Shown piece after piece: positions 1 through 64,000 of a stretch of DNA of 64,000 bases. The notes under the pieces are model-generated. The model was given only the letters and a program-made list of their open reading frames with translations. It searched no databases and was not told the DNA's origin. This DNA is from Burkholderia sp. Nafp2/4-1b (GTDB taxonomy: Bacteria; Pseudomonadota; Gammaproteobacteria; Burkholderiales; Burkholderiaceae): contig NZ_ML058599.1 in NCBI RefSeq assembly GCF_003635165.1, positions 124,001 to 188,000 of the forward strand, read 5' to 3'. The number at the start of each line of letters is the position of its first letter. The stretch's first letter is position 1. The position numbers were made by a program, and so were the translations under genes.

Positions 1-1
1 G

Positions 2-460
2 CCTTCGATCGTGCGCGCGCCGGATGACCGGGAAGCGCGCAGCCGCGCGCTGTACGGCGCATGGCTCGCCGGCACGTGCCTGGGCGCGGTCGGCATGGCG
101 CTGCACCACAAGCTCTGCCATACGCTCGGCGGCACCTTCAACCTGCCGCACGCGCAGACGCACGCCGCGATGTTGCCGCATACCGCGCACTACAACCATG
201 CGGCGGCGCCCGACGCGCTGCGACGTGTCGCGCGGGCCCTGGGCGGTGCCGACGCGGCCGACGCCGGCCCGCTGTTGTTCGAGCTGAACCGGCGGCTCGG
301 CCTGGCCGCGGCGCTTGCCGACATCGGGATGCCGGAGGCGGGCCTCGACGAAGCTGCCGATCTCGCGTGCCGGAATCCGTATGCGAATCCGCGGCCGATC
401 GAACGCGCGCCGATTCGCGAACTGCTTCAGCATGCGTGGGAAGGCCGCGAGCCGCATTGA
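2..460 (+). CDS. Maleylacetate reductase, C-terminal part (truncated by window edge)
   Basis: The reading frame is open from the left edge, so only the last ~152 residues of a protein normally about 350 residues long are present. They show the His-rich metal-site region of iron-dependent-alcohol-dehydrogenase-type maleylacetate reductases (GMALHHKLCHTLGG, then LPHAQTH and LPH). The family reduces maleylacetate to 3-oxoadipate with NAD(P)H, the step after hydroxyquinol ring cleavage. The gene is followed 28 bp later by hydroxyquinol 1,2-dioxygenase in the same direction, which fits an operon for resorcinol/hydroxyquinol catabolism and supports the assignment. Confidence 0.88.
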   Translation, partial: PSIVRAPDDREARSRALYGAWLAGTCLGAVGMALHHKLCHTLGGTFNLPHAQTHAAMLPHTAHYNHAAAPDALRRVARALGGADAADAGPLLFELNRRLGLAAALADIGMPEAGLDEAADLACRNPYANPRPIERAPIRELLQHAWEGREPH

Positions 461-488
461 GCGGCCGGCTGCATTCAAGGAGACGAAC

Positions 489-1361
489 GTGACGAATGAT
501 CATCAAGACGGCGACACGCGGCTGACCGAGCAGGTCGTCGCCAGCTTCGACGGGACGCCGAACCCGCGCTTGCGCGTGCTGATGCAGAGCCTCGTGCGGC
601 ATCTGCATGCGTTCGTCCGCGAGACGGAGCTGACCGAGGCCGAGTGGATGGCCGCGATCCGCTTCCTGACCGAAACCGGACAGATGTGCGACGACGTCGT
701 GCGCCAGGAGTTCATCCTGTTGTCGGACACGCTGGGCGTGTCGATGCTCGTCGATGCGATCAACCATCGCTTCGCGACCGGCGCGACGGAAACGACCGTA
801 TTCGGCCCGTTCTACATCGAAGGCATGCCCGAGCGCGCGTATGGCGAGAACATGGCGTTCACGCCGGGCACGCCGGTCGTCGTGCATGGCCGCGTGCTGG
901 CCACCGACGGCACGCCGGTGGCGGACGCCGTGCTCGACGTGTGGCAGACCGCCGACAACGGCATGTATTCCGGGCAGGACAAGGAACAGCCGCACGGCAA
1001 CCTGCGCGGCCGTTATCGGACCGACGCCGAAGGCCGCTATGCGATCACGTCGATTCTGCCGGTCAGCTATCCGATTCCGACCGACGGCCCGGTCGGCAAG
1101 ATGCTCGATGCCACCGGCCGTCACCCGTGGCGGCCCGCGCATCTGCACTTCATGATCGATGCGCCCGGCTATCGCAAGCTCGTCACGCACCTGTTCGACG
1201 AGGAAGACGAATATCTGAAGTCGGATGCCGTGTTCGGCGTGAAGCCGTCGCTGATGGTCGCCTATCGGCCGCGTGCGGCGGGTGACGAACTCGCGCGCCG
1301 GGTCGGATTGAGCGGCGCGTACCGCGAAGCGACGTACGACTTCGTGCTCGACCGGAGCTGA
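489..1361 (+). CDS. Hydroxyquinol 1,2-dioxygenase (intradiol)
   Basis: Cytoplasmic non-haem Fe(III) enzyme that opens 1,2,4-trihydroxybenzene between the hydroxylated carbons to maleylacetate. The 290-aa product has an N-terminal dimerisation helix region (about residues 10-95) and an intradiol beta-sandwich. The expected four iron ligands are visible as Tyr160, Tyr194, His218 and His220 (the last two in the motif HPWRPAHLHF). The start is GTG at 489, chosen because AAGGAG lies six bases upstream; the longer in-frame ATG at 315 overlaps the reductase gene. Product and context (maleylacetate reductase upstream) agree. Catechol 1,2-dioxygenase is the main alternative, but the neighbouring reductase argues against it. 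Confidence 0.9.
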   Translation: MTNDHQDGDTRLTEQVVASFDGTPNPRLRVLMQSLVRHLHAFVRETELTEAEWMAAIRFLTETGQMCDDVVRQEFILLSDTLGVSMLVDAINHRFATGATETTVFGPFYIEGMPERAYGENMAFTPGTPVVVHGRVLATDGTPVADAVLDVWQTADNGMYSGQDKEQPHGNLRGRYRTDAEGRYAITSILPVSYPIPTDGPVGKMLDATGRHPWRPAHLHFMIDAPGYRKLVTHLFDEEDEYLKSDAVFGVKPSLMVAYRPRAAGDELARRVGLSGAYREATYDFVLDRS

Positions 1362-1366
1362 CCGAC

Positions 1367-1678
1367 ATGGCGCGATTCTTTGCAGTGTTCGCGACGGACC
1401 AGCCGGGGATGCGTGAAGTGCGCGACCGCGTGCGGCCCACGCATCGGACTTACCTGCGTTCCGCCGCGCAGCACGGCCTCGTCGTGCGGCTCGGCGGGCC
1501 GACGCTCGATCCGCAGGGCGACGCGATGAACGGCACGCTGCTCGTCATCGAGGCGGACGACATCGATGCGGTGATGCGGTTCGTCGGCAACGATCCGTAT
1601 GTGAAGGAAGGGCTGTTCTCGCGGGTCGAGGTGCGGCCGTGGGACTGGAGCCTGGGGAACCCCGAGCGGAGAGTGTGA
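1367..1678 (+). CDS. YciI-family protein
   Basis: Small 103-aa ferredoxin-like-fold protein of the YciI type: N-terminal strand MARFFAVFATDQPG, a conserved R-x-R-P-x-H region near residues 20-27, and the C-terminal pattern DPYVKEGLF...VEVRPW. YciI homologues recur in aromatic-degradation operons (often beside dioxygenases and ferredoxins), but their reaction is mostly unproved. The gene starts 6 bp after the dioxygenase stop with GGAG ahead of it and is followed immediately by the Rieske gene, so it is almost surely co-transcribed. A muconolactone-isomerase-like or accessory role in hydroxyquinol breakdown is only inference. Confidence 0.8.
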   Translation: MARFFAVFATDQPGMREVRDRVRPTHRTYLRSAAQHGLVVRLGGPTLDPQGDAMNGTLLVIEADDIDAVMRFVGNDPYVKEGLFSRVEVRPWDWSLGNPERRV

Positions 1679-1680
1679 GC

Positions 1681-2016
1681 ATGGGCGCCACGCAACTCTG
1701 CCGCTTCTCCGAAGTGCCCGACGGGGGCGCACGCGTCGTCGATGAAGCGTGCATCGGCCGGCCGGTGATCGTCGTGCGGCGCGCGGAGCAGGTGTGGGCG
1801 TATGTGAACCGCTGCCCGCATTTCTCGGTGCCGCTCGATTTCGTGCCGGGCAATGTTTCCTGTTATCGGTCGCAGGTGCTGATGTGTGCGCATCACAGTG
1901 CGCTGTTCCGGTTCGACGATGGCGTGTGTATCGACGGACCGTGTTCGGGTGCGGCGCTCGAAGCCGTGGCCGTCGAGGTGGATGCGGCGGCGTGGGTGGT
2001 TTGTCGAAGCGCTTGA
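1681..2016 (+). CDS. Rieske [2Fe-2S] ferredoxin-type protein
   Basis: 111-aa single-domain Rieske protein. Cluster ligands appear as C-P-H (NRCPHFSVPL) and, about 20 residues on, C-A-H-H (LMCAHHSALF), followed by the FDDG turn typical of the fold. There is no signal peptide or membrane segment, so it should be a soluble electron carrier. ATG 1681 begins two bases after the YciI stop; an in-frame GTG at 1675 overlapping that stop is an alternative start. As the last visible gene of the hydroxyquinol operon it may supply electrons to a ring hydroxylase encoded left of the window; that partner is not visible here. Confidence 0.83.
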   Translation: MGATQLCRFSEVPDGGARVVDEACIGRPVIVVRRAEQVWAYVNRCPHFSVPLDFVPGNVSCYRSQVLMCAHHSALFRFDDGVCIDGPCSGAALEAVAVEVDAAAWVVCRSA

Positions 2017-2123
2017 TTCAATTCCAATAGATGGCTCGGTCGCATCGGCCTGGATGAAATCGGAAACTCACGGTACTTCATCCGTTCCATTGAATCAGTA
2101 TCACTAACTAAAGACGGTTTTTA

Positions 2124-2150
2124 TGCCTGAATGAATGTCTGATTCAGGCA
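2124..2150. terminator. Hairpin between hydroxyquinol operon and porin
   Basis: Nine-base perfect arms TGCCTGAAT (2124-2132) and ATTCAGGCA (2142-2150) around a nine-base loop. It sits 108 bp after the Rieske stop and 90 bp before the porin start. There is no T-tract on either side, so it may be a weak terminator, a processing site or an operator in the porin promoter. Confidence 0.4.
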
Positions 2151-2239
2151 GGGGAAGGTGTTGTTTCGAGAAGCATCGGGCGATGGGTTCACGACGTAGC
2201 GGGTGACCGGCTCGAATTTAAAAAAAGGACGGAGACACA

Positions 2240-3328
2240 ATGAAGCTCAGGTTTGGCGTATTCGCGATGTTCGCTATCGCGCCGGGCGCGTATGCGCAAA
2301 GCAGCGTGACCCTGTTCGGTCTGATCGACAGCGGCATCTCGTATGTCAGCAACGAAGGCGGCGGGAAGAACGTCAAGTTCGACGACGGCATCTTTACGCC
2401 GAACCTCTTCGGCTTGCGCGGCACGGAAGACCTCGGCGGCGGATATCGTGCGATCTTCGCGCTCGTCAATCAGTTCTCGATGGCGAACGGCAGCATCATC
2501 GGGACCGGGATCTTCGGGCGCAATGCGTACGTCGGTATCGAGAGCGATCGATTCGGCAGCATCAGGCTCGGGAATCAATACGACTTCATGGTGGATTCGC
2601 TGTTCGCGAAGGGAAACGCGATCTCCATGGATCTGACGGGGTTGTACGGGTTCAGGAACGGCCCGTTCCAGCGCCTCGCGCTGCCGAATAATCCGACCGG
2701 CGCGTTCGACTGGGACCGCACGGCCGGCAGCAAGCGGGTCGCGAATTCCGTCAAATACAGCTCGCCGACAATTGCCGGGTTTTCCGGGGGCGTGATGTAT
2801 GCGTTTGGCGGCGTGGCCGGTTCTGTCGGTGCGGACAATACCGTGAGCGCCGGGTTGAACTACGACGTCGGCGCGTTCGGGATTGGCGCGGCCTATACGA
2901 ACGAGAAGTACGGCCCGGCGCCCGGTACGCCGTCGACCAGCGTGCGCAACTGGGGCGTCGGGATGCACTACGACTTCGGTGCGGTGACCGCGAAGGCGCT
3001 GCTGACCACCGTACACAATTCGTTCAACGATGCCGGCGTGTGGATGGCCGAAGCCGGCGGCGTCTGGCGCGTCAGGCCGGACGTGTTTCTCGGCGCGAAG
3101 TACATGTACATGAAGGGCAACGAAGCCGTGAACGACAACCATGCGCATCAGGTCAGCGTCGCGTTTCAGTACCTGTTGTCGAAGCGGACGATGGTGTATG
3201 TCTCCGGCGATTATCAACGCGCGAACAGCGGCGCGAACGCGCAGATCAACGGCGTGCTCGATCCGAACGGTGCGTCGAGTTCAGCGAGTCAGGCGGTGGC
3301 CCGGATCGGGTTGCATACGATGTTTTGA
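2240..3328 (+). CDS. Outer-membrane porin (Burkholderia OmpC-like, Gram-negative porin family)
   Basis: 362-aa trimeric-porin-type beta barrel. It begins with a signal peptide (MKLRFGVFAMFAIAPGAYA, cleavage before QSSVTL) followed by the typical start of betaproteobacterial porins, SSVTLFGLIDSGISYV. Internal hallmarks are LFGLRGTEDLGGGYRAIF and NAYVGIESDRFGSIRLGNQYD, and it ends with an aromatic residue (GLHTMF), as needed for barrel assembly. GGAC/GGAG lies just ahead of ATG 2240. It follows the hydroxyquinol operon in the same direction, so it could admit the aromatic substrate, but substrate choice cannot be read from sequence. Confidence 0.93.
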   Translation: MKLRFGVFAMFAIAPGAYAQSSVTLFGLIDSGISYVSNEGGGKNVKFDDGIFTPNLFGLRGTEDLGGGYRAIFALVNQFSMANGSIIGTGIFGRNAYVGIESDRFGSIRLGNQYDFMVDSLFAKGNAISMDLTGLYGFRNGPFQRLALPNNPTGAFDWDRTAGSKRVANSVKYSSPTIAGFSGGVMYAFGGVAGSVGADNTVSAGLNYDVGAFGIGAAYTNEKYGPAPGTPSTSVRNWGVGMHYDFGAVTAKALLTTVHNSFNDAGVWMAEAGGVWRVRPDVFLGAKYMYMKGNEAVNDNHAHQVSVAFQYLLSKRTMVYVSGDYQRANSGANAQINGVLDPNGASSSASQAVARIGLHTMF

Positions 3329-3355
3329 CGGGCCATAGCGTTGCGCTTAGCTTTG

Positions 3356-3395
3356 CTTCGCTTCGCTTCGCTTCGCTTCGCTTCGCTTCGCTTCG
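3356..3395. repeat. Pentanucleotide tandem repeat (CTTCG)x8
   Basis: Eight perfect head-to-tail copies of CTTCG, starting 27 bp after the porin stop and ending 116 bp before the end of the convergent GST gene. It is intergenic on both strands, so length change would not alter a protein. Such simple repeats are prone to slippage and vary between isolates. Confidence 0.95.
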
Positions 3396-3469
3396 CGGAA
3401 ATAGTCAGCGTCGTCGTTCGGCTCGAACGGTGTTTCCCCGGCGGCGCGCTGCGTTGCCCGGGCCCGGGA

Positions 3470-3504
3470 GGTGGCAGGCAGACCTTGCATCTGGACCTGC
3501 CACC
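3470..3504. repeat. Inverted repeat downstream of GST gene
   Basis: Arms GGTGGCAGG (3470-3478) and CCTGCCACC (3496-3504), nine perfect pairs with a 17-base loop, lie eight bases beyond the GST stop codon (minus strand). No T-tract follows, so a factor-dependent or processing hairpin is more likely than a classical terminator. Confidence 0.45.
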
Positions 3505-3511
3505 GTTGGAA

Positions 3512-4174
3512 TTATTGCCTTGCCGCTGCGGCTGCCTCTTTGGCCTTGTCCTGTTCCGCCGCCAGCGCTGCATCTGCCGCCTGCGCGCGCTGAATGGCCG
3601 GACGAGCCAGAATGCGGTCGATATAGGCGCGCACGACGGGCGTCTCCGGCATCAGCTTGAACATCGTGATCCAGTTCAGTGCCGCGCCCCACAGGACGTC
3701 CGCCGCCGTGAAGCGTTCGCCCAGCAGATAGGGGCCCTTGGCCAGTTGCGTACCGATCGCGTTGACGACCGTATCGAAGTCGCCGTAGGGAGACGTCGAG
3801 TACGCCGCGGACGGACGATTCATCGAACGGTCGACGATGGCCGGCTCGAAACATGAGCCATAAAACACCATCCAGCGCAGATACGGACCGCGCAGCGCAT
3901 CGCCCGGCGCCGGCGACAGGCCGGCTTCGGAATACAGCTCCGCCGCGTACATGTAGACGGCGGCCTGCTCCGTGACGATCACGTCGCCGTGACGCAGTGC
4001 GGGAACCTTGCCCATCGGGTTGATGGCGAGGTATTCGGCTTCGTGGTGTTTGCCGGTGGAGAGGTCGAACGTGTGGAGTTCATAGTCGGCGGCCAGTTCC
4101 TCGAGCAGCATGCGGGCACCGGCCGAGCGGCTGCGCGGGCAGTGGAACAGGGTCAGGTGACGGTCTTGCGGCAT
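3512..4174 (-). CDS. Glutathione S-transferase family protein
   Basis: 220-aa soluble GST. An N-terminal thioredoxin-like domain (residues ~7-82) carries the FHCPRSRSAGARM start, the cis-Pro stretch NPMGKVPALRHGD and the glutathione-gamma-Glu-binding TEQAAVYMY; an all-helical C-terminal domain follows (~90-200). The tail after ~205 is Ala/Lys-rich and probably disordered. The family conjugates glutathione to electrophiles or acts as isomerase or dehalogenase; substrate is not predictable. It stands alone, convergent with the porin and divergent from the AraC-type regulator, from which it is separated by ~120 bp, so that regulator might control it. Confidence 0.88.
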   Translation of the reverse strand: MPQDRHLTLFHCPRSRSAGARMLLEELAADYELHTFDLSTGKHHEAEYLAINPMGKVPALRHGDVIVTEQAAVYMYAAELYSEAGLSPAPGDALRGPYLRWMVFYGSCFEPAIVDRSMNRPSAAYSTSPYGDFDTVVNAIGTQLAKGPYLLGERFTAADVLWGAALNWITMFKLMPETPVVRAYIDRILARPAIQRAQAADAALAAEQDKAKEAAAAARQ

Positions 4175-4294
4175 TGCGGGCTCCGTTGTTCGGTCAGGAC
4201 AAGGATTCCAATGTAGGACGGTTGCGGAGCGCCGTCTTGGAAAAATCCGCTGTGGCGGTGCATCATCACGCTGTCACCTCAACGGTTCGTCACC

Positions 4295-5110
4295 ATGGCC
4301 GACTTGCGTAACGTGACCGACACGCCCAAAGGCGTCGTCGGCCCGAAAGCCATCAATCAGCGCTTTCGCCTGAATCGCTATTACCCGCGTGCCGAGCTGG
4401 CCGGCGTGCTGGATCATCACTGGATCGTCGAATGGGATCTGCGCGACCAGCCGCCGTTTGTGCAGCGCACGCTGCCGTATCCGTGCGTGAATCTGGTGTT
4501 CGACCGGCGGCAGACGGGGATTTTCGGCGTGGTGTCGGGGGCGTTCGAGACGACGCTGGCCGGGGCCGGGCGCGCGATCGGATTGCGGTTTCGACCGGGG
4601 GCGTTTCGGGCGTTCTTCGGCAAGCCGGTGCATTTGTCGACCGACAAGGTGCTGCCGGTGTCGACGCTGCTCGACTGTGGCGATGCCGAAGCCGAAAACG
4701 CTGTGCTCGGTGCCGAGGATGACGCCGGGATGGTCGCGGCAGCCGAGGCTCTGTTGTTGCGCGTGTTGCCGCCGCCCGATCCGCAGGTCGAGCGCATTCA
4801 TGCGATCTTGCAGATGCTGCAGCAGGATATCGGGCTCACGCAGGTGCGCGACCTGGCCGAGCGTGCGGGCTTGAGCGAGCGCACGTTGCAGCAGCTTTTT
4901 TCGAACCATGTGGGTGTGACGCCGAAGTGGGTGATCTGTCGTTATCGCCTGCACGAGGCCGCCGACAAGCTCGCAGGCGGCGAGCCGGTCGATCTCGCGG
5001 AACTGGCTCAGTCGTTGGGGTACTTCGATCAGGCGCACTTCACGCGCGATTTCCGGAAGCTGGTGGGGAAGGCGCCGGCGGAGTATCGGCGGGAGGATGG
5101 GCGCGGGTGA
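4295..5110 (+). CDS. AraC-family transcriptional regulator
   Basis: 271-aa regulator. The C-terminal ~100 residues form the two helix-turn-helix AraC/XylS DNA-binding domain: LTQVRDLAERAGLSERTLQQLF (split here at ~178-199) and the signature LAELAQSLGYFDQAHFTRDFRKLVGKAPAEYR stretch (~235-266, key residues G242, F244, H248, F249, P260, Y263). The N-terminal half (HHWIVEWDL..., GLRFRPGAFRAFFG) resembles the beta-rich sensor region of DUF6597-type AraC proteins. Divergent from the GST gene; the ligand is unknown. Confidence 0.86.
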   Translation: MADLRNVTDTPKGVVGPKAINQRFRLNRYYPRAELAGVLDHHWIVEWDLRDQPPFVQRTLPYPCVNLVFDRRQTGIFGVVSGAFETTLAGAGRAIGLRFRPGAFRAFFGKPVHLSTDKVLPVSTLLDCGDAEAENAVLGAEDDAGMVAAAEALLLRVLPPPDPQVERIHAILQMLQQDIGLTQVRDLAERAGLSERTLQQLFSNHVGVTPKWVICRYRLHEAADKLAGGEPVDLAELAQSLGYFDQAHFTRDFRKLVGKAPAEYRREDGRG

Positions 5111-5272
5111 AGTTACGGATTGGTGTGGCGGTTGACCTGCTGTCGCGTCGACGATGAACCTGCGATGGGGCGCTGCGGCCATCGGGACATGTCGCACGGG
5201 GGATGCATTGCCGATCATTCCGCCCTATAGTGCTCGTCGTTAACCGATCTGCAAGAAACTCAGGAGCTCGTC

Positions 5273-6088
5273 GTGCTTCAACGGATATCCAGGTTGGGTC
5301 GTTCGAACTTCGTGCGCGCCATCGCGCTGACGATGATGCTGGCGCCCGTTGTGGCGCATGCGGAGACGGAGGCTGTCGACGGCACGAAGGCCATCGCGCC
5401 CGCTGTCGGTTCCGACACGTCACCCGCACGACCGATTGTCGGCGACGACCCGGCTGCCGTTCGGGATGCGCTGAAGAAGCTGCACATCAGCGCCGCCTCG
5501 TCACCGTCGTTGCGCGACCGGGTTCGCGGGCTGGTCTCCGATGCTACCGATCGGCACGGCCCGAATCCCGAGCTGGCGGCCGTCGGCCTGGATCGTGACG
5601 TGAGGTTCGTGGTGCCGGTGCGGTACGGAGTGAGGTACCAATCGAAGCGGCAGCTGTTGACCGTCGATGTCGACCTGTTCGACGCAGAGCGCAACGACCG
5701 GACAGGCATCGTGCTGAGAAAGGTCATAACGGGACCGCGAGGGCGAGGGCTCGTGATTGCGCCCGAAGCGAAGGCGAAGGGGTATATACAGCAGGTCGAT
5801 ATCATCGAGCTCGAGCCGGGGCTAGGGAAAAAGACCACGGTTCGTAGCAGCATGCGGATTTCGCCGGCCGTGTACGCGCAAGCGAATGGCGATTTCGCAT
5901 TGGTGTTTAGCGGGCGCCTGCTTCGGCCTTATTTGACCGAACAGACCGAGCATGCCGATCCGAGCATCGACGAGCCGACGGACATTACGACCAGGGTCTC
6001 CACGTTGCACTTGGATCTGGAGAACATCTCGCTGGTGAGTCCGTCGAGCGGGGTTGTGTTGGCGAAGAAGTTGCGGTTGTCGAAGTAG
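5273..6088 (+). CDS. Hypothetical exported protein
   Basis: 271 aa, not recognised. The first 33 residues look like a signal peptide with a long basic n-region (MLQRISRLGRSNFVRAIAL), hydrophobic core and AHA-E cleavage site, so a periplasmic or secreted location is likely. The mature part has no Cys and no obvious repeats and contains beta-strand-like stretches (VRFVVPVRYGVRY, LLTVDVDLFDAE, GDFALVFSGRLL). Start is GTG 5273, with CAGGAG seven bases upstream; no ATG with a good ribosome site is available. Neighbours give no functional hint. Confidence 0.7.
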   Translation: MLQRISRLGRSNFVRAIALTMMLAPVVAHAETEAVDGTKAIAPAVGSDTSPARPIVGDDPAAVRDALKKLHISAASSPSLRDRVRGLVSDATDRHGPNPELAAVGLDRDVRFVVPVRYGVRYQSKRQLLTVDVDLFDAERNDRTGIVLRKVITGPRGRGLVIAPEAKAKGYIQQVDIIELEPGLGKKTTVRSSMRISPAVYAQANGDFALVFSGRLLRPYLTEQTEHADPSIDEPTDITTRVSTLHLDLENISLVSPSSGVVLAKKLRLSK

Positions 6089-6241
6089 GCGGGGCGCGAG
6101 GATGGTCGGCACGCCATGCGCGGGTCAGCAGCGTCGATGTACACCGCACAGGCGGCCTGACGCGACCGACGCAGCGATTGGTGGAATTCCTGCTCGTCGT
6201 TCAATCGGGAATCCCTGAAAATCCCACGCTGCGCCCTCGCA

Positions 6242-6748
6242 TCACATCACCACCGGCGCGCTCGGAAACTCGTCGACAGGCGGGCGGCTGGCTGGAAAAT
6301 GCGTCTTCAACAGCTCGGTCACCCGCGCGATACCCTGCAAAACACCGGATTGATAATCACCGCGCCGGAAATCGGCTTCCATCGTCCGGCAAATTGCTTC
6401 CCACTCGTTGCTATCGACCTTGGCGTGGATACCGCGGTCCGCGACAATTTCGACATCGCGGTCCGCCAGCAACAAGTAGATGAGAACACCATTGTTGTGT
6501 TCGGTGTCCCAGACCCGGAGCTGAGAGAACACGTCTATCGCGCGCGCTCGGGCGGACGTTCCCTTCAGCAGGGCAGCGGTATGGAGCGCGCCCTCGACGG
6601 CGAATCTGACTTGACCGACGTGTGCATCATGACTGGCATGAACGGCCCGTTCGATGGCCAGAAGGGACCGGCGAGGGAACGCGGCATTGACGCGCCAGTG
6701 CGTCGTGGAGAGATGCCGAACAAGTCGTCTCAGGTCCATGGCTACCAC
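6242..6748 (-). CDS. TPM-domain protein (DUF477), soluble
   Basis: 168 aa with a single TPM (TLP18.3/Psb32/MOLO-1) domain: AFPRRSLLAIERAVHASH, the LRVWDTEHNNGVLIYLLLADRDVEIVADRGI stretch with its conserved W-D-T-E-x-N-N-G core (key residues W76, N81, G83), and a late GVLQGIARVTELLKTHFP helix. No signal or membrane segment is seen. It overlaps the start of the preceding TPM gene's end by 7 bp and is the last gene of the LemA-TPM-TPM operon. TPM/LemA pairs are widespread but their envelope-related job is not established. Confidence 0.82.
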   Translation of the reverse strand: MVAMDLRRLVRHLSTTHWRVNAAFPRRSLLAIERAVHASHDAHVGQVRFAVEGALHTAALLKGTSARARAIDVFSQLRVWDTEHNNGVLIYLLLADRDVEIVADRGIHAKVDSNEWEAICRTMEADFRRGDYQSGVLQGIARVTELLKTHFPASRPPVDEFPSAPVVM

Positions 6749-7596
6749 CTGCCCGACGCACCGCCGCCGCCGAACCCACCGCCGCCGCCACGAAAGATGT
6801 CCCGGTCAGAACCGCCGGTGATTCCGCCATTTCTGCCGCCAATGAATCGGCCTCCGACGGCCCCCATTCCACTTCCCAGGAGCGTGAATAACAACGCCAT
6901 CGCACCTGCTGCCGCGGCGACAAACAGAGCACCGGACAGCATCCATGCGAGTGCCCCGATGATGCCGCCGGTGACCAATGCGCCGGGTAGTCTGCCGAAT
7001 ATGGCGCGCAGGAAGCGGCCAGCCATGACCGTCGCCAGAAAGAGGATGGGTAGCAGCCGACCGGCCCCGTCCGATGTTTGGTGCTGTTTCGGCGGTAGGG
7101 GTAATGGTTCGCCATTGACGACCCGCATGATGGCGTCAGTGCCGGCCGAGATGCCACCATAGAAGTCGCCGGCTTTGAATCGAGGAACTATCACGTCGTT
7201 GATGATTCGATTGCTCGTCGCGTCGGTCAGCACGCCCTCGAGACCGTATCCCACTTCAATGCGTAGCGCATGGTCATTTTTGGCGACAATCAACAGCACG
7301 CCGTCGTCAACGTTCTTGCGCCCGAGTTTCCATTGTTCGACGACCCGCATTGAATATTGCTCGATGGATTCCGGCTCGGTCGTCGGAACGATGAGAACAG
7401 AAATCTGCGTCCCTTTTTGAGTCTCGAACCCCTTGAGGCTCTGCTCGAGTGCAGCCTTCTGCTCGCCAGTCAGCGTGCCGGTTTCATCGGTTATCCTCTC
7501 TTCCAAGGATGGAACTCGTACATCCGCTCGAGCACACGCTCCGCCAAGGACGAAAAAAGCGACGACGATTACTATCGCCAATCTGAAAATGCTCAA
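6742..7596 (-). CDS. TPM-domain membrane protein (YgcG-like)
   Basis: 284 aa. Signal/anchor segment at residues 1-24, then a periplasmic TPM domain (~30-150; motifs DETGTLTGEQKAALEQSL, NVDDGVLLIVAKNDHALRIE, VGYGLEGVLTDATS), two to three hydrophobic segments (~180-245), and a very Gly-rich C-terminus (FRGGGGGFGGGGASGRW). This is the standard architecture of the YgcG/TPM family that travels with LemA. Its start overlaps the LemA stop by 4 bp (ATGA), indicating translational coupling. Molecular role unknown; TPM domains in plants act in photosystem repair. Confidence 0.88.
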   Translation of the reverse strand: MSIFRLAIVIVVAFFVLGGACARADVRVPSLEERITDETGTLTGEQKAALEQSLKGFETQKGTQISVLIVPTTEPESIEQYSMRVVEQWKLGRKNVDDGVLLIVAKNDHALRIEVGYGLEGVLTDATSNRIINDVIVPRFKAGDFYGGISAGTDAIMRVVNGEPLPLPPKQHQTSDGAGRLLPILFLATVMAGRFLRAIFGRLPGALVTGGIIGALAWMLSGALFVAAAAGAMALLFTLLGSGMGAVGGRFIGGRNGGITGGSDRDIFRGGGGGFGGGGASGRW

Positions 7597-8255
7597 TTGG
7601 TCACCCTGCCGGCAGATGCCGGTGCTGAGCCGAAATCAACCTGCGGCGGCTTCGAAATCTCGGCTTCGTTGCTCACCGAGAAATTCGGTCTCTCCTGGTA
7701 GCCAAAGGCCTTTGCCGTCAGGTTGTTTGGAAACGAGCGCACCGTCGTGTTGTATGCCTGGACGGAGCGAATGTATCTGTTCCTCGCGACAGTGATGCGA
7801 TTTTCGGTGCCTTCCAACTGGACCTGCAAGTCCCTGAAGTTCGCGTCGGATTTGAGCTGCGGGTAGTTCTCGGTCACCACGAGCAGTCGCGAAAGCGTGG
7901 AGGTAAGCTGCCCTTGCGCCGCTTCGAACTTGGCAAATGCCTGCGGGTCGGAGATGAGTTCGGGGGTCGCGCGAACCGAGCCGACCTGAGCGCGGGCCTG
8001 GGTCACACTCGTGAGCACGTCCCGCTCTTGATTCGCATACCCCTTGACCGTATTGACAAGGTTCGGAACGAGGTCTGCTCTACGCTGATATTGATTCAGT
8101 ACCTCGGACCAGCTCGCCTTGACCTGCTCATCCTCTGTCTGGATAACGTTATAGCCGCATCCTGCGAGGTTCAGCAGGATTGAGGTGAAAACAGCCGCCC
8201 AGATTGCGCGAATCCAGCTGTATCGCGGCGAAGCGATGGTTGCGTTTTCCGACAT
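7593..8255 (-). CDS. LemA-family lipoprotein-like membrane protein
   Basis: 220 aa, first gene of the LemA-TPM-TPM operon. N-terminal membrane segment (IWAAVFTSILLNLAGCG) ends in a lipobox-like LAGC, so it may be a lipoprotein. The LemA helical core follows: NQYQRRADLVPNLVNTVKGYA, ERDVLTSVTQARAQV, LSRLLVVTENYPQLKSDANF and the NRITVARNRYIRSVQAYN/VRSFP end. Start at 8255 is preferred over an in-frame ATG at 8390 because a G-rich ribosome site precedes it and the signal segment then falls at the N-terminus. Family function is unclear. Confidence 0.88.
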   Translation of the reverse strand: MSENATIASPRYSWIRAIWAAVFTSILLNLAGCGYNVIQTEDEQVKASWSEVLNQYQRRADLVPNLVNTVKGYANQERDVLTSVTQARAQVGSVRATPELISDPQAFAKFEAAQGQLTSTLSRLLVVTENYPQLKSDANFRDLQVQLEGTENRITVARNRYIRSVQAYNTTVRSFPNNLTAKAFGYQERPNFSVSNEAEISKPPQVDFGSAPASAGRVTN

Positions 8256-8566
8256 TGACAGGCCCCCATCCGTTTTGCTGCGTACTTTCCGGTTAGACGG
8301 CGACAGGGGGCGTCCCGGAAGCACTGTAGCGATGGTCCCATCGTATGTATCAGCCGAGCGCGCACCCTTGATATACGTCAAGTGCATCACGCCCCGGTCA
8401 TCTCACGTATCCACGCGGGGTGAAGACCAAATGGGCTGACGCAGCTTATGTATGACGAAATAACATTAAAACCCGTTGAGCCACGTCAAAAGCTCTCCGG
8501 GTACGAGCAATAGAGTCGTATGCGAGGCCTCACGAACGGCCGAGTACTTCGCTTGCGGAGGCCCGC
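8256..8566. other. Divergent promoter region between lemA-type and copper genes
   Basis: 311 bp without a supported gene. It must carry the promoters of the LemA operon (minus) and of the Met-rich protein (plus). Somewhat AT-richer than its surroundings. No clear CueR-type palindrome was seen here. Confidence 0.5.
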
Positions 8567-8998
8567 ATGTTTCTTCTCAAACGACTTTTACTCGCACTCG
8601 CATGCACGACGCTGGCAACTACGGGTGCCATGGCGGTTGCCGGCACGCAGGGGGCAGCGGACAGTGCTGCGCACACTTCGCATCACGCTGACAAGGCTAC
8701 CGCCAGCTCAAAGAGCAAGTCGCCACGGGAGATGGATGAACAGGTGCAACGCATGCACGACATGCACGAAAAAATGATGAGCGCCAAGACCCCGCAGGAG
8801 CGTGCGGCGCTCATGGACGAGCAGATGAAGGTCATGCAAAAAGGCATGAGCATGATGGACATGATGGGAAAGGACACGTCTCGCATGCCGATGTCGTCGC
8901 GACACGACGAGATGGAGAGGCGGATGGACATGATGCAAATGATGATGCAGGCCATGATGGACCGACAATCGGCTCAGGACCACCCTACTGACAAGTAA
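8567..8998 (+). CDS. Methionine/histidine-rich periplasmic protein (probable metal binding)
   Basis: 143 aa with an excellent ribosome site (GCGGAGG) before ATG 8567. A signal peptide (~1-26, ending AMAVA-G) is followed by a His-containing linker and a long amphipathic helix extremely rich in Met (MHDMHEKMMSAK, GMSMMDMMGKDTSRMPM, MDMMQMMMQAMMDR). Regularly spaced Met and His with almost no hydrophobic core recalls periplasmic Cu(I)-binding proteins of the CopM/CusF/PcoE sort. It heads a cluster with cueR and copA, so copper buffering is the inferred role. Homology to a named family was not established. Confidence 0.75.
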   Translation: MFLLKRLLLALACTTLATTGAMAVAGTQGAADSAAHTSHHADKATASSKSKSPREMDEQVQRMHDMHEKMMSAKTPQERAALMDEQMKVMQKGMSMMDMMGKDTSRMPMSSRHDEMERRMDMMQMMMQAMMDRQSAQDHPTDK

Positions 8999-9022
8999 CC
9001 CAGCCACACATGGAGTCTGACG

Positions 9023-9283
9023 ATGGATGACCAGTCGCATGCTGCTCGCCCGTTCTGGCGGTCCCGAGCCGCCATCGGGCTCTTGGCTTTCGGTGCAATT
9101 GCAGCCTTCCTCATGCTTTCAGAACACCGGGCCGATTTTCTTGGCGTGCTGCCGTTTCTGTTGCTGCTGTCGTGCCCGCTGATGCACCTTTTCATGCACC
9201 ACGGCCACGGACATGGGCACCGACGATCGAACACGAAATCCGATCACTCGGGCGCGGGAGACGGCCATGAGCAACCACGATAA
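9023..9283 (+). CDS. DUF2933-type small membrane protein
   Basis: 86 aa. One or two membrane segments (~18-36 and ~39-55) followed by a cytoplasm- or periplasm-facing His cluster (LMHLFMHHGHGHGHRR). This length, the PFLLLLSCPLMHLFMHHGHG pattern and the neighbourhood match the DUF2933 proteins found in proteobacterial copper/heavy-metal resistance clusters. GGAG precedes ATG 9023, and the gene overlaps the next by 17 bp. A metal-ion binding role is inference from the His-rich tail and context. Confidence 0.8.
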   Translation: MDDQSHAARPFWRSRAAIGLLAFGAIAAFLMLSEHRADFLGVLPFLLLLSCPLMHLFMHHGHGHGHRRSNTKSDHSGAGDGHEQPR

Positions 9284-9923
9284 CGGCTACGGGCTGTGGA
9301 GCCTTGCCATCATCAATGCGCTGGTTTTCATCATCTTTGCGTTCAGCTTCTTCAAGCCGACGACGAAACGCGACTGGCGAACTTTCGGCGGATTTTCGGC
9401 CTTTATCGTAGCGTTGTTTGCCGAAATGTATGGCTTTCCGCTCACCATCTACCTGCTGTCAGGATGGCTGCAAACGCGCTTCCCGCAGACGAACCTGTTC
9501 GCACATGATTCGGGGCACCTCTGGTGGACCATCACCGGAAGGCACGGCGATCCGCACGCGGGACTTCCGCATCTCCTCAGCTTCTTTCTGATTTTGGGCG
9601 GCTTCTACATCCTGTCCACGGCGTGGCATGTCTTGTACGAAGCTCAGCGCGGCAAAGAGCTGGCCACCACCGGGCCGTACTCCAGGATTCGACATCCTCA
9701 GTATGTGGGGTTCGTCGTCATCATGCTGGGTTTTCTGCTTCAATGGCCCACTCTCGTTACCTTGGTAATGTTTCCGGTCCTGGTCATCATGTACGTGCGG
9801 CTGGCGATACAGGAGGAGCGGGACTCAGAGCAGCAATTCGGCAACGCGTGGCGCGAATATGCGGCGCACACGCCACGATTCGTGCCCAATCTGTTTGGTA
9901 AGCGCCCGGCTCAAGTACATTGA
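9267..9923 (+). CDS. Isoprenylcysteine carboxyl methyltransferase-like (ICMT/PEMT) membrane protein
   Basis: 218-aa membrane protein with about five hydrophobic segments. The C-terminal methyltransferase signature is clear: GPYSRIRHPQYVGFVVIMLG (residues ~150-169) and a late EERDSEQQFGNAWREYAAHTPRFVP. The family uses S-adenosylmethionine; bacterial members are common in metal-resistance operons, with substrate unknown. The start at 9267 overlaps the DUF2933 gene and follows GGGAG; a start at 9213 would overlap more. Forms an apparent three-gene operon with the two small proteins upstream, closed by the terminator at 10009-10037. Confidence 0.85.
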   Translation: MSNHDNGYGLWSLAIINALVFIIFAFSFFKPTTKRDWRTFGGFSAFIVALFAEMYGFPLTIYLLSGWLQTRFPQTNLFAHDSGHLWWTITGRHGDPHAGLPHLLSFFLILGGFYILSTAWHVLYEAQRGKELATTGPYSRIRHPQYVGFVVIMLGFLLQWPTLVTLVMFPVLVIMYVRLAIQEERDSEQQFGNAWREYAAHTPRFVPNLFGKRPAQVH

Positions 9924-10008
9924 ATTCGAGACGCGCGTCCAGCGTCTTCACGCTTGTGCGATTGGCGGGCCTGTAACCCTCTATCCTCGAGCGGCGCCAT
10001 CCCTTGCA

Positions 10009-10037
10009 AGCCCCGCCCAACAGCCGGGCTCTTTTTT
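10009..10037 (+). terminator. Rho-independent terminator after ICMT-like gene
   Basis: AGCCC (10009-10013) pairs with GGGCT (10026-10030), with extra G-C pairing next to the loop, followed by CTTTTTT. It closes the Met-rich/DUF2933/ICMT transcript. Confidence 0.7.
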
Positions 10038-10361
10038 GAGCGCGCTTCGCGTGCTTGCGTGGTGCAATCGATGATGAATGCGGCGTGACCAAAAGGTCGT
10101 CTTCATGTCACGGCTCTATCAGGGCCGACTCTCCAGAATGCGGCTCAACGGAGTCGCGCGATGTGAGCGCTTCTGGCGCGTACGGAGGGTCGCCGAATCA
10201 GCACCATGACGCCTGTTCGTCGATGATGCGCACACCAACGTTGCCATTGCACATTGGCGCACCCGCTCGATGCTGCCGCTGACGAGGCGCCAGCCGGTTC
10301 TCACTGGCGCCACCATGGCCATTGCCGTCATGACTATGGGAAATCGAGTGTGCACAATCCC

Positions 10362-10388
10362 TTGACCTTCCCATGATGGGAAGGTCAA
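10362..10388 (+). promoter_or_regulatory. CueR/MerR-type operator-promoter
   Basis: Perfect 27-bp inverted repeat: 13-base arms (TTGACCTTCCCAT at 10362-10374 and ATGGGAAGGTCAA at 10376-10388) around one central G. TTGACC serves as the -35 box and the palindrome occupies the overlong spacer, as in copper-responsive CueR promoters. It lies 45 bp before the cueR start, so it probably autoregulates cueR. Confidence 0.85.
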
Positions 10389-10432
10389 AAATAGGCTTCA
10401 TCGGGTTTCGGACCTGGCTACCAGGGGATGTC

Positions 10433-10834
10433 ATGAATATCGGTGAGGTGGCAAAGTCGTCGGGCGTGTCGGCCAAGATGATTCGACACTATGAGGAGTC
10501 GGGCCTTATCCGGCCGGCGACACGGACGGATTCGAATTACCGCGTGTATACGGCAAAGGATGTCGAGGTCCTGCGCTTCGTACGGCGGGCACGCCATCTT
10601 GGGTTTTCAACCAAGCAAATCTCTACCTTGTTGGCACTTTGGGGAGACCGTGAACGGCCCAGCAGCGAGGTCAAGCAAATGGTCATGCAGCACGTCGACG
10701 ACCTCAATGTGCGCATACGGGAACTCGTCGAGATGAGGGACACGCTCCAATACCTGGCTGACCACTGCAAGGGGGACGCACGTCCCGACTGCCCGATATT
10801 GGAGGAGTTGGCTGGTCAATCGCGGTGCGGTTGA
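10433..10834 (+). CDS. cueR: Copper-responsive MerR-family activator CueR
   Basis: 133 aa. N-terminal MerR winged helix (MNIGEVAKSSGVSAKMIRHY, then ESGLIRPATRTDSNYRVY), a long dimerisation helix (~80-110) and the Cu(I)/Ag(I)-binding loop with Cys112 and Cys120 spaced C-x7-C (CKGDARPDC), exactly the spacing of E. coli CueR. Start at 10433 gives the canonical N-terminus; an earlier in-frame ATG at 10373 would run through the operator palindrome. It is followed by copA 233 bp downstream. Predicted to distort the promoter at 10362-10388, and probably copA, into the active form when Cu(I) is bound. Confidence 0.93.
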   Translation: MNIGEVAKSSGVSAKMIRHYEESGLIRPATRTDSNYRVYTAKDVEVLRFVRRARHLGFSTKQISTLLALWGDRERPSSEVKQMVMQHVDDLNVRIRELVEMRDTLQYLADHCKGDARPDCPILEELAGQSRCG

Positions 10835-10909
10835 CTTGGAACATAAGCCGCGCCCTAAAGCCGTGTCCCAATGATTCTGGCCTTACGGGGCCCGAGGGCG
10901 GAAGCACGA

Positions 10910-10943
10910 CCAATCACAAAGGAAATGGCGCCACTGTGATTGG
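10910..10943. repeat. Inverted repeat between cueR and copA
   Basis: Arms CCAATCACA (10910-10918) and TGTGATTGG (10935-10943), nine perfect pairs, 16-base spacer, 125 bp before copA. No T-tract; it does not resemble the CueR palindrome, so it may be a second regulator's site or an RNA hairpin in the cueR-copA leader. Confidence 0.5.
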
Positions 10944-11067
10944 GTGGACCGGTTACGCTCGATTTACGACGAGCACGAAGCCATCCGGATTGCGGTTGAC
11001 GTACACGTGACATTCGAGCGAATTGTCGTGTCGGGGGAGTCGTTACCGACAGCGAAGGAGCGTCAAG

Positions 11068-13515
11068 ATGAGAGGGCCGCATGCCGACCACGGGCCACAA
11101 CAGCAGCCGGTTTCCGAACATTCGATGCCAGATGCGCATCATGTTCCTGACGCGAATCAGCACCACCATTCCGTCGAGCACGAGCATGACGCGCATGCAC
11201 ATCACCGCGACGGCCACGTCGGCAACGGTGGTGCGGAAGCACCGTTGCGCGACCCGGTCTGCGGGATGCCGGTCACGAAGACGTCGCGCTTCCATAGCGA
11301 ACACAACGGCAAGCCGTACTTCTTTTGCAGCCAAGCCTGCCTGACGAAGTTTCAGGCCGCACCGTCGAAATACGTCGAACCATCGACTTCGGAGTCGTTG
11401 CCTACCGTGCCGGACGGCACGATCTACACGTGCCCGATGCATCCGGAAATCCGTCAAGACCATCCGGGGCAATGCCCGAAGTGCGGCATGACGCTCGAGC
11501 CGGTGCTTCCAACGATTGAAGAAGGTGAAAATCCCGAACTCGTCGATTTCCGCCATCGATTCTGGTGGACGCTGCCGCTGACTGCCATCGTCTTCGTCCT
11601 GGCGATGTTCGGCCATCAGTTCCAGCTGATGCCGTCGTCGACCGAGAGTTGGGTCGAATTCGTCCTTGCGTCGCCCGTCATCCTATGGGCCGGCTTCCCG
11701 TTCTTTGCGCGGTGTGTACGTTCGTTCATCCATCGCAGCCCGAACATGTGGACGCTCATCGGGCTCGGGACCGGAGCTGCGTACGTATATAGCGTCATCG
11801 CGACAGTCTTTCCTGGCGTGTTTCCTGAGACGTATCGCGCCCACGGTCGGGTCAGCGTGTATTTCGAAGCCGCAGCGGTCATCATCTCGCTCACGCTGCT
11901 TGGTCAATTGCTCGAGCTGAAGGCGCGCTCGCAGACGTCCGCGGCAATCAAGGCACTTCTGGGCCTTGCCCCGAAGACGGCGCGCCGCATCAATCCGGAC
12001 GGCTCAGAGGAAGACATTCCGTTGTCCCACGTGCATGCAGGCGAGTCGCTTCGGGGTCGGCCGGGCGAAAAAGTCCCTGTTGACGGTGTCGTGACCGATG
12101 GCACGAGTTCGTTGGACGAGTCCATGATTACAGGCGAGCCCATTCCGGTCACGAAGCGTGTCGGCGACCACGTCATTGGCGCGACGATGAACGCAACGGG
12201 CAGTCTGGTCATTCGCTCGGAGAAGGTCGGCTCGCAGACCGTGCTGTCGCAAATCGTGCAGATGGTCGCGCAGGCTCAGCGGTCTCGCGCGCCCATGCAG
12301 CGAATGGCGGATAAGGTGGCGGGCGTATTCGTCGTCGGGGTCGTGAGCGTCGCTTTTCTCACATTCCTCCTGTGGGGCATATTCGGGCCGGAGCCCAGCT
12401 GGGTGTTCGGCCTTATCAACGCTGTCGCTGTGCTCATCATCGCGTGTCCATGCGCATTGGGCCTCGCGACGCCGATGTCCATCATGGTGGCGAGTGGCAA
12501 AGGCGCTACCACCGGGGTTCTCTTTCGGGACGCCGCTGCCATCGAGAATTTACGAAAGGTCGATGTCCTGATTGTGGACAAGACCGGGACGCTGACCGAA
12601 GGGCGTCCTGCGTTCGAGCGGGCCGTCGGAACGAACGGACACTCGGCCGATGAAGTGCTTCGCCTGGCCGCCAGTCTGGACCAAGGCAGCGAACATCCGC
12701 TCGCGGCCGCAATCGTCGCTGCGGCACGCGAGAAAGGGTTGCAGCTGGACCGAGCGGAAAAATTCGAATCCGCGACGGGCATCGGCGTGCGCGGGCTGGT
12801 CGCCGGTCGACAGCTGGCGCTTGGCAATACCGCGCTCATGCAGACTGACCAGGTGTCCGTCGAGTCGCTCGCCAATGAAGCAGACCGTATGCGAGCGCAA
12901 GGTGCGAGTGTCATGTACCTGTCAGTCGATGGCCGTTTGGCTGGTTTGCTTGCGGTCGCTGACCCCATCAAGACCACCACGCCGGAGGCGCTCGCGACGT
13001 TGAAGGAGAACGGCATCCGAGTCGTTATGGCGACCGGCGATGGCGTGGTAACTGCCAGGGCCGTGGCCGAGAGACTCGGCATCGACGAATATCACGGAGA
13101 GGTCAAGCCGGCCGACAAGCTCGACTTGGTGACGAAGCTCCAGCAGGCCCAGCATGTTGTGGCGATGGCTGGCGACGGTATCAACGACGCCCCGGCGCTC
13201 GCGAAAGCCGATGTCGGCGTTGCCATGGGAACAGGCACGGACGTGGCGATGAGCAGCGCGCAAGTAACGCTCGTCAAAGGCGACTTGCGTGGCATCGCAC
13301 GGGCGCGCGAGCTGTCCGAGGCAACGGTCGGGAACATGAAGCAGAACCTCGGCTTCGCGTTCGTGTACAACGCGCTCGGGGTTCCGTTGGCGGCCGGGGT
13401 GCTTTACCCGTTCACCGGATTGCTGCTCTCGCCGATGATTGCGGCGCTGGCGATGAGCCTAAGCTCAGCCTCGGTCATCACGAACGCACTGCGATTGCGC
13501 AACACGAAGATTTAG
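11068..13515 (+). CDS. copA: Cu(I)-exporting P1B-type ATPase
   Basis: 815 aa; pumps Cu(I) out of the cytoplasm at the expense of ATP. Domains in order: a His-rich leader (~1-60), a YHS metal-binding module (~61-102, DPVCGMPV...[11 protein letters not shown]), a heavy-metal-binding module (~120-145, YTCPMHPEI...[10 protein letters not shown]), six to eight membrane segments with the transport motif [10 protein letters not shown] (~460), the phosphorylated Asp in DKTGTLTEG (~504), and the hinge [22 protein letters not shown]. It lacks classical N-terminal GMxCxxC domains, replaced by YHS plus HMBD. GAAGGAG precedes ATG 11068. Silver export is possible too. Confidence 0.94.
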
Positions 13516-13834
13516 GCTGTCGTTCATATGCGGCTACCGCATAAGCGACCGTACAGCTAGAGCCACATGCTGTGCTGCAGCCACTACCTAAGACCACATC
13601 AAATACGAGGTTCGCAATATTCGAAGGGTATCCCCTGGCGAAGCGCACCGTGCGGAAACACAGTGGATACGTAGCAAGAAGTCGCTATCCCACTTCTTCT
13701 CTTCGCTAGAATTGCTCGTCCTCTGCCCGGGTTGAGTTCACTCGATAGCTGAGCCTTCGTAAGGTGATGGGCGCCGAGGGGGCGACGGGGACCGGCCTCT
13801 TATTTGCAAAAAGATGGCCCGACATCGCCACCTA
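13516..13834. other. Intergenic region between copA and glmS 3' ends
   Basis: 319 bp with no supported gene. It contains a small perfect hairpin (TATGCGG/CCGCATA, 13527-13543) just after copA without a T-tract, and the sequence next to the glmS stop that is the usual Tn7 landing zone. No Tn7-like terminal repeats were recognised. Confidence 0.55.
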
Positions 13835-13875
13835 CTACTCCACCGTCACCGACTTAGCCAGATTCCTCGGCTTAT
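13805..13875 (-). other. Putative attTn7 (glmS 3' end)
   Basis: The last codons of glmS (…[11 protein letters not shown]) and the bases just beyond its stop correspond to the region bound by TnsD and targeted by Tn7-family elements in Burkholderia glmS genes. This is assigned from established knowledge of attTn7 placement; no inserted element ends are visible. The copper genes lie directly on the insertion side. Confidence 0.5.
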
Positions 13876-15664
13876 CAATATCCGTCCCCCGTGCCAGCGC
13901 AGCGTGATAAGCGAGCAACTGCATCGGCACCGTATGCAGAATCGGCGACAGCGGCCCGTAGTACTCATTGAGCCGAATCACCTCGATCCCGTCACCCGGC
14001 ACCAGCCCACAGTCCACATCCGCGAACACGAAAAGCCTGCCGTTTCGCGCACTGACTTCATGCATGTTCGACTTGAGCTTTTCCAGAAGCACATCATTCG
14101 GCGCCACCGCAATAACAGGCATCTCATTGCTGACCAACGCCAGCGGCCCATGCTTTAACTCCCCGGCGGGATAAGCCTCTGCATGAATATAAGAAATCTC
14201 CTTCATCTTCAGCGCGCCTTCGAGCGCGATCGGATAATGCATCCCGCGCCCTAGAAACAGCATGTTGTCGCGTCGCGCGAGCATCTCCGACCAGCCCATG
14301 ATCTGCGGCTCGAGCGCGAGCACCTTCGACATCGCGTCGGGCAGATGCCGCAGCGCACGCAAATGCTCCTTCTCCTCGTCATCGCTCAACCGCCCGCGCA
14401 CCTGCGCCAATGACAACGTCAGCAAGAACAACGCAACGAGCTGCGTCGTAAAAGCCTTCGTCGACGCCACCCCGATCTCGATCCCCGCACGCGTGACGAA
14501 CTGCAGCGCGCATTCGCGCATCAGCGCACTCGTCGCGACGTTGCAGATCGCGAGCGTATGCAGCATCCCGCGCTGCTTCGCGACGTGCACGGCCCCGAGC
14601 ACATCGGCAGTCTCGCCACTCTGCGACACCGCGACGACGAGCGTACGCGGATTCGCCACACTATCGCGATAGCGAAACTCGCTCGCGATCTCGACACTCG
14701 CCGGCAGCTTCGCGATGCTTTCGATCCAGTACTTCGCGGTAAGCGCCGCGTGATAACTGCCGCCGCACGCGAGCAGCAACACCGAATCGACGTCGTTGAA
14801 CGCGCGCCACGCGCCGTCGCCGAACAGCTCCGGCATGATCGACCCGACATCGAGCAGCGTGTCGGCCACCGCCTGCGGCTGCTCGAAGATTTCCTTCTGC
14901 ATGTAGTAGCGATACGACCCGAGGTCGGCCGCGCCGCTATGCGCGGCCACGCGCTGCACCGCGCGCTCGACACGCTGGCCGGCCGCATCGACGATCCAGT
15001 AGCGATGCAGCTGGATATCGGCGACGTCGCCGTTCTCGAGGTAGGCGATGCGATCGGTGATGCCCGACAGCGCGATCGCATCCGACGCCAGAAAATTCTC
15101 ACCTTCCCCAACCCCGACGACGAGCGGCATCCCGTCGCGCGCGCCGACGATCCGGTGCGGCTCGTCGCGGCACATCACCGCGATCGCGTAGCTGCCGCGC
15201 AGTCGCGCGACCGCGCGCCGCACCGCGTCGAACAGGTCGCCGTCGTACAGATGGTCGATCAGATGCGCGATCGCCTCGCTGTCGGTCTGGCTCGCGAACA
15301 CGTAGCCGTGCGCCTGCAGTTCCGCGCGCAGTTGATCGCAGTTCTCGATGATCCCGTTGTGCGACAGCGCGATGCGCGCGTTGTCGTCGCTTGGCGAGAA
15401 GTGCGGATGCGCGTTGAGCGTGACGGGCGCGCCGTGCGTGGCCCAGCGCGTATGCGCGATACCGGTATAGCCCGACAACGCATGCTCGCTGATCTCGCGC
15501 TGCAGGTTCGCGACGCGGTCGACGCTGCGCGCGCGTGCCAGCGCACGGTCGCGATAGACCACGACGCCGCACGAGTCGTAGCCGCGGTATTCGAGCCGCT
15601 TCAGCCCGTCGACGAGATTCGGGAGGATGTCCCGCTGGGCAACCGCCCCGACAATTCCACACAT
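13835..15664 (-). CDS. glmS: Glutamine-fructose-6-phosphate aminotransferase (isomerizing)
   Basis: 609 aa, the family's usual length. Makes glucosamine-6-phosphate from fructose-6-phosphate and glutamine, the first step to UDP-GlcNAc, peptidoglycan and LPS. The N-terminal glutaminase domain starts with the catalytic Cys2 ([23 protein letters not shown]); two SIS sugar-isomerase domains follow ([41 protein letters not shown]) and the tail [16 protein letters not shown] 15664 has GGAG upstream. Burkholderia genomes carry several glmS copies; which copy this is cannot be told here. It is divergent from an Lrp/AsnC regulator across a 156-bp region with paired palindromes. Confidence 0.96.
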
Positions 15665-15722
15665 AGCGCACTCCGTAAATGTCCTGTCCGGACCCGTGAC
15701 AGCGATGGTAGAGGCGCGTGAA

Positions 15723-15796
15723 TGGAATTAAATTTCAAAATAGAGAAATAAATGAAACACCAAGGCGGTCGGTTATCATGCTGAAATTAAATTTCA
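15723..15796. promoter_or_regulatory. Twin AT-rich palindromes in the glmS/AsnC divergent promoter
   Basis: Two 15-bp near-palindromes, TGGAATTAAATTTCA (15723-15737) and TGAAATTAAATTTCA (15782-15796), differ at one base and are 59 bp apart. AT-rich inverted repeats in tandem between an Lrp/AsnC gene and its divergent neighbour are what an octameric Lrp-type regulator would bind. They flank the glmS and AsnC promoters. Confidence 0.65.
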
Positions 15797-15820
15797 CGCT
15801 TTGACCGAAAGGAGCCGCCG

Positions 15821-16324
15821 ATGGCCGGCATCACCCTCGACGATCTCGACCTGCGCATTCTCGCGATCCTGCAGGACGACGCATCGGTGTCGAACCTGCA
15901 ACTCGCGGAACGCGCGCTGTCGTCGCCGCCGACCTGCATGCGCCGCGTGCGTCGGCTGACGGAGGCGGGCGTGATCCGCCGCCAGGTCGCGGTGCTCGAT
16001 CCGGTCGCGATCGGCACGGCCGTCACGGCGTTGATCGAGATCAGCCTGGATCGTCAGACGGCCGAAGACTACGACGCGTTCGAAGCCTACGTGTGCGCGG
16101 AGCCGGCGGTCACGCAGTGCTATCGCGTATCGCCGGGGCCGGATTTCGTGGTGGTGGCCGATCTGGCCGACGTCGCCGAATACGACGAATTTGCGCGGCG
16201 CCTGTTCACCGGCGCGTCGAACGTGCGCAACGTGCGGACGTTCTTCTCGACGCATCGAGCGAAGTTCGAGGCAAACGCGCGGGTTGCGCATGCGATGCGC
16301 AAGCGGGCGGCAGTTAGGCCGTAA
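15821..16324 (+). CDS. Lrp/AsnC-family transcriptional regulator
   Basis: 167 aa. N-terminal winged HTH (LDDLDLRILAILQDDASVSN, AERALSSPPTCMRRVRRLTEAGVI; residues 5-52) and a C-terminal RAM/AsnC ligand domain (VTALIEISLDRQ; V-x-x-C-Y-R-V-S-G-P-D-F near 104-115; VRTFFSTHRAKF). Ribosome site GAAAGGAG precedes ATG 15821. Divergent from glmS, with two matching palindromes in between, so autoregulation and control of glmS are likely. Effector unknown; amino acids are the usual ligands of the family. Confidence 0.9.
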   Translation: MAGITLDDLDLRILAILQDDASVSNLQLAERALSSPPTCMRRVRRLTEAGVIRRQVAVLDPVAIGTAVTALIEISLDRQTAEDYDAFEAYVCAEPAVTQCYRVSPGPDFVVVADLADVAEYDEFARRLFTGASNVRNVRTFFSTHRAKFEANARVAHAMRKRAAVRP

Positions 16325-16356
16325 GACGCACGCCGAACGCGCACGCGTCGCCGACA

Positions 16357-16896
16357 TCAGAACGCGAGCGACTGCTGCATCGGGTGACGTTCGCCACGCA
16401 CGAACCCGGCCCCTTCGAGCGACAGCAACGCGCGTTTCCGTTCAATCCCGCCCGCGTATCCGGTCAGGCTGCCCGACGCGCCGATCACGCGATGGCACGG
16501 CACCATGATCGACACGGGATTGCGGCCGACCGCGCCGCCGACGGCACGTGCGGCGCTCATCGGCAGCCCGACGCGTTCGGTGATGTCGCCATACGACACG
16601 AGCTCGCCGAACGGAATCGCGAGCAGTTCCTTCCACACGCTGCGCTGAAACGCGGTGCCGCGCAGGTGAATCGGTACCGAGAAGGTCTCGCGCGTGCCGA
16701 TGAAATACTCGGCGACTTCTTCAGCGACCTTGCTCGCGAGCGGCGATACGTTGCGTGCGTCCGCATTCGCGTCCGGCGCGATCGCCAGCGCCGGATAGTA
16801 TTTCTGGCCGACGAAGAAAAGGCCGGTCAGCGCATCGTCCTCGATGCGGATGGCGATGTCGCCCAGCGGGCTCGCAATCAGATGAGCGAGAGTCAT
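16357..16896 (-). CDS. ogt: Methylated-DNA-protein cysteine methyltransferase (Ogt type)
   Basis: 179-aa suicide DNA-repair protein that transfers the alkyl group from O6-alkylguanine to its own Cys. The active site PCHRVIGASG is present with acceptor Cys134; the DNA-binding helix region is FQRSVWKELLAIPFGELVSYGDI (split at ~83-105). The N-terminal Ada-like domain covers ~1-80. The start at 16896 is chosen because GGAG lies nine bases upstream; in-frame ATGs at 16911 and 16926 lack ribosome sites. Stands alone, convergent with the AsnC gene. No N-terminal Ada regulatory domain, so it is a constitutive-type repair enzyme. Confidence 0.93.
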   Translation of the reverse strand: MTLAHLIASPLGDIAIRIEDDALTGLFFVGQKYYPALAIAPDANADARNVSPLASKVAEEVAEYFIGTRETFSVPIHLRGTAFQRSVWKELLAIPFGELVSYGDITERVGLPMSAARAVGGAVGRNPVSIMVPCHRVIGASGSLTGYAGGIERKRALLSLEGAGFVRGERHPMQQSLAF

Positions 16897-16926
16897 CGCG
16901 AAGTTCTCCATGAAAGCGCCGCACAT

Positions 16927-17300
16927 GACCGAGGCGCATGCGCCGACTGTAATCGATCCGCGTCACCGATTCTGCCCGAAATCGGACATGTGAATCGGCG
17001 GCCTGAGCCTCGCGTCGTGGCCCCGTTTTACGGAAGAAAAATCCCGGAAAAACGATTAATACCAATTGGCGAAACGGTCATCTCTTTTTGCTCGGCCAAA
17101 TTTGAGATGACTCATCGAAATCCCCGACTGACACGGCACCGGGCCACGCCCTATCCTTTGAAAAAACGTTTTCCAGAACTCGACGGGCAACCGGCCGCGC
17201 CACGCAAGGGCAGGCCACGACCCGCCCCGGCGCCCGTCGCCGGTCACGGACACGCATCATTCAGCGGCGCGACGGGCGCGACCGCGCTTCGGAGACATTC
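16927..17300. other. Promoter region of the hexuronate transporter gene
   Basis: 374 bp between divergent ogt and the MFS gene. It holds the LacI-type operator at 17158-17175 and otherwise no supported gene. The ~115 bp between operator and start codon would be a fairly long leader. Confidence 0.5.
17158..17175 (+). promoter_or_regulatory. LacI-family operator O1 (transporter promoter)
   Basis: TTGAAAAAACGTTTTCCA at 17158-17175 shares AAAACGTTTTCCA with the perfect palindrome at 19845-19862. Placed upstream of the MFS gene, it should be bound by the LacI-type regulator encoded at 18713-19705. Confidence 0.7.
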
Positions 17301-18593
17301 ATGCAATCTGCCGTCGTCGGCGCGGTGCGGGCCGCCGCCAGTCGCTACCGCTGGACCGTCTGTGCGCTGCTGTTCTTCGCGACCGTCATCAACTACATGG
17401 ATCGACAGATCCTCGGCCTGCTCGCGCCGATGCTCCAGCACGACATCGGCTGGAGCCAGGTGCAGTATGGACGGATCGTGATGGCGTTTTCCGCGTTCTA
17501 TGCGATCGGCCTGCTCGGCTTCGGGCGCATCGTCGACTGGCTCGGCACGCGCATCTCGTACGCGGTCGCGATGCTGGTGTGGAGCATCGCCGCGATGCTG
17601 CACGCGGCGGTGGGCTCGGTGATGGGCTTCGCGGCCGTGCGTGCGCTGCTCGGGATCGGCGAGGGCGGCAACTTCCCGGCCGCGATCAAGACGACGGCCG
17701 AATGGTTTCCGCGCCGCGAACGCGCGCTCGCGACGGGCATCTTCAACTCGGGCGCGAACATCGGCGCGGTGTTCGCGCCGGCGATCATCCCGGCGATCGC
17801 GGTGGCCTACGGCTGGCGCGCGGCGTTCGTGATCATCGGCGCGATCGGCCTCGTGTGGCTGGTCGTGTGGCTGGTGATGTATCGCACGGCCGACACGCGG
17901 GCACTCGCCGCGGAATACAACGAGCCGCGCGACGAGGTCGAAGCGCTCGACGCGGCGAACGCGGACGCCGGCGCGCCGCGCTGGGGCGAATTGATGCGCA
18001 AGCGCGAAACGTGGGCGTTCCTGATCGGCAAGTTCCTGACGGACCCGGTGTGGTGGTTCTACCTGTTCTGGCTGCCGAAGTGGCTGAACGAGTCGCGCGG
18101 GATGGACATGCAGCATATCGGCCTGCCGCTCGTGTGCATCTATGCGCTGACGACGGTCGGCAGCATCGGCGGCGGCTGGCTGTCGTCGGCGCTGCTGCGC
18201 GCGGGCTGGAGCGTGAACGGCGCACGCAAGACGGCGATGCTGATCTGCGCGTGCTGCGTGCTGCCGATCGCGTTCGTGTCGCAGGTGCAGAGCCTGTGGA
18301 TCGCGGTGCTGATCGTCGGCCTCGCCGCCGCCGCGCACCAGGGCTGGTCGGCAAACCTGTTCACGACGGCGTCCGACCTGTTCCCGCGCCGCGCGGTCGC
18401 GTCGGTGGTCGGGATCGGCGGGATGGCCGGCTCGATCGGCGGCGTGCTGTTCTCGGAAGTGGTCGGCCAGGTGCTGCAACGCACGGGTCACTACTGGGTG
18501 CTGTTCGCGATCGGCGCACTGGCGTACCTGCTCGCGCTGGCGGTGATGCACGTGCTCACGCCGAAGATGAAGCCGGCGAAACTCGACGCGTAA
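17301..18593 (+). CDS. MFS transporter, anion:cation symporter family (hexuronate, ExuT-like)
   Basis: 430-aa inner-membrane carrier with 12 predicted helices. The N-terminal signature RWTVCALLFFATVINYMDRQ and the motif GFGRIVDWLGTR between helices 2 and 3, then RALLGIGEGGNFPAAIKTTAEWFP (split at ~114-137) are typical of ACS-family ExuT/GudP/GarP transporters. Galacturonate/glucuronate as substrate is inferred from the linked uronate dehydrogenase and shared operator. Followed by a strong terminator. Confidence 0.87.
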   Translation: MQSAVVGAVRAAASRYRWTVCALLFFATVINYMDRQILGLLAPMLQHDIGWSQVQYGRIVMAFSAFYAIGLLGFGRIVDWLGTRISYAVAMLVWSIAAMLHAAVGSVMGFAAVRALLGIGEGGNFPAAIKTTAEWFPRRERALATGIFNSGANIGAVFAPAIIPAIAVAYGWRAAFVIIGAIGLVWLVVWLVMYRTADTRALAAEYNEPRDEVEALDAANADAGAPRWGELMRKRETWAFLIGKFLTDPVWWFYLFWLPKWLNESRGMDMQHIGLPLVCIYALTTVGSIGGGWLSSALLRAGWSVNGARKTAMLICACCVLPIAFVSQVQSLWIAVLIVGLAAAAHQGWSANLFTTASDLFPRRAVASVVGIGGMAGSIGGVLFSEVVGQVLQRTGHYWVLFAIGALAYLLALAVMHVLTPKMKPAKLDA

Positions 18594-18611
18594 GCGCTGC
18601 CGGCAAACGAA

Positions 18612-18643
18612 CGCGCCGCCTGAACGAAGGCGGCGCGTTTTTT
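18612..18643 (+). terminator. Rho-independent terminator after MFS gene
   Basis: Nine-base GC stem CGCGCCGCC (18612-18620) / GGCGGCGCG (18629-18637) with an 8-base loop and six T residues. It separates the MFS gene from the convergent LacI gene. Confidence 0.92.
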
Positions 18644-18712
18644 ATTTGCAACGCAGGGCAGCGGTGCTGATTCGTTGGCGGGTGTGGGCGATGGGCGCGC
18701 GCGTCGCCCGGC

Positions 18713-19705
18713 TCAACTCGCCGCGGCCGTCGACGCCCGCATGATCAGCCGCGGCTCGAACGTCGAATAGCTCGCATCTTCGCGTCCGGCGAGCGCGTCG
18801 ATGAGCTTCTGCATCGCGAGCTCGCCCATGTTTTCGCTCTGGATGTCGACGGTGGTCAGCGCGGGCGCCGCGTATTCGCCGTACGGCACGTTGTCGATGC
18901 CGGCGACGGACACGTCCTGCGGTAGCCGGAACCCGAGCGACGCGGCTTCCTTCATGAAGCCGAGCGCGATCAGGTCGTTGTAGCAGATCACGGCCTGCGG
19001 GCGCTGCGGCCCGAGCATCACGCGCGAGCACGCGCGTTCGCCGGCTTCGGCGGTCGGCGCATGCGCGTCATGCACGTCGAGCGTGAGCCCGGCTTCGGCG
19101 AGGCAGTCGCGCGCGCCCTGGATCCGTTCGTCGTTCACGCGCGCGGGCCCGAAGCCGAGATACGCGATGCGCGTATGGCCGAGGTTGAGCAGGTGACGCG
19201 CGAGCATGTAGGTGGCGAGCCGGTTGTCGATGCCGACGCTCGGAATCGGCAGGCCGGGGCTGCGTCGCAGCAGCACGAGCGGCTTGTGCAGGTCGAGCAT
19301 CCAGCCGGCTTCCTCGGCGGGCATCCGCGTGCTGACGATCAGCCCGTCGACGCGCTGCGCGAGCGCCTCGATCAGCGAGCGTTCGCGCGCCTGGCTCTCT
19401 TCGGTATCGACCAGCAGCAGCGTGTAGTCGTGCTGGAGCGCGACGCGGTTCGCGCCTTTGACGATGTTCGTGAAGTACGGATTGCTGATGTCGAGGATCA
19501 CGAGGCCGATCGTGCGTGTGCGCCCGGTGATCATCGAGCGCGCGAGCGGGTTCGATCGATAGCCGAGCCGCTCGATCGCTTCCTTGAGCCGCGCTTCGAC
19601 GGCCGGCGAAAAGCGCTGCGTGCCGTTCACGTACTTGGACACCGTCGCGACCGACACACCGGCTTCCGCGGCAACATCGCGGATCGTCGGGGAAACTTTT
19701 TTCAT
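18713..19705 (-). CDS. LacI-family transcriptional regulator (hexuronate regulon)
   Basis: 330 aa. N-terminal HTH and hinge (TIRDVAAEAGVSVATVSKYV, residues 7-26; hinge NPLARSMITGRT) followed by a periplasmic-binding-protein-type effector domain (IGLVILDISNPYFTNIVKG, DGLIVSTRMP, VGIDNRLATYMLARHLLNLGH, AVICYNDLIALGFMKEA). Lies between the transporter and the uronate dehydrogenase, both of which have the same AACGTTTTCC operator upstream. Probably a repressor released by galacturonate/glucuronate or a pathway intermediate. A weaker site near its own start (19711-19728) suggests autoregulation. Confidence 0.92.
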   Translation of the reverse strand: MKKVSPTIRDVAAEAGVSVATVSKYVNGTQRFSPAVEARLKEAIERLGYRSNPLARSMITGRTRTIGLVILDISNPYFTNIVKGANRVALQHDYTLLLVDTEESQARERSLIEALAQRVDGLIVSTRMPAEEAGWMLDLHKPLVLLRRSPGLPIPSVGIDNRLATYMLARHLLNLGHTRIAYLGFGPARVNDERIQGARDCLAEAGLTLDVHDAHAPTAEAGERACSRVMLGPQRPQAVICYNDLIALGFMKEAASLGFRLPQDVSVAGIDNVPYGEYAAPALTTVDIQSENMGELAMQKLIDALAGREDASYSTFEPRLIMRASTAAAS

Positions 19706-19710
19706 CGGAA

Positions 19711-19728
19711 GGGTAACGTTTTCGTTAG
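19711..19728 (-). promoter_or_regulatory. Degenerate LacI-type operator at regulator promoter
   Basis: GGGTAACGTTTTCGTTAG contains the AACGTTTTC core of the neighbouring operators as an imperfect palindrome, six bases upstream of the regulator's start codon. Likely a weak autoregulatory site. Confidence 0.45.
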
Positions 19729-19844
19729 CTTACGCCGGATTGTGGCAGAAAAAGCCGGCATCCGGCCACTGGGCCATATCGGGAAAGTGCGGATGGCCGC
19801 AATGGGGTACGGCCATTGACGTGCGGCTTTTGTCCCGCGTATAG

Positions 19845-19862
19845 TTGGAAAACGTTTTCCAA
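19845..19862 (+). promoter_or_regulatory. LacI-family operator O3, perfect palindrome
   Basis: TTGGAAAACGTTTTCCAA, an 18-bp perfect inverted repeat with the central CpG usual for LacI-family operators, 51 bp upstream of the uronate dehydrogenase start and in the divergent promoter with the regulator. Confidence 0.88.
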
Positions 19863-19912
19863 TTTTCGGGATCTTTCGGTAACCCCACGACAGATGCAAG
19901 GAGATTTATCCG

Positions 19913-20749
19913 ATGAACGCCACATCCACCGGTGCACGCAAGCCGTTCGGGCGCCTGCTGCTGACCGGCGCGGCCGGCAACCTCGGCCGCCAGCTGCGCG
20001 GCGCGCTGGCGAACTGGGCCGATGTCGTGCGCGTGAGCGACATCGCCGCGCTGGACGACGCGGCCCCGCACGAAGAAACCCGCGTCGTCGATCTCGCCGA
20101 CCGGCCGGCGGTGATGGACCTCGTCGACGGCGTCGACGCGATCGTCCACCTCGGCGGCATTTCGGTCGATGCGCCGTTCGACGATCTCGTCGATGCGAAC
20201 ATCACCGGCACGTACAACCTGTACGAAGCCGCGCGCAAGCATGGCGTGAAGCGGGTCGTGTTCGCGAGTTCGAACCATGCGATCGGCTTCCATCCGGTGA
20301 CGGAAGTGCTCGATGCGGATGCGCCGCTGCGTCCGGACAGCCTGTACGGCGTGACGAAATGTTTCGGCGAATCGCTGTCGCGCTACTACTTCGACCGCTT
20401 CGGGATCGAGACGGTGTGCCTGCGGATCGGCTCGTCGTTCGAAGTCCCGAAGAATCCACGCATGCTGGTCACGTACCTCAGCTATCGCGACTTCATCGAA
20501 CTCGTGCGGTGCTCGCTGCTGACGAACCGGGTCGGGCACGCGATCGTCTACGGCGCGTCGGACAATCCGGTGAAGTGGTGGGACAACACGAAGGCGGGCT
20601 TCCTCGGCTTCCGGCCGCAGGACAGCTCCGAGCAGTTCGCCGGGCTGTTTCCGGTGACGGCGCCGACCGCCGACTACGACGATCCGACGCAGCGCTACCA
20701 GGGCGGCGGTTTCGTCGTCGGCGAGCCGCTGGAGCGCAACGCGAAGTAA
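19913..20749 (+). CDS. udh: Uronate dehydrogenase (NAD-dependent SDR)
   Basis: 278 aa, extended short-chain dehydrogenase. Oxidises D-galacturonate/D-glucuronate to the aldarolactone, the first step of the oxidative hexuronate pathway. Rossmann motif LLTGAAGNLGRQL (Gly19, Gly22, Gly25), Asp43 for NAD selectivity (VSDIAAL), the catalytic Tyr145/Lys149 pair in DSLYGVTKC, and the family's FGESLSRYY. Length and motif context fit Udh of Pseudomonas/Agrobacterium. ATG 19913 follows AAGGAG. Regulated from the palindrome at 19845 with the transporter as partner. A generic NAD-epimerase is the weaker alternative. Confidence 0.88.
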   Translation: MNATSTGARKPFGRLLLTGAAGNLGRQLRGALANWADVVRVSDIAALDDAAPHEETRVVDLADRPAVMDLVDGVDAIVHLGGISVDAPFDDLVDANITGTYNLYEAARKHGVKRVVFASSNHAIGFHPVTEVLDADAPLRPDSLYGVTKCFGESLSRYYFDRFGIETVCLRIGSSFEVPKNPRMLVTYLSYRDFIELVRCSLLTNRVGHAIVYGASDNPVKWWDNTKAGFLGFRPQDSSEQFAGLFPVTAPTADYDDPTQRYQGGGFVVGEPLERNAK

Positions 20750-20783
20750 GCGCAAGCGTGGCCCGCGCGGCAGGCATCGGCGA

Positions 20784-21104
20784 TCAGCGCAGGATGTCCG
20801 TCGCCTTGTGCCGTTCGTCCACGCCGTCGAGCAGGATCAACGGGCCGCTCGCGTGCCGCGCGCGCAGCGGCTGAATCTGCCGGTACGCATCCGATTCGTA
20901 CCACGCGCGTGCCGTCGCGAGATCGGGAAACGCGATCGCGATCAGGTCGCCGCGCCACACGCCTTCGCGCACGTCGGGCCGCGCGCCGTGAATGATGAAA
21001 TGGCCGTCGAACGGTGCGAGCGTGCCGTCGATGCGTTCGAGGTATTCGACGATGTCGTCGCACATTTCGACGTCGTGCAGGTGGGCGATGGCGTAGGCGG
21101 TCAT
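20784..21104 (-). CDS. DUF1330-family protein
   Basis: 106-aa ferredoxin-fold (dimeric alpha/beta barrel) protein: MTAYAIAHLHDVEM start, YLERIDGTLAPFDGHFIIHG, and the FPDLATARAWYESDAYRQIQPLR helix (split at ~70-92). The conserved Trp/Tyr-x-S-x-x-Y and the final LILLDGVD are typical of DUF1330. No enzymatic function is established. The true start is ATG 21104; the much longer open frame upstream crosses low-complexity sequence and has no ribosome site. Tail-to-tail with uronate dehydrogenase. Confidence 0.85.
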   Translation of the reverse strand: MTAYAIAHLHDVEMCDDIVEYLERIDGTLAPFDGHFIIHGARPDVREGVWRGDLIAIAFPDLATARAWYESDAYRQIQPLRARHASGPLILLDGVDERHKATDILR

Positions 21105-21439
21105 GGTGGGCTCCAGGGTGTCGACGCGATGTGTTGATCGGTGAAGCCATGATCGGCGCGCGGGCGGCGCGCGTCGATTACCTGTGACGTAAGCAGATTG
21201 ACGAGGCCGTGCGCAATGCCGGCCGCGCGCGGTGGCTCGATGGCAGGCGCCCATGCCGCGCGTTGCGGGCGCGAGCGCGAGCGCGGACGCGGACCGGACC
21301 TGTACCTGTACCTGCATCTGGACCGGACCCGGACCCGGCCCCCTACGTGCACGCGCACGTGCACCGCACGTGCACCGCACCCGCACCCGCACCCGCACCC
21401 GCACCCGCACCCGCACCCGCACCCGCACCCGCAATACGC
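21105..21439. other. Low-complexity intergenic region
   Basis: 335 bp between the DUF1330 start and the MerR gene's end. It contains cytosine-rich degenerate repeats (ACCTGTACCTG, GGACCCGG units, ~21295-21345) and the perfect CCGCAC hexamer array at 21375-21433. Long open frames seen on both strands here come from the repeats, not from genes. Confidence 0.7.
21375..21433. repeat. Hexanucleotide tandem repeat (CCGCAC)x9
   Basis: Nine perfect copies of CCGCAC from 21375 to 21428 plus a partial CCGCA. It starts seven bases beyond the MerR-type gene's stop codon (minus strand) and is likely length-variable. On the minus strand one frame reads alternating Ala-Gly. Confidence 0.95.
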
Positions 21440-21919
21440 TCACGCGCGCTTGCGGATCGGCCGCGGCCGCGGCCGCGGTACTTGCACCGGCGCAGGCGCC
21501 GGCACCACGTCCCCCGTTTCCTGGCACAGCCTGTCGAGCATGCGTTGCGCGGCGCCAGCGCAATCCTCGCCGGCGGGCTTGTTGGCAATCTCGTCGATCA
21601 GCACTTCCAGGTGTCGCCGGTTCTGCGCGAGCCGCTGTTCGAGCAGCGCGATTTCGTCGACCTTGTGCCGCAGCGCGACCAGCAGTTCGTCGTGCGGCCA
21701 CGCGCCGAGATCGGGCGGCAGCACCGCGCGGATCTCGTCGAGCGCGAAGCCCGCGCATTGCGCGCGATCGATGATCGCGAGCCGCGTCAGCGCTTCCGGC
21801 CCGTATTCCCGATAACCGTTCGCCTGACGGCGCGCCGGTTCGAGCAGGCCGCTTGCTTCGTAGAACCGGATCCGCGACGCCGCGATGCCGCTGGCGCGCG
21901 CCAACTCGCCGATTTTCAT
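21440..21919 (-). CDS. MerR-family transcriptional regulator
   Basis: 159 aa. N-terminal winged helix (MKIGELARASGIAASRIRFY, ASGLLEPARRQANGYREYGPEA) and a long coiled-coil dimerisation helix (~75-115). A single pair of later cysteines (residues ~119 and ~131) could sense redox or thiol-reactive compounds. The tail is Pro/Arg/Val-rich (VPAPAPVQVPRPRPRP) and abuts a hexanucleotide array. Divergent from an ene-reductase with a MerR-type 19-bp-spaced promoter in between, so it likely controls that enzyme, as in other MerR/old-yellow-enzyme pairs. Confidence 0.88.
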   Translation of the reverse strand: MKIGELARASGIAASRIRFYEASGLLEPARRQANGYREYGPEALTRLAIIDRAQCAGFALDEIRAVLPPDLGAWPHDELLVALRHKVDEIALLEQRLAQNRRHLEVLIDEIANKPAGEDCAGAAQRMLDRLCQETGDVVPAPAPVQVPRPRPRPIRKRA

Positions 21920-21937
21920 TTTGAGCTCCTCAGGGGC

Positions 21938-21968
21938 TTGACCTTGAAGTTGACTTTAAAGTTATGGT
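21938..21968 (+). promoter_or_regulatory. MerR-type promoter (TTGACC-N19-TATGGT)
   Basis: A -35 box TTGACC (21938-21943) and -10-like TATGGT (21963-21968) are separated by 19 bp containing an imperfect inverted repeat (CTTGAAGT...ACTTTAAAG). The overlong spacer with a dyad is diagnostic of MerR-family control. Reads toward the ene-reductase gene. Confidence 0.75.
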
Positions 21969-21999
21969 TGGGCATCGTCAATCGAGGATGTCCACCACC

Positions 22000-23235
22000 A
22001 TGAACCTGTTTGCGCACCTCCCACTGCCCAATGGCGCGGTGATCCCGAACCGGCTTGCGAAGGCCGCGATGGAAGAGAACATGGCCGATGCGGATCACGC
22101 GCCGTCCGACGCGTTGCTGCGCCTGTACCAGGCGTGGGCCGACGGCGGGGTCGGCCTGATCCTGACCGGCAACGTGATGGTGGACGGTCGCGCGATGACG
22201 GGGCCGAACGGCGTCGTGCTCGACGGCGACGCCCATCTCGGACGCTTCCGGCGCTGGGCGCAGGTCGCGCGGGCGCGCGGCGCGCACGTGTGGATGCAGA
22301 TCAACCATCCGGGGCGCCAGATGCAGGCGGCGCTCGGCCAGACGACGCTCGCGCCGTCGGCCGTGCCGCTCGCGCTCGGCGCGATGTCGAAGCAGTTCCC
22401 GGTGCCGAAGGAGATGACGGAAGCCGACATCGCCGACGTGCGGCAGCGCTTCGTGCGCGCCGCGCAGCTCGCCGAACTGAGCGGCTTCACCGGCGTGCAG
22501 ATCCACGCGGCGCACGGTTACTTGCTGAGCCAGTTCCTGTCGCCGCTGACCAACCGCCGGCAGGACGCATGGGGCGGCAGCATCGAGCATCGCGCGAAGC
22601 TGCTGCTCGACATCGTGCGCGACGTGCGCGCGACGGTATCGCCCGCATTCGTCGTATCGGTCAAGCTGAATTCGGCCGATTTCCAGCGCGGCGGCTTCAG
22701 CGCGGACGATGCGAAGCGTGTCGTCGAATTGCTGAACCCGCTCGGCGTCGATCTCGTCGAATTGTCGGGCGGCAGCTACGAAGTGCCGGCGATGCAGGGC
22801 GAGGCGCGCGACGGACGCACGCTGGCGCGCGAAGCGTACTTCCTCGAATTCGCGCGGGACATCACGGCTGTCGCCGCGATGCCGCTGATGGTCACCGGCG
22901 GGATCCGGCGTCGCGCGGTGGCCGAGCAGGTGGTCGCGAGCGGCGTGGCGATGGTCGGCATCGCGACCGCGCTGTCGATCGATCCGAATCTGCCGCGCGA
23001 CTGGCAGGCCGGCAAGGACAGCGCGCCGGCACTGCAGCCGATCCGGTGGAAGAACAAGACGCTGGGCGCGCTCGCGAACATGGCCGTCGTGAAGTTTCAG
23101 CTCGCGCGCCTGAGCGTCGGGCGGCGCACGCATCCGGGTGTGTCGCCGTTGCGCGCGCTGGTGTCGCAGCAGATGGCCGCGCAGTGCCAGACGCGGCGTT
23201 ACCGGAAGTGGATGGCGGGGCGGGCGGTGCGCTAG
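22000..23235 (+). CDS. NADH:flavin oxidoreductase / ene-reductase (old yellow enzyme family)
   Basis: 411-aa FMN-dependent TIM barrel. Seen: LPNGAVIPNRLAKAAMEE at the start, GLILTGNVMVD, the substrate/flavin motif WMQINHPGRQ, HAAHGYLLSQFLSPLTNRR (the HxxH pair), WGGSIEHRAKL, and the FMN-phosphate loop MVTGGIRRR. It lacks the C-terminal Fe-S and NAD domains of dienoyl-CoA reductases. The family reduces activated C=C bonds in electrophilic enones. Start 22000 is preferred over 21964 and 21988, which lie within the promoter or overlap GAGGA. Controlled by the divergent MerR regulator. Confidence 0.88.
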   Translation: MNLFAHLPLPNGAVIPNRLAKAAMEENMADADHAPSDALLRLYQAWADGGVGLILTGNVMVDGRAMTGPNGVVLDGDAHLGRFRRWAQVARARGAHVWMQINHPGRQMQAALGQTTLAPSAVPLALGAMSKQFPVPKEMTEADIADVRQRFVRAAQLAELSGFTGVQIHAAHGYLLSQFLSPLTNRRQDAWGGSIEHRAKLLLDIVRDVRATVSPAFVVSVKLNSADFQRGGFSADDAKRVVELLNPLGVDLVELSGGSYEVPAMQGEARDGRTLAREAYFLEFARDITAVAAMPLMVTGGIRRRAVAEQVVASGVAMVGIATALSIDPNLPRDWQAGKDSAPALQPIRWKNKTLGALANMAVVKFQLARLSVGRRTHPGVSPLRALVSQQMAAQCQTRRYRKWMAGRAVR

Positions 23236-23271
23236 TCGGGAAGGCCGCGCGTGGCGCGGCCTGCTGCCGGC

Positions 23272-23595
23272 TCAGACCGGATACGCGTCGTCGACCTTCA
23301 GGTTCGCGAGCCGGAACAGCGTGCGCAGCGTTTGCGGATGAATGTCGCGGCGCGCGGCGAGCGACGTCAGCATGAAGTCGAGGACCTTCGCGTAGCGCAG
23401 CAGCACGAGACAGCGTGCGAGGTCCGCGTTGCCGCCGCGCATGCCTTCGGCGAAGTGGACCATCTGGGTCGACAGCGAGCGCGCCATCTCCAGCTCCATC
23501 TGCTGTTTTTCCGTCCATTCCGGCTGCGGCTGTTCGAGCAGCTTCGCGAGGAAGTTCTGGAACGACGTATCGGACGAGTTGGGCAGCGCATTCAT
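23272..23595 (-). CDS. Hypothetical protein (107 aa)
   Basis: Not recognised. All-helical, soluble composition: SFQNFLAKLLEQPQPEWTEK, then a Gln/Met-rich helix and LARCLVLLRYAKVLDFMLTSL, ending DIHPQTLRTLFRLANLKVDDAYPV. No signal, one Cys. Codon usage matches the neighbours, and a start codon with upstream GAGG-like bases exists at 23595, so it is probably a real gene. Convergent with the ene-reductase. Confidence 0.6.
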   Translation of the reverse strand: MNALPNSSDTSFQNFLAKLLEQPQPEWTEKQQMELEMARSLSTQMVHFAEGMRGGNADLARCLVLLRYAKVLDFMLTSLAARRDIHPQTLRTLFRLANLKVDDAYPV

Positions 23596-24205
23596 GACGA
23601 GCCTCGTTGCTTGCGCGGATCATCCGGGCGTATCCGTTGGACGGGCCCGATCCGGGTTCATGTCCGCGCCGATCGGCGGCGCGGCTGTCACTGCAATGCG
23701 AATGCAGTTTTCGTACCAGCGTCGCGATCCGATCGTCGAGCAAGATTGACGCGGCGCACGGCAGCGGTCATCCGGTCCCGCCGATACTGGCTTGCACGGA
23801 AAATCGAGGGCGGCGTCCATACGCCGCGCACGGTCGCGCTCAACTGCCACGCAGGCCCCCGACGGATGAAATGCTTCAGCGATGTAACGTAACGCCGGAT
23901 TAAAAGCGGCGGCGTGTTTCGATCGACGCAGCGCCGGAAGGCCGCGGCGCAGCGGTGTCGGCGTGCCGTCGGCCTCCGGGCGGTGGCATGAGGTGCGCCG
24001 CGACGACATTTGTCTCACGCACGAAGGCCTGCCCGATGCGCCGGATGTTTCATATCCGAGACGTTTCGTGCGCGGCGATTCCGATGCATGCGCAACGTAT
24101 GCCACGGGCGCGATCCAACTGGCCCAGCGAATACCGGGACAATTGTCCATGGGCACCCGCGCCGTGTTTGCGAACAATCTCCGCATCATTCCCGCGAGGT
24201 TCGAC
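23596..24205. other. Intergenic region, no supported gene
   Basis: 610 bp between the 107-aa gene (minus) and the LysE-type exporter (plus). Open frames run across it on both strands but have Cys/Arg/Pro-rich shadow-like composition and no ribosome site. It presumably holds both promoters. Confidence 0.5.
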
Positions 24206-24838
24206 ATGAGCGTCCACGCCTTCTTCTCGGCCAACCTTCTGCTGGCCTACACGGCCTACTTCGTCGGTACGGCGAGCCCCGGCCCGAGCAATCTCGCGAT
24301 CATGTCCGTTGCCGCGAACCATGGCCGCAAGGCGGCGCTCGTGTTCGCGCTCGGCGTGATCTCGGGCTCGATGTTCTGGGCGACGGTGGCCGCGCTGGGC
24401 GTGTCGGCGGCGTTGCTCGCGTGGTCGAAACTGCTGGTCGCGATCAAGCTGTTCGGCGGCGCGTATCTGCTGTGGCTCGCGTTCAAGTCGGGCCGCACCG
24501 CGTGGTCGGCGAAGCCGGCCGCTACGCAGAACACGGCGTCCGAGCAACGGCTGTCGCGTTTCTATGCACGCGGCGCGATGCTGCACCTGACGAATCCGAA
24601 AGCCATCCTGGTGTGGGTGTCGATCGTCGCGCTGTCGTCGAACGGCGCGAGTGCGGCGCATGGCGCCGTCGTGCCGGGCTGCCTTGCGATCGGCTGCGTG
24701 GTGTTCGGCGGCTATGCGCTGGTGTTCTCGACGGATCGCGCGCGCCGGCTGTACGTGCGCGGCCGGCGCGCGATGGACGCGTGTCTCGCGATCGTGTTCG
24801 GTGTGGCGGGGATCCGGTTGCTGGCGTCGAACGTGTGA
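24206..24838 (+). CDS. LysE/RhtB-family amino-acid exporter
   Basis: 210-aa inner-membrane protein with five to six hydrophobic segments. Family motif near the start: FVGTASPGPSNLAIMSVAANHGRKAAL (G-x-S-P-G-P core, ~20-45), then ALGVISGSMFWATVAALG and FKLFGGAYLLWLA-like FGGAYLLWLAFKSGR; a C-terminal helix GVAGIRLLASNV. Exports neutral or basic amino acids; substrate unknown. Start 24206 gives the family's normal N-terminus, though the upstream ribosome site (CGAGG) is modest and the frame stays open upstream. Confidence 0.87.
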   Translation: MSVHAFFSANLLLAYTAYFVGTASPGPSNLAIMSVAANHGRKAALVFALGVISGSMFWATVAALGVSAALLAWSKLLVAIKLFGGAYLLWLAFKSGRTAWSAKPAATQNTASEQRLSRFYARGAMLHLTNPKAILVWVSIVALSSNGASAAHGAVVPGCLAIGCVVFGGYALVFSTDRARRLYVRGRRAMDACLAIVFGVAGIRLLASNV

Positions 24839-24866
24839 ACGGGCCACCCGTGCTGCTCTGAACAAG

Positions 24867-24896
24867 CGATCCGCCACGCGAACACGCGGCGGATCG
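24867..24896. terminator. Possible terminator between exporter and aldehyde dehydrogenase
   Basis: CGATCCGCC (24867-24875) and GGCGGATCG (24888-24896) form a nine-base stem between two convergent genes, with only a weak T-run after it. Confidence 0.5.
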
Positions 24897-24932
24897 TTCA
24901 TCGCAGCGCCGTTGCTGCTGCGCGTCAGTGCT

Positions 24933-26561
24933 TCAGAAAATGAAGCCCGTGTTGATGAACTTCGAGTGGTGGTCCGACACGATCGTATCGAGCAGTTGCT
25001 TGCTGCTGTCGGTCTGCTTCGCCGCGACCATCGACCGGATCGAGAACGCGCGCAGCGCGTCGGTCACCGACAGCGTGCCTTCCGCCGAATCCTTGCGCCC
25101 GGCGAACGGGAACACGTCCGGCCCGCGCTGGCACTGGCAGTTGATGTTCACGCGGCACACCTGGTTCACGAGCGGATCGACGAGCGCGCCGATCTGCGCC
25201 GGATCCGAGCCGAAGATGCTGACCTGCTGGCCGTGGTCGGACGTCGTCACGTAGTCGAGCGCGGTTTCGACGTCGTCGAACGGCGCGACCGGAATGATCG
25301 GCCCGAACTGCTCCTCGCGATACAGCTTCATCCCTTCGGACACCGGATAGACGACGGCCGGGTAGAACAGCGTCTTGCTGAACTCGCCGCCCTGATGGTT
25401 GACGACCTGCGCGCCCCGCGCCTTCGCGTCGTCGATCGCGTCGGTCATGTAGGCGGTGCGATGCATGCCCGGAAGCGGCGTGATGCTCACGCCTTTTTCC
25501 CACGGCATGCCGATCTTCAACTGCTCGAGCGCGGCGGTGAAGCGCTTGAGGAACTCGTCGACGATCGTGCGGTGCACGAGCAGCATCTTCAGCGCGGTAC
25601 AGCGCTGGCCGTTGAACGACAGTGCACCGAGCAGGCACTCCTTCACGGTGAGGTCGAGATCGGCGTCGGGCAGCACGATCGCCGCGTTCTTCGCGTCGAG
25701 GCCGAGGATCGCGCGCAGCCGGTGCGATTTCGGATGCTGCTTCTTCAAGTGATCGGCGACCTTGCTCGACCCGATCAGCGCGAGCACGTTGATCTTGCCC
25801 GATGCGAGCATGTGCGGCACGACCACCGCGCCCGGCGCATAGATCGTGTTGATCACGCCCTTCGGGAACGCGTCGCGGAACGCCTCGAGCAGCGGCTCGA
25901 ACAGCAGCGTGCCGTACTGAGGCGGTTTGAATACCACGGTGTTGCCCATCAGCAGCGCGGGGATCAGCGTCGCGAAGGTTTCGTTCAGCGGATAGTTGTA
26001 CGGCCCCATGCACAGCACGACGCCGAGCGGCGTGCGGCGGATCTGGCCGATCGTGCCTTCCGCGATCACGAAGCGCGAGTTCGCGTTGTCGAGTTCCTTC
26101 AGCGCATCGATCGTCTGCGTCATGTACGTGACGGTGCGGTCGAACTCCTTCTGCGAATCGGCGAGGCTCTTGCCGATCTCCCACATGATCAGGTTCACGA
26201 CCAGCTCGCGCTGCGCGACCATCCGCCTGATGAAGTCCTGCATGCACGCGATGCGCTGCTCGACCTTCATCGTCGGCCACTCGCCGCGGCCCGAGTCGTA
26301 CGCGCGCACCGCGGCGTCGAGCGCCGCGTCGCTTTCCGTCTCGCCCATCACCGGATAGCTGCCGATCTCCATCTGCGCGACGCTGCCGTCCGGCTGGCGC
26401 ACGCACACCGGCGACAGCACGGTCTTGGTCGTGCCGTCCCACGGGCGCAACTCGCCGTCGACCAGCGACACGCGCTGGTGAATGGGCGCGGCGAGCCGGA
26501 ACTCGGCGGGGATGTCTTGATAGGCGGGAAACAGCTGCTGCAGGGAGGCGGAATCGGGCAT
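24933..26561 (-). CDS. NADP-dependent aldehyde dehydrogenase (GapN-like)
   Basis: 542 aa, ALDH superfamily. Motifs: GVVLCMGPYNYPLNETFATL (P-x-N-Y-P-x-x-E near 200), TVVFKPPQYG, the NAD(P) loop ALIGSSKVADHL, general-base region LGLDAKNAAIVLPDADLD, catalytic Cys in FNGQRCTALKMLLVH, and EEQFGPIIPVAPFDD. NYP and FNGQRCTA are as in non-phosphorylating glyceraldehyde-3-phosphate dehydrogenases, but the protein is longer than the usual ~480 residues and the C-terminus (HHSKFINTGFIF) is unusual. Start 26561 follows a GAGA site. Substrate assignment is tentative. Confidence 0.82.
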   Translation of the reverse strand: MPDSASLQQLFPAYQDIPAEFRLAAPIHQRVSLVDGELRPWDGTTKTVLSPVCVRQPDGSVAQMEIGSYPVMGETESDAALDAAVRAYDSGRGEWPTMKVEQRIACMQDFIRRMVAQRELVVNLIMWEIGKSLADSQKEFDRTVTYMTQTIDALKELDNANSRFVIAEGTIGQIRRTPLGVVLCMGPYNYPLNETFATLIPALLMGNTVVFKPPQYGTLLFEPLLEAFRDAFPKGVINTIYAPGAVVVPHMLASGKINVLALIGSSKVADHLKKQHPKSHRLRAILGLDAKNAAIVLPDADLDLTVKECLLGALSFNGQRCTALKMLLVHRTIVDEFLKRFTAALEQLKIGMPWEKGVSITPLPGMHRTAYMTDAIDDAKARGAQVVNHQGGEFSKTLFYPAVVYPVSEGMKLYREEQFGPIIPVAPFDDVETALDYVTTSDHGQQVSIFGSDPAQIGALVDPLVNQVCRVNINCQCQRGPDVFPFAGRKDSAEGTLSVTDALRAFSIRSMVAAKQTDSSKQLLDTIVSDHHSKFINTGFIF

Positions 26562-27021
26562 GACGGTCTCGTTTGACAGGTGTCCGGGAAGGGACGGGCG
26601 ATGCGGAATCCTGAGCTGAAGGTTCGTCGATCCTGAATCGCCATCATGACGCGCGGACGGCGAAGCGTCACGCAACCGGGTGGCCGATATGCAGGATGGA
26701 ACCAGTTCCATTAAAAAGGAACGCCGCGCCGATTGCAAGATTTGCCGGACGTGATCGCCTTCCGTGTAAGAAAGTAGAAAGACTGTGTCCGAATGCCGGG
26801 AATACGCCGGTCAGGGGCTGCGCAAACGTTTCACTTTGCCTGGTTTGAGCGGATAATGGCTCGGCGCGGCGAAGTTAAAAATACCGCTGAACCTGAGAGA
26901 ACATACGTCGTGAAGAACGGAAAGAAGGTCCGCCGCGCTGCCGATGCGAGGTCGGCTGCCCGGAGCGCCGGGTCGGGGTTGCCCGCCCGGCGCGCACCGG
27001 ACTCTCCATGAGCCGGCGCGC
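26562..27021. other. Intergenic region
   Basis: 460 bp between the ALDH start and the LysR stop. A short plus-strand frame from 26856 (52 codons, Arg/Ala-rich, start after GAGCGGATA) is possible but unsupported; otherwise nothing was seen. Confidence 0.4.
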
Positions 27022-27975
27022 TCACTCGACGTCTTCGTCATCCTCCGCATCGATGTCATCGCCCTCCCTGTCCTGCCCCGGCGCTGCATACGCGCTCGCC
27101 TGTTCCAGCAACCACGCACGAAACGACTCCAGCGGCTTGCTGTGGCTGAACTCCGTCGGATACACGAGGTAGTACGCGGAATCGCCGACCGTCGCCGCGT
27201 CGCACGGCACGACAAGGCCGAGCTGCTGCAGTTGTTCCTCGACGAAGAACTTCGGCACCAGCGCGATCCCGAGGCCGGCCGCGGCCGCGCTGATCAGCAT
27301 CGTGTGCAGCTCGTAGCGCACGCCCTGCATCGTGCGGATGTCCTCGACGCCGTGCGTCTCGAACCATTGCGCCCACGCGCCCGGCCGCGTGGTGGAGTGC
27401 AGCAGCGGATACGCGAGCAGATCCTCGACGCGCTCGACGGGCCCGTTCAGCAGCGCAGGCGAGCAGATCGGCACGACTTCCTCGCCGAACAGATAGTCGG
27501 ACGACGTGCCGGGCCAGGTCGGCTTGCCGTAGTGGATCGCGGCCTCGAAGTGCGTGTCCTCGAACGAGAACAGGTCGGTGCGGCTGCCCATGTTCACGCG
27601 CACGTCCGGCGTGCGGTCGTAGAAGCTCTTGATGCGCGGGATCAGCCAGTGCGACGCGAAGGTCGGCAGCACCGCCAGCTCCAGATAGCCGCCGCCGCTG
27701 CCATGCGCGATGATCGACAGCGTGTCGCGGTCGAGCGCCTCGAGCGCGCGCCGCACCTGTGTGCCGTACAGCTTGCCGGCGCGCGTCAGCACGACGCGCT
27801 GCTTCACGCGCGCGAACAGCCGCACGCCGAGGCTCGCTTCCAGCGTCGCGATCTGCCGCGACACCGCGCTTTCGGTCAGGAACAGCTCCTTGGCCGCGTG
27901 CGTGAAGCTCTCGTGGCGCGCCGCGGCTTCGAAGGCCACGAGCGCACCCATGTTGGGGATCTTGAATTTGCGCAT
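27022..27975 (-). CDS. LysR-family transcriptional regulator
   Basis: 317 aa. N-terminal winged HTH (MGALVAFEAAARHESFTHAA, LFLTESAVSRQIATLEASLG) and a periplasmic-binding-fold effector domain (~90-300; GYLELAVLPTFASHWLIPRI, AYYLVYP...). The GcvA-like core continues into an acidic C-terminal tail (GDDIDAEDDEDVE) that is longer than usual. Start at 27975 is preferred; 28002 is possible. Divergent from the DUF1338 dioxygenase gene, its likely target. Confidence 0.9.
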   Translation of the reverse strand: MRKFKIPNMGALVAFEAAARHESFTHAAKELFLTESAVSRQIATLEASLGVRLFARVKQRVVLTRAGKLYGTQVRRALEALDRDTLSIIAHGSGGGYLELAVLPTFASHWLIPRIKSFYDRTPDVRVNMGSRTDLFSFEDTHFEAAIHYGKPTWPGTSSDYLFGEEVVPICSPALLNGPVERVEDLLAYPLLHSTTRPGAWAQWFETHGVEDIRTMQGVRYELHTMLISAAAAGLGIALVPKFFVEEQLQQLGLVVPCDAATVGDSAYYLVYPTEFSHSKPLESFRAWLLEQASAYAAPGQDREGDDIDAEDDEDVE

Positions 27976-28205
27976 GATGCTCGTATCGTCTGACGAACGC
28001 ACCCGCGCGAAGCGGGCCGGCGGGCGGGTGCGGTGAACGTGAATAATTCCAAAAACTCATCACGTATCAATTTAATCTCGCTTTACGCCCCGCTGCAACC
28101 CTTTGAATAATGCATCCCACGCAAGGCCAGGCGCGCCCGCTGTGGCGGCCGGCCGATCGAATTGCCGGCACGTTTGCCGGCGCTGCCCCCGACACGAGAA
28201 TCCTG

Positions 28206-29234
28206 ATGCGCAATCCGAATATCGAGAGCTTGCTGACGAAGCTGCTGGGACAGGCGAAAACCGACGCCCTGTTCGCGACCCTGAACATGCCGGCCATCCT
28301 CGACGAATGGGAAACCGACGTCGTCACGCGCGCGGAAATCGCGCAGGCGATGAACATGGCGCTGTTCGAAGGGCTGCTCGAACGGTCGGCGAACGGCCGC
28401 GCGTACACGGCCGACGCGATCGAGAACGGCGGGTCGGTGTACTTCGACCACGGCGCGCTGCGCACGGTGCGCTGGCCGCACACGGGCGCGCTGCCGCCGG
28501 GCGAGGCCGCGTTCACGCGGATCCTGCGTCCGCTCGGCTTCCGCCTGAACGGCCGTTATCCGCTCGACAAGCTCGGCATGACCGGCCGCGCGTATGCGCA
28601 TGAAGACGCACCGGACGAGATCGCGCAGTTCTTCGTCAGCGAACTGCATCCGGAGCGCTTCTCGAAGGAATTCCAGCAGGCCGTGACGAACGTCGTGAGC
28701 TCGTCGCGCGATCCGCTGTCGCCGGCGGCCGTCGCGCTGCTGTGGGAAATCGAGCGCGAAGGCTGGCTGTCGCTCGACGCCGCGCATGCGCTGCTGCCCG
28801 AGATCGTTGGCGCATTCGCGCGCCAGCACGACGTGCCGACCGAGCTCGACTACGAGACGCTGCTGCTCGAATCGGCCGAGATGGCGTGGATCGCGACCGA
28901 AGGCAACGCGTTCAACCATGCGACCGATCGCGTGGTTGACGTGTTCAAGCTGTCCGACGACGAAAAGGCGAAGGGCCGGCCGATGAAGCCGGAAGTCGAG
29001 CGCTCGCGCTCGGGCCGCGTGTTCCAGACCGCGTACCGCGCGGACATCGTCGAGCGCGAATTCCGCACGCGCGACGGCGGCACGGTGAAGCGCAACGTGC
29101 CGGGCTCCTTCTACGAGTTCATCACGCGCCGTCGCACGTTCGATCAGACGACACGCCGCTGGGTGACGGACCTGCGGTTCGATGCGGGCAACGCGCAGGG
29201 CATCTTCAAGATGACGGCGAACGCGGCGAAGTAA
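28206..29234 (+). CDS. DUF1338 / 2-oxoadipate dioxygenase-decarboxylase family protein
   Basis: 342 aa. The family (HglS, formerly YdcJ/DUF1338) uses Fe(II) to convert 2-oxoadipate to D-2-hydroxyglutarate in lysine catabolism. The expected metal triad is visible: His82 (YFDHGALRTV), His238 (AFNHATDRV) and Glu304 (SFYEFITRR). It is shorter than the ~460-residue Pseudomonas enzyme. Start 28206 is chosen from context; an in-frame ATG at 28110 also exists. Divergent LysR regulator. Role in lysine breakdown is likely but substrate is inferred. Confidence 0.8.
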   Translation: MRNPNIESLLTKLLGQAKTDALFATLNMPAILDEWETDVVTRAEIAQAMNMALFEGLLERSANGRAYTADAIENGGSVYFDHGALRTVRWPHTGALPPGEAAFTRILRPLGFRLNGRYPLDKLGMTGRAYAHEDAPDEIAQFFVSELHPERFSKEFQQAVTNVVSSSRDPLSPAAVALLWEIEREGWLSLDAAHALLPEIVGAFARQHDVPTELDYETLLLESAEMAWIATEGNAFNHATDRVVDVFKLSDDEKAKGRPMKPEVERSRSGRVFQTAYRADIVEREFRTRDGGTVKRNVPGSFYEFITRRRTFDQTTRRWVTDLRFDAGNAQGIFKMTANAAK

Positions 29235-29256
29235 CGCGCGGCGCACCAACGAAGAA

Positions 29257-29294
29257 AAACGGGCCGATGGCTGAAACCAGCCATCGGCCCGTTT
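29257..29294. terminator. Bidirectional terminator
   Basis: A 17-bp perfect stem (29257-29273 with 29278-29294, core ACGGGCCGATGGCTG) around a four-base loop. Convergent DUF1338 gene and microprotein gene both end here; on the minus strand it is followed by a TTTTTC tract. Confidence 0.9.
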
Positions 29295-29317
29295 GCGCTG
29301 AGTAGTCGGCGCGATCG

Positions 29318-29401
29318 TCAGAACACGTGCATGATCAGATAGATCAACACCAGCACGCCGATCGGTACGCCGAGTACCCATGCAAGCAGATACTTGCCCA
29401 T
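29318..29401 (-). CDS. 27-aa single-span membrane microprotein
   Basis: Short reading frame below the size most gene finders report. It starts at ATG 29401 with a near-perfect ribosome site (GCGGAGGACAACGAC before the ATG) and ends TGA just before a strong terminator. The product begins MGKYLLAWVLGVPIGVLVLI and ends MHVF: one hydrophobic helix with a Gly-x-Pro kink and little else, so it should sit in the inner membrane. First of the minus-strand stress-type genes by position, last in transcription order after CsbD. Function not known; family not recognised. Confidence 0.72.
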   Translation of the reverse strand: MGKYLLAWVLGVPIGVLVLIYLIMHVF

Positions 29402-29465
29402 GTCGTTGTCCTCCGCGTGGCCCGCGACGCGGGATGCGTCGCGGCGGGGTGAGACGACCGGTACG

Positions 29466-29663
29466 TTACAGCTCGCGATCGAAGTCCTTCAGTTGGCGCT
29501 CGGCCTCGTCACGCGCGATCCCGTAGCGCTCCTGAATCCTGCCGACCAGGTAGTCGCGGTTGCCCTCGGCGACTGCCAGATCGTCGTCGGTGAGCTTGCC
29601 CCACTTGGTCTTCAGCTTGCCCGTCAACTGCTTCCATTGACCCTTGATCTTGTCCTCGTTCAT
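29466..29663 (-). CDS. CsbD-family stress protein
   Basis: 65 aa. Matches the YjbJ/CsbD pattern: MNEDKIKGQWKQLTGKLKTK, WGKLTDDDLAVAEGNRDYLVG and a C-terminal helix RIQERYGIARDEAERQLKDF. Soluble, highly charged, probably partly disordered. Family members are induced by general stress, but their mechanism is unknown. Lies between the BON-domain gene and the 27-aa microprotein on the minus strand, with a good Shine-Dalgarno (GGAG) upstream. A second, unlike CsbD gene lies at 32434-32646. Confidence 0.93.
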   Translation of the reverse strand: MNEDKIKGQWKQLTGKLKTKWGKLTDDDLAVAEGNRDYLVGRIQERYGIARDEAERQLKDFDREL

Positions 29664-29716
29664 CGCATGCTCCTGTCCTTGGGTGAGAAAAGTGCGGCGC
29701 TCGGCCGCGTAGCGGC

Positions 29717-30076
29717 TCAGGCCTTCGCCTTCAGGCCGGATGAGTCGACGTGCTTCACGCCCTTGATCGAGCGCGTCACGGCGACGGCCTTCTTCACGGC
29801 GACCCTCGACGGCAGTACGCCCGTCAGCGTGACGACACCGTCGACCGTCTTCACGTCGATGTCGGTGCTCTTCACGCCTTTGGTCGTCGCGAGTTCGCTC
29901 TTCACCTTGGTCGTGATCCACGTGTCGGTCACGGGTTGGTCCGATCCGTGCGTCATCGTGCTCTCGCTCGACGACGCCGATTGTGTCTGGGCCTGTGCGT
30001 TCGTCAGCGGCGCGGCGGCGAGCAGGAAGGTCGCGCTGACGGCGAGCAGCTTCGAAAGGTGCGAGATCTTGTTCAT
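29717..30076 (-). CDS. BON-domain periplasmic protein (OsmY-like)
   Basis: 119 aa with a signal peptide (~1-30, AQA-QT) and one BON domain (~48-116: DTWITTKVKSELATTKGVKS, IDVKTVDGVVTLTGVLPS, AVTRSIKGVKHVDSSGL). BON domains bind phospholipid membranes; OsmY-type proteins act under osmotic or envelope stress. AAGGAGA precedes its start at 30076. Part of the minus-strand cluster Pro-rich peptide - BON - CsbD - microprotein. Confidence 0.92.
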   Translation of the reverse strand: MNKISHLSKLLAVSATFLLAAAPLTNAQAQTQSASSSESTMTHGSDQPVTDTWITTKVKSELATTKGVKSTDIDVKTVDGVVTLTGVLPSRVAVKKAVAVTRSIKGVKHVDSSGLKAKA

Positions 30077-30148
30077 TGATGTTCTCCTTCGATTGGCTTG
30101 ATGAATGGATGAAACCTGGGATGTGAAGCAGTTCGCGTTCCCGCCACG

Positions 30149-30313
30149 TCAACGTGCGATTGGCGTGTCGTAGCCGGGCTCGCGCGGCGGCATGTCGGGG
30201 CGGGGTACGTCGGGCGGCAGCGGCACGGGGGGATCGGTGCCGGGCGCCGGTTCGGGCGGATTGTCCGGAGCCGGCTCGGGCCGCGTCGGATCGGGTGTCT
30301 GATCGAGCTTCAT
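30149..30313 (-). CDS. Small proline-rich protein
   Basis: 54 aa, about one third Pro, with Asp/Glu between (PTRPEPAPDNPPEPAPG, PPVPLPPDVPRPDMPP). No hydrophobic segment, no Cys; intrinsically disordered. AGGAGG lies eight bases before ATG 30313, arguing that it is translated. Upstream of the BON gene in the same orientation (72 bp apart), perhaps co-transcribed. Not recognised beyond a common Burkholderia-type hypothetical. Confidence 0.65.
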   Translation of the reverse strand: MKLDQTPDPTRPEPAPDNPPEPAPGTDPPVPLPPDVPRPDMPPREPGYDTPIAR

Positions 30314-30716
30314 CAGGTGGTCCTCCTCTGCGGTATGGAAGGGCAGCGCGTGAGCGCCGATGCAGTACCAGCGTACCGGCGCGAACGCACGCGGACATCG
30401 CGCAAATTCACCGGATTGCCTAGTGCGTTTGCACGGGGACGGAACGACAGAGCGGGAACGGGAAATGCGTCGGGACCCGCGCAACGCGCGACGGCAGGCG
30501 CGCGTGCCGCGCTGCGCGGCGCTCGGCGGGATAGCGCACGCAGCGGGCGCGGCGCGCGAATGTACTATCGCGCATGGTGCACATAGTGCAATTCGCGCCT
30601 GTCGAGCGCAGCGACGGCACGCGATCATCGCGGCGGGAGCCGCCGACACAGGCTGGCAGCGCGGGCGCGAAACGGCCAACCCGGCAACCCCCTGTTGACC
30701 ACGTGGACTCCACTCA
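30314..30716. other. Divergent promoter region before the PAS-LuxR regulator
   Basis: 403 bp without a supported gene. Contains ATGGTGCACATAGTGCA (30574-30590) with a perfect TGCAC-ATA-GTGCA dyad, about 130 bp before the regulator's start; it shares ATGGTGCA-like half-sites with the hairpin at 32301-32331. Confidence 0.45.
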
Positions 30717-32273
30717 ATGGACGAACGAGTAAACGAACTGGTGCTCAAGTCGCATACCGACCGGCGCCAGCTGCATCAGATCATCGCGGGGCTCACCGAG
30801 GGCGTGATCCTGATCGAGCCCGACCAGCGCATCGTGTGGGCGAACGAGGCCGCGCTCGCGATGCACGGCGTGACCGAGCTCGAGGCGCTCGGCGCGGACG
30901 TCACCGAGTATCGCGAGCGCTTCCGCCTGCGCTATCGGAACAACCGCCCGGTGCGCGACGGCCACTATCCGATGGACCGCGTGATCGCCGGCGAAGAGTT
31001 CAGCGACGTGACGGTCGAAGTCGAATCGGCCGCCGACGAGAACGTGAGCTGGGTCCATCGGATCCGCAGCCTCGTGCTGACGAACGCGGCCGGCGAGCCG
31101 GACTGCCTCGCGCTCGTGCTGCACGACGCGACCGAATGGGCGAGCGCCGAGGACCGCTTCGAGCGCACCTTCAACGCGAACCCGGCGCCGGCCGTGATCT
31201 GCCGGCTCGACGACCTGCGCTACGTGAAGGTCAATCAAGGCTTCCTCGACATGACCGGCCACGCGCGCGACGGCGTGCTCGGCCGCTCCGTGTATGAGAT
31301 CGACGTGCTCGAACAGGCCGACCGGCGCGAACTCGCGATCGAGCGGCTCGGCGAGGGCATGACGATCCCGCAGATGGAGGCTGTGCTCAAGCGCGCGGAC
31401 GGCGGCACGAACGCGGTGGTCGTCGCCGGACAGCCGATCGACATGAACGGCGAAGCGTGCATGCTGTTCACCTTCATGGATCTCGAGCCGCGCAAGCAGG
31501 CGGAACTCGCGCTGCGGCAGAGCGAGGAGTGCTTCGCGAAGGCGTTCCGGATGGCGCCGGTCCCGACCGCGATCGTCACTGCCGGCGGTTTCGAACTGCT
31601 CGACGTGAACGACGCGTTCGTCGCGATGGCCGGCCATCCGCGCGACGCGCTGCTCGGCAAGTCCGCGGACGAGATCGGCTTGTGGGCCGAGCGCGGCGCG
31701 CGCCAGCGCATCGACAGCGAGCTCGCGCGCGACGGCAACGTGCGCAACGCGGACGTGCAGATCCGCACGCACGACGGCGACGTGCGCGATTGCGTGATGT
31801 CGGCCGAGCCGGTCGCGATCCACGGGCAGGATTGCCTGCTGATAGCGCTGCTCGACATCAGCGACCGCAAGCGCACCGAGATGGAACTCGTCTACGCGAT
31901 CGAGACCGCGATGCAGGATGCGTCATGGTTCAGCCGCACGCTGATCGAAAAGCTGGCGAACGTGCGGCGTGCGAATGCGCCGGATGCGGGCGCGCAGCTG
32001 TCGGATCTCACCGCGCGCGAACGCGACGTGTTCGACCTCCTGTGCCACGGTCTCGCCGACAAGGAGATCGCCGGGCGCCTCGGGCTCGCGCCGAACACGG
32101 TCCGCAATCACGTCGCGACGATCTACGCGAAGCTCGACGTGCATAGCCGCGGCGAGGCGATCGTGTGGGCGCGCGAGCGCGGGATCGTCGGCGCGGCCGA
32201 AGCGAGCGGCGCGCGCGGCGAGAAGGGCACGGACAAAGGCCCCGACACGGGCGGCGCGAACGACGAGGACTGA
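30717..32273 (+). CDS. Triple-PAS LuxR-type (NarL/FixJ HTH) regulator
   Basis: 518 aa. Three PAS-type sensor segments (~15-125, ~140-255 and ~265-385; e.g. GVILIEPDQRIVWANEAALA, VKVNQGFLDMTGHARDGVLG, LDVNDAFVAMAGHPRDALLG) are followed by a linker helix and a LuxR-type HTH (~425-490; LTARERDVFDLLCHGLADKE, GLAPNTVRNHVATIYAKLDV). No kinase, receiver or membrane segment, so it is a cytosolic one-component sensor. The disordered tail is Gly/Asp-rich. Flanked by CsbD and BON stress genes on both sides, which suggests a regulator of that stress set. Ligand unknown. Confidence 0.87.
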   Translation: MDERVNELVLKSHTDRRQLHQIIAGLTEGVILIEPDQRIVWANEAALAMHGVTELEALGADVTEYRERFRLRYRNNRPVRDGHYPMDRVIAGEEFSDVTVEVESAADENVSWVHRIRSLVLTNAAGEPDCLALVLHDATEWASAEDRFERTFNANPAPAVICRLDDLRYVKVNQGFLDMTGHARDGVLGRSVYEIDVLEQADRRELAIERLGEGMTIPQMEAVLKRADGGTNAVVVAGQPIDMNGEACMLFTFMDLEPRKQAELALRQSEECFAKAFRMAPVPTAIVTAGGFELLDVNDAFVAMAGHPRDALLGKSADEIGLWAERGARQRIDSELARDGNVRNADVQIRTHDGDVRDCVMSAEPVAIHGQDCLLIALLDISDRKRTEMELVYAIETAMQDASWFSRTLIEKLANVRRANAPDAGAQLSDLTARERDVFDLLCHGLADKEIAGRLGLAPNTVRNHVATIYAKLDVHSRGEAIVWARERGIVGAAEASGARGEKGTDKGPDTGGANDED

Positions 32274-32300
32274 CGCTGACGCCGGATTCCGGCGATCGGT

Positions 32301-32331
32301 GCGAATGCACCATGCCGGCTGGTGCATCCGC
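32301..32331. repeat. Long hairpin downstream of PAS-LuxR gene
   Basis: ATGCACCA (32305-32312) pairs with TGGTGCAT (32320-32327), extended by GCG/CGC past one mismatch, loop TGCCGGC. Lies between the regulator's stop and the CsbD gene; no T-tract, so it may be an operator or an RNA element rather than a terminator. Confidence 0.5.
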
Positions 32332-32433
32332 ATCTGCCGCCCGCGGCGCGCGCCTGCGATCCTGTCCCCTCGGCGGTGCGGCGCACGCTGCCGTCCCGTC
32401 GGCTCTCTCCCCAACTCATCGCAGGAGACGACC

Positions 32434-32646
32434 ATGGACAGGAATCGTATCGAAGGCAAGCTCAAACAAGTGAAAGGTTCGGTCAAGGAAGCACTCGGCA
32501 AGGTGACGGGCGACCGTGCGACGGAAGCGGAAGGTGTGGCGGAACAGCAGGCCGGCAAGCTGCAGGAGAAGGCCGGCGAGGCGGCCGATGCAGTGCGCCA
32601 CCATACTGGGCCCGACACTCATATCGATCCCCGGGACCGTCATTGA
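32434..32646 (+). CDS. CsbD-family stress protein
   Basis: 70 aa: MDRNRIEGKLKQVKGSVKEA, LGKVTGDRATEAEGVAEQQ and an AGKLQEKAGEAADAVR helix, the classic CsbD/YjbJ layout, followed by a short His-rich tail. GCAGGAG precedes ATG 32434. Same orientation as the PAS-LuxR gene, 160 bp downstream, with a hairpin between. Sequence differs clearly from the other CsbD gene at 29466, so they are paralogues rather than a recent duplication. Confidence 0.92.
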   Translation: MDRNRIEGKLKQVKGSVKEALGKVTGDRATEAEGVAEQQAGKLQEKAGEAADAVRHHTGPDTHIDPRDRH

Positions 32647-33054
32647 CCGCGATTGACTGCCCGCGCGCGATGCGCTGCATCGCACGGCGATGATGCTCGA
32701 TCGGCATTACCGGGCCCAGGGCGGGGGCCCCGGCACTCGTCCGCATCGCGCCTGAGATTTCGCCCTTCCGGCCCGCCGTCGCGCGGGCCGATCCCCTCCG
32801 CAGTATCGGCACTTGATGACAATTCCTCACTACATAGTTCCGATATTTCGTTTGCTGCACGCGTATTGGCTACCCACAATCGGTTCACCTCTTTCGCGCT
32901 GACAGGTTCCCCGGAGACGGAGCCGCGGTGATCGACCGGCAGGCGTCGCGCATGCGCGATGCCCCGGCGATGGAAAAATCCACCGGCACGCGGGAGGTCG
33001 CCGGCGCGCGATGGTCGCGCGTCGCATTCCGACCCACAGAAGAAGGATTGGCCG
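32647..33054. other. Intergenic region
   Basis: 408 bp before the amino-acid-binding protein gene; no supported gene. An AT-richer stretch around 32815-32900 is a plausible promoter. Confidence 0.45.
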
Positions 33055-34206
33055 ATGACGTTCCGCATTCGCTCGCTTTCCGGCATGGCGCTGACCGCCG
33101 CGATCTTCGCGTTCCAGACGGGCGCGGTTCACGCGCAGGAGACGGTCGTCAAGGTCGGCGTCGCCGTGCCGCTCACCGGCGGCGGTGCCGCGTACGGCAA
33201 GGACATCGAGAACGGCGTGCGCATGGCCGTCGACGAGGCGAACGCCGCGCACACGACGATCGGCGGCAAGCCGGTGAAATTCGTCGTCGCGTCGCAGGAC
33301 GACCAGAGCGATCCGCGCATCGGCGTGCAGGCCGCGCAGCAGCTGACCGACGCGCAGGTGGCCGTCGTGGTCGGCCACTTCAACTCGGGCACGACGCTGC
33401 CCGCATCGAAGATCTACGCGAAGGCCGGCATTCCGATGATCACGCCGTCGGCGACCAATCCGGACATCACGCGCGCCGGGCTCGGCACCGTGTACCGCGT
33501 GATCGCGACCGACGCGCAGAACGCCGGCAATGCCGGTGCGTATGCGGCGAGCGTGACCAAGGCGAAGCGCATCGCGATCATCGACGACCGCACCGCGTTC
33601 GGGCAGGGCGAAGCCGACGAGTTCGAGAAGGCCGCGAAGGCGAACGGCGGCACGATCGTCGCGCGCGAATTCACCAACGACAAGGCCGTCGATTTCAGCG
33701 CGCAACTCACGAAGATCAAGAGCACCAACGCCGACCTCGTGTTCTTCGGCGGCCTCGACGCGCAGTCTGCAATGCTCGTCAAGCGCATGCGCCAGCTCGG
33801 CATCCGCGCGCAGTTTCTGGCCGGCGGCGGCGTGATGAACGCGAACTTCATCAGGCTCGCCGGCGGCGCCGCCGAAGGCGCGGCCGTGTGGGAATACGGG
33901 CAGCCGCTCGCGCGTCTCGCGAAGGGCAAGCAGTTCGAGACGAAATTCAAGCAGAAGTACGGCGTCGACATGCTCGCGTATGCGCCGTTCGCGTACGACG
34001 CGACGTGGATCGCGATCAACGCGATGCAGAAGGCAAACTCGACGAAGCCGGCCGATTTCAACGGCGCGCTGAAGAGCACGCGCTACGACGGCATCACCGG
34101 CACGATCGCGTTCACGAACACGGGCGACCTGAAGAACCCGAGCTCGACGCTGTATGAAGTGAAGAACGCCGCGTGGCAGCCCGTCACCACGCAAACGGCG
34201 GACTGA
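33055..34206 (+). CDS. Branched-chain amino-acid-type ABC transporter substrate-binding protein (LivJ/LivK-like)
   Basis: 383-aa periplasmic protein. Signal peptide ~1-26 (AVHA-QE), then the type I binding fold: VVKVGVAVPLTGGGAAYGKD, GVRMAVDEANA, FVVASQDDQSDPRIGVQAAQ, VVGHFNSGTTLPASKIYAKA and DRTAFGQGEADEFEKAAK. Binds Leu/Ile/Val or another amino acid or small acid. AGAAGGA precedes ATG 33055. No permease or ATPase gene is beside it, so it is an orphan binding protein; the FAD oxidoreductase downstream may act on the same amino acid. Confidence 0.92.
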   Translation: MTFRIRSLSGMALTAAIFAFQTGAVHAQETVVKVGVAVPLTGGGAAYGKDIENGVRMAVDEANAAHTTIGGKPVKFVVASQDDQSDPRIGVQAAQQLTDAQVAVVVGHFNSGTTLPASKIYAKAGIPMITPSATNPDITRAGLGTVYRVIATDAQNAGNAGAYAASVTKAKRIAIIDDRTAFGQGEADEFEKAAKANGGTIVAREFTNDKAVDFSAQLTKIKSTNADLVFFGGLDAQSAMLVKRMRQLGIRAQFLAGGGVMNANFIRLAGGAAEGAAVWEYGQPLARLAKGKQFETKFKQKYGVDMLAYAPFAYDATWIAINAMQKANSTKPADFNGALKSTRYDGITGTIAFTNTGDLKNPSSTLYEVKNAAWQPVTTQTAD

Positions 34207-34416
34207 ATACCCGAATTACCCGAACGCGCGCGGACTATCGCGGCGAGCCCGGACGTGCTGAAATAGCCGAAGCGATCGAATGCGATCGCGGCGCACGTCG
34301 GGGCGCTTCGCCGGTTGGCGATGGTCTGCCGCGCACGGCGCCGCGCGCGACGCGGCACGAACAACCTTCGGGCACGGCCGGCTGGCCGCGCCTTTCACGT
34401 GCAACTGGAGTCAGTC

Positions 34417-35589
34417 GTGAGTTCTCAAGTCGTCATCGTCGGCGGTGGTGTGATCGGCAGCTCGATCGCCTATTTCCTGCGTGCCACCGATCCGACGGTT
34501 TCCGTGACCGTCATCGAACGCGATCCCACCTATGCGAAGTCGTCGTCGGCGCTGTCGGCCGCATCGATTCGCCAGCAGTTCTCGACGCCGCTGTCGATCG
34601 AGATGTCGCTGTTCGGGATCGAGTTCCTGCGCAATATCGGCGAGCGGCTCGAAGTCGACGGCACGCGGCCATCGATCGATCTGCATGAAGGCGGTTACCT
34701 GTTCCTCGCGACGCCGGCCGGCGATGCGACGCTGCGCGAGAACCATGCGCTGCAGACCAAGCTCGGCGCCGATATTCGCTTGATGGATCGCGATGCGCTG
34801 CGCGCGAAGTTTCCGTGGCTGAACGTCGACGATCTCGTGTCGGGCGCGTACGGCGTGAGCGGCGAAGGGTGGTTCGACGGTTACGGGCTCGTGCAGGCAT
34901 TGCGCAAGAAGGCGCAGGCGCTCGGCGCGCGCTACGTGCCGGCCGACGTGACCGGCGTCGTGCGCGACGGTCGCAAAATCACCCATGTGGCGACGAGCGA
35001 CGGTGAGCGCTACGCATGCGACACGCTCGTCAATGCGGCAGGTGCGTGGACGCGCACGCTGTCGTCGATGATGGGCATCGACATTCCCGTGTATGCGCGA
35101 CGCCGCAGCATCTTCAACGTGTCGTCGCCGGCGAAGCTTACCGATTGTCCGCTGCTGATCGATCCGACCGGCGTGTATTTCCGGCCGGAAGGGCGCACGT
35201 ATATCTGCGGGACGTCGCCGAGCCCCGATCGCGATCCCGACGACCTGCCGCTCGACGAGGTCGATCACGACCTGTTCGACGAAGTGATCTGGCCGACGCT
35301 CGCGAATCGCGTGCCGGAGTTCGAGGCGCTGCGCGTGGAGAACTGCTGGTCCGGGTACTACGAGTACAACGTGTTCGATCACAACGCGATCATCGGATAT
35401 CACCCCGAGCTCGACAACGTCGTGTTCGCGAACGGGTATAGCGGGCACGGGCTGCAGCAAGGGCCCGCGACCGGGCGTGGAGTGAGTGAACTGATTCTGG
35501 GCGGGCGGTATGAATCGCTCGACCTGTCGTCGCTCGGCTGGGAGCGTGTGCTGGAAAACCGGCCGATCGTCGAAAAGAACGTCGTGTAG
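34417..35589 (+). CDS. FAD-dependent oxidoreductase (DAO / amino-acid oxidase family)
   Basis: 390 aa. N-terminal dinucleotide-binding motif VVIVGGGVIGSSIAYFLR with the FAD-ribose acid in VTVIERDP (~33-38); then SSALSAASIRQQFSTPLSIE, the DAO core, VNAAGAWTRTLSSMMGI and a C-terminal NGYSGHGLQQGPATGRGVSELI. The pattern resembles FOXRED1/sarcosine- or D-amino-acid-oxidase relatives that oxidise secondary or primary amines. Start is GTG 34417 after CTGGAG; a longer frame from 34315 is less likely. 210 bp after the amino-acid-binding protein, so they may share a substrate. Closed by a strong terminator. Confidence 0.88.
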   Translation: MSSQVVIVGGGVIGSSIAYFLRATDPTVSVTVIERDPTYAKSSSALSAASIRQQFSTPLSIEMSLFGIEFLRNIGERLEVDGTRPSIDLHEGGYLFLATPAGDATLRENHALQTKLGADIRLMDRDALRAKFPWLNVDDLVSGAYGVSGEGWFDGYGLVQALRKKAQALGARYVPADVTGVVRDGRKITHVATSDGERYACDTLVNAAGAWTRTLSSMMGIDIPVYARRRSIFNVSSPAKLTDCPLLIDPTGVYFRPEGRTYICGTSPSPDRDPDDLPLDEVDHDLFDEVIWPTLANRVPEFEALRVENCWSGYYEYNVFDHNAIIGYHPELDNVVFANGYSGHGLQQGPATGRGVSELILGGRYESLDLSSLGWERVLENRPIVEKNVV

Positions 35590-35650
35590 CGCGGCGTGAC
35601 CGCCCGGTTGTGCGCTGGGCGGGATTCTCCTTGTGTTCTCAATCTGGTTG

Positions 35651-35674
35651 GCCCGGCTTTGCCGGGCTTTTTTT
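35651..35674 (+). terminator. Rho-independent terminator after FAD oxidoreductase
   Basis: Stem GCCCGGC (35651-35657) / GCCGGGC (35661-35667), TTT loop, followed by seven T residues. A textbook intrinsic terminator. Confidence 0.95.
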
Positions 35675-35884
35675 GTTTGTTGGGGGCGGGAGGGTCGGCG
35701 GCCTTCGGACAACAGTGGCCGTCCGGTCGTGGAGTAGTATTCCCCGATGTCCAAGTCATTGCTCGGCCGCTACGATGCACAGTCAAGCCATCCGCGAGGG
35801 CCGCCAGTTCGTTAGACGGTTTGGACGCTGATTCAAGGATCCGTGCGGCGCCGGCCGTGACGACGGCATTGATGGGAATGCATC

Positions 35885-36286
35885 ATGTCAACCCAGTGGA
35901 AGCACCGCGTCAGACTGTTTGTCCAGCGTTTCTGGCAGCCGACCAGTGCATGCATGACGTGCATGCCGGGGAGCTGGGGAAACATCATGAGCGTTGCCCA
36001 CTGGACCATTGCATTTCAGACAGGGCTGCTCACCGCACTCCTGGCTGTACTTCTGACTTTCACGCCCGCGGCGAAACTCTACGCGCATCGATACGGCAAT
36101 GCGTTGATCGTCGGCGTCCTGACAACGTTGGGCGACGCGTACTCACACACGAGTCACTACCGTATCCCCTATGTCGAACACTTCGTGACGGGGGCGATTT
36201 CAGGTCTCTTGACCCTCGCGGCTTCATATCTGCTCGAAGACCGCGCGCGACGCGTTCGCGCGGTATGGGCTCGGGTTTTTGGGTAG
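35885..36286 (+). CDS. Hypothetical membrane protein
   Basis: 133 aa, not recognised. Two predicted membrane helices (~42-62, IAFQTGLLTALLAVLLTFTP, and ~100-118, HFVTGAISGLLTLAASYLLE) with a basic C-terminus (DRARRVRAVWARV). An N-terminal C-x-x-C (SACMTCMPG) precedes the helices. The ribosome site for ATG 35885 is weak; ATG 35987, after GGGGA, would give a 99-aa protein without the Cys pair and may be the true start. Isolated gene between a terminator and a convergent catabolic operon; it could be a remnant. Confidence 0.55.
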   Translation: MSTQWKHRVRLFVQRFWQPTSACMTCMPGSWGNIMSVAHWTIAFQTGLLTALLAVLLTFTPAAKLYAHRYGNALIVGVLTTLGDAYSHTSHYRIPYVEHFVTGAISGLLTLAASYLLEDRARRVRAVWARVFG

Positions 36287-36376
36287 CGTATCCGCTAACT
36301 TTCTGAACTGCTGTCATTCGAAGGTCGGCGATAGCTCGGAACCAGACGGACGAAGCCCGCTATATCTCGCGCGACA

Positions 36377-37348
36377 TTAGCGGCTGTACGCGCGTTGCCG
36401 GATGGCATCGAAGTCTGCCGGCGAGCGATGCAGATCGAGACGGCGGCCCGCTTTGACGATCTGACTCGGGATATCGTGGCCGATGAGCGCCGGCAAGCGC
36501 CGCGCGGCATTGATGAGACCGGCGAGATCAATTGCCGTGTCGTAACCCATGAGTTCGAGGCCGTGGACGATCTCTTCGGTGCACACGTTGCCAGTCGCGC
36601 CAGGTGCGTAAGGACAACCGCCGATGCCCCCGAGAGATGCATCAAAACGATCGGCACCGGCGTCGATGGCGGCTATCACGTTCGCGAACCCAAGACCGCG
36701 CGTGTTGTGAAAGTGCAGCGTCAGTTCCGTGTTGGGCCATCGCTCGCGGAAGGCTTTCGTCAGAGATGCGACTTGCGTCGGATAAGCCATGCCGGTCGTG
36801 TCGCATAGCGTGATGCCGCGCGCACCGATATCGTCGACGAATGCGCTGCACCGGTCCATCACCACATTCTCGGATACGTCGCCTTCCATCGGACAGCCGA
36901 ACGTGCAGGATAGTGAAATATTGACGGGCACGCCCGCGTTATGAGCGATCGAGGCCACCGCGGAGAGCGCACTGAACGATTGCTTGCGCGTCATCCTCAG
37001 GTTGGAGAGATTGTGCGTCTCGCTGGCGGACATGACGAGGTTCAGTTCGTCCGCCCGCGCGTCGATTGCACGCTCGGCCCCGCGCACGTTCGGCACCAGC
37101 GCGCTGTACACGACGCCGGCGCGGCGTTCGATGCCGCGCAGCACGGCTTCTGCGTCGCTCAAAGCGGGGATTACCTTGGGCGAGACGAAGGCGGTGACTT
37201 CAATCTTGGCAATGCCGGAATCCGACAACGCGTCGACCAGCGCGATCTTGTCCTCGGTCGCGACGAAGGCCGATTCCGCCTGGAGACCGTCGCGCGTGCC
37301 CACTTCCTGCATATGGATGCGCCGTCCGGCGCCGTTCCAGAGAGTCAT
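36377..37348 (-). CDS. Hydroxymethylglutaryl-CoA lyase family protein
   Basis: 323-aa TIM-barrel lyase. Divalent-metal and catalytic residues expected for HMG-CoA lyase are present: Arg19-Asp20 (QEVGTRDGLQ), His212 and His214 (LHFHNTRGLG) and Cys245 in the signature GGIGGCPYAPGATGN. The enzyme splits 3-hydroxy-3-methylglutaryl-CoA to acetyl-CoA and acetoacetate, or a related 3-hydroxyacyl-CoA such as citramalyl-CoA. Its start overlaps the CoA-transferase stop by 4 bp, indicating tight coupling: one activates an acid with CoA, the other cleaves it. Confidence 0.9.
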   Translation of the reverse strand: MTLWNGAGRRIHMQEVGTRDGLQAESAFVATEDKIALVDALSDSGIAKIEVTAFVSPKVIPALSDAEAVLRGIERRAGVVYSALVPNVRGAERAIDARADELNLVMSASETHNLSNLRMTRKQSFSALSAVASIAHNAGVPVNISLSCTFGCPMEGDVSENVVMDRCSAFVDDIGARGITLCDTTGMAYPTQVASLTKAFRERWPNTELTLHFHNTRGLGFANVIAAIDAGADRFDASLGGIGGCPYAPGATGNVCTEEIVHGLELMGYDTAIDLAGLINAARRLPALIGHDIPSQIVKAGRRLDLHRSPADFDAIRQRAYSR

Positions 37349-38553
37349 GCGACCACCTTTCGGCCGCGCAAGGCGGCGATGTCTTGCGTCGAATAGCCGA
37401 GTTCCTGCAGCACTTCGTCGGTGTCGTCGCCGAGACCCGGAGCCGAATTGCGGACCGTGCCCGGCGTGCCCATCAATTTAGGCACCACGCCGGGCACCTC
37501 CAGTTCGTAACCGTCGCGCGTGGTCTGCGAGAGGATCATGTTTCGCGCTCGATAATGAGGGTCTTCGGCGATGTCCTTTGCCGTGTAGACCTTGCCCGCA
37601 GGCACGCCCGCAGCGCCGAGGACGTCCAGCACCTGCTGCACGGATTGCATCAACGTCCACGCCTCGATCGCCTGATCGAGTTCGCCTGCCCGCGCGACAC
37701 GTCCCGCGTTGTCGGCGAGATCGGGTGCATTGCCGAGATCGTCGCGTCCGATGGTCTGCATCAGGCGTTTGAAGATGCTATCGCCGTTTCCGGCGATCAA
37801 TACGAAGCCATCCGTACACCGATAGGCGTTCGATGGCGCGATTCCCGGCAGCGCGCTTCCGGCGGCTTCGCGGGCTACGCCGAACGCGCTGTACTCGGGA
37901 ATCAGGCTCTCCATCACGTTGAACACGGCCTCGTTCAACGCGACATCGATGACTTGCCCCAGCCCCCCGTTCACCTTGCGATGGTAAAGCGCCGTCAGAA
38001 TTCCAATGGTGCCGTGCAGTGCCGCGAGCGTGTCGCCGATGGAAACTCCGCAACGCACCGGCACGCGGCCCGGTTCGCCGGTCACGTGACGCAGCCCGCC
38101 CATCGCCTCGCCGATGGCGCCGAAGCCCGGCAAATCGCGATACGGCCCGGTCTGCCCATAACCGGAGATGCGCAGCATCACGAGTCCGGGATTGACGCGG
38201 GACAGTTCCTCCCACCCCAAGCCCCATCTTTCGAGCGTGCCCGGGCGGAAATTCTCGATCAGCACATCGGCCTCGGCGATCAGCTTGCGGGCGATGTCCT
38301 GCCCCTCGACGCTGCGCAAGTCCAGCGCGATGGACCGCTTGTTGCGCGACTGCACCTGCCACCAGACAGATGTGCCGTCCTTGAGCAGACGCCAGTTGCG
38401 CAACGGATCACCGCTGCCGGGCGCTTCGATCTTGATCACATCGGCGCCGAATTCACCGAGCGTCTTGCCGGCGAACGGGCCCGCAATCAGTTGCCCCATC
38501 TCGACGACGCGCAGCCCTTGCAGCGCGGCGGCGGCTATGTCGTGGTTCATCAT
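37345..38553 (-). CDS. CaiB/BaiF-family (class III) CoA-transferase
   Basis: 402 aa. Recognised by LRVVEMGQLIAGPFAGKTLGEFGADVIKIE (split at ~14-43), the RNKRSIALDLRS motif, ADVLIENFRPGTLERWGLG and the region around the family's catalytic Asp (VSIGDTLAALHGTIG). Moves CoA from a donor such as succinyl-CoA to an organic acid. The mammalian relative SUGCT acts on glutarate and hydroxymethylglutarate, which fits pairing with an HMG-CoA-lyase-type partner. Second gene of a minus-strand operon MFS - CoA-transferase - lyase. Confidence 0.91.
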   Translation of the reverse strand: MMNHDIAAAALQGLRVVEMGQLIAGPFAGKTLGEFGADVIKIEAPGSGDPLRNWRLLKDGTSVWWQVQSRNKRSIALDLRSVEGQDIARKLIAEADVLIENFRPGTLERWGLGWEELSRVNPGLVMLRISGYGQTGPYRDLPGFGAIGEAMGGLRHVTGEPGRVPVRCGVSIGDTLAALHGTIGILTALYHRKVNGGLGQVIDVALNEAVFNVMESLIPEYSAFGVAREAAGSALPGIAPSNAYRCTDGFVLIAGNGDSIFKRLMQTIGRDDLGNAPDLADNAGRVARAGELDQAIEAWTLMQSVQQVLDVLGAAGVPAGKVYTAKDIAEDPHYRARNMILSQTTRDGYELEVPGVVPKLMGTPGTVRNSAPGLGDDTDEVLQELGYSTQDIAALRGRKVVA

Positions 38554-38643
38554 CGTGCTCCTTCGAATGACGCGTGCAGGCGGGACAGTGCGTCGGTTGT
38601 GTCGTTCATTCCAAAGTCCGTATTGATTCGGCGATGAGCTGCG

Positions 38644-39975
38644 TCAGTGAGCGCCGGCCGCATGTTCCTCTCTTGCACGCAGCTTTGCGGGCAGCGCGAA
38701 AATCAGAATCCCTGCGCAGGCGATGGCCAGCCCGCCGATCACGTAAAGCGCCGGTGTCGTGCTGCCGGTGACGTCCTTGATGCGTCCGACCATCACCGGA
38801 CTGACGATGCCACCCAACTGGCCGAGCGTATTGATGAGTGCGATGCCGCCGGCGGCACCCGCCCCGGTCATCAGCTTCGGCGGCAGGGCCCAGAAAGCCG
38901 GAATTGAAGCGATGATGCCTGCGCCCATCACCGCGAGCGCGGCGATCAGAAGGGTCGTGTGCTTGTCGAAGATGCCCGCGCACAGGAAGCCCGCGGCCGC
39001 GAGCAGCATGAGGCCGGCGACAAAGCGGCTGCGATGCCCGCTCGCATCGGACACCCGGCCGACCACGACCATCGTGACCGCGCCGCAGAAGTACGGCACG
39101 GCGGTCAGGAAGCCGATGGTGGTCGGATGCGTGATGCCCGACGTGCGAATCAGGTGCGGCGCCCAGAAATTCAGGCCGTAGGAGCACACCTGGATCATGA
39201 AGTAGATGAGGCCGAGTTTGAGAAAGCCGGGCGTTTTCAATGCGCCGAGCAGCGAGTGTCCGCCGATGTGCCGGTTCTGATCCGCGATACGCCGCGACAG
39301 CAAGGCCTGCTCGGCCGACGTGAGCCACGGCGCATCTTCGATGCGGTCTTTCAGCACCTTGAAGACCAGATAGCCGAGCGCGACGCAGGGCAGGCCGCCC
39401 ACGAGAAACAGCCAGTGCCAGCCGCGCATGCCGAAGAGCCCTTCCATCTGCGAGAGCACGAGGCCCGCGGCAGGCGCGCCGAGAATGCCCGCGAACGCGG
39501 AAGCGAGAAAGAGCGTCGACGTAATGCGGCCGCGATAGGCGACTGGGAACCATAGCGTCAGGTAGAACAGCACGCCGGGCGCGAAACCGGCTTCCATCGC
39601 GCCGATGAGAAAGCGCAACGTGTAGAACTGCCACTCGGTCTGGACGAGCGCCATCAGTGCGGTCGCGACGCCCCAGGAGATCATGATGCGGCAGATCCAG
39701 CGGCGCGCGCCCACCTTATAGAGCATCAGGTTGCTGGGCACTTCGAAGAGCACGTAGCCGACCACGAACAGGCCAGCGCCGAGACCATAGGCGGTGTCGG
39801 TCAGTGCGAGATCGCTCTGCAGCGCGAACTTGGCGAAGCTGATGTTGATGCGGTCGAAGAACGCAAACAGGTAGCAAACCATGATGAGGGGCATGATTCG
39901 CCACGCGACCTTGCGGACGGTGCGGGCTTCGTCGGGCGGCGCCAGGTCGATGCTGGCGGACAGGGCTTTGTTCAT
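38644..39975 (-). CDS. MFS transporter, anion:cation symporter family
   Basis: 443 aa with 12 predicted membrane helices. ACS-family marks: IMPLIMVCYLFAFFDRINIS near the N-terminus, GLGAGLFVVGYVLFEVPSNL, RFLIGAMEAGFAPGVLFYLT and LWFPVAYRGRITS. Carries organic anions with protons. CGGAGAC precedes ATG 39975. In operon with the CoA-transferase and lyase (90 bp gap), so it presumably imports the dicarboxylic or hydroxy acid they degrade. Confidence 0.9.
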   Translation of the reverse strand: MNKALSASIDLAPPDEARTVRKVAWRIMPLIMVCYLFAFFDRINISFAKFALQSDLALTDTAYGLGAGLFVVGYVLFEVPSNLMLYKVGARRWICRIMISWGVATALMALVQTEWQFYTLRFLIGAMEAGFAPGVLFYLTLWFPVAYRGRITSTLFLASAFAGILGAPAAGLVLSQMEGLFGMRGWHWLFLVGGLPCVALGYLVFKVLKDRIEDAPWLTSAEQALLSRRIADQNRHIGGHSLLGALKTPGFLKLGLIYFMIQVCSYGLNFWAPHLIRTSGITHPTTIGFLTAVPYFCGAVTMVVVGRVSDASGHRSRFVAGLMLLAAAGFLCAGIFDKHTTLLIAALAVMGAGIIASIPAFWALPPKLMTGAGAAGGIALINTLGQLGGIVSPVMVGRIKDVTGSTTPALYVIGGLAIACAGILIFALPAKLRAREEHAAGAH

Positions 39976-40170
39976 GGTTGTCTCCGGTTCGCACCTTACC
40001 TTTGCCGTCGATGCAGAGCGACAAGGTCCGGCGGCCATTCAGGTTTTGGGCGCTTCTTGCGGCGCGTGGAGACATACTGATTGCGCGCTCGTTAATAAAA
40101 AAGCGCAAAGAGGCGAAACGAGCCTTCGCGTTTGGCGAAAGCTGTGCGGGCCTTTGAGATGAACGACCGT

Positions 40171-41076
40171 CTAGTTTCCGTTGCAGAGATGCTCGACGAG
40201 CAGCCGAGCATGGCGTGGCACTGCGGCCGGATCGCGCACCCCGAGCAAGAGCCGACGCTCGGCCCATGCGTCCTTCAACGCGACCTGCCGCAGATTCAGC
40301 GACCGGACCAGCGCATGCACGGCCAGCGATGGCAGCACCGCCACGCCCATGCCGGCGGCTACCATCTGGCACATCGCGTCGAAGCTCCGAACTCGAATCC
40401 GCAGCTTCAAGTGGCGCCCGAGCGTTTCGGCCTCCATCTGCATGCGCTCGGCGAGCGACGTGCCCTTCGAAAGGCTGACGAAGTCGTACTCGAGCGCTTC
40501 CTCGAAGCAGACCGAACGTCGCGTGGCGAGCGGGTGTGTCCGGGGCATCACGAGCACCAGCCGGTCTACGTGATAGTCCGTCAGGTGGATGCCCAGAGCC
40601 GGCGTGCGGTCCGCGAGGATGCCGAGATCGGCGCGGCCATCCAGCAAGGCCAGCACAACTTCTCGGCTGTTCTGCTCTTCCAGCTCGATCCGAATGCCAG
40701 GATTGGCTTCGGTGAACGCCGCGATCTCCGACGGCAGGAACTGCGTGATCGCCGATGTATTCGCCCACAACCGAACGATGCCGACCATCCCCGACGCGTA
40801 GTCGGACAGATCGGCGGCGAGGCGGTCGATGTCGTGCAGGATGCGTTGCGCGTGGTCATACAGCGCCTGTCCCGCAACGCTCAGGGTCACACCGCGCGAG
40901 TGCCGCTCCAGCAGGCTGGAGCCAACGGCTGCTTCCAGATCGGAGATGCGCTTGCTAGCGGCGCCGACAGCAAGATTCGCCAGCGCCGCGCCCTTGCTGA
41001 TGCTGCCGGCGCGCACGACCAGATTGAAAAGCGACAGGGAGACCAGATCGAGGCGGTGCAGGTTCATCGGGTTCAT
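40171..41076 (-). CDS. LysR-family regulator of the adjacent catabolic operon
   Basis: 301 aa. N-terminal HTH (DLVSLSLFNLVVRAGSISKG, ALANLAVGAASKRISDLEAA) and an effector domain (VGIVRLWANTSAITQFLPSE, DLGILADRTPAL, LVLVMPRTHPLA, MVAAGMGVAVLPSLAVHALV). GAGGAG precedes ATG 41076; a longer frame to 41247 is unsupported. Lies directly upstream of, and reads toward, the MFS/CoA-transferase/lyase genes (195-bp gap with AT-rich promoter sequence), so it most likely controls them. Confidence 0.9.
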   Translation of the reverse strand: MNPMNLHRLDLVSLSLFNLVVRAGSISKGAALANLAVGAASKRISDLEAAVGSSLLERHSRGVTLSVAGQALYDHAQRILHDIDRLAADLSDYASGMVGIVRLWANTSAITQFLPSEIAAFTEANPGIRIELEEQNSREVVLALLDGRADLGILADRTPALGIHLTDYHVDRLVLVMPRTHPLATRRSVCFEEALEYDFVSLSKGTSLAERMQMEAETLGRHLKLRIRVRSFDAMCQMVAAGMGVAVLPSLAVHALVRSLNLRQVALKDAWAERRLLLGVRDPAAVPRHARLLVEHLCNGN

Positions 41077-41364
41077 CGTGGGGCTCCTCAGCTCGTCGCT
41101 AATCGAAAATCCGGATCCATGAAGCTCGCCCGACTCCGCTTTTGCGGTTTCGTGAGCGAGGATCGTCGCTCCATCTCCATCGTGGCCGCTCCGCCCCGAG
41201 GAGGTTGCACAGTCGCAGCTGGCGCTTGATACGCCGAAAAGCGACATTGAAGTCGTGGGGGGGCGACGGGCGGCTTGGGAGCGGCGAGAGGCGTCCGCGG
41301 AAATTCACGAACAACCTTTCGATTGGCGCGTGGATGCACGAGATGCTGTTGACACACGCGCCCC

Positions 41365-41937
41365 TCACGCCAGCAGACACGCGATCAAATCATGCGTCGT
41401 CCGCACCTCATACTTCCGCAACAGACTCGCACGATGAATATCGACAGTCCGCGGGCTGATGCTCAGCTCCTTGCCGATTTCCTTGCTGGTGAGGCCATGA
41501 ACGAGAAGTGCCGCGACGTCGCGCTCCCGATCCGTCAGCGTACTCGTGACGTCGGGAAGCTTCACGTTCTCCGACCGATCGGTGAACGTCCAGATCGCCA
41601 GCTCGAACGGCCGCTTCGGGTTGTAACCGAAGCCGCTGACCGTGACCCAGAAGTGACTGCCGTCGACGCGCCGCATGATGCGGTCGTCGCTGAACCCGGC
41701 ATGTTTCGCGAGCAGCGGCGCGAGGCGCCGGCCCGTCGTCGCGAAGTCCTTCTGCTGCGGATAGAGCGTCGCGAACGACCGGTCGATGATGTCGTCGCGC
41801 GTCGCCCTGAACAACTGCAGCGCCTTCTCGTTGCAATCGATCATGATCCGCTCCTTCGCCACGATCGCCGCGACAGGCAGGTGCCTGAAGAGATCTTCGT
41901 AGTCGAGGGCGGGCATCGTGTCGGTCATGTTCGGCAT
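41365..41937 (-). CDS. PAS-LuxR (FixJ/NarL HTH) regulator
   Basis: 190 aa. A single PAS domain (~10-120; PVAAIVAKERIMIDCNEKAL, PFELAIWTFTDRS) and a LuxR-type HTH (~128-188; LTDRERDVAALLVHGLTSKE, LSISPRTVDIHRASLLRKYE). No phosphoacceptor receiver domain; works as a one-component sensor. Same layout as regulators of aromatic or dicarboxylate use. It follows the MHS transporter in the same direction, which may be its target. Confidence 0.88.
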   Translation of the reverse strand: MPNMTDTMPALDYEDLFRHLPVAAIVAKERIMIDCNEKALQLFRATRDDIIDRSFATLYPQQKDFATTGRRLAPLLAKHAGFSDDRIMRRVDGSHFWVTVSGFGYNPKRPFELAIWTFTDRSENVKLPDVTSTLTDRERDVAALLVHGLTSKEIGKELSISPRTVDIHRASLLRKYEVRTTHDLIACLLA

Positions 41938-42186
41938 CTTGTCGACGGTCCGAACCGTGTCCGGACCAACGCTATCGGGCGGGTTGGCTCCCGTCCGATT
42001 GTAGCGGCAGCGCGGGCAAGCAGATCATTCGACGCGAAAGACACAGCAGTCGTGTCCTTCGCCCGCGCACTGGACTTCCGCCGAATGCGTGCGCGGGCCC
42101 TTGACGGCCACATGGGGAATCGTGAAGGCTCGTCATGGCGTCTCTCCCTGCGTTGATATTGCGGGCGCTCATTGCCGAAGCGCGGT

Positions 42187-43533
42187 TCAGACCGCGCCTT
42201 CGACGCCGCGCTTCGCGGACTGGCCGGTTCTCGCGGTTGCCGGGCCTGCATCTTCGAGCGCCGTCTTCGACGTTTCCGGCAGTGCCAGGCCACCGATCAT
42301 CGCGAGGATCGCCACGGCGATCAGGTAGTACGCCGGCGACAGGTTGGTGCCGGTTGCCGAGATCAGCCACGTGGCGACGAGCGGCGCGGTACCGCCGAAG
42401 ATCGTGTACGCGAGGTTGTACGTGATCGCGGAAGCCGTGTAGCGAGTCTTCGTCGCGAATACTTCCGACATCAGCGGTGCCGTCACCACGCCCGAAAACA
42501 CTGCGCCGATCGCAAGCAGCGCGACGCCGATCAACGAATGCGACAGCACGCCCGAGCCGCCGAGCGAGAACGCCGGATACACGGACACGATGATGAAGAT
42601 GCCGGTCGTGGCGATCGTCGCGCGACGGCCGACGAGGTCGGAGAAGAAGCCGGCGACCGGGCACAACGCTGCTGCGAAGAACAGGGCGAGCACCGTCACG
42701 AGCAGCGACGTGCCGCGCGACAGGTGGCCGGCCACTTGCAGGTACGTCGCGAAGTAGGTGGTGAACGTGTAGAACGACAGTGCCGTCACGGACACGAACG
42801 CCCCGAGCTTCAGGATATTCCACGACTGCGAATGCAGCGTTTCCATCAGCGGCGCATGGGCGATGTCGTGCTTGCCTTCGAGCGCCTGGAACGCGGGCGT
42901 TTCGTTCAGGTTCACACGCAGGTAGACGCCGATGAGGCCGACCGGCGCGGCGATCAGGAACGGCACGCGCCAGCCCCAGTCGATCATTGCCTGCGACGAC
43001 AGCGACGCTTCGAGCAGATAGGCGACCACCGCCGCGCAGGCGAACGACGAGAAGGTCGACACCGGCACGAAGCTGCCGAAGAACGCGCGGCGGCCGCGCG
43101 GCGCGTGCTCCATCACGTATGCGCATGCGCCGGCGTATTCGCCGCCGGCCGAGAAGCCTTGCACGCAACGAATGATCGTGAGCAGCAACGGCGCCCAGTA
43201 GCCGATGCTCGCGTAGGTCGGGAGCAGGCCGATCAGCGTCGTCGAGCCGGCCATCATCAGGATCGTCAATGCGAGCGTGCGCTTGCGGCCGATCCGGTCG
43301 CCGATGACGCCGAAGATCAGGCCGCCCAGCGGACGGAATGCGAAGGCCACCGCGAAGACGGCGAAGGTCTTCAGGAGGCCGATCGTCGGGTCGCCGCTGG
43401 GGAAGAATTCACGCGTCAGGATGGTGGCGAGAAAGCCGTATGCGGCGAAATCGAACCATTCGACGAAATTGCCGATGGACGCTGCGGCGATCACGCGCCG
43501 GAGTGTTTTGGTGTCGACGTCCTGGGTGGTCAT
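42187..43533 (-). CDS. MFS transporter, metabolite:H+ symporter (MHS) family
   Basis: 448 aa, 12 membrane helices. MHS signatures: RRVIAAASIGNFVEWFDFAAYGFLAT (N-terminal, ~10-35), FRPLGGLIFGVIGDRIGRKR, IRCVQGFSAGGEYAGACAYV, NLNETPAFQAL. Relatives import alpha-ketoglutarate, citrate, shikimate or proline/betaine. The start at 43533 follows GAGAGGA; an earlier frame begins at 43596 inside the operator region. Two ACCTAGGT boxes lie 61-101 bp upstream. Transported compound unknown. Confidence 0.9.
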   Translation of the reverse strand: MTTQDVDTKTLRRVIAAASIGNFVEWFDFAAYGFLATILTREFFPSGDPTIGLLKTFAVFAVAFAFRPLGGLIFGVIGDRIGRKRTLALTILMMAGSTTLIGLLPTYASIGYWAPLLLTIIRCVQGFSAGGEYAGACAYVMEHAPRGRRAFFGSFVPVSTFSSFACAAVVAYLLEASLSSQAMIDWGWRVPFLIAAPVGLIGVYLRVNLNETPAFQALEGKHDIAHAPLMETLHSQSWNILKLGAFVSVTALSFYTFTTYFATYLQVAGHLSRGTSLLVTVLALFFAAALCPVAGFFSDLVGRRATIATTGIFIIVSVYPAFSLGGSGVLSHSLIGVALLAIGAVFSGVVTAPLMSEVFATKTRYTASAITYNLAYTIFGGTAPLVATWLISATGTNLSPAYYLIAVAILAMIGGLALPETSKTALEDAGPATARTGQSAKRGVEGAV

Positions 43534-43593
43534 GGTCGTGTCCTCTCTACGTGTGGGCGCGTGGGTTTGCGGCGAAAACCATGGTAGGGAGGA

Positions 43594-43632
43594 CAATTAC
43601 CTAGGTCGATAGGTGTCAATTACCTAGGTAAT
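43594..43632 (-). promoter_or_regulatory. Tandem ACCTAGGT operators upstream of MHS transporter
   Basis: CAATTACCTAGGT occurs twice (43594-43606 and 43617-43629), 23 bp apart, so the sites lie on the same DNA face. The distal copy is a perfect 14-bp palindrome ATTACCTAGGTAAT (43619-43632). Typical arrangement of a dimeric repressor or activator pair at a promoter. Confidence 0.7.
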
Positions 43633-43731
43633 CGGGGGCGGGTTACGAATCCTTGCCTGTACTGTTTCACGATTTGGTGACCATGACGCTGGTTTGCCAA
43701 AAGCCGGCAATGCTCCATGAACGGACTCGCC

Positions 43732-44445
43732 TCAGAATAAAAGCCCGAGCATGGTCGCCTTGACCGCGGCTTCGGTCTTGTTGGTCGCGTTCAACTTGCG
43801 CATCGCATTGACGAGGTGAAATTTGACGGTGCGTTCGTCGACATTCATGATCTTGCCAATCTCGGCATAGGTTTTTCCCGCGGCAGACCATTGCAGCGTC
43901 TCGCGCTCGCGGGCAGTCAACTCGACGGTATATTCGGGCACGAACCGCGGGAGCAGATGCATGCTCATCGCATAGTTGGCTGTGTTCGCAAGCCATGACA
44001 TCTGGTATCCCTTTTCCGCGAGTTCGCGCTCGTCGATCGGCTCGCCTGAGCGGACCATGGTCACGAGTCCGATCGCCCCGGTGCGGCTGACGGACGGCAT
44101 GCACCAGCCGTGGCGCAAGCCGTGGTGGTCCGCTTCCTCCCAAAACTCGACGCACTGTGTCTGGCTATCGGCGCGCCAGATCAACGGGCCCATCTGACTG
44201 AGCCCATGCCGGACCGTCGGGTCCACGGCGAAATAGTTCTGGCTGACATAGCGTTCGACCCAGGTCTGCGGATAGTTGGACTGCAGCATGAACTGCGGCT
44301 TGCTGATCGGCAACGGCACGCGCAGACCGAACGAACAGTGCTCGAAACCAAGGGCTCGCACGTCCGCCGAAAACTCCAGAAACACGTCGGCCTCGGATTT
44401 TGCCGCTGCGTATCCGTTCAGATACTTTTCTCTCCAGGCATGCAT
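43732..44445 (-). CDS. LuxR-type N-acyl-homoserine-lactone receptor/regulator
   Basis: 237 aa, the family's usual size. AHL-pocket residues are conserved: Trp62, Tyr66, Asp75, Pro76 (DPTVRHGL) and Trp90 (PLIW); the DNA-binding HTH spans ~176-232 (LTARERETLQWSAAGKTYAE, MNVDERTVKFHLVNAMRKLN). AAAGG nine bases upstream favours ATG 44445 over the in-frame ATG at 44475. Divergent from the RsaM-like gene, with the LuxI gene beyond it. By position it corresponds to CepR2-type regulators of B. ambifaria, which control polyyne production. Confidence 0.92.
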   Translation of the reverse strand: MHAWREKYLNGYAAAKSEADVFLEFSADVRALGFEHCSFGLRVPLPISKPQFMLQSNYPQTWVERYVSQNYFAVDPTVRHGLSQMGPLIWRADSQTQCVEFWEEADHHGLRHGWCMPSVSRTGAIGLVTMVRSGEPIDERELAEKGYQMSWLANTANYAMSMHLLPRFVPEYTVELTARERETLQWSAAGKTYAEIGKIMNVDERTVKFHLVNAMRKLNATNKTEAAVKATMLGLLF

Positions 44446-44752
44446 ATCATTACCTTTGCGGTCAATCGTACCCATGAAGGGAGCTATATCGTATGGTTGA
44501 TGCGTTGACCGATTCTTTTTAAAAGCCGTTCAAGGGGACGGTTAAAACTTCCCGGTATCCAGTGACCGGCACGGTGTCGCGTGATGATTTTTTTCTTGGT
44601 GAGCGAATTTCGGGGCTTTCTGCGCCCGCGATGGGTAGATCGAGTAGTGGATTTTTCATGCAGGCTTGCCCTTTGTACACGCCGATAACGCGGTGGCATT
44701 CTTCAGGTGATCTGTAATAATCGTAAATCACATGTGCACGATCGAGCCGGCT
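44446..44752. other. Divergent promoter region luxR / rsaM-like
   Basis: 307 bp, AT-richer than average and gene-free. Contains a CCGGT-N8-ACCGG inverted repeat (44552-44569) that could be a variant regulator site; no canonical lux box was found on this side. Confidence 0.5.
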
Positions 44753-45256
44753 ATGAAGAATCACAACGCGCGCGCTGCGAGCGTTGCAATGGCCCTCGCG
44801 TGGCCGATCAGCGCGAATCTTGCCGAACTATTCGGAAGCGATTTTAACAGGTGTCACGTCGGGACAACGGATATGCCAAAAAGATGGAACGATGGATACG
44901 TACGAATGACTTTGCCGGCGTTCTACGCGCTGCGCTTCCGTCAGCATATGTGTCAACAAGCTCCGGACCTGCTCCATGATCTGTGGGGCGAGGGAATCAG
45001 CGCAGTCAATGCCGGCTACTACGAGCTGGTGTGCACCGACACGCAGCCGGCCGCGAGCGTCGGCTGCGCATGGTATGTGGCAGTGGGCCAGTCTGACGTG
45101 AAAGTGGGGCAAGGTGACGTCAGCAGCAATGTCATGCTCCTCGATACGGACGGTGACGATTACGGCGCGCGATACAGCCGAGCGTTAATCCAGAACTGGC
45201 TGTGCTCGGGAGCGCGTCAACGTGAGCTTGAATCGGCTGTCGTCGCCGATCACTGA
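44753..45256 (+). CDS. RsaM-like quorum-sensing modulator
   Basis: 167 aa, soluble, no known catalytic motif. Identified chiefly by position: RsaM proteins are encoded between luxR and luxI in Burkholderia and Pseudomonas fuscovaginae and dampen AHL production. Sequence features are a Trp/Asp-rich middle (MPKRWNDGYVRMTLPAFYAL), CAWYVAVGQSDVKVGQGD beta strands and Cys-containing LIQNWLCSGARQ near the end. The start is uncertain: 44753 is used, 44732 is possible, and neither has a strong ribosome site. Length agrees with RsaM (about 150-170). Confidence 0.72.
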   Translation: MKNHNARAASVAMALAWPISANLAELFGSDFNRCHVGTTDMPKRWNDGYVRMTLPAFYALRFRQHMCQQAPDLLHDLWGEGISAVNAGYYELVCTDTQPAASVGCAWYVAVGQSDVKVGQGDVSSNVMLLDTDGDDYGARYSRALIQNWLCSGARQRELESAVVADH

Positions 45257-45652
45257 TCTATGTCCGATGCATAGGACTATTTCTTCGAAAGGCCGTGGTT
45301 TTCGCGACTGCGCCGCGCATGCGTACAACGCGCACTTTCCCGCCGATTTTCCTGATCGGCATGGCGATGATTCGATCGCGGCTGCAATCATCCATGCCGC
45401 GATGACGTACCTCCAGATGCCTGCGTCGAATCGCCGATGACCCAGCGGGCTCGGGGGCGGTCGGTGCGACCGCTTCGCGAGCCATGGTCGGTTAAATCCT
45501 GAAACCGATTTTCTGTCGCAGTGCTTCGGCGCATTCGGCGCGACGAGTCGCGTCCACAACGCCCGAACCTGCCCATTCGGGCAGCTATTTCGTCCTCGCA
45601 TTTTCGGGTTCAATCGCGCTAACAATTCTGAGAAGAGAGAGAGGGCATTCAG
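45257..45652. other. Region between rsaM-like and luxI genes
   Basis: 396 bp containing the lux-box-like palindrome at 45567-45586. A plus-strand frame from 45267 to 45440 (57 codons) has no ribosome site and is not called. Confidence 0.5.
45567..45586 (+). promoter_or_regulatory. lux-box-like palindrome upstream of luxI
   Basis: ACCTGCCCATTCGGGCAGCT: six-base arms CTGCCC and GGGCAG with a four-base centre in a 20-bp element of the CT-N12-AG lux/las/rhl-box form. It ends 66 bp before the luxI start codon, the usual distance for a LuxR-type activator overlapping the -35 region. Confidence 0.75.
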
Positions 45653-46312
45653 ATGCTGACGCTATTGTCCGGCAGGCGCGCTGATTTGAGTCGCGAAACG
45701 ATGTATCGACTTGCGAAGTTTCGGCATAAGGTCTTCATACAGGAACTTGGATGGTCATTGCCTACCGACAATGGCATCGAATTCGACAATTTCGATCACG
45801 CTGACACCCTTTACGTTGTCGCTTGCGATCGCAACGGCGAAGTCGTCGGCTGCGGCCGGTTGTTGCCGACCGACGAGCCTTATCTGCTTGGCGAGGTTTT
45901 TGCGGATTTGATGGGCGACGCTTCCCTTCCCCATGCGCGCAATGTCTGGGAACTGTCCCGCTTCGCGATGAGCATGCCGCGCGGCGAGTCGTTGACTGCT
46001 GAAGAGTCGTGGCAAAACACGCGCGCCATGATGTCCGAAATCGTTCGCGTCGCGCACGCAAATGGTGCCAATCGCCTCATTGCTTTCTCCGTGCTCGGCA
46101 ACGAACGGCTCCTGAAGCGCATGGGCGTCAATGTGCACCGCGCTGCGCCGCCTCAAATGATCGAAGGCAAGCCGACCTTGCCGTTCTGGATCGAGATCGA
46201 TGAACAGACGCGCGCGGCGCTGAACCTCGACGGGGTGGAATGCAGCGGCGGCGTGCCGCTCGACATGTTGCGCAGCCTGGATGCGCCGCACGCGTTCGAG
46301 CGAGCGACATGA
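45653..46312 (+). CDS. LuxI-type N-acyl-homoserine-lactone synthase
   Basis: 219 aa. Makes the diffusible AHL from S-adenosylmethionine and an acyl-ACP. Conserved LuxI residues are present: Arg24, Phe28, Trp34, Asp45, Asp48, Arg69, Glu100 and Arg103 (RHKVF, LGW, FDNFD, GCGRLLPT, WELSRFA). GAGAGAGAGGG lies 10 bases before ATG 45653. B. ambifaria CepI2, at the matching place, is reported to make hydroxylated C10-C12 AHLs; the acyl length here is not readable from sequence. Confidence 0.94.
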   Translation: MLTLLSGRRADLSRETMYRLAKFRHKVFIQELGWSLPTDNGIEFDNFDHADTLYVVACDRNGEVVGCGRLLPTDEPYLLGEVFADLMGDASLPHARNVWELSRFAMSMPRGESLTAEESWQNTRAMMSEIVRVAHANGANRLIAFSVLGNERLLKRMGVNVHRAAPPQMIEGKPTLPFWIEIDEQTRAALNLDGVECSGGVPLDMLRSLDAPHAFERAT

Positions 46313-46353
46313 GTGTGCGATGCGCGTCGTGAACGTTTGCGCTCCGCCGCGCG

Positions 46354-46377
46354 TCGGGCGGCCGCGGCGCGGCCCGA
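46354..46377. repeat. GC-rich hairpin between luxI and ketosynthase
   Basis: TCGGGC (46354-46359) pairs with GCCCGA (46372-46377) around a GC-rich loop that can itself fold (GGCCGC/GCGGCC). No T-tract; may attenuate transcription into the biosynthetic genes. Confidence 0.45.
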
Positions 46378-46419
46378 AGCGGTGCGTGCAATGCGGTATT
46401 TCAAGAGGTGTGCCTGAAG

Positions 46420-46479
46420 ATGAACGGCTTTAACGATGTGGCTCGGCGAGTCCTGGTCCGCGAGAGGAATGTGAAATGA
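46420..46479 (+). CDS. Possible 19-aa leader peptide
   Basis: ATG 46420 to TGA 46479, product MNGFNDVARRVLVRERNVK. Its stop overlaps the ketosynthase start (ATGA), the classic arrangement for translational coupling. AAGAGG lies 12 bases upstream, rather far. No other evidence that it is made. Confidence 0.28.
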   Translation: MNGFNDVARRVLVRERNVK

Positions 46480-47768
46480 CGGTTCGAGTGGTGGTAACCG
46501 GTATCGGCATTGTGTCCCCACTGGGTTGTGGCAAGGAATTGGCGTGGCAGCGCCTGATCGGCGGATGCTCGGGGCTTCGCCGCCTCGGCGACGATATTGC
46601 CGGTGAACTGTCCGCCAAGGTCGGCGGGACCGTCCTGGGGACGGCCGACGATCCCGACGGCGGTTTCGATCCGGAGCGCTCGGTACCGAACAAGGAACTG
46701 AGGAAGATGGACCGCTTCATCCAGATGGCGATGGTTGCCGCAGACGAGGCGCTCGCTGAAGCCGGATGGGCTCCGGAAGCAGAACGTCAGCGCGAACGGA
46801 CCGCTACCGTCGTCGCATCCGGCATCGGCGGATTTCCCGGCCTGGCGGAGGCGGTGCGGATCGGCGAGACCCGTGGCGTGCGGCGGTTGTCGCCGTTCAC
46901 CATTCCGTTCTTTCTGTCGAATCTGGCAGCCGGCCAGATTTCGATCAAGCACCAGTTTCGCGGGCCGCTCGGCTGCCCCGTCACGGCCTGTGCGGCCAGC
47001 GTGCAGGCAATCGGCGATGCGATGCGCATGATCAGGGCCGGCGAGGCCGACGTCGTCCTGGCAGGCGGCGCCGAAGCGGCATTCGACAAGGTCAGCCTGG
47101 GCGGCTTCGCGGCGGCTCGAGCGTTGTCGACCGGCTTTAGCGATCAGCCGGTTCGCGCGTCGCGTCCGTTCGATCGCGATCGTGACGGATTCGTCATGGG
47201 CGAGGGGGCCGCAATGCTGGTGGTCGAGTCGCTGGACCATGCCCTTGCGCGTGGCGCGCGGCCGATCGCGGAAGTCATCGGGTACGGCACCACGGCGGAC
47301 GCCTATCACATGACCGCCGGACCCGACGACGGATCGGGCGCGATGCGGGCGATGAAGCTGGCCCTCGCGATGGGCGACATCGCCCCGGAGCAGGTGGACT
47401 ACGTCAACGCACACGCGACATCGACGCCCGTCGGCGACTCCGGAGAAATCGAGGCGCTGAAGACTGTCTTCGGCGTGGGTGCCGGCCCGGCGATTTCGTC
47501 GACCAAGTCGGCCACCGGGCATCTGCTCGGGGCGGCAGGCGCCATCGAAGCGGCGTTCTCCATTCTTGCCCTCCGCGATGGTGTGCTGCCCGGAACGCTG
47601 AATCTCGAGCACCCTGACGCGGCCGCCGACGGACTGGATCTGATCGGGCCTGCCGCACGGCACGTGCCGGTCGAGATCGCACTGTCCAACGGGTTCGGAT
47701 TTGGCGGGGTGAATGCGTCGGTACTGTTCAAGCGATATCCGCCGGATCGGGCCGCAGCGGCGCATTGA
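46476..47768 (+). CDS. Beta-ketoacyl-ACP synthase II (FabF-type)
   Basis: 430 aa condensing enzyme. Cys172 (TACAASVQAIG), His313 (NAHATSTPVGD), Lys344 and His349 (STKSATGHLLGAAG) form the KAS active site, so it should be catalytically competent. FabF-type enzymes extend an acyl-ACP with malonyl-ACP. In this cluster it may supply or lengthen the C18-type chain before desaturation; minimal polyyne clusters often lack a dedicated KAS. Preceded by an overlapping 19-codon frame and GAGAGG. First biosynthetic gene after luxI. Confidence 0.93.
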   Translation: MTVRVVVTGIGIVSPLGCGKELAWQRLIGGCSGLRRLGDDIAGELSAKVGGTVLGTADDPDGGFDPERSVPNKELRKMDRFIQMAMVAADEALAEAGWAPEAERQRERTATVVASGIGGFPGLAEAVRIGETRGVRRLSPFTIPFFLSNLAAGQISIKHQFRGPLGCPVTACAASVQAIGDAMRMIRAGEADVVLAGGAEAAFDKVSLGGFAAARALSTGFSDQPVRASRPFDRDRDGFVMGEGAAMLVVESLDHALARGARPIAEVIGYGTTADAYHMTAGPDDGSGAMRAMKLALAMGDIAPEQVDYVNAHATSTPVGDSGEIEALKTVFGVGAGPAISSTKSATGHLLGAAGAIEAAFSILALRDGVLPGTLNLEHPDAAADGLDLIGPAARHVPVEIALSNGFGFGGVNASVLFKRYPPDRAAAAH

Positions 47769-47938
47769 GTGACGCTCACGTCGTTCGTGCACGATTCCTG
47801 ATTCCATCAGTACATCAAAGCGTTTGTATTTGACGCTGCACCGCGGTTCGCCGGTTCGCCATCCAGTCGATGGTGCCGGTGATGGCGGGTCACGTCTCGT
47901 GCAATCCGGATTCCGGTCGTTATCCAAGGGAATTTTCC

Positions 47939-49333
47939 GTGTTAGACACCCTCATCATCGGTGCCCGCTGTGCGGGCGCCACGCTCGCGATTCATCTGGC
48001 GCGCGCCGGCAAGCGCGTTCTGGCGATCGATGCAAACAATCTGCCGAGCGATCAACCGTTGTCCACGCACTGGATTTCGCCCTACGGGATGGCGTTGCTG
48101 GACGAGCTCGAGCTTGGCGACAAGGTACGCCGTTTCGCGCCACCGGTGCCAAGCATGATGTATGGCAACGACGACGTGACGGGCCGCATCGAGTTTCCCG
48201 TCGGCGCACGCTGCTCGTGCCCGCGTCGCATGGATCTCGATGCACTGTTGCTGGAGGAGGCACGCGCGTCGGGGGCTGAAGTCCGGACACGGACCAGATT
48301 GGTCGGCCTGTTGCGTGACGGCGAGCGGGTGACGGGCGCCGTGGTGGAACATGACGGCGCGCGCGAGGAGATCCGGGCGCGGGTCGTGGTGGGAGCGGAC
48401 GGTGCGCACTCGACGATGGCAGCGCTCGTCGATGCCGAGGAGTACCACGGCTACGACAGCCCCCGCGCGATGTACTGGGCGTACTGGCCGCGTCCGGACT
48501 GGTACGACACGGATCCGCGCTATCAAGGCGGGGCGATGAACTGCACCTTCGACGACGACATCGTCTTCGTCTTTCCAACCAACCGAGACCTGCTGCTGAT
48601 CGGGGTGGCATTCCCGAAAACGCAGTTGCCGGAGTGGAAAGGCCGCCCGCTCGAGAAGCTCACGGAAACGCTGAAGGCCAACCCTCACACGGCCCCGCTG
48701 ATTACCGGTGAGCCCGCGAGCAAGGTGCTCGGCGCATTGAAGCTGCACTTTTTCTTCCGTCAGGCGGCAGGGCGCGGCTGGGCCCTGGTCGGCGACGCGG
48801 GCCTCTTCATGGACCCCTCCCCCGGATTCGGAATTACCGACGCACTGCGCGATGCGCGCGCGCTCGGCCAGGCAATCGTCGAGGACGACGACCATGCGCT
48901 GGAGTGCTACTGGCGCCAGCGCGACGCGACCTCGATCGACCTGTTCGAATACTCGCGCGGCCGCGGCGCGCTCGGCCACAACAATCCGCTCAGCCGGATC
49001 CTGTACGCCAAGCTGACGGCCGACCCGGTGCTGCAGGCACGCTTGCTCGCTTCGCAGAATCGCCGTTGTTCGCCGTTTGCGGTGTTCGATCCCAGCGATA
49101 TCAAGAAATGGGCAGACGAGGCCGTTGCTCGCGGCGAAACGGACGTCATCCAGCCGCTGCTCGACATGTCCCGGCGAGGCGAGGCGATCCGCGCCGAGAT
49201 GGCGTTGCGCCAGCGTCTGGCAGAGGACGCGCATGTCAGGCGGGCGCAGGTGTGCGAGCTGGACGATATCCAGCCGGTGACCGCGGGCGGTGATCGAGAC
49301 GTTCGCGACGTTCGCGTCAGGGCGCCGCTATGA
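47939..49333 (+). CDS. FAD-dependent monooxygenase (p-hydroxybenzoate-hydroxylase/geranylgeranyl-reductase-like)
   Basis: 464 aa. N-terminal Rossmann loop is the variant LIIGARCAGATLAIHLARAG (ARCAG instead of GxGxxG), with RVLAIDAN for FAD-ribose; later the second FAD motif WALVGDAGLFMDPSPGFGITDAL. The middle carries RMDLDALLLEEA (RxxL) and VVGADGAHSTMAALV (DG motif). These are features of class A flavin monooxygenases and FAD-dependent halogenase/reductase relatives. Start is GTG 47939 after AAGGGA. In the cluster it is a candidate for epoxide or hydroxyl formation on the polyyne; reaction is inferred. Confidence 0.86.
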   Translation: MLDTLIIGARCAGATLAIHLARAGKRVLAIDANNLPSDQPLSTHWISPYGMALLDELELGDKVRRFAPPVPSMMYGNDDVTGRIEFPVGARCSCPRRMDLDALLLEEARASGAEVRTRTRLVGLLRDGERVTGAVVEHDGAREEIRARVVVGADGAHSTMAALVDAEEYHGYDSPRAMYWAYWPRPDWYDTDPRYQGGAMNCTFDDDIVFVFPTNRDLLLIGVAFPKTQLPEWKGRPLEKLTETLKANPHTAPLITGEPASKVLGALKLHFFFRQAAGRGWALVGDAGLFMDPSPGFGITDALRDARALGQAIVEDDDHALECYWRQRDATSIDLFEYSRGRGALGHNNPLSRILYAKLTADPVLQARLLASQNRRCSPFAVFDPSDIKKWADEAVARGETDVIQPLLDMSRRGEAIRAEMALRQRLAEDAHVRRAQVCELDDIQPVTAGGDRDVRDVRVRAPL

Positions 49334-49441
49334 GCGCGCGGAACACCGGCGCGTGGTCGTTGCGATCACGCGATTGCACGCCGTGGCGGGGCGCCAGTGC
49401 CTGTCGCCGGCCCAGCGTCGAGTAAACCGAGGAGAAAGCCC

Positions 49442-50524
49442 ATGACCATCGCAGCAACGTTGGACGGCAATGCCGCATTTTCGCGGCTCAAGCTGCCACG
49501 ACACTTCCACCGGATCAGTTCCGTCGCGACGATCCTCTATGTGGCGCACGCGCTCGCATTCTTCCTGATTCCGGCCGCAGTGGCGTTCGCCGTCGTCGAT
49601 ATCCCTGCGTCGACACCGGCCCGCATTGCGATGGCGATCGTCCTCGGCGTGATCGCCGGGCACGGCATGCACCTGCTGACCTTCGTCGGGCATGAGGGGA
49701 TGCACACGAACCTGCATCGCAACAAGTACGTGAGCGCCGCGCTGGCGCTCATCTGCTCGTCGCTGGTGCCGGGCTTCCTGATCGTGGGCTTCAGCATGAC
49801 CCACTGGAAGCACCATCGCTTCACCGGTCAGGACATCGACCCGGATGTGCAGATCTATTCGCAGTACCGCACCTTCTGGTCGCGCTTCTTTCTCGCGCGC
49901 TCCAAGGGCGTGCGGATCTACACGAAGAACGCCGTGCGCATGGCGGCCGGTCTTCCCTGGCCGGAAAACACGCGGCTGCCGTTCAGCCAGCGCGAAATGC
50001 GCTGGATCGCCCGGATCAACATCGCACTGAACCTGTGCGCGGTGACGGCTTACGGGTTCATCTGGCATCGCTCGTTGTGGCTCGGTTTCACGGTCATGCT
50101 GATTCCATATATCGGCGTATACGTGTTCAGCACCATCCGCGCGTACATCGAGCACACGGATACCGTGCCGGGGCGTTATCGCGATAGCCGCAGCTATACG
50201 TCGCCGATCTACACCGCGCTGTTCTTCGGCAGCAATTTCCATCTCGAACACCATCAGTATCCGGCTGTCCCGTGTTACCGGTTGCCCGCGCTCCACGCGT
50301 ACCTGGCGTCGCACGGGCTGCTCGCGGCGGCAGGCGCGCCGGTCGAGCCGTCCTTCCTTGGTGCGCTTCGCTATACGACGGGACGTTTCCAGTATCCCTG
50401 CGTCAACCTGCAGTCCGCGACCGACGATTTCCTCGAGCGGATGGCCGACGGGCGTCTCGATCGGGACGCGGCAGCGATGGACGCTGCGGACGGCGACGCG
50501 CTGGTCGCTGTCATGCGCAAGTAG
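49442..50524 (+). CDS. Membrane fatty-acid desaturase/hydroxylase-like di-iron enzyme
   Basis: 360 aa, four predicted membrane helices and the three His boxes of integral-membrane di-iron enzymes: HEGMH (84-88), HWKHH (121-125) and HLEHH (267-271). The HxxxH-HxxHH-HxxHH set and the late HQYPAVPCYRLP resemble beta-carotene-ketolase/hydroxylase- and sphingolipid-desaturase-type members more than Delta9 enzymes, so hydroxylation or epoxidation as well as desaturation is possible. GAGGAGA precedes ATG 49442. Probably a tailoring enzyme, distinct from the three core desaturases downstream. Confidence 0.88.
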   Translation: MTIAATLDGNAAFSRLKLPRHFHRISSVATILYVAHALAFFLIPAAVAFAVVDIPASTPARIAMAIVLGVIAGHGMHLLTFVGHEGMHTNLHRNKYVSAALALICSSLVPGFLIVGFSMTHWKHHRFTGQDIDPDVQIYSQYRTFWSRFFLARSKGVRIYTKNAVRMAAGLPWPENTRLPFSQREMRWIARINIALNLCAVTAYGFIWHRSLWLGFTVMLIPYIGVYVFSTIRAYIEHTDTVPGRYRDSRSYTSPIYTALFFGSNFHLEHHQYPAVPCYRLPALHAYLASHGLLAAAGAPVEPSFLGALRYTTGRFQYPCVNLQSATDDFLERMADGRLDRDAAAMDAADGDALVAVMRK

Positions 50525-50603
50525 AAACGATCCGGAAGGCGCACGCCGACTCGAGCGCGTCGGGTGTGCCGAAACGCCGCCCATGTAGCAAAGTGAGGAA
50601 TCA

Positions 50604-51608
50604 ATGTTTATCCAGAATGCGTGGTATGCAGCAGCACTTTCCGCGGAAGTCCAGCGGGAGCCCTTTGCCCGGACGATCCTGAACCAGAAGGTCGTCATGT
50701 ATCGCACGTCGGCGAACCAGGTCGTCGCGCTCGAGGATCGATGCCCGCACCGGCAGGTTCCGTTGTCGCGTGGACGCATCGTCGGCGACGAAATCCAGTG
50801 CTGGTACCACGGCCTCCGGTACGACTGCTCCGGTGCATGCGTCAGCATTCCGAGCCAGAACACGATTCCGAAGGGGGCGCGCGTGCGGACGTTTCCCGCC
50901 GTCGAGAAATACGGCTTCATCTGGCTGTGGACCGGGGAGCCCGACAAGGCCGACGAGGCGGCGATTCCGAACCATTGGGTCTGTTCGGCGCCCGAGCTTG
51001 CCGGAACGATGAGCTATTGCACGATCGCCTGCAGCTACCTGTTCGGTATCGACAACATCCTCGACATTTCGCACGCGGCCTTCGTGCACGCGAAGACGCT
51101 CGGCTCGCTCGACATCGTCGAGACGCCGCCCGAAATCGTGGTCAACGATGACGAAGTCCGCGTGCGCCGTTACCTGCGCCGCGAGAAGACACCGCCGCTC
51201 TATACCCATATCCTGAAGCTCGACTACATCGACCGCTTCCAGGAGGTGCTTTACTGGCCCATCGGCAACACGCGGGTCGAGACACGAGCCCATGCCTGCG
51301 ACGATGCCAGCGGTCAGGTGTTCCACGTCTATACGACGACGATCTTCACGCCTGCCACGGACACCACGACCCATGTGTTCGTGGGCATGCACCGCGATTT
51401 CGACGTCGACAACGCGCGGTTTACCGAGTTCACCGCGAAGGAAGTGTTCGCCACCGTGATGGAGGACAAGGACGTCGCGGAGAGCCTGCAGGCGAACTGG
51501 AACCCCACCGCGCCGATGATCGACATCCAGCTCGATCGCCCCGCGTTTGCCGCGCGGCGCATCTTGGACCGAATGGGCGCGAACGCATCCATTCGAGCGG
51601 CCGTATGA
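50604..51608 (+). CDS. Rieske non-haem iron oxygenase, alpha-subunit type
   Basis: 334 aa. Rieske cluster ligands Cys47, His49, Cys66, His69 (RCPHRQVPLSRG, CWYHGLRYD) and the catalytic mononuclear-iron site with His157 and His162 (LDISHAAFVHAKT) are intact. Resembles VanA-type O-demethylases/monooxygenases. Needs an electron-transfer partner; no ferredoxin reductase is encoded nearby. The stop overlaps the next gene by 4 bp (ATGA), so the two are coupled. Candidate for oxidising the polyyne tail in cepacin-like products (inference). Confidence 0.9.
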   Translation: MFIQNAWYAAALSAEVQREPFARTILNQKVVMYRTSANQVVALEDRCPHRQVPLSRGRIVGDEIQCWYHGLRYDCSGACVSIPSQNTIPKGARVRTFPAVEKYGFIWLWTGEPDKADEAAIPNHWVCSAPELAGTMSYCTIACSYLFGIDNILDISHAAFVHAKTLGSLDIVETPPEIVVNDDEVRVRRYLRREKTPPLYTHILKLDYIDRFQEVLYWPIGNTRVETRAHACDDASGQVFHVYTTTIFTPATDTTTHVFVGMHRDFDVDNARFTEFTAKEVFATVMEDKDVAESLQANWNPTAPMIDIQLDRPAFAARRILDRMGANASIRAAV

Positions 51609-52492
51609 CGAACGCGACGACGGCGCGCCTGGTGCGCGCAGCGGAACAAACGACGATGAATGAGCAAGGACGCGCGCTCTATGTGTGCGAGTTGCTGCAC
51701 GAACTCGGAATGTCGGCGCAGGACGAGGTCAGCTTGCGTCATCCCATGATGTTTGGAGAAATCGTCGGTCGCGATCGAGTCGAGCGCCTCGCGGCAGCCG
51801 CCGAGAGCGTGTTTGCCGAGATCGAGCCGCAACACGCGTGGAGCGGTGCGGACATCGGCGGGCGTGAATGGCACGGTCGCTTCCAGGACCGCGTGATTCG
51901 CGGCGTGACGGTGGCGCGCAGGTCCGGCACGTGCATCCAGGTCGACATCTTCCTCGGCTCGTTTCCGGCGCCGGTCCGCCGGGCCCTGTATGACGCGAGC
52001 CGGGATCTCGTCGACGCCGATGCGTGGGTATTGCCCGCGGGGATCAGCACCGCATTGCCGCCGATACCCGACGACGAAGTGCTGGACGCCAAGTTGCCGT
52101 TCGGCATCACCGACGAGATGTTTTTGACCAGTCCGGTGGCTTGTAAGCCGATTCGCGGGCGTGCCGATGTCGAGCGTGTTTGCGGTCATTCGATCGCGGT
52201 CTACGGCGGGCGCGCGAGCGGGCCGCGTCTGTCGGCAGGCGCCACGACACTGAGCCTGTGGACAGGCGAGGTCGGCGGGCTGCCGCTGGAAGTGGCCAAT
52301 GTCATCTGCTGGGAAGACGCCCGGAATGCCAAGGGCATGGCAATGGCGATGCGCCCCTGGCCGGTCGTTGCGCTGTTTCAAGCGCGGATGCAGGCGCGGA
52401 CACTGTCGTTTCTCGACCCGTCTTATTTCGAATCGGACGCCGAATCCGAATCGCGCGACGGCGTGACGCCGCCCCAGTTTCGCGAGGTATAA
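51605..52492 (+). CDS. Unrecognised protein of the polyyne cluster
   Basis: 295 aa, no family recognised. Soluble, mixed alpha/beta; an N-terminal helical part (ALYVCELLHELGMSAQDEVS) and a beta-rich remainder (DRVIRGVTVARRSGTCIQVD, RLSAGATTLSLWTGEVGG, LEVANVICWEDARNAKGMAM). Six Cys are scattered, with no CxxC. Starts within the Rieske oxygenase stop (4-bp overlap) and is separated from the MFS gene by only 4 bp, so it is firmly within the operon and presumably needed by the oxygenase or for a late tailoring step. An internal ATG at 51656 is possible. Confidence 0.72.
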   Translation: MTNATTARLVRAAEQTTMNEQGRALYVCELLHELGMSAQDEVSLRHPMMFGEIVGRDRVERLAAAAESVFAEIEPQHAWSGADIGGREWHGRFQDRVIRGVTVARRSGTCIQVDIFLGSFPAPVRRALYDASRDLVDADAWVLPAGISTALPPIPDDEVLDAKLPFGITDEMFLTSPVACKPIRGRADVERVCGHSIAVYGGRASGPRLSAGATTLSLWTGEVGGLPLEVANVICWEDARNAKGMAMAMRPWPVVALFQARMQARTLSFLDPSYFESDAESESRDGVTPPQFREV

Positions 52493-52496
52493 GTCC

Positions 52497-53927
52497 ATGA
52501 ACGGACCCAGCGTGCCCGCTTCGCAGGCGCAGTCGAACTCGAATTCGAACTCGATTTCGCCGTGGCCGATTTTCTGTATCGCAAGCGTGGCGGTGTTCCT
52601 CGTTTCGATCGACGTCACCGTGCTCTACGCGGCATTTCCCGCGTTGCGACGGGCGTTTCCTGATGCGGATTCGGGCAGCCTGTCGTGGGTGCTGAACGCG
52701 TACACGCTGGTCTTCGCCGCGTTGCTCGTGCCGGCCGGCCGCCTGGCCGACCTGTGGGGGCGCAGGCGTACGTTCCTGCTCGGACTCGCAATGTTCCTGG
52801 GCGGATCGTTCGGCTGCGGGATCGCCGCGCGAGTCGAGATGCTCTGGGCGATGCGCGCCGTGCAGGGGGCGGGCGCGGCACTGTTGCTGCCGGCATCGCT
52901 GTCGATTCTGCTGGCGGCGTTCCCCGTCAGCAAACGGGCGATCGTCGTGAGCTTGTGGGGCGCGGTCAGCGGGGTGGCAGGTGCATTGGGGCCGAGCCTC
53001 GGCTCGTTCCTGGTCGATCGCTTCGGCTGGCCGTGGGCCTTCTTTCTCAATCTGCCGCTCGGTGCGATCGCGCTATGGCAAGGGTGGCGCCTGCTCGACG
53101 AGTCGCGTGATCCCGAGCGCGGCGCGCCGCTCGATCTGATGGGCGTCGTCCTGCTGATTCTCGGCGTCGGCTCGATCGCGTTCGGACTGGTGCAGTCAGA
53201 GGCGGTTGGCTGGACTTCGCCGAAGGTAACGCTGGCGATCGCGGGCGGGCTGGCGATGCTGGCAGCGTTCGTTGCATGGGCGCGCACGGCACGTGCGCCG
53301 GCGATCGATCTCTCGCTGTTCCAGGATCGGACCTACCGCTACATCAATCTGGCTTCGCTGTGCTTTGCGATCGGCTTCGCGATGATGTTTTTCCAGACGT
53401 TCCTGTTCACCACCGGAGTCTGGTCGTATTCGCTGACGCGTGCGGGACTGGCCGGCAGCCCGGGGCCGCTGCTCGTCGTTCCGACGGCGATCGTGTGCGG
53501 CCGGTTCGCGGCGCGCGCGGGGCACCGGCGTCTGCTGGTGACCGGGAGCCTGGTATCCACGGCGGCAAGCATATGGTTCGCGCTGGTGCCCGGCGTCACG
53601 CCCGACTATCTGCATGCATGGCTGCCGGGGGCGCTGCTGACCGGACTGGGGGTGGGCATGGTCATGCCTTCATTGTCGGCTGCCGCCGTTGCGCATCTGC
53701 CGCCGGCGAGGTTCGGCGTGGGCTCGGCCGTGAACCAGGCGATACGCCAGATGGGATCGGTGCTCGGCGTGGCGCTGACGGTCGCCATCACCGGCAATGC
53801 GATCGTGCGCCTCGCCGAATTCCGCACGCTCTGTTACCTGCAGATTGCGCTCGGCCTGGCCACCGCGATCCTGTGCGCACCGGTGGATACGCGACCTCGA
53901 GCACTTGCGTCCGCGGCGGCACATTGA
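52497..53927 (+). CDS. MFS drug:H+ antiporter, DHA2 (EmrB/QacA) family
   Basis: 476 aa with ~14 predicted membrane helices. Family marks: VFLVSIDVTVLYAAFPALRR, GRLADLWGRRRTFLLGLAMF, RAVQGAGAALLLPASLSILL and motif C-like SGVAGALGPSLGSFLVDRFG-W. The N-terminus carries an Asn/Ser stretch (SNSNSNS) coded by a short TCGAAC repeat. Likely exports the polyyne and gives self-resistance. Directly ahead of the FAAL gene. Confidence 0.9.
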   Translation: MNGPSVPASQAQSNSNSNSISPWPIFCIASVAVFLVSIDVTVLYAAFPALRRAFPDADSGSLSWVLNAYTLVFAALLVPAGRLADLWGRRRTFLLGLAMFLGGSFGCGIAARVEMLWAMRAVQGAGAALLLPASLSILLAAFPVSKRAIVVSLWGAVSGVAGALGPSLGSFLVDRFGWPWAFFLNLPLGAIALWQGWRLLDESRDPERGAPLDLMGVVLLILGVGSIAFGLVQSEAVGWTSPKVTLAIAGGLAMLAAFVAWARTARAPAIDLSLFQDRTYRYINLASLCFAIGFAMMFFQTFLFTTGVWSYSLTRAGLAGSPGPLLVVPTAIVCGRFAARAGHRRLLVTGSLVSTAASIWFALVPGVTPDYLHAWLPGALLTGLGVGMVMPSLSAAAVAHLPPARFGVGSAVNQAIRQMGSVLGVALTVAITGNAIVRLAEFRTLCYLQIALGLATAILCAPVDTRPRALASAAAH

Positions 53928-53933
53928 TGGCCA

Positions 53934-53949
53934 CGTGTCGTTCGACACG
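53934..53949. promoter_or_regulatory. Inverted repeat ahead of FAAL gene
   Basis: CGTGTCG-TT-CGACACG (seven-base arms) in the 79-bp gap between MFS and FAAL, followed by an A-rich stretch (~53965-53995). May be a hairpin affecting expression of the core genes or an internal promoter site. Confidence 0.4.
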
Positions 53950-54006
53950 GAGTCAGGCATGACGTTTTCAACAAAAACAAAACAAAACCGATAATCCGAG
54001 GGTCTC

Positions 54007-55806
54007 ATGATGGCCGGTAGTATTCCCCCCTCCGCTCTGCTGGCGGAGCGCACGATCTCGTCTCTGCTCGATATCCTTCGAGAGCGTGCCGAGCACACAC
54101 CCGAGCGAATCGCCTTCCATTTTCTTCGCGACGGCGAGGACGACGTCGTGAGCTGGTCATACGGCCAGTTCGCCGCGGCTGCGGTCCATGTACGCGACAG
54201 GGTGCTGCAGCACGCGTTGCACGAACGGCGCGTATTGCTGCTGCTGGAACCCGGCCTGGGTTACGTTGCAGCGCTGTTCGGCATCCTGCTGGCGGGTGCC
54301 ACCGCGGTGCCTTCGTTTCCGCCGGCCGGCTCTCGCGCAGTGGCACGCTTCGCATCGATTTGCCGCGACGCTCATCCTGATGTGGTCATCGCCGGCAAGC
54401 ATCACCGATCGCTGCAACAGGAACTCGACGGGCTCCACGACGGCCGGCGCGCCGCGCCTGCGTTGCTGACGTTCGACGAACATGCGTTCGACGATATCGA
54501 CGCATCGGCGTATGACGTCCGCAGCGTGCTGGCGCAGCGTGTCGATCTGGATCGGCCGGCGCTGCTCCAGTACACGTCGGGATCGACGGGCGACCCCAAG
54601 GGCGTGGTCGTCACGCACGAGAATCTCGTCAGCAACTGCGCTGTGATCGCCGAACGGCTCGGCGCCGATCCGGACCGTGTCGGCTGCACGTGGCTGCCGC
54701 CGTATCACGACATGGGCCTGATGGGCGCACTGCTGCTCGCCGTGTTCAGCGGCTTTCCGCTCGTGATCCTGTCGCCGCAGCATTTCGTTCAGCGTCCGTA
54801 TCGCTGGCTCAAGGCGATCACTGACTACCGCGTGACCACGAGCGTCGCACCGAATTTCGCGTTCGACCTGTGCGTCGACCACATCAACGACGAAGAAGCC
54901 GCCACGCTCGATCTCGGCTCGCTGCAGCACGTATTCTGCGGCGCGGAGCCGGTGAGCCATGCGACGCTCGAACGTTTCTTCGCGCGCTTCGGCCGGCATG
55001 GCTTCGAGCGCCGCGCCGTAGTGCCCTGCTACGGAATGGCCGAGGCGACGCTCTATGTATCCGGCAAGGTGGGCCGTTCGCCGATCACGCTGATCGACGT
55101 CGACAAGGAAGCGCTCGCTCGGGGCGTGTGCGAGCCGCACGACCCGGCATCCGATGTGCGCGGGCGCACCACGCTGGTCGGCTGCGGGCCGGTGGCAGTC
55201 GGCCATCGGCTGCTGATCGTCGATCCTGCGACGAAGCGCGTGCTGCCGGAAGGGACCATCGGAGAAATCTGGTTCAGTGGTCCGAACGTCGCAGCAGGCT
55301 ATCTCGGCCGTGCGGACAGCGACGATGTCTTCGCGGCGGAGATCAGCGACGCAGACGGTGAGGACGATTCGATTCGTTACCTCCGCACGGGCGACCTCGG
55401 CTTTCTGAACCACGGCGAGCTGTTCGTGACGGGCCGGATCAAGGATGTGGTGATTGTCGCCGGTCGCAACCTCTATCCGACCGACATCGAGGGATCGGTG
55501 CAGTCTGCGCACGACGCGATTCGAACGAACGGCGTGGCGGCGTTTTCGATCGACGGCGGTCCCGGGGAGTCGCTCGTCATCGTTGCGGAACTCAAGCGCT
55601 CGCGCCGTCTGAGTCCGGAGCAAATGCGCGAGGTGCGAGCGGCGATCACGTTGGCGGTCACGCGCGATCACGGGGTTGCGCCGGCGGTGGTGCACCTTGG
55701 GCCGACGGGTGCGATTCCGCTGACGACTAGCGGCAAGGTGCGCCGGCAAGCGTGCAAGCAGGCGTTCCAGCAAGGCAGCTTGAGCACGCTCGAAGCCCGC
55801 GCGTAA
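54007..55806 (+). CDS. ccnJ: Fatty acyl-AMP ligase (FAAL), polyyne starter activation
   Basis: 599 aa, ANL superfamily. A3 motif QYTSGSTGDPKGVVVTHEN (~188), the FAAL-type WLPPYHDMGLMGALL (~230), CYGMAEATLYVSGK, IWFSGPNVAAGY and the A8/A10 end (RTGDLGF, IKDVVIVAGRNLYPTDIE, TTSGKVRRQ). FAALs make acyl-AMP and pass the acyl group to an ACP rather than to CoA. Immediately upstream of two desaturases and the ACP, as in every polyyne cluster. The gene symbol is that used for the cepacin FAAL of B. ambifaria; given from memory of cluster order, so treat as probable. Confidence 0.9.
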   Translation: MMAGSIPPSALLAERTISSLLDILRERAEHTPERIAFHFLRDGEDDVVSWSYGQFAAAAVHVRDRVLQHALHERRVLLLLEPGLGYVAALFGILLAGATAVPSFPPAGSRAVARFASICRDAHPDVVIAGKHHRSLQQELDGLHDGRRAAPALLTFDEHAFDDIDASAYDVRSVLAQRVDLDRPALLQYTSGSTGDPKGVVVTHENLVSNCAVIAERLGADPDRVGCTWLPPYHDMGLMGALLLAVFSGFPLVILSPQHFVQRPYRWLKAITDYRVTTSVAPNFAFDLCVDHINDEEAATLDLGSLQHVFCGAEPVSHATLERFFARFGRHGFERRAVVPCYGMAEATLYVSGKVGRSPITLIDVDKEALARGVCEPHDPASDVRGRTTLVGCGPVAVGHRLLIVDPATKRVLPEGTIGEIWFSGPNVAAGYLGRADSDDVFAAEISDADGEDDSIRYLRTGDLGFLNHGELFVTGRIKDVVIVAGRNLYPTDIEGSVQSAHDAIRTNGVAAFSIDGGPGESLVIVAELKRSRRLSPEQMREVRAAITLAVTRDHGVAPAVVHLGPTGAIPLTTSGKVRRQACKQAFQQGSLSTLEARA

Positions 55807-55866
55807 GTCGTTCGCACACGCTTCGTTTTCGATTTCCATTGTCGCTGTCTTTCCTCGGAGCCAGTC

Positions 55867-56826
55867 ATGGCTGAAGCAGATTCCTTGTCTTCGCGAACAC
55901 CCGCGGCCGCCCGTGCGGCTGAAGCCGACACCGACTTGCGCGCACGCCGGCTCGCTTATCTGACCGTGGGCATCCCCGCGCTCGGATTCGCGCTTGCGAT
56001 TGCATACACGTCGATGTACGGGGTGCGCACCACCGACTTCGTGCTGCTGGCGGTGATGTATTTCTCGACCGCGATCGGCGTCGAAACCGGCATGCACCGA
56101 TATTTCTCGCACCGCTCGTTCAAGGGACGGCCGATCGTCACCGTGATGCTCGGCGTGCTCGGCAGCATGGCCGCCCAGGGGCCGATCCTGTTCTGGGCCG
56201 CCACGCATCGGATGCATCACGCGTTCACCGATCAGGACGGCGATCCTCATTCGCCGCGCCCGCGCGCGAACCGGCACGGCAAGCCGAGCCGGCTCGCGGG
56301 CCTCTGGCACGGCCACGTGGGCTGGCTGTTCACCGTGCGCCGCGAGAACTGGAGCGCGTATGCCGCGGATCTGCTGCGCGACCGCCTGGTCGTCAATCTC
56401 AATCTGCGTTACGGGTGGTGGGTGCTGCTCGGCCTCGCGATTCCCGCGCTGGCGGGCGCGTTGCTCGCGCCCGTCGGACAGGCGTTGCTCGGGGCCGTCG
56501 GCGGTTTCCTGTGGGGCGGGCTCGCACGAATCTTCCTGCTCGATCAGTCGACCTGGGCCGTCAATTCGCTGTGCCACACCATCGGCACCCGTCCGCACGC
56601 GACGCGCGACCACAGTCGCAATCTGGGTCTGCTGGCGATCGTTTCGGTGGGCGGCGCGTGGCACAACAACCATCACGCGCAGCCAGCCTTCGCCAACAAC
56701 GATCACGCGTTCTGGCAACTCGATCCGTCCGCCTGGCTGATCCGCTTGCTCGACGCGCTGGGTCTCGTCACGGAGGTGCGCTATGCCCCGAAGCGCGGCG
56801 CGGCGGCTCCGTCAACTTCGCCGTAA
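55867..56826 (+). CDS. Acyl-ACP/CoA desaturase 1 of polyyne core
   Basis: 319-aa integral-membrane Delta9-type desaturase. His boxes: HRYFSH (77-82), HRMHH (114-118) and HNNHH (266-270), plus four membrane helices. Inserts a cis double bond with O2 and two electrons. Paired with the following desaturase, which is similar throughout (GSMAAQGPILFW and DGDPHSPR versus GSMAAQGPIMFW and QGDPHSPN), suggesting an old duplication. Located after FAAL; ATG 55867 follows a modest CGGAG site. Predicted substrate is the ACP-bound chain. Confidence 0.9.
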   Translation: MAEADSLSSRTPAAARAAEADTDLRARRLAYLTVGIPALGFALAIAYTSMYGVRTTDFVLLAVMYFSTAIGVETGMHRYFSHRSFKGRPIVTVMLGVLGSMAAQGPILFWAATHRMHHAFTDQDGDPHSPRPRANRHGKPSRLAGLWHGHVGWLFTVRRENWSAYAADLLRDRLVVNLNLRYGWWVLLGLAIPALAGALLAPVGQALLGAVGGFLWGGLARIFLLDQSTWAVNSLCHTIGTRPHATRDHSRNLGLLAIVSVGGAWHNNHHAQPAFANNDHAFWQLDPSAWLIRLLDALGLVTEVRYAPKRGAAAPSTSP

Positions 56827-56851
56827 TCCTAATTAGCGTTTGGAGAATCTT

Positions 56852-57835
56852 ATGAATTCGTCGATTCAGGTTGCACCCGGCGTGACTGCCGCCGGCGGGC
56901 TGTCGGCCGCCGACGGGCAGATCCCCGGTGTTTCGCCGCTAAAGGGCAGTGGGGCGCGCGTCAAACGCTATACCGCCCTGGCCGTGATGCTGGTGCCGCT
57001 TGCCGGCTTCGCGCTGGCGGTACGCCAGCTCGTGCTGGGTGACTTCGCCGTCACTGATCTGGTGCTGTTCGCGGTGTTCTATTTTCTGCACATGGGCGGA
57101 ATCACGATGGGCTTCCATCGGTACCTTGCGCACAAGACGTTCCGGACCTCGAAGTGGTTCGAAGGACTGCTGCTGATCTGCGGGTCGATGGCTGCGCAAG
57201 GACCGATCATGTTCTGGGTGACGACGCACCGCCGTCATCACCTGTACAGCGACCAGCAAGGCGATCCGCATTCGCCGAACCTGGTCGGCAAGGGCCTGTT
57301 CGCGAAACTGCGCGGCCTCTGGTATGCGCATATGCCGTGGATGCTGGCCCCGGACGTATCGGGCTGGACGTTCTTCGCCCCCGATGTGTTGCGCGACCGC
57401 CGCCTGTTTTTCTATCACCGTACCTACGCGTGGTGGGTCGTGTTCGGCCTCGTGCTGCCCGCCGTGATCGGCGGCGCCATTGCCGGCTCCTGGCAGGGCG
57501 CGTGGAACGGCCTGCTGTTCGGCGGATTCGCGCGGATTTTCCTGGCCAATCAGGCCGCCTGGTGCGTGGGTTCCGTTTGCCACATGTTCGGCGGAAGGCC
57601 GTTCAAGACCGACGACAACAGCGCGAACAACTGGACGGTCGCCGTGCTCACGTTCGGCGAAGGTCTGCAGAACAACCACCACGCGTTCCCCGCGTCATAC
57701 CGCCACTCGGTGAAGTGGTACGAGCCGGATCTCAGCGCGTGGGTGCTCTGGACGCTCGGCAAGCTGCGCGTCGTGTGGGATCTGCGCCAGCCGACCCCGG
57801 CGGCGATCCGCAAGCTCGCCAAGCAACCGTATTGA
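56852..57835 (+). CDS. Acyl-ACP/CoA desaturase 2 of polyyne core
   Basis: 327 aa, same fold as desaturase 1. His boxes HRYLAH (89-94), HRRHH (126-130) and third box QNNHH (273-277), in which Gln replaces the first His, as in several bacterial acyl desaturases. TGGAG six bases before ATG 56852 favours it over the in-frame ATG at 56840. The carboxyl end is basic (KLRVVWDL...IRKLAKQPY). May further desaturate or act as acetylenase; the order of action is not known. Confidence 0.9.
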   Translation: MNSSIQVAPGVTAAGGLSAADGQIPGVSPLKGSGARVKRYTALAVMLVPLAGFALAVRQLVLGDFAVTDLVLFAVFYFLHMGGITMGFHRYLAHKTFRTSKWFEGLLLICGSMAAQGPIMFWVTTHRRHHLYSDQQGDPHSPNLVGKGLFAKLRGLWYAHMPWMLAPDVSGWTFFAPDVLRDRRLFFYHRTYAWWVVFGLVLPAVIGGAIAGSWQGAWNGLLFGGFARIFLANQAAWCVGSVCHMFGGRPFKTDDNSANNWTVAVLTFGEGLQNNHHAFPASYRHSVKWYEPDLSAWVLWTLGKLRVVWDLRQPTPAAIRKLAKQPY

Positions 57836-57890
57836 AGCAAGTTGCCGTCGTAGTTTCGTTCATTTCCCTCGTAAGGAAAGGTTATTCATC

Positions 57891-58211
57891 ATGTCTCAAG
57901 CTGGAATCCTGGGCGGCCTGTTCGGCCGCAAGAAAGCGGTTGCTGCCGATGTCGGCCCGCTGACGGAAGCTTCGATCCGCAACTGGCTGGTCGATCGGCT
58001 CGCCAAGCAGCTGAAGGTGGACCGGGCTGCCATCGATCCCGCCAAACGCTTTGACGAGTACGGGCTCGATTCGATCGTTGCCGTGCAGGTGTCGGGCGAT
58101 CTGGAAAAGGTCGTCGAGCAGCGGCTGTCCCCGGCGTTGCTGTTCGAACACAACAGCATCGACGACCTGGCGCGCCACCTGTCGACCGAGCTCGGTCTGC
58201 AAGCGGCGTAA
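57891..58211 (+). CDS. Acyl carrier protein of polyyne pathway
   Basis: 106 aa. The phosphopantetheine attachment Ser61 is in YGLDSIVAVQV, with the usual upstream helix (SIRNWLVDRLAKQLKV) and the LSPALLFEHNSIDDLARHL helix II-III region. It has a ~20-residue basic N-terminal extension (GGLFGRKKAV) not found in primary-metabolism AcpP. Serves as the carrier on which FAAL loads the acyl chain for desaturation. Placed between desaturases 2 and 3. Confidence 0.93.
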   Translation: MSQAGILGGLFGRKKAVAADVGPLTEASIRNWLVDRLAKQLKVDRAAIDPAKRFDEYGLDSIVAVQVSGDLEKVVEQRLSPALLFEHNSIDDLARHLSTELGLQAA

Positions 58212-58224
58212 GCGGGAGATCGAC

Positions 58225-59322
58225 ATGGCGAACACCTACACTGTTCCGAGCGCGCCGCCGGCGCGTTTCGACGAATTCCTGCAGAAGTCGAAGTCGCTCG
58301 AGGGCGTGCGGCTGACCGATGCGATTCCGAAATCGCTATACGAACCTCGCGCGTGGCGCGGCGTTCTCGGCTTCGTGGTGAGCTATGCGGCGTACATCGG
58401 CGCGATTGTCGGCATCGCGTACGCACCGCACTGGCTGTTCTACATTCCGCTGTGGCTGCTTGCAGGTATGGGCGGCTGGGGGCTGCATTGCATCGCGCAC
58501 GATTGCGGGCATAACTCGTTTTCCCGCTCTCGATGGTTCAACCTGACAATCGGGCACTTGTCGCTTCTGCCGCTGCTGTATCCGTTTCACGCTTGGCGCC
58601 ACACGCACAACCTGCACCACGCGAATACCAACAACCTTGAGCTCGACACCGACTGGCGGCCGATTCCGGCGCCGCTTTACGATCGCATGCCGCTTCTCAA
58701 GCGCCTCGAGTACGCCGGCACCCGAAAGTGGCTGTTCTGGGCAGGTACGGTGAGCTACTGGAAGGAGTCGGGCTTCCGTCCGGGTTTCTATCCGAAGCGC
58801 GAGATGCGGCGCGACGTGAAACGCTCGATCGCCTTCGTGCTGTTCGTGTCCGCGCTCTATTTCCCGGCGTTGATCTATTTCACCGGCATCACGGGCCTGT
58901 TCCTGTACTTCGTCGTTCCGTGGCTCATGATTCATGCGTGGTTCAGCGCCACGACGCTGATGCACCACACGTCGGACGAGATCCCGTTCCTGCCGTCGCA
59001 GCACTGGACGCCGAACGCCAGCCGTCTGCTGGTGACGACCGACTACCGGTATCCGAAGTGGCTACACTTCATGACGCACAACATCTCGGTGCATACGGCG
59101 CACCACGTTGCGCCGATCGTGCCGTTCTACAACCTGCCGAAGGCACAGGCGGCGCTCAAGGAAGCATTTCCGGGAATGATCCGCGAGAAAGACTTCTCGT
59201 TCGGCGATCTGTGGCACGTGATTCGTCACTGCCACTTCTACGACGTCGAGTCCGGTTACTACCGGACCCTGTCGCGGGAGGCCGTGCCCGTCGGCGCCCG
59301 TGCGGCGACGGAGGGGCGGTGA
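58225..59322 (+). CDS. Desaturase 3 / putative acetylenase of polyyne core
   Basis: 365-aa FAD2/Delta12-type integral-membrane desaturase. His boxes HDCGH (92-96), HNLHH-type H-x2-H-H (128-132) and HTAHH (290-294). This subgroup includes plant and bacterial acetylenases that turn double into triple bonds. GGGAG precedes ATG 58225. The stop overlaps the hydrolase start by one base (TGATG), so translation is coupled. Different from desaturases 1 and 2 in His spacing and length, pointing to a separate step. Confidence 0.9.
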   Translation: MANTYTVPSAPPARFDEFLQKSKSLEGVRLTDAIPKSLYEPRAWRGVLGFVVSYAAYIGAIVGIAYAPHWLFYIPLWLLAGMGGWGLHCIAHDCGHNSFSRSRWFNLTIGHLSLLPLLYPFHAWRHTHNLHHANTNNLELDTDWRPIPAPLYDRMPLLKRLEYAGTRKWLFWAGTVSYWKESGFRPGFYPKREMRRDVKRSIAFVLFVSALYFPALIYFTGITGLFLYFVVPWLMIHAWFSATTLMHHTSDEIPFLPSQHWTPNASRLLVTTDYRYPKWLHFMTHNISVHTAHHVAPIVPFYNLPKAQAALKEAFPGMIREKDFSFGDLWHVIRHCHFYDVESGYYRTLSREAVPVGARAATEGR

Positions 59323-60245
59323 TGGTGTCAGCGAACCATACCGATGTCTCGCCGATCACGCGGCGCAGGGCGAAGGCGCCATCGTTGCGGGTTCGGCTCG
59401 GCCGCCGCGCGTTCCGGGTGCTGAATACCTTCGCGCCGCACGCGGCGGGGCGGCGGGCGGCCGACGCGTTCGGCTTCACGCGCGGCTATGGGCTGCCTGT
59501 CAGCGATCGGGTGCCGCTTGGTGCGAAGGAGGCGTTCATCGACGGCAATCCGGACATCGACCGGGCCTATTGCTGGGAGGGCGGCGCGTCGCGGGTGCTG
59601 CTCGTGCACGGTTGGGGCACCGACAGCAGCAGCATGCTGGGCTTCGTGAAGCCGATGCAGACGCTGGGCTTCTCGGTGGCGGCATTCGACGCGCCGGCGC
59701 ACGGCCGTTCACCGGGCAAGCATACGACGATGACCCAGTTCACCCGCGCGACGGGCGCCGTGCTGGACGCGATCGAAGGTGCGCAAGTGGTGATTGCGCA
59801 TTCGCTCGGCTCGATCGCGGCAGTCTCGGCGCTGGCGGAGCGCTCGCGCCGCGCATCGTTGCGCTGCATCGTGCTGATCGCCCCGACGAGCGGGTTGACC
59901 GAGGTGCTGGAGCGCTGGGCCAGCCGCGACATGGCATTCCCGCGCCCGGTGGTCGAGCGCATCTATGCGGAGCTGCGGCTACGCAACGGTGTGCCGGTCA
60001 GCCACTGGGACATTCTCGCGCGCGGCGCATCGCTCGACGTCCCGGTACTGGTCGTGCACGACCCGGCTGATGCGGTGGTGCCGTACTGCGAGGCGCAGCG
60101 CGTCGTGGCCGGCCTGCAGGAGGCGACACTGTGGCCGGCGCCGGGCACGGGCCACGGGAGAATCCTGTCGGATGCGAGGGTACGCGAGCAGGTGCGCGAA
60201 TTCGTGACGCGACAGACGTCGAATTTTGGAGAGTTGGCGAGATGA
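59322..60245 (+). CDS. Alpha/beta hydrolase (polyyne thioesterase-like)
   Basis: 307 aa. Oxyanion motif LLVHGWGTDSSS (~93-104), nucleophile Ser161 in VVIAHSLGSIAAVS, acid Asp250 (or Asp247) in VVHDPADAVVP and His278 in GTGHGRIL. The N-terminal ~60 residues are basic. In polyyne clusters a hydrolase in this place is thought to release the free acid from the ACP. The start overlaps the acetylenase stop and its own stop overlaps the rubredoxin start (ATGA), so three genes are translated as a unit. Confidence 0.88.
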   Translation: MVSANHTDVSPITRRRAKAPSLRVRLGRRAFRVLNTFAPHAAGRRAADAFGFTRGYGLPVSDRVPLGAKEAFIDGNPDIDRAYCWEGGASRVLLVHGWGTDSSSMLGFVKPMQTLGFSVAAFDAPAHGRSPGKHTTMTQFTRATGAVLDAIEGAQVVIAHSLGSIAAVSALAERSRRASLRCIVLIAPTSGLTEVLERWASRDMAFPRPVVERIYAELRLRNGVPVSHWDILARGASLDVPVLVVHDPADAVVPYCEAQRVVAGLQEATLWPAPGTGHGRILSDARVREQVREFVTRQTSNFGELAR

Positions 60246-60427
60246 GCACGACAGCGGTGGAGATGCGCACATTGATGTGTCTGGTGTGCGGCTGGATTTA
60301 CTCGGAACAACAGGGTGCGCCGGAAGAAGGCATTGCACCGGGCACGCGCTGGGAAGACATTCCGCCCAAATGGAAGTGTCCGGAGTGCGGCGTCGGCAAG
60401 GAGGATTTCGAAATGGTCTCGATCTGA
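60242..60427 (+). CDS. Rubredoxin
   Basis: 61 aa. One iron is held by Cys13, Cys16 (LMCLVCGWIY) and Cys46, Cys49 (WKCPECGVGKEDF). Small one-electron carrier. Rubredoxins accompany polyyne desaturases and alkane hydroxylases, feeding electrons to integral-membrane di-iron centres; that is the inferred role here. No rubredoxin reductase is encoded in the window, so the host's general reductase is presumably used. Overlaps the hydrolase stop by 4 bp. Confidence 0.94.
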   Translation: MSTTAVEMRTLMCLVCGWIYSEQQGAPEEGIAPGTRWEDIPPKWKCPECGVGKEDFEMVSI

Positions 60428-60594
60428 CGCGATGGAGGGGCGCGCGTCGTCCCCCCATCCTTGCGTCCGCAAGCATAAGAGAGGATTTTGCGAGCGTGCG
60501 TCGCATGCGAAGCAGGATCCTCTTCCCGCAAGCGGCTCGTGACGTTGCGGCGGCATCCGCGCCGCAAGCACCGGGCCTTGAATGGAGTGTTGAA

Positions 60595-61779
60595 ATGGTT
60601 GCTCGACAAGTAGTGATCTGCAGTCCCGTAAGGACCCCTATTGGTGCGTTTGGCGGCACGTTGAAGGACGTTGCGGCGACGGCGCTGGGTGCAGTCGCGG
60701 TGCGCGAAGCGGTACATCGCAGCAAGGTCGATCCGGCCGAGCTGGCGTCGGTCGTGATGGGCAACGTCGTGCAGGCTGGAAACAAGATGAATCCCGCGCG
60801 TCAGGCAGCCGTCGCGGGAGGTATTCCCGTGACCGTGCCGGCGTTTACCGTGAATCGCGTGTGCGGCTCCGGTGCTCAGGCCATCGTGAACGCGGCCCAG
60901 GAAATCTGGCTCGGGTTCGGTGAGGTTGCGGTGGCGGGCGGAATGGAGAGCATGGACCGCGCCCCGTATCTGCTGGAAAGCGGCCGATGGGGCCATCGGA
61001 TGGGGAATGCCGAGATCGTCGACAGCATGCTTGGGGATGGTCTCGTCGACGCGTTCTCCAACCGGCATTCCGGATGGCACACGGAAGATCTCGTTTCAAC
61101 GATGGGAATAACGCGCGAGCAGCAGGACCGCTGGGCGGAACGGTCGCAAAGGCGCTTCGCGGACGCACAAGCACGGGGCGCGTTCGACGCCGAGCTGGTC
61201 GCGGTCGAAATCGAGGGGCGGAAACAGGCCGTCAGATTCGAGCGCGACGAGCAGCCGCGTCCGGATACGACGCTCGAGTCGCTTGCCAAATTGAAGCCCG
61301 CGTTTCGATCCGACGGCACCATCACCGCGGGCAATGCACCCGGATTGAACAGCGGTGCGGCGGCGATGATCGTGGCGGAGCGGCGATATGCCGAGACGCG
61401 TGGCATCGAGCCGATCGCCACGCTTGTTTCCTGCGGCGTGGGGGCGGTTGAGCCGGGCATGTTCGGGCTCGGGCCCGTGCCGGCGGTAAGGATGGCGCTC
61501 GCCCGTGCCGGCTGGTCGGTGAAGGACGTGGAGCGTTTCGAGATCAACGAGGCCTTTGCCGCCGTGCCGATCGCGGTCCTTCGAGAACTCGGCATAGCTG
61601 AAGAGTTGGTCAATGTCGACGGCGGAGCGATCGCGCACGGTCACGCGATAGGCGCGACCGGTGCTGTTTTGACGACCCGTCTCGCGCATTCGATGCGCCG
61701 TGACGGCATCAAGCGCGGCATGGTGACTTTGTGCATCGGCGGTGGGCAGGGCATCGCCCTCGCGCTGGAAGCCGTCTAA
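60595..61779 (+). CDS. Thiolase (acetyl-CoA acetyltransferase family)
   Basis: 394 aa. Catalytic Cys90 (NRVCGSGAQAIVNAA), second Cys380 (TLCIGGGQGIALALE) and His350 are present. The C-terminal His loop reads GGAIAHGHAIGATGA, where the family norm is GGAIALGHPxGASG, and CIGGGQG replaces CIGGGMG, so the pocket is unusual. GGAG before ATG 60595. Could shorten or extend acyl chains by C2 units (C18 precursor to a shorter polyyne). It is 167 bp after rubredoxin in the same direction, so linkage to the pathway is probable but not certain. Confidence 0.88.
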   Translation: MVARQVVICSPVRTPIGAFGGTLKDVAATALGAVAVREAVHRSKVDPAELASVVMGNVVQAGNKMNPARQAAVAGGIPVTVPAFTVNRVCGSGAQAIVNAAQEIWLGFGEVAVAGGMESMDRAPYLLESGRWGHRMGNAEIVDSMLGDGLVDAFSNRHSGWHTEDLVSTMGITREQQDRWAERSQRRFADAQARGAFDAELVAVEIEGRKQAVRFERDEQPRPDTTLESLAKLKPAFRSDGTITAGNAPGLNSGAAAMIVAERRYAETRGIEPIATLVSCGVGAVEPGMFGLGPVPAVRMALARAGWSVKDVERFEINEAFAAVPIAVLRELGIAEELVNVDGGAIAHGHAIGATGAVLTTRLAHSMRRDGIKRGMVTLCIGGGQGIALALEAV

Positions 61780-61839
61780 CGGCATCTCGGTCCCGACAAT
61801 GGACGACAACTTCGCGTCATCAGCAACCACGGAGAAGAC

Positions 61840-62028
61840 ATGGACCAGCGTTCAGCACTGGAAGACCTGAGTGCGCTTGCCGCGACCCGGCATACGACCA
61901 CGCAGGCCGAGCTTGCGCGCAGGTGGTTGTCCCATTTCGGGGCCGACCGCGTGCAGGATCTCGATCTCGGCATACTGGAGGCGATTGCCTGCTATGTCCG
62001 GAAGGGAATATCGCCTCCGAATGAATAG
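61840..62028 (+). CDS. Small unknown protein at end of polyyne cluster
   Basis: 62 aa, not recognised. Helical, soluble: RSALEDLSALAATRHTTTQA, ELARRWLSHFGADRVQDLDL, then LEAIACYVRKGISPPNE. One Cys. GGAGAAG lies eight bases before ATG 61840, a good ribosome site, and it follows the thiolase by 60 bp on the same strand. Downstream the sequence becomes AT-richer and gene-free, which may mark the cluster border. Size and charge resemble small accessory or adaptor proteins, nothing more can be said. Confidence 0.6.
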   Translation: MDQRSALEDLSALAATRHTTTQAELARRWLSHFGADRVQDLDLGILEAIACYVRKGISPPNE

Positions 62029-62226
62029 CTCGCTATTTATTCCGGGCGCTCGTCGCGCACCAATTGATGACCAAACCGCAAGACCTAGTGCATAGATATC
62101 GTTTGCGGCGGCGTTAATGACTATCGACAATCGTGGCTCGAATTCCCGCCCTTGGCGCCAGAAGCGCCTTGGCGGGCGGCACCTGTCGGCCATCCCGGCC
62201 GCCTGCGCCATCCAGCTCACGACGAC

Positions 62227-63426
62227 ATGTACGCGTTCACGCCCTCATTCCAGAATCCCGCCGGTTCGCCGATCCGCGAGCTGTTCAAATACCTCTCCGA
62301 ACCGGGGATGATTTCCTTCGCCGGCGGCTATCCGGCCAGCGACCTGTTCGACGTCGACGGCCTGAACACGGCCGCCGAACGCGCATACGCGCAGCCGGTG
62401 CGCTGCCTGCAATACGGCCCGACCGACGGCCTCGCCGAACTGAAGCAGCAGCTGATCGCACTGATGGCGCGCCGTAGCGTGACGTGCACGCCGGCTGAAC
62501 TACTCGTCACGACCGGCTCGCAACAGGGCCTCGACCTGCTGCTGCGCGTGATGGTCGCGCCAGGCGACGTCGTGCTGACCGAACAACCGGCGTATCCAGC
62601 GACGCTGTCGGCCATGCGTCTGCAGCAGGCGCGGATCGTGACGATTCCCGTCGACGGCGCAGGCCTCGACGTCGATCGCCTCGCATCGCAACTCGCGTCC
62701 GGCACGATCGTGCAGCCGAAGCTGCTCTATACGGTGCCGACCTTCGCGAACCCGACCGGCGCGACGCTCACGCGCGAACGCCGGCTGAAGCTGCTGCGTC
62801 TCGCGGTGCAATACCGTTTCCTGATCGTCGAGGACGACCCCTACGGCGACCTGCGTTTCGCGGGCGAACCGGTGCCGTCGATGCTCGCGCTCGCGAGCGA
62901 AGTCGAAGGCGCACGCGACTGGATCGTGCACTTCGCGAGCCTGTCGAAAATCGTCGCGCCGGGGCTGCGGGTGGGCTGGACGATCGCGCCGGCCGAAATC
63001 GCACGCCGCTGCGTGATCGCGAAACAGACGGTCGACCTGTGCAGCACGCCGTGGACGCAAGCCACCGCCGCCGAATACCTCGCCGACGGTGCACTCGAGC
63101 GCCACCTGCCGCGCATCACGGCGGCCTACCAGCGCAAATGCGACGCGATGTGCGACGCACTGCGCGACGGCTTCGGCGATGCGATCGCGTTCCATCGCCC
63201 TGAAGGCGGGATGTTCGTGTGGGCGCGCATCGGCGCGGTATCGTCGGACGTGCTGCTGCAACAGGCGATCGCAAACAAGGTCGTGTTCGTACCGGGCAAG
63301 GCATTCTTCGCGGACAACGTCGACGCCGCATCGCTGCGCCTGTCGTTCGCCGCGCCCGACGTCGACGCGATCCGGGAAGGCGTCGCGCGCCTCGTGCGCG
63401 CGTATGGTGCGGCGCTGGCCGCGTGA
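62227..63426 (+). CDS. PLP-dependent aminotransferase (class I/II, MocR/LysN-like)
   Basis: 399 aa, fold-type I aminotransferase without a HTH domain. PLP Lys241 is in FASLSKIVAPGLRVGW; other landmarks are ISFAGGYPASDLF, LQYGPTDGLAELKQQL, LLVTTGSQQGLDLLLRV, PTFANPTGATLTRERR and VEDDPYGDLRF. The family includes 2-aminoadipate, kynurenine and valine-pyruvate aminotransferases; the substrate is not clear. ATG 62227 has no strong ribosome site, yet it gives the family's normal N-terminus. Followed 10 bp later by a 65-aa gene. Confidence 0.9.
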   Translation: MYAFTPSFQNPAGSPIRELFKYLSEPGMISFAGGYPASDLFDVDGLNTAAERAYAQPVRCLQYGPTDGLAELKQQLIALMARRSVTCTPAELLVTTGSQQGLDLLLRVMVAPGDVVLTEQPAYPATLSAMRLQQARIVTIPVDGAGLDVDRLASQLASGTIVQPKLLYTVPTFANPTGATLTRERRLKLLRLAVQYRFLIVEDDPYGDLRFAGEPVPSMLALASEVEGARDWIVHFASLSKIVAPGLRVGWTIAPAEIARRCVIAKQTVDLCSTPWTQATAAEYLADGALERHLPRITAAYQRKCDAMCDALRDGFGDAIAFHRPEGGMFVWARIGAVSSDVLLQQAIANKVVFVPGKAFFADNVDAASLRLSFAAPDVDAIREGVARLVRAYGAALAA

Positions 63427-63436
63427 GGAGACACAC

Positions 63437-63634
63437 ATGAACATCGTCATCGACAACACCGCATGGATGGATGAAGCGCCGGGCATGGCCGACATCCGTC
63501 CCGTCGAGCACAAGTCGTCGCAGATCGGCGCCGGGCCGCAATATGTCGCCGACGTGCTCGGCCGTTTCGGTGCCGAATCGACCGACGCGACTGAGGCGAC
63601 CGACGCCGCATCGGTCGTCCTCGGCTACAACTGA
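63437..63634 (+). CDS. Small unknown protein downstream of aminotransferase
   Basis: 65 aa, not recognised. GTGAGGAGACACAC just before ATG 63437 is an excellent ribosome site, and the gene starts 10 bp after the aminotransferase stop. Acidic and partly repetitive towards the end (ESTDATEATDAAS), ending VVLGYN; no Cys and no hydrophobic segment. Co-expressed with the aminotransferase by position. A peptide-precursor or regulatory role is possible but has no direct support. Confidence 0.65.
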   Translation: MNIVIDNTAWMDEAPGMADIRPVEHKSSQIGAGPQYVADVLGRFGAESTDATEATDAASVVLGYN

Positions 63635-63721
63635 ACCGCGCGGCGGCGGGTGCGCAACGAAAATCCGTCGCCGAAACGGGTAAGCTGGCGCAATCGAATC
63701 ACGCAGGCTGGCCGCGCCATC

Positions 63722-64000
63722 ATGTCCGGAATCAACGCCGAATCGCTCACGCAAACCTACGACCGTCTGTGGTCCTGCCTCGAATCCGGTGTCGGCACGC
63801 AGCGCTCGCCGTTCACGATGCTGCAGGCCGCGACGCTCGGGCTCGACGGCGCGCCGAAGGTGCGCACGATCGTGTTGCGCCAGGTAAGCCGCGCCGATAG
63901 CCTGCTGTCGTTCCATACCGATGCACGTTCGGAGAAGGTGGCGGAGCTGCGCCGCGATCCGCGCATCGCAATCGTCGCGAACGATCTCGATTCGCTCGTG
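63722..64000 (+). CDS. Pyridoxamine 5'-phosphate oxidase-family flavoprotein, N-terminal part (truncated by window edge)
   Basis: The frame opens at ATG 63722 and stays open to the right edge; 93 residues are visible. They match the start of PNPOx-family proteins: residues SGINAESLTQTYDRLWSCLE, then FTMLQAATLGLDGAPKVRTI, VLRQVSRADSLLSFHTDARS and EKVAELRRDPRIAIVANDLD. The TLGLDG-x-P-x-VRTIVLR stretch is the usual FMN-binding beginning. Because the gene continues past position 64000 it is incomplete here. Substrate could be pyridox(am)ine phosphate or another flavin substrate; context with a PLP enzyme upstream is suggestive only. Confidence 0.8.
   Translation, partial: MSGINAESLTQTYDRLWSCLESGVGTQRSPFTMLQAATLGLDGAPKVRTIVLRQVSRADSLLSFHTDARSEKVAELRRDPRIAIVANDLDSLV

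Follow-up and report, generated by a model that had tools for sequence, protein, structure and literature searches.

A complete cepacin-type polyyne cluster in Burkholderia sp. Nafp2/4-1b with a MasL-like thiolase and a probable tandem NTF2-like protein

The analysed DNA, here called the window, is a stretch of 64,000 nucleotides of contig NZ_ML058599.1 from Burkholderia sp. Nafp2/4-1b. Positions 43732 to 62028 hold a divergent luxR gene, an rsaM-like gene and luxI, followed by 13 co-directional genes running from a ketoacyl synthase (KAS) to rubredoxin, and then a thiolase gene and a gene for a 62-aa protein. Every named gene is an open, unbroken frame on inspection of the ORFs in the window. 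In the list below, the letters ccnA–ccnI, ccnK–ccnM, ccnO and ccnP are putative, and ccnN is set by published primers.

43732..44475, minus: LuxR-type regulator, putative ccnA (Pfam Autoind_bind 1.5e-35, and GerE)
44732..45256, plus: RsaM-like protein, DUF4902, putative ccnB (Pfam DUF4902 1.7e-19)
45568..45585, no strand: lux-box-like site CCTGCCCATTCGGGCAGC (6-bp arms CTGCCC/GGGCAG, 4-base centre)
45653..46312, plus: LuxI-type acyl-homoserine-lactone synthase, putative ccnC (Pfam Autoind_synth 2.5e-25)
46476..47768, plus: FabF-type beta-ketoacyl-ACP synthase, putative ccnD (Pfam; NCBIfam NF004970 7.7e-200, above cut-off)
47870..49333, plus: FAD-dependent monooxygenase, putative ccnE (Pfam FAD_binding_3 7.6e-26)
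49397..50524, plus: extra membrane desaturase/hydroxylase, putative ccnF (Pfam FA_desaturase 5.8e-30)
50604..51608, plus: Rieske oxygenase of VanA type, putative ccnG (Pfam VanA_C 7.8e-34, Rieske 2.5e-23)
51605..52492, plus: probable tandem NTF2/ketosteroid-isomerase-like protein of 295 aa, putative ccnH (half-profiles match 3mso and 3flj)
52497..53927, plus: EmrB-like MFS exporter, putative ccnI (Pfam MFS_1 6.3e-46; TIGR00711 1.7e-67, slightly below cut-off)
54007..55806, plus: fatty acyl-AMP ligase (FAAL), ccnJ (Pfam AMP-binding 4.1e-68; 92% to B. latens)
55867..56826, plus: core desaturase 1, putative ccnK (Pfam; 49–95% across 17 loci compared)
56840..57835, plus: core desaturase 2, putative ccnL (Pfam; third His box QNNHH)
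57891..58211, plus: acyl carrier protein (ACP), putative ccnM (Pfam PP-binding 4.3e-16)
58225..59322, plus: core desaturase 3, ccnN (published ccnN primers, 514 bp; Pfam)
59322..60245, plus: alpha/beta hydrolase or thioesterase, putative ccnO (Pfam Hydrolase_4 3.6e-15)
60242..60427, plus: rubredoxin, putative ccnP (Pfam 2e-21)
60595..61779, plus: MasL-like thiolase, probably a spare target copy that protects the producer (best PDB match MasL 7ei3)
61840..62028, plus: 62-aa protein (82–89% in 4/4 other Burkholderia ccn loci)

The seven-gene polyyne cassette of FAAL, ACP, three desaturases, thioesterase/hydrolase and rubredoxin is complete by Pfam. It is the set that, in the consulted sections of PMC8406139, defines bacterial polyyne clusters, and its order (FAAL, two desaturases, ACP, desaturase, hydrolase, rubredoxin) agrees with that in the available text of PMC9098870. 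A sequence-only reading had proposed a cepacin-type polyyne cluster consisting of this core, a LuxR-RsaM-LuxI set in front, and FabF, FAD monooxygenase, extra desaturase, Rieske oxygenase and exporter. Pfam matches bear out each of these members, and gene content, order, ccnN primers and gene counts support the cluster type. Its coordinates place the named genes correctly, apart from small corrections to the hydrolase (59322–60245), rubredoxin (60242–60427) and thiolase (60595–61779). Judged by what we take to be the active-site motifs of desaturases, ACP, KAS, Rieske oxygenase, rubredoxin and thiolase, the desaturases contain their histidine boxes, and DSI in the ACP, TACA plus two His motifs in the KAS, CxH...CxxH in the Rieske oxygenase and CxxC twice in the rubredoxin are present. 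The QNNHH box of core desaturase 2 recurs in 18/18 other loci examined. The extra desaturase may start at GTG 49397 or ATG 49442, and it shows weak similarity, below cut-off, to carotene hydroxylase models.

Cepacin is a plant-protecting antibiotic with carbon–carbon triple bonds, and its cluster (ccn) was reportedly described from Burkholderia ambifaria BCC0191 by Mullins and colleagues in 2019. The window very probably holds a complete, intact cepacin cluster at 43732–62028, with cepacin as the predicted product. The ccnN primers given in the retrieved part of PMC10485841 match core desaturase 3 at 58732–58751 and 59226–59245 with 1 and 2 mismatches, spanning 514 bp, exactly the published amplicon size; in 100 shuffled controls neither primer matched at ≤3 mismatches. 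These mismatches indicate that the window stems from another species or strain than the B. ambifaria primer source. According to the excerpt of PMC9518984, the cepacin cluster comprises 13 biosynthetic genes in a single operon with luxRI upstream. Correspondingly, 13 genes lie on the plus strand from the KAS (46476) to rubredoxin (60427), with luxR and luxI ahead of them. The B. ambifaria BCC0191 locus-tag range in the text obtained from PMC8406139 (ccn sequence HWW27_RS03890-RS03965) corresponds to 16 genes if the tag step is five, and the portion of PMC12838130 consulted names the cluster 'ccnA-P', with the FAAL as ccnJ. The window thus resembles the BCC0191 cluster in its 13 one-direction genes, luxRI position, ccnN primer sites and spacing and seven-gene core. 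The sequence-only reading had proposed a comparison of gene order and protein identity with the B. ambifaria cluster. Primers and gene count agree with that cluster; the comparison and the lettering rest on primers, gene counts and anchors rather than a base-by-base alignment, which was counted against the call. Also counted against it were 2/18 cluster-bearing strains in which, in the same part of PMC10485841, cepacin was undetectable on either medium. The kind of cluster is already known, and the locus adds another Burkholderia example.

The same 19 genes occur in the same order in 5/5 Burkholderia ccn loci, namely the window, L023, L024, L103 and L104, of which L023 and L024 end within luxR. 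The proteins of the other four are 76–98% identical to those of the window. In L023, from B. latens LMG 24064, identities range from 83 to 98%, the rsaM-like protein (83%) and the 51605 protein (86%) being among the most divergent. L163 is a sixth ccn locus that lacks three genes, those for the thiolase, the RsaM-like protein and the 62-aa protein, a further point counted against the cepacin call. The window shares its polyyne core and a thiolase of the same kind with the massilin (mas) cluster of Massilia sp. YMA4; according to the accessible text of PMC9098870, the mas cluster has lost the MFS gene, whereas the window has one.

The gene at 51605–52492, which overlaps the Rieske gene by 4 nt, encodes a protein apparently built from two tandem NTF2/ketosteroid-isomerase-like domains. 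Single-sequence searches of the protein gave no match in Pfam, NCBIfam, PHROGs or PDB, and neither half matched Pfam when searched separately. With profiles, the C half matched 3flj (1.9e-7) and 3mso (2e-7), and the N half matched 3mso (6e-4) and 3flj (2.1e-3). The two halves resemble each other in hhalign at E 7e-5, though with a probability of just 63%. A gene without any database family thereby becomes a fold-based, testable candidate for the allene or lactone step of cepacin. Cepacin carries a lactone and an epoxide, and Lsd19 is a two-domain polyether enzyme that acts as an epoxide-opening cyclase. The protein might, as a tentative alternative to an alkyne-to-allene isomerase, be an epoxide-opening lactone cyclase comparable to Lsd19. 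The protein would combine two NTF2-like domains in one chain, and a distant full-length relative in L107 lies directly behind a FAAL-PKS gene, a likely spot for a cyclase. Against this stand the annotation of the named PDB relatives as (putative) ketosteroid isomerases and the lack of an assignable catalytic residue. An AlphaFold2 model from an alignment of 5 rows reached a pLDDT of 31. As an isomerase, the tandem protein would convert an acetylenic bond in the polyyne chain to the cepacin allene by a ketosteroid-isomerase-like proton shift, a specific role that we consider rather unlikely. If true, it would explain why a diynyl allene arises here and tri- or tetraynes arise from the core elsewhere, and two-domain proteins with an NTF2-like fold would have a new function in nature. 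The excerpted text of PMC8406139 singles out the formation of the diynyl allene from the common polyyne core as a step. The literature text searched, which did not include Mullins et al. 2019, mentions no role for the 51605 gene and yielded nothing usable on a SnoaL link.

The thiolase behind the operon has MasL (7ei3) as its best PDB match, with 496 bits vs 399 for the next, and is 61% identical to it. The type II thiolase residues C90/H350/C380 are present. In the consulted passages of PMC9098870 (Lin et al. 2022), MasL is both polyyne target and self-resistance enzyme, and a MasL-type gene is noted in the ccn cluster as well. The sequence-only reading had left the 51605 gene, the thiolase and the 62-aa gene with no assigned step; given the role described there, this no longer applies to the thiolase and continues to apply to the 62-aa gene. 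The MasL-like thiolase of the window probably serves as a copy of the polyyne target that protects the producer. It is doubtful that it is instead an ordinary metabolic gene beside the cluster, protecting nothing, even though it lies behind the 13-gene operon described for cepacin and close copies (E 1e-150 or better) are common, occurring in 85/299 family genomes, mostly (77/85) without a polyyne desaturase, which itself was found in 10/299. It adjoins the cluster in 5/5 Burkholderia ccn loci and retains the collimonin-contacting MasL residues R135, H158 and P249. Furthermore, in the one stretch of B. cenocepacia compared, colinearity with the window starts only at position 62052, past both the thiolase gene and the 62-aa gene, so these two probably belong to the acquired segment. 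The contact residues are not diagnostic, as they also occur in 10/10 close copies checked outside ccn clusters; H158 is missing from seven own-genome paralogues and present in an eighth, L112.

Close thiolases were found in 8/10 genomes with a polyyne desaturase vs 77/289 without (p 0.0009, kinship uncorrected); minus the five in-cluster copies, the association is 3/5 (p 0.13, kinship uncorrected). The thiolase was rejected as a polyyne marker because of the close copies in 85/299 genomes, and this lack of specificity to polyyne makers was also counted against the cepacin call. The ccn thiolase has GHA instead of GHP at the catalytic histidine, with alanine as the next residue; this was rejected as a cepacin-specific change, since it also occurs outside ccn clusters. 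Trees, all omitting the contig-end copies L115 and L116, place the ccn thiolase within a group of Burkholderiaceae sequences, not beside MasL, together with the G253 thiolase and others outside ccn clusters. An AU test on a tree that also omitted four long-branch own-genome rows rejected a ccn+MasL clade at p 0.019, a moderate result for a group chosen after the tree was seen; in that tree MasL joined L173 (91/89) and did not fall outside. Neither the trees nor the AU test showed the ccn thiolase and MasL to descend together within a polyyne cluster. As its nearest relatives come from genomes without a detected polyyne desaturase, the ccn thiolase was probably recruited apart from MasL, which suggests repeated entry of a self-protection thiolase into polyyne clusters.

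Five tailoring genes, encoding the KAS, FAD monooxygenase, extra desaturase, Rieske oxygenase and tandem NTF2-like protein, are present in 6/6 ccn loci. At the related core loci L025, L026 and L027, no tailoring genes were found (3/3) save a Rieske gene (40, 40 and 53% identity), and two of the three carry a C-terminal fragment of the 51605 protein. It is very improbable that the core builds the chain and divergent tailoring yields a related polyyne other than cepacin: close cores (core desaturases 80–94% identical) in B. stagnalis, Burkholderia sp. SRS-46 and B. singularis, at loci that lack most of the tailoring genes, imply that something beyond the core decides the product, but all five tailoring genes are 83–98% identical in the four other Burkholderia ccn loci. 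One of these loci comes from B. latens, which a figure legend in the retrieved part of PMC10485841 lists among cepacin-producing bacteria. The literature text retrieved offered nothing usable on B. stagnalis polyynes.

The LuxR is 92% identical to its counterparts in L103/L104 and 40% identical to the LuxR adjoining the genome's other luxI, and the LuxI is 45% identical to the other LuxI. DUF4902, which we take to be the RsaM family, is represented by a protein with 76–83% identity in the four other Burkholderia ccn loci. The palindrome CCTGCCCATTCGGGCAGC sits about 70 nt upstream of luxI and has a single exact match in the genome; the site near the other luxI differs from it. A CTG-N10-CAG site is present in 6/6 ccn loci, with L103/L104 differing by one arm base and L163 by one centre base. 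At ≤3 mismatches the genome contains 15 matches vs 7 for the reversed control, so the exact site alone is taken as meaningful. The palindrome points to a quorum switch of the cluster's own, with one exact site in the genome. The retrieved literature contained nothing usable on an RsaM link, one match there referring to radical-SAM.

In the proposed scheme, LuxI would make a signal with which LuxR binds the palindrome, activating luxI together with the operon that follows, while the RsaM-like protein would damp this switch. The FAAL would load a C16 fatty acid onto the dedicated ACP, the three rubredoxin-fed desaturases would form conjugated triple bonds, and the hydrolase would release the chain. 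The five tailoring proteins would then lead to the oxygenated diynyl-allene, to be exported by the MFS protein, with the thiolase as a spare copy of the polyyne target shielding the producer. Observed in the sequence are the genes and their order, their conservation, the primer identity, the palindrome and, at profile level, the fold of the 51605 protein. The core chemistry and the role of MasL are taken from papers, and the individual steps in this strain, like the product, are predicted. The portions of PMC9518984 and PMC10485841 consulted report that cepacin guards pea seedlings against damping-off and that work towards biopesticides has included cloning of the cluster.

The 62-aa gene appears to be genuinely protein-coding, with a dN/dS of 0.26–0.36, and distant relatives of its product are about 58 aa long.

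The cluster at 43732-62028 of the window (G000:C3:124001-188000; genome of 7.79 Mb in 92 contigs) is, on its sequence, the cepacin (ccn) cluster, and the cepacin-type polyyne cluster proposed in the sequence-only reading was recognised correctly, with ccnN primer sites and gene counts in agreement. The RT-PCR primers given for cepacin ccnN, with an amplicon of 514 bp (PMC10485841), each have a single site in the window (58732-58751 and 59226-59245), and the interval they enclose is exactly 514 bp; a shuffled-sequence control for these primers gave no match. Cepacin is described as encoded by a single operon of 13 biosynthetic genes with luxRI in front (PMC9518984), and the window likewise has luxRI in front of 13 genes from KAS through rubredoxin. 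From luxR through rubredoxin there are 16 genes, the number derived from the B. ambifaria BCC0191 locus-tag range, assuming that tags step by five (PMC8406139), and that of the published lettering ccnA-P, in which the FAAL is ccnJ (PMC12838130). Counting from luxR as A places the window FAAL at J and the primer-matched desaturase at N; from these anchors and the counts, we infer the ccn letters of the remaining genes.

Every gene listed previously is an open frame at its coordinates, and Pfam agrees with the assigned families for all except a 295-aa protein (51605-52492) and a 62-aa protein. The Rieske gene overlaps that of the 295-aa protein by 4 nt, as the hydrolase gene does that of rubredoxin; such overlapping or near-touching gene ends are operon-like. 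Colinearity with one B. cenocepacia stretch begins only at 62052, which suggests that the acquired segment stops immediately past the 62-aa gene. The cluster itself is ordinary in kind. Beyond its recognition, the analysis adds a probable fold for the 295-aa protein, a history of the thiolase, and a candidate switch.

Among the best 80 of 578 FAAL relatives from named genomes, identity is 92% in B. latens, 87% in Burkholderia sp. Bp9142, 82% in SRS-46 and B. stagnalis, 73% in B. singularis, and at most 54% thereafter. Seventeen loci were compared with the window gene by gene. All 19 genes are present in conserved order in four of them (L023 from B. latens LMG 24064, L024, L103, and L104). L163, from a different genus of the same family, carries 15 of the 19; the rsaM-like gene, thiolase, and 62-aa gene are absent from the locus, read to 2.6 kb past rubredoxin, and a thiolase of 70% identity lies elsewhere in its genome. 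A seven-gene core is retained at three further loci, with 73-94% identity to ccn:

L025 (Burkholderia sp. SRS-46), L026 (B. stagnalis), L027 (B. singularis): cores around 8.4-17.5 kb

Of the five tailoring genes, these loci show just a Rieske gene, plus a C-terminal fragment of the 295-aa protein in two of the three; KAS, FAD monooxygenase, extra desaturase, LuxI, and LuxR of ccn are unmatched there. These cores possibly direct the synthesis of a different polyyne. L025 and L026 show weak matches only for the MFS (30-31%) and thiolase (35-36%) genes, and L027 has an unrelated MFS_4 gene. A polyyne-type core with 45-67% identity to ccn also occurs in B. multivorans WS-FJ9 (L034, 9923-18532), where an FA_desaturase_2/AurF-like gene precedes rubredoxin and a cytochrome P450 lies behind.

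In the second core desaturase (56840-57835), the third histidine box reads QNNHH rather than HNNHH. The same box is found in 18 of 18 other loci examined (L023-L028, L031-L034, L036, L038, L041, L042, L047, L103, L104, L163) and may be a signature of a triple-bond-forming desaturase.

The candidate switch is a palindrome before luxI:

45568-45585: lux-box-like site CCTGCCCATTCGGGCAGC, ~70 nt before luxI, in which two perfect arms of 6 bp flank a centre of 4 bases

It is the sole CTG-N10-CAG site common to the six ccn loci between luxR and KAS, with one arm base changed in L103 and L104 and one centre base in L163. The exact palindrome occurs once in the genome, and the next-best match departs from it at 2 positions; allowing up to 3 mismatches yields 15 sites, compared to 7 for the reversed control. 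The sites by the genome's other luxI differ from it, and the cluster LuxI and LuxR share 45% and 40% identity with that other pair. Since the luxI-KAS gap of the window contains no CTG-N10-CAG site, luxI is placed at the head of the operon as its probable leading gene.

The best PDB match of the window thiolase is MasL from the massilin cluster of Massilia sp. YMA4 (496 bits vs 399 for the runner-up). Polyynes are reported to bind covalently at MasL Cys90, masL rescues Candida albicans, a masL mutant still produces polyynes, and the ccn cluster is stated to contain such a thiolase gene (Lin et al., PMC9098870). C90, R135, H158, P249, H350, and C380 are conserved in 5/5 ccn thiolases. Other findings speak against a simple reading. 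Of 299 family genomes, 85 have a close copy (E 1e-150 or better), the same residues are present in 10/10 of those inspected, and the ccn thiolases nest among these copies while MasL falls outside them (support values 100/98 and 97/97). The nearest copy (85%) belongs to G253, which is not one of the ten genomes, in a draw of 299 from the family, with a match to the third core desaturase at E 1e-90 or better. A tree forcing ccn and MasL together is rejected (p 0.019). We infer that the thiolase was probably recruited separately into the ccn and mas clusters, with the same protective use, which is predicted for this strain too.

The 62-aa gene is present in 5/5 Burkholderia ccn loci, with dN/dS of 0.26-0.36 in four comparisons. 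Weak relatives (38-43% over ~44 aa) occur in three more of 65 genomes, and one ccn genome has such a relative at another location as well. The two whose complete frames were read encode 58 aa each and share W-x(2)-[HY]-F-G-A ... D-L-D-L-G-x-L.

As a single query, the 295-aa protein matched nothing in Pfam, NCBIfam, PHROG, or PDB searches. A nine-row profile retrieved NTF2-like structures, in each case through the C half: 3flj (8.7e-7), 3mso, named a steroid delta-isomerase (3.7e-6), and 3f8x (6.6e-5). With its own profile, the C half matches 3flj and 3mso at 2e-7, and the N half 3flj at 2.1e-3 and 3mso at 6e-4; the two halves are also similar to one another by hhalign (E 7e-5), though with a probability of only 63%. 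An NTF2-like fold is probable. The protein is matched in 11 of 65 genomes of the genus, its own included. Identity is 86-89% in four of the other genomes, and the remaining matches are at 24-30% or are fragments of 46-48%. Its dN/dS of 0.17-0.24 in five comparisons indicates purifying selection. At full length it accompanies the tailoring genes in 6/6 ccn loci and is found in 0/3 core-only loci. Ketosteroid isomerase converts acetylenic ketosteroids to allenes, and Lsd19 is an epoxide-opening cyclase with two NTF2-like domains. The ketosteroid-isomerase-like protein is a reasonable candidate for the allene or lactone step of cepacin, and might by analogy act as an allene-forming isomerase or an Lsd19-like epoxide-opening cyclase.

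Relatives of this protein lie directly behind large synthase genes at L107 (4272-16807), L105 (12-11044), and L164 (9058-17995). The L107 synthase is a FAAL-ACP-KS-AT-DH-KR-TE protein, with nitroreductase and aconitase-like genes after the relative; L105, where the large frame is a putative synthase gene, also has an aconitase-like gene, and the large frame of L164 matches FAAL, KAS, and ACP. Single-domain relatives of the C half are widespread (L111, 7410-7886, on C1 of the own genome; L143-L159), most starting with MKFNDTAP. The two searched, L110 and L111, had no Pfam match; L111 sits between alpha/beta hydrolase and AraC-type regulator genes.
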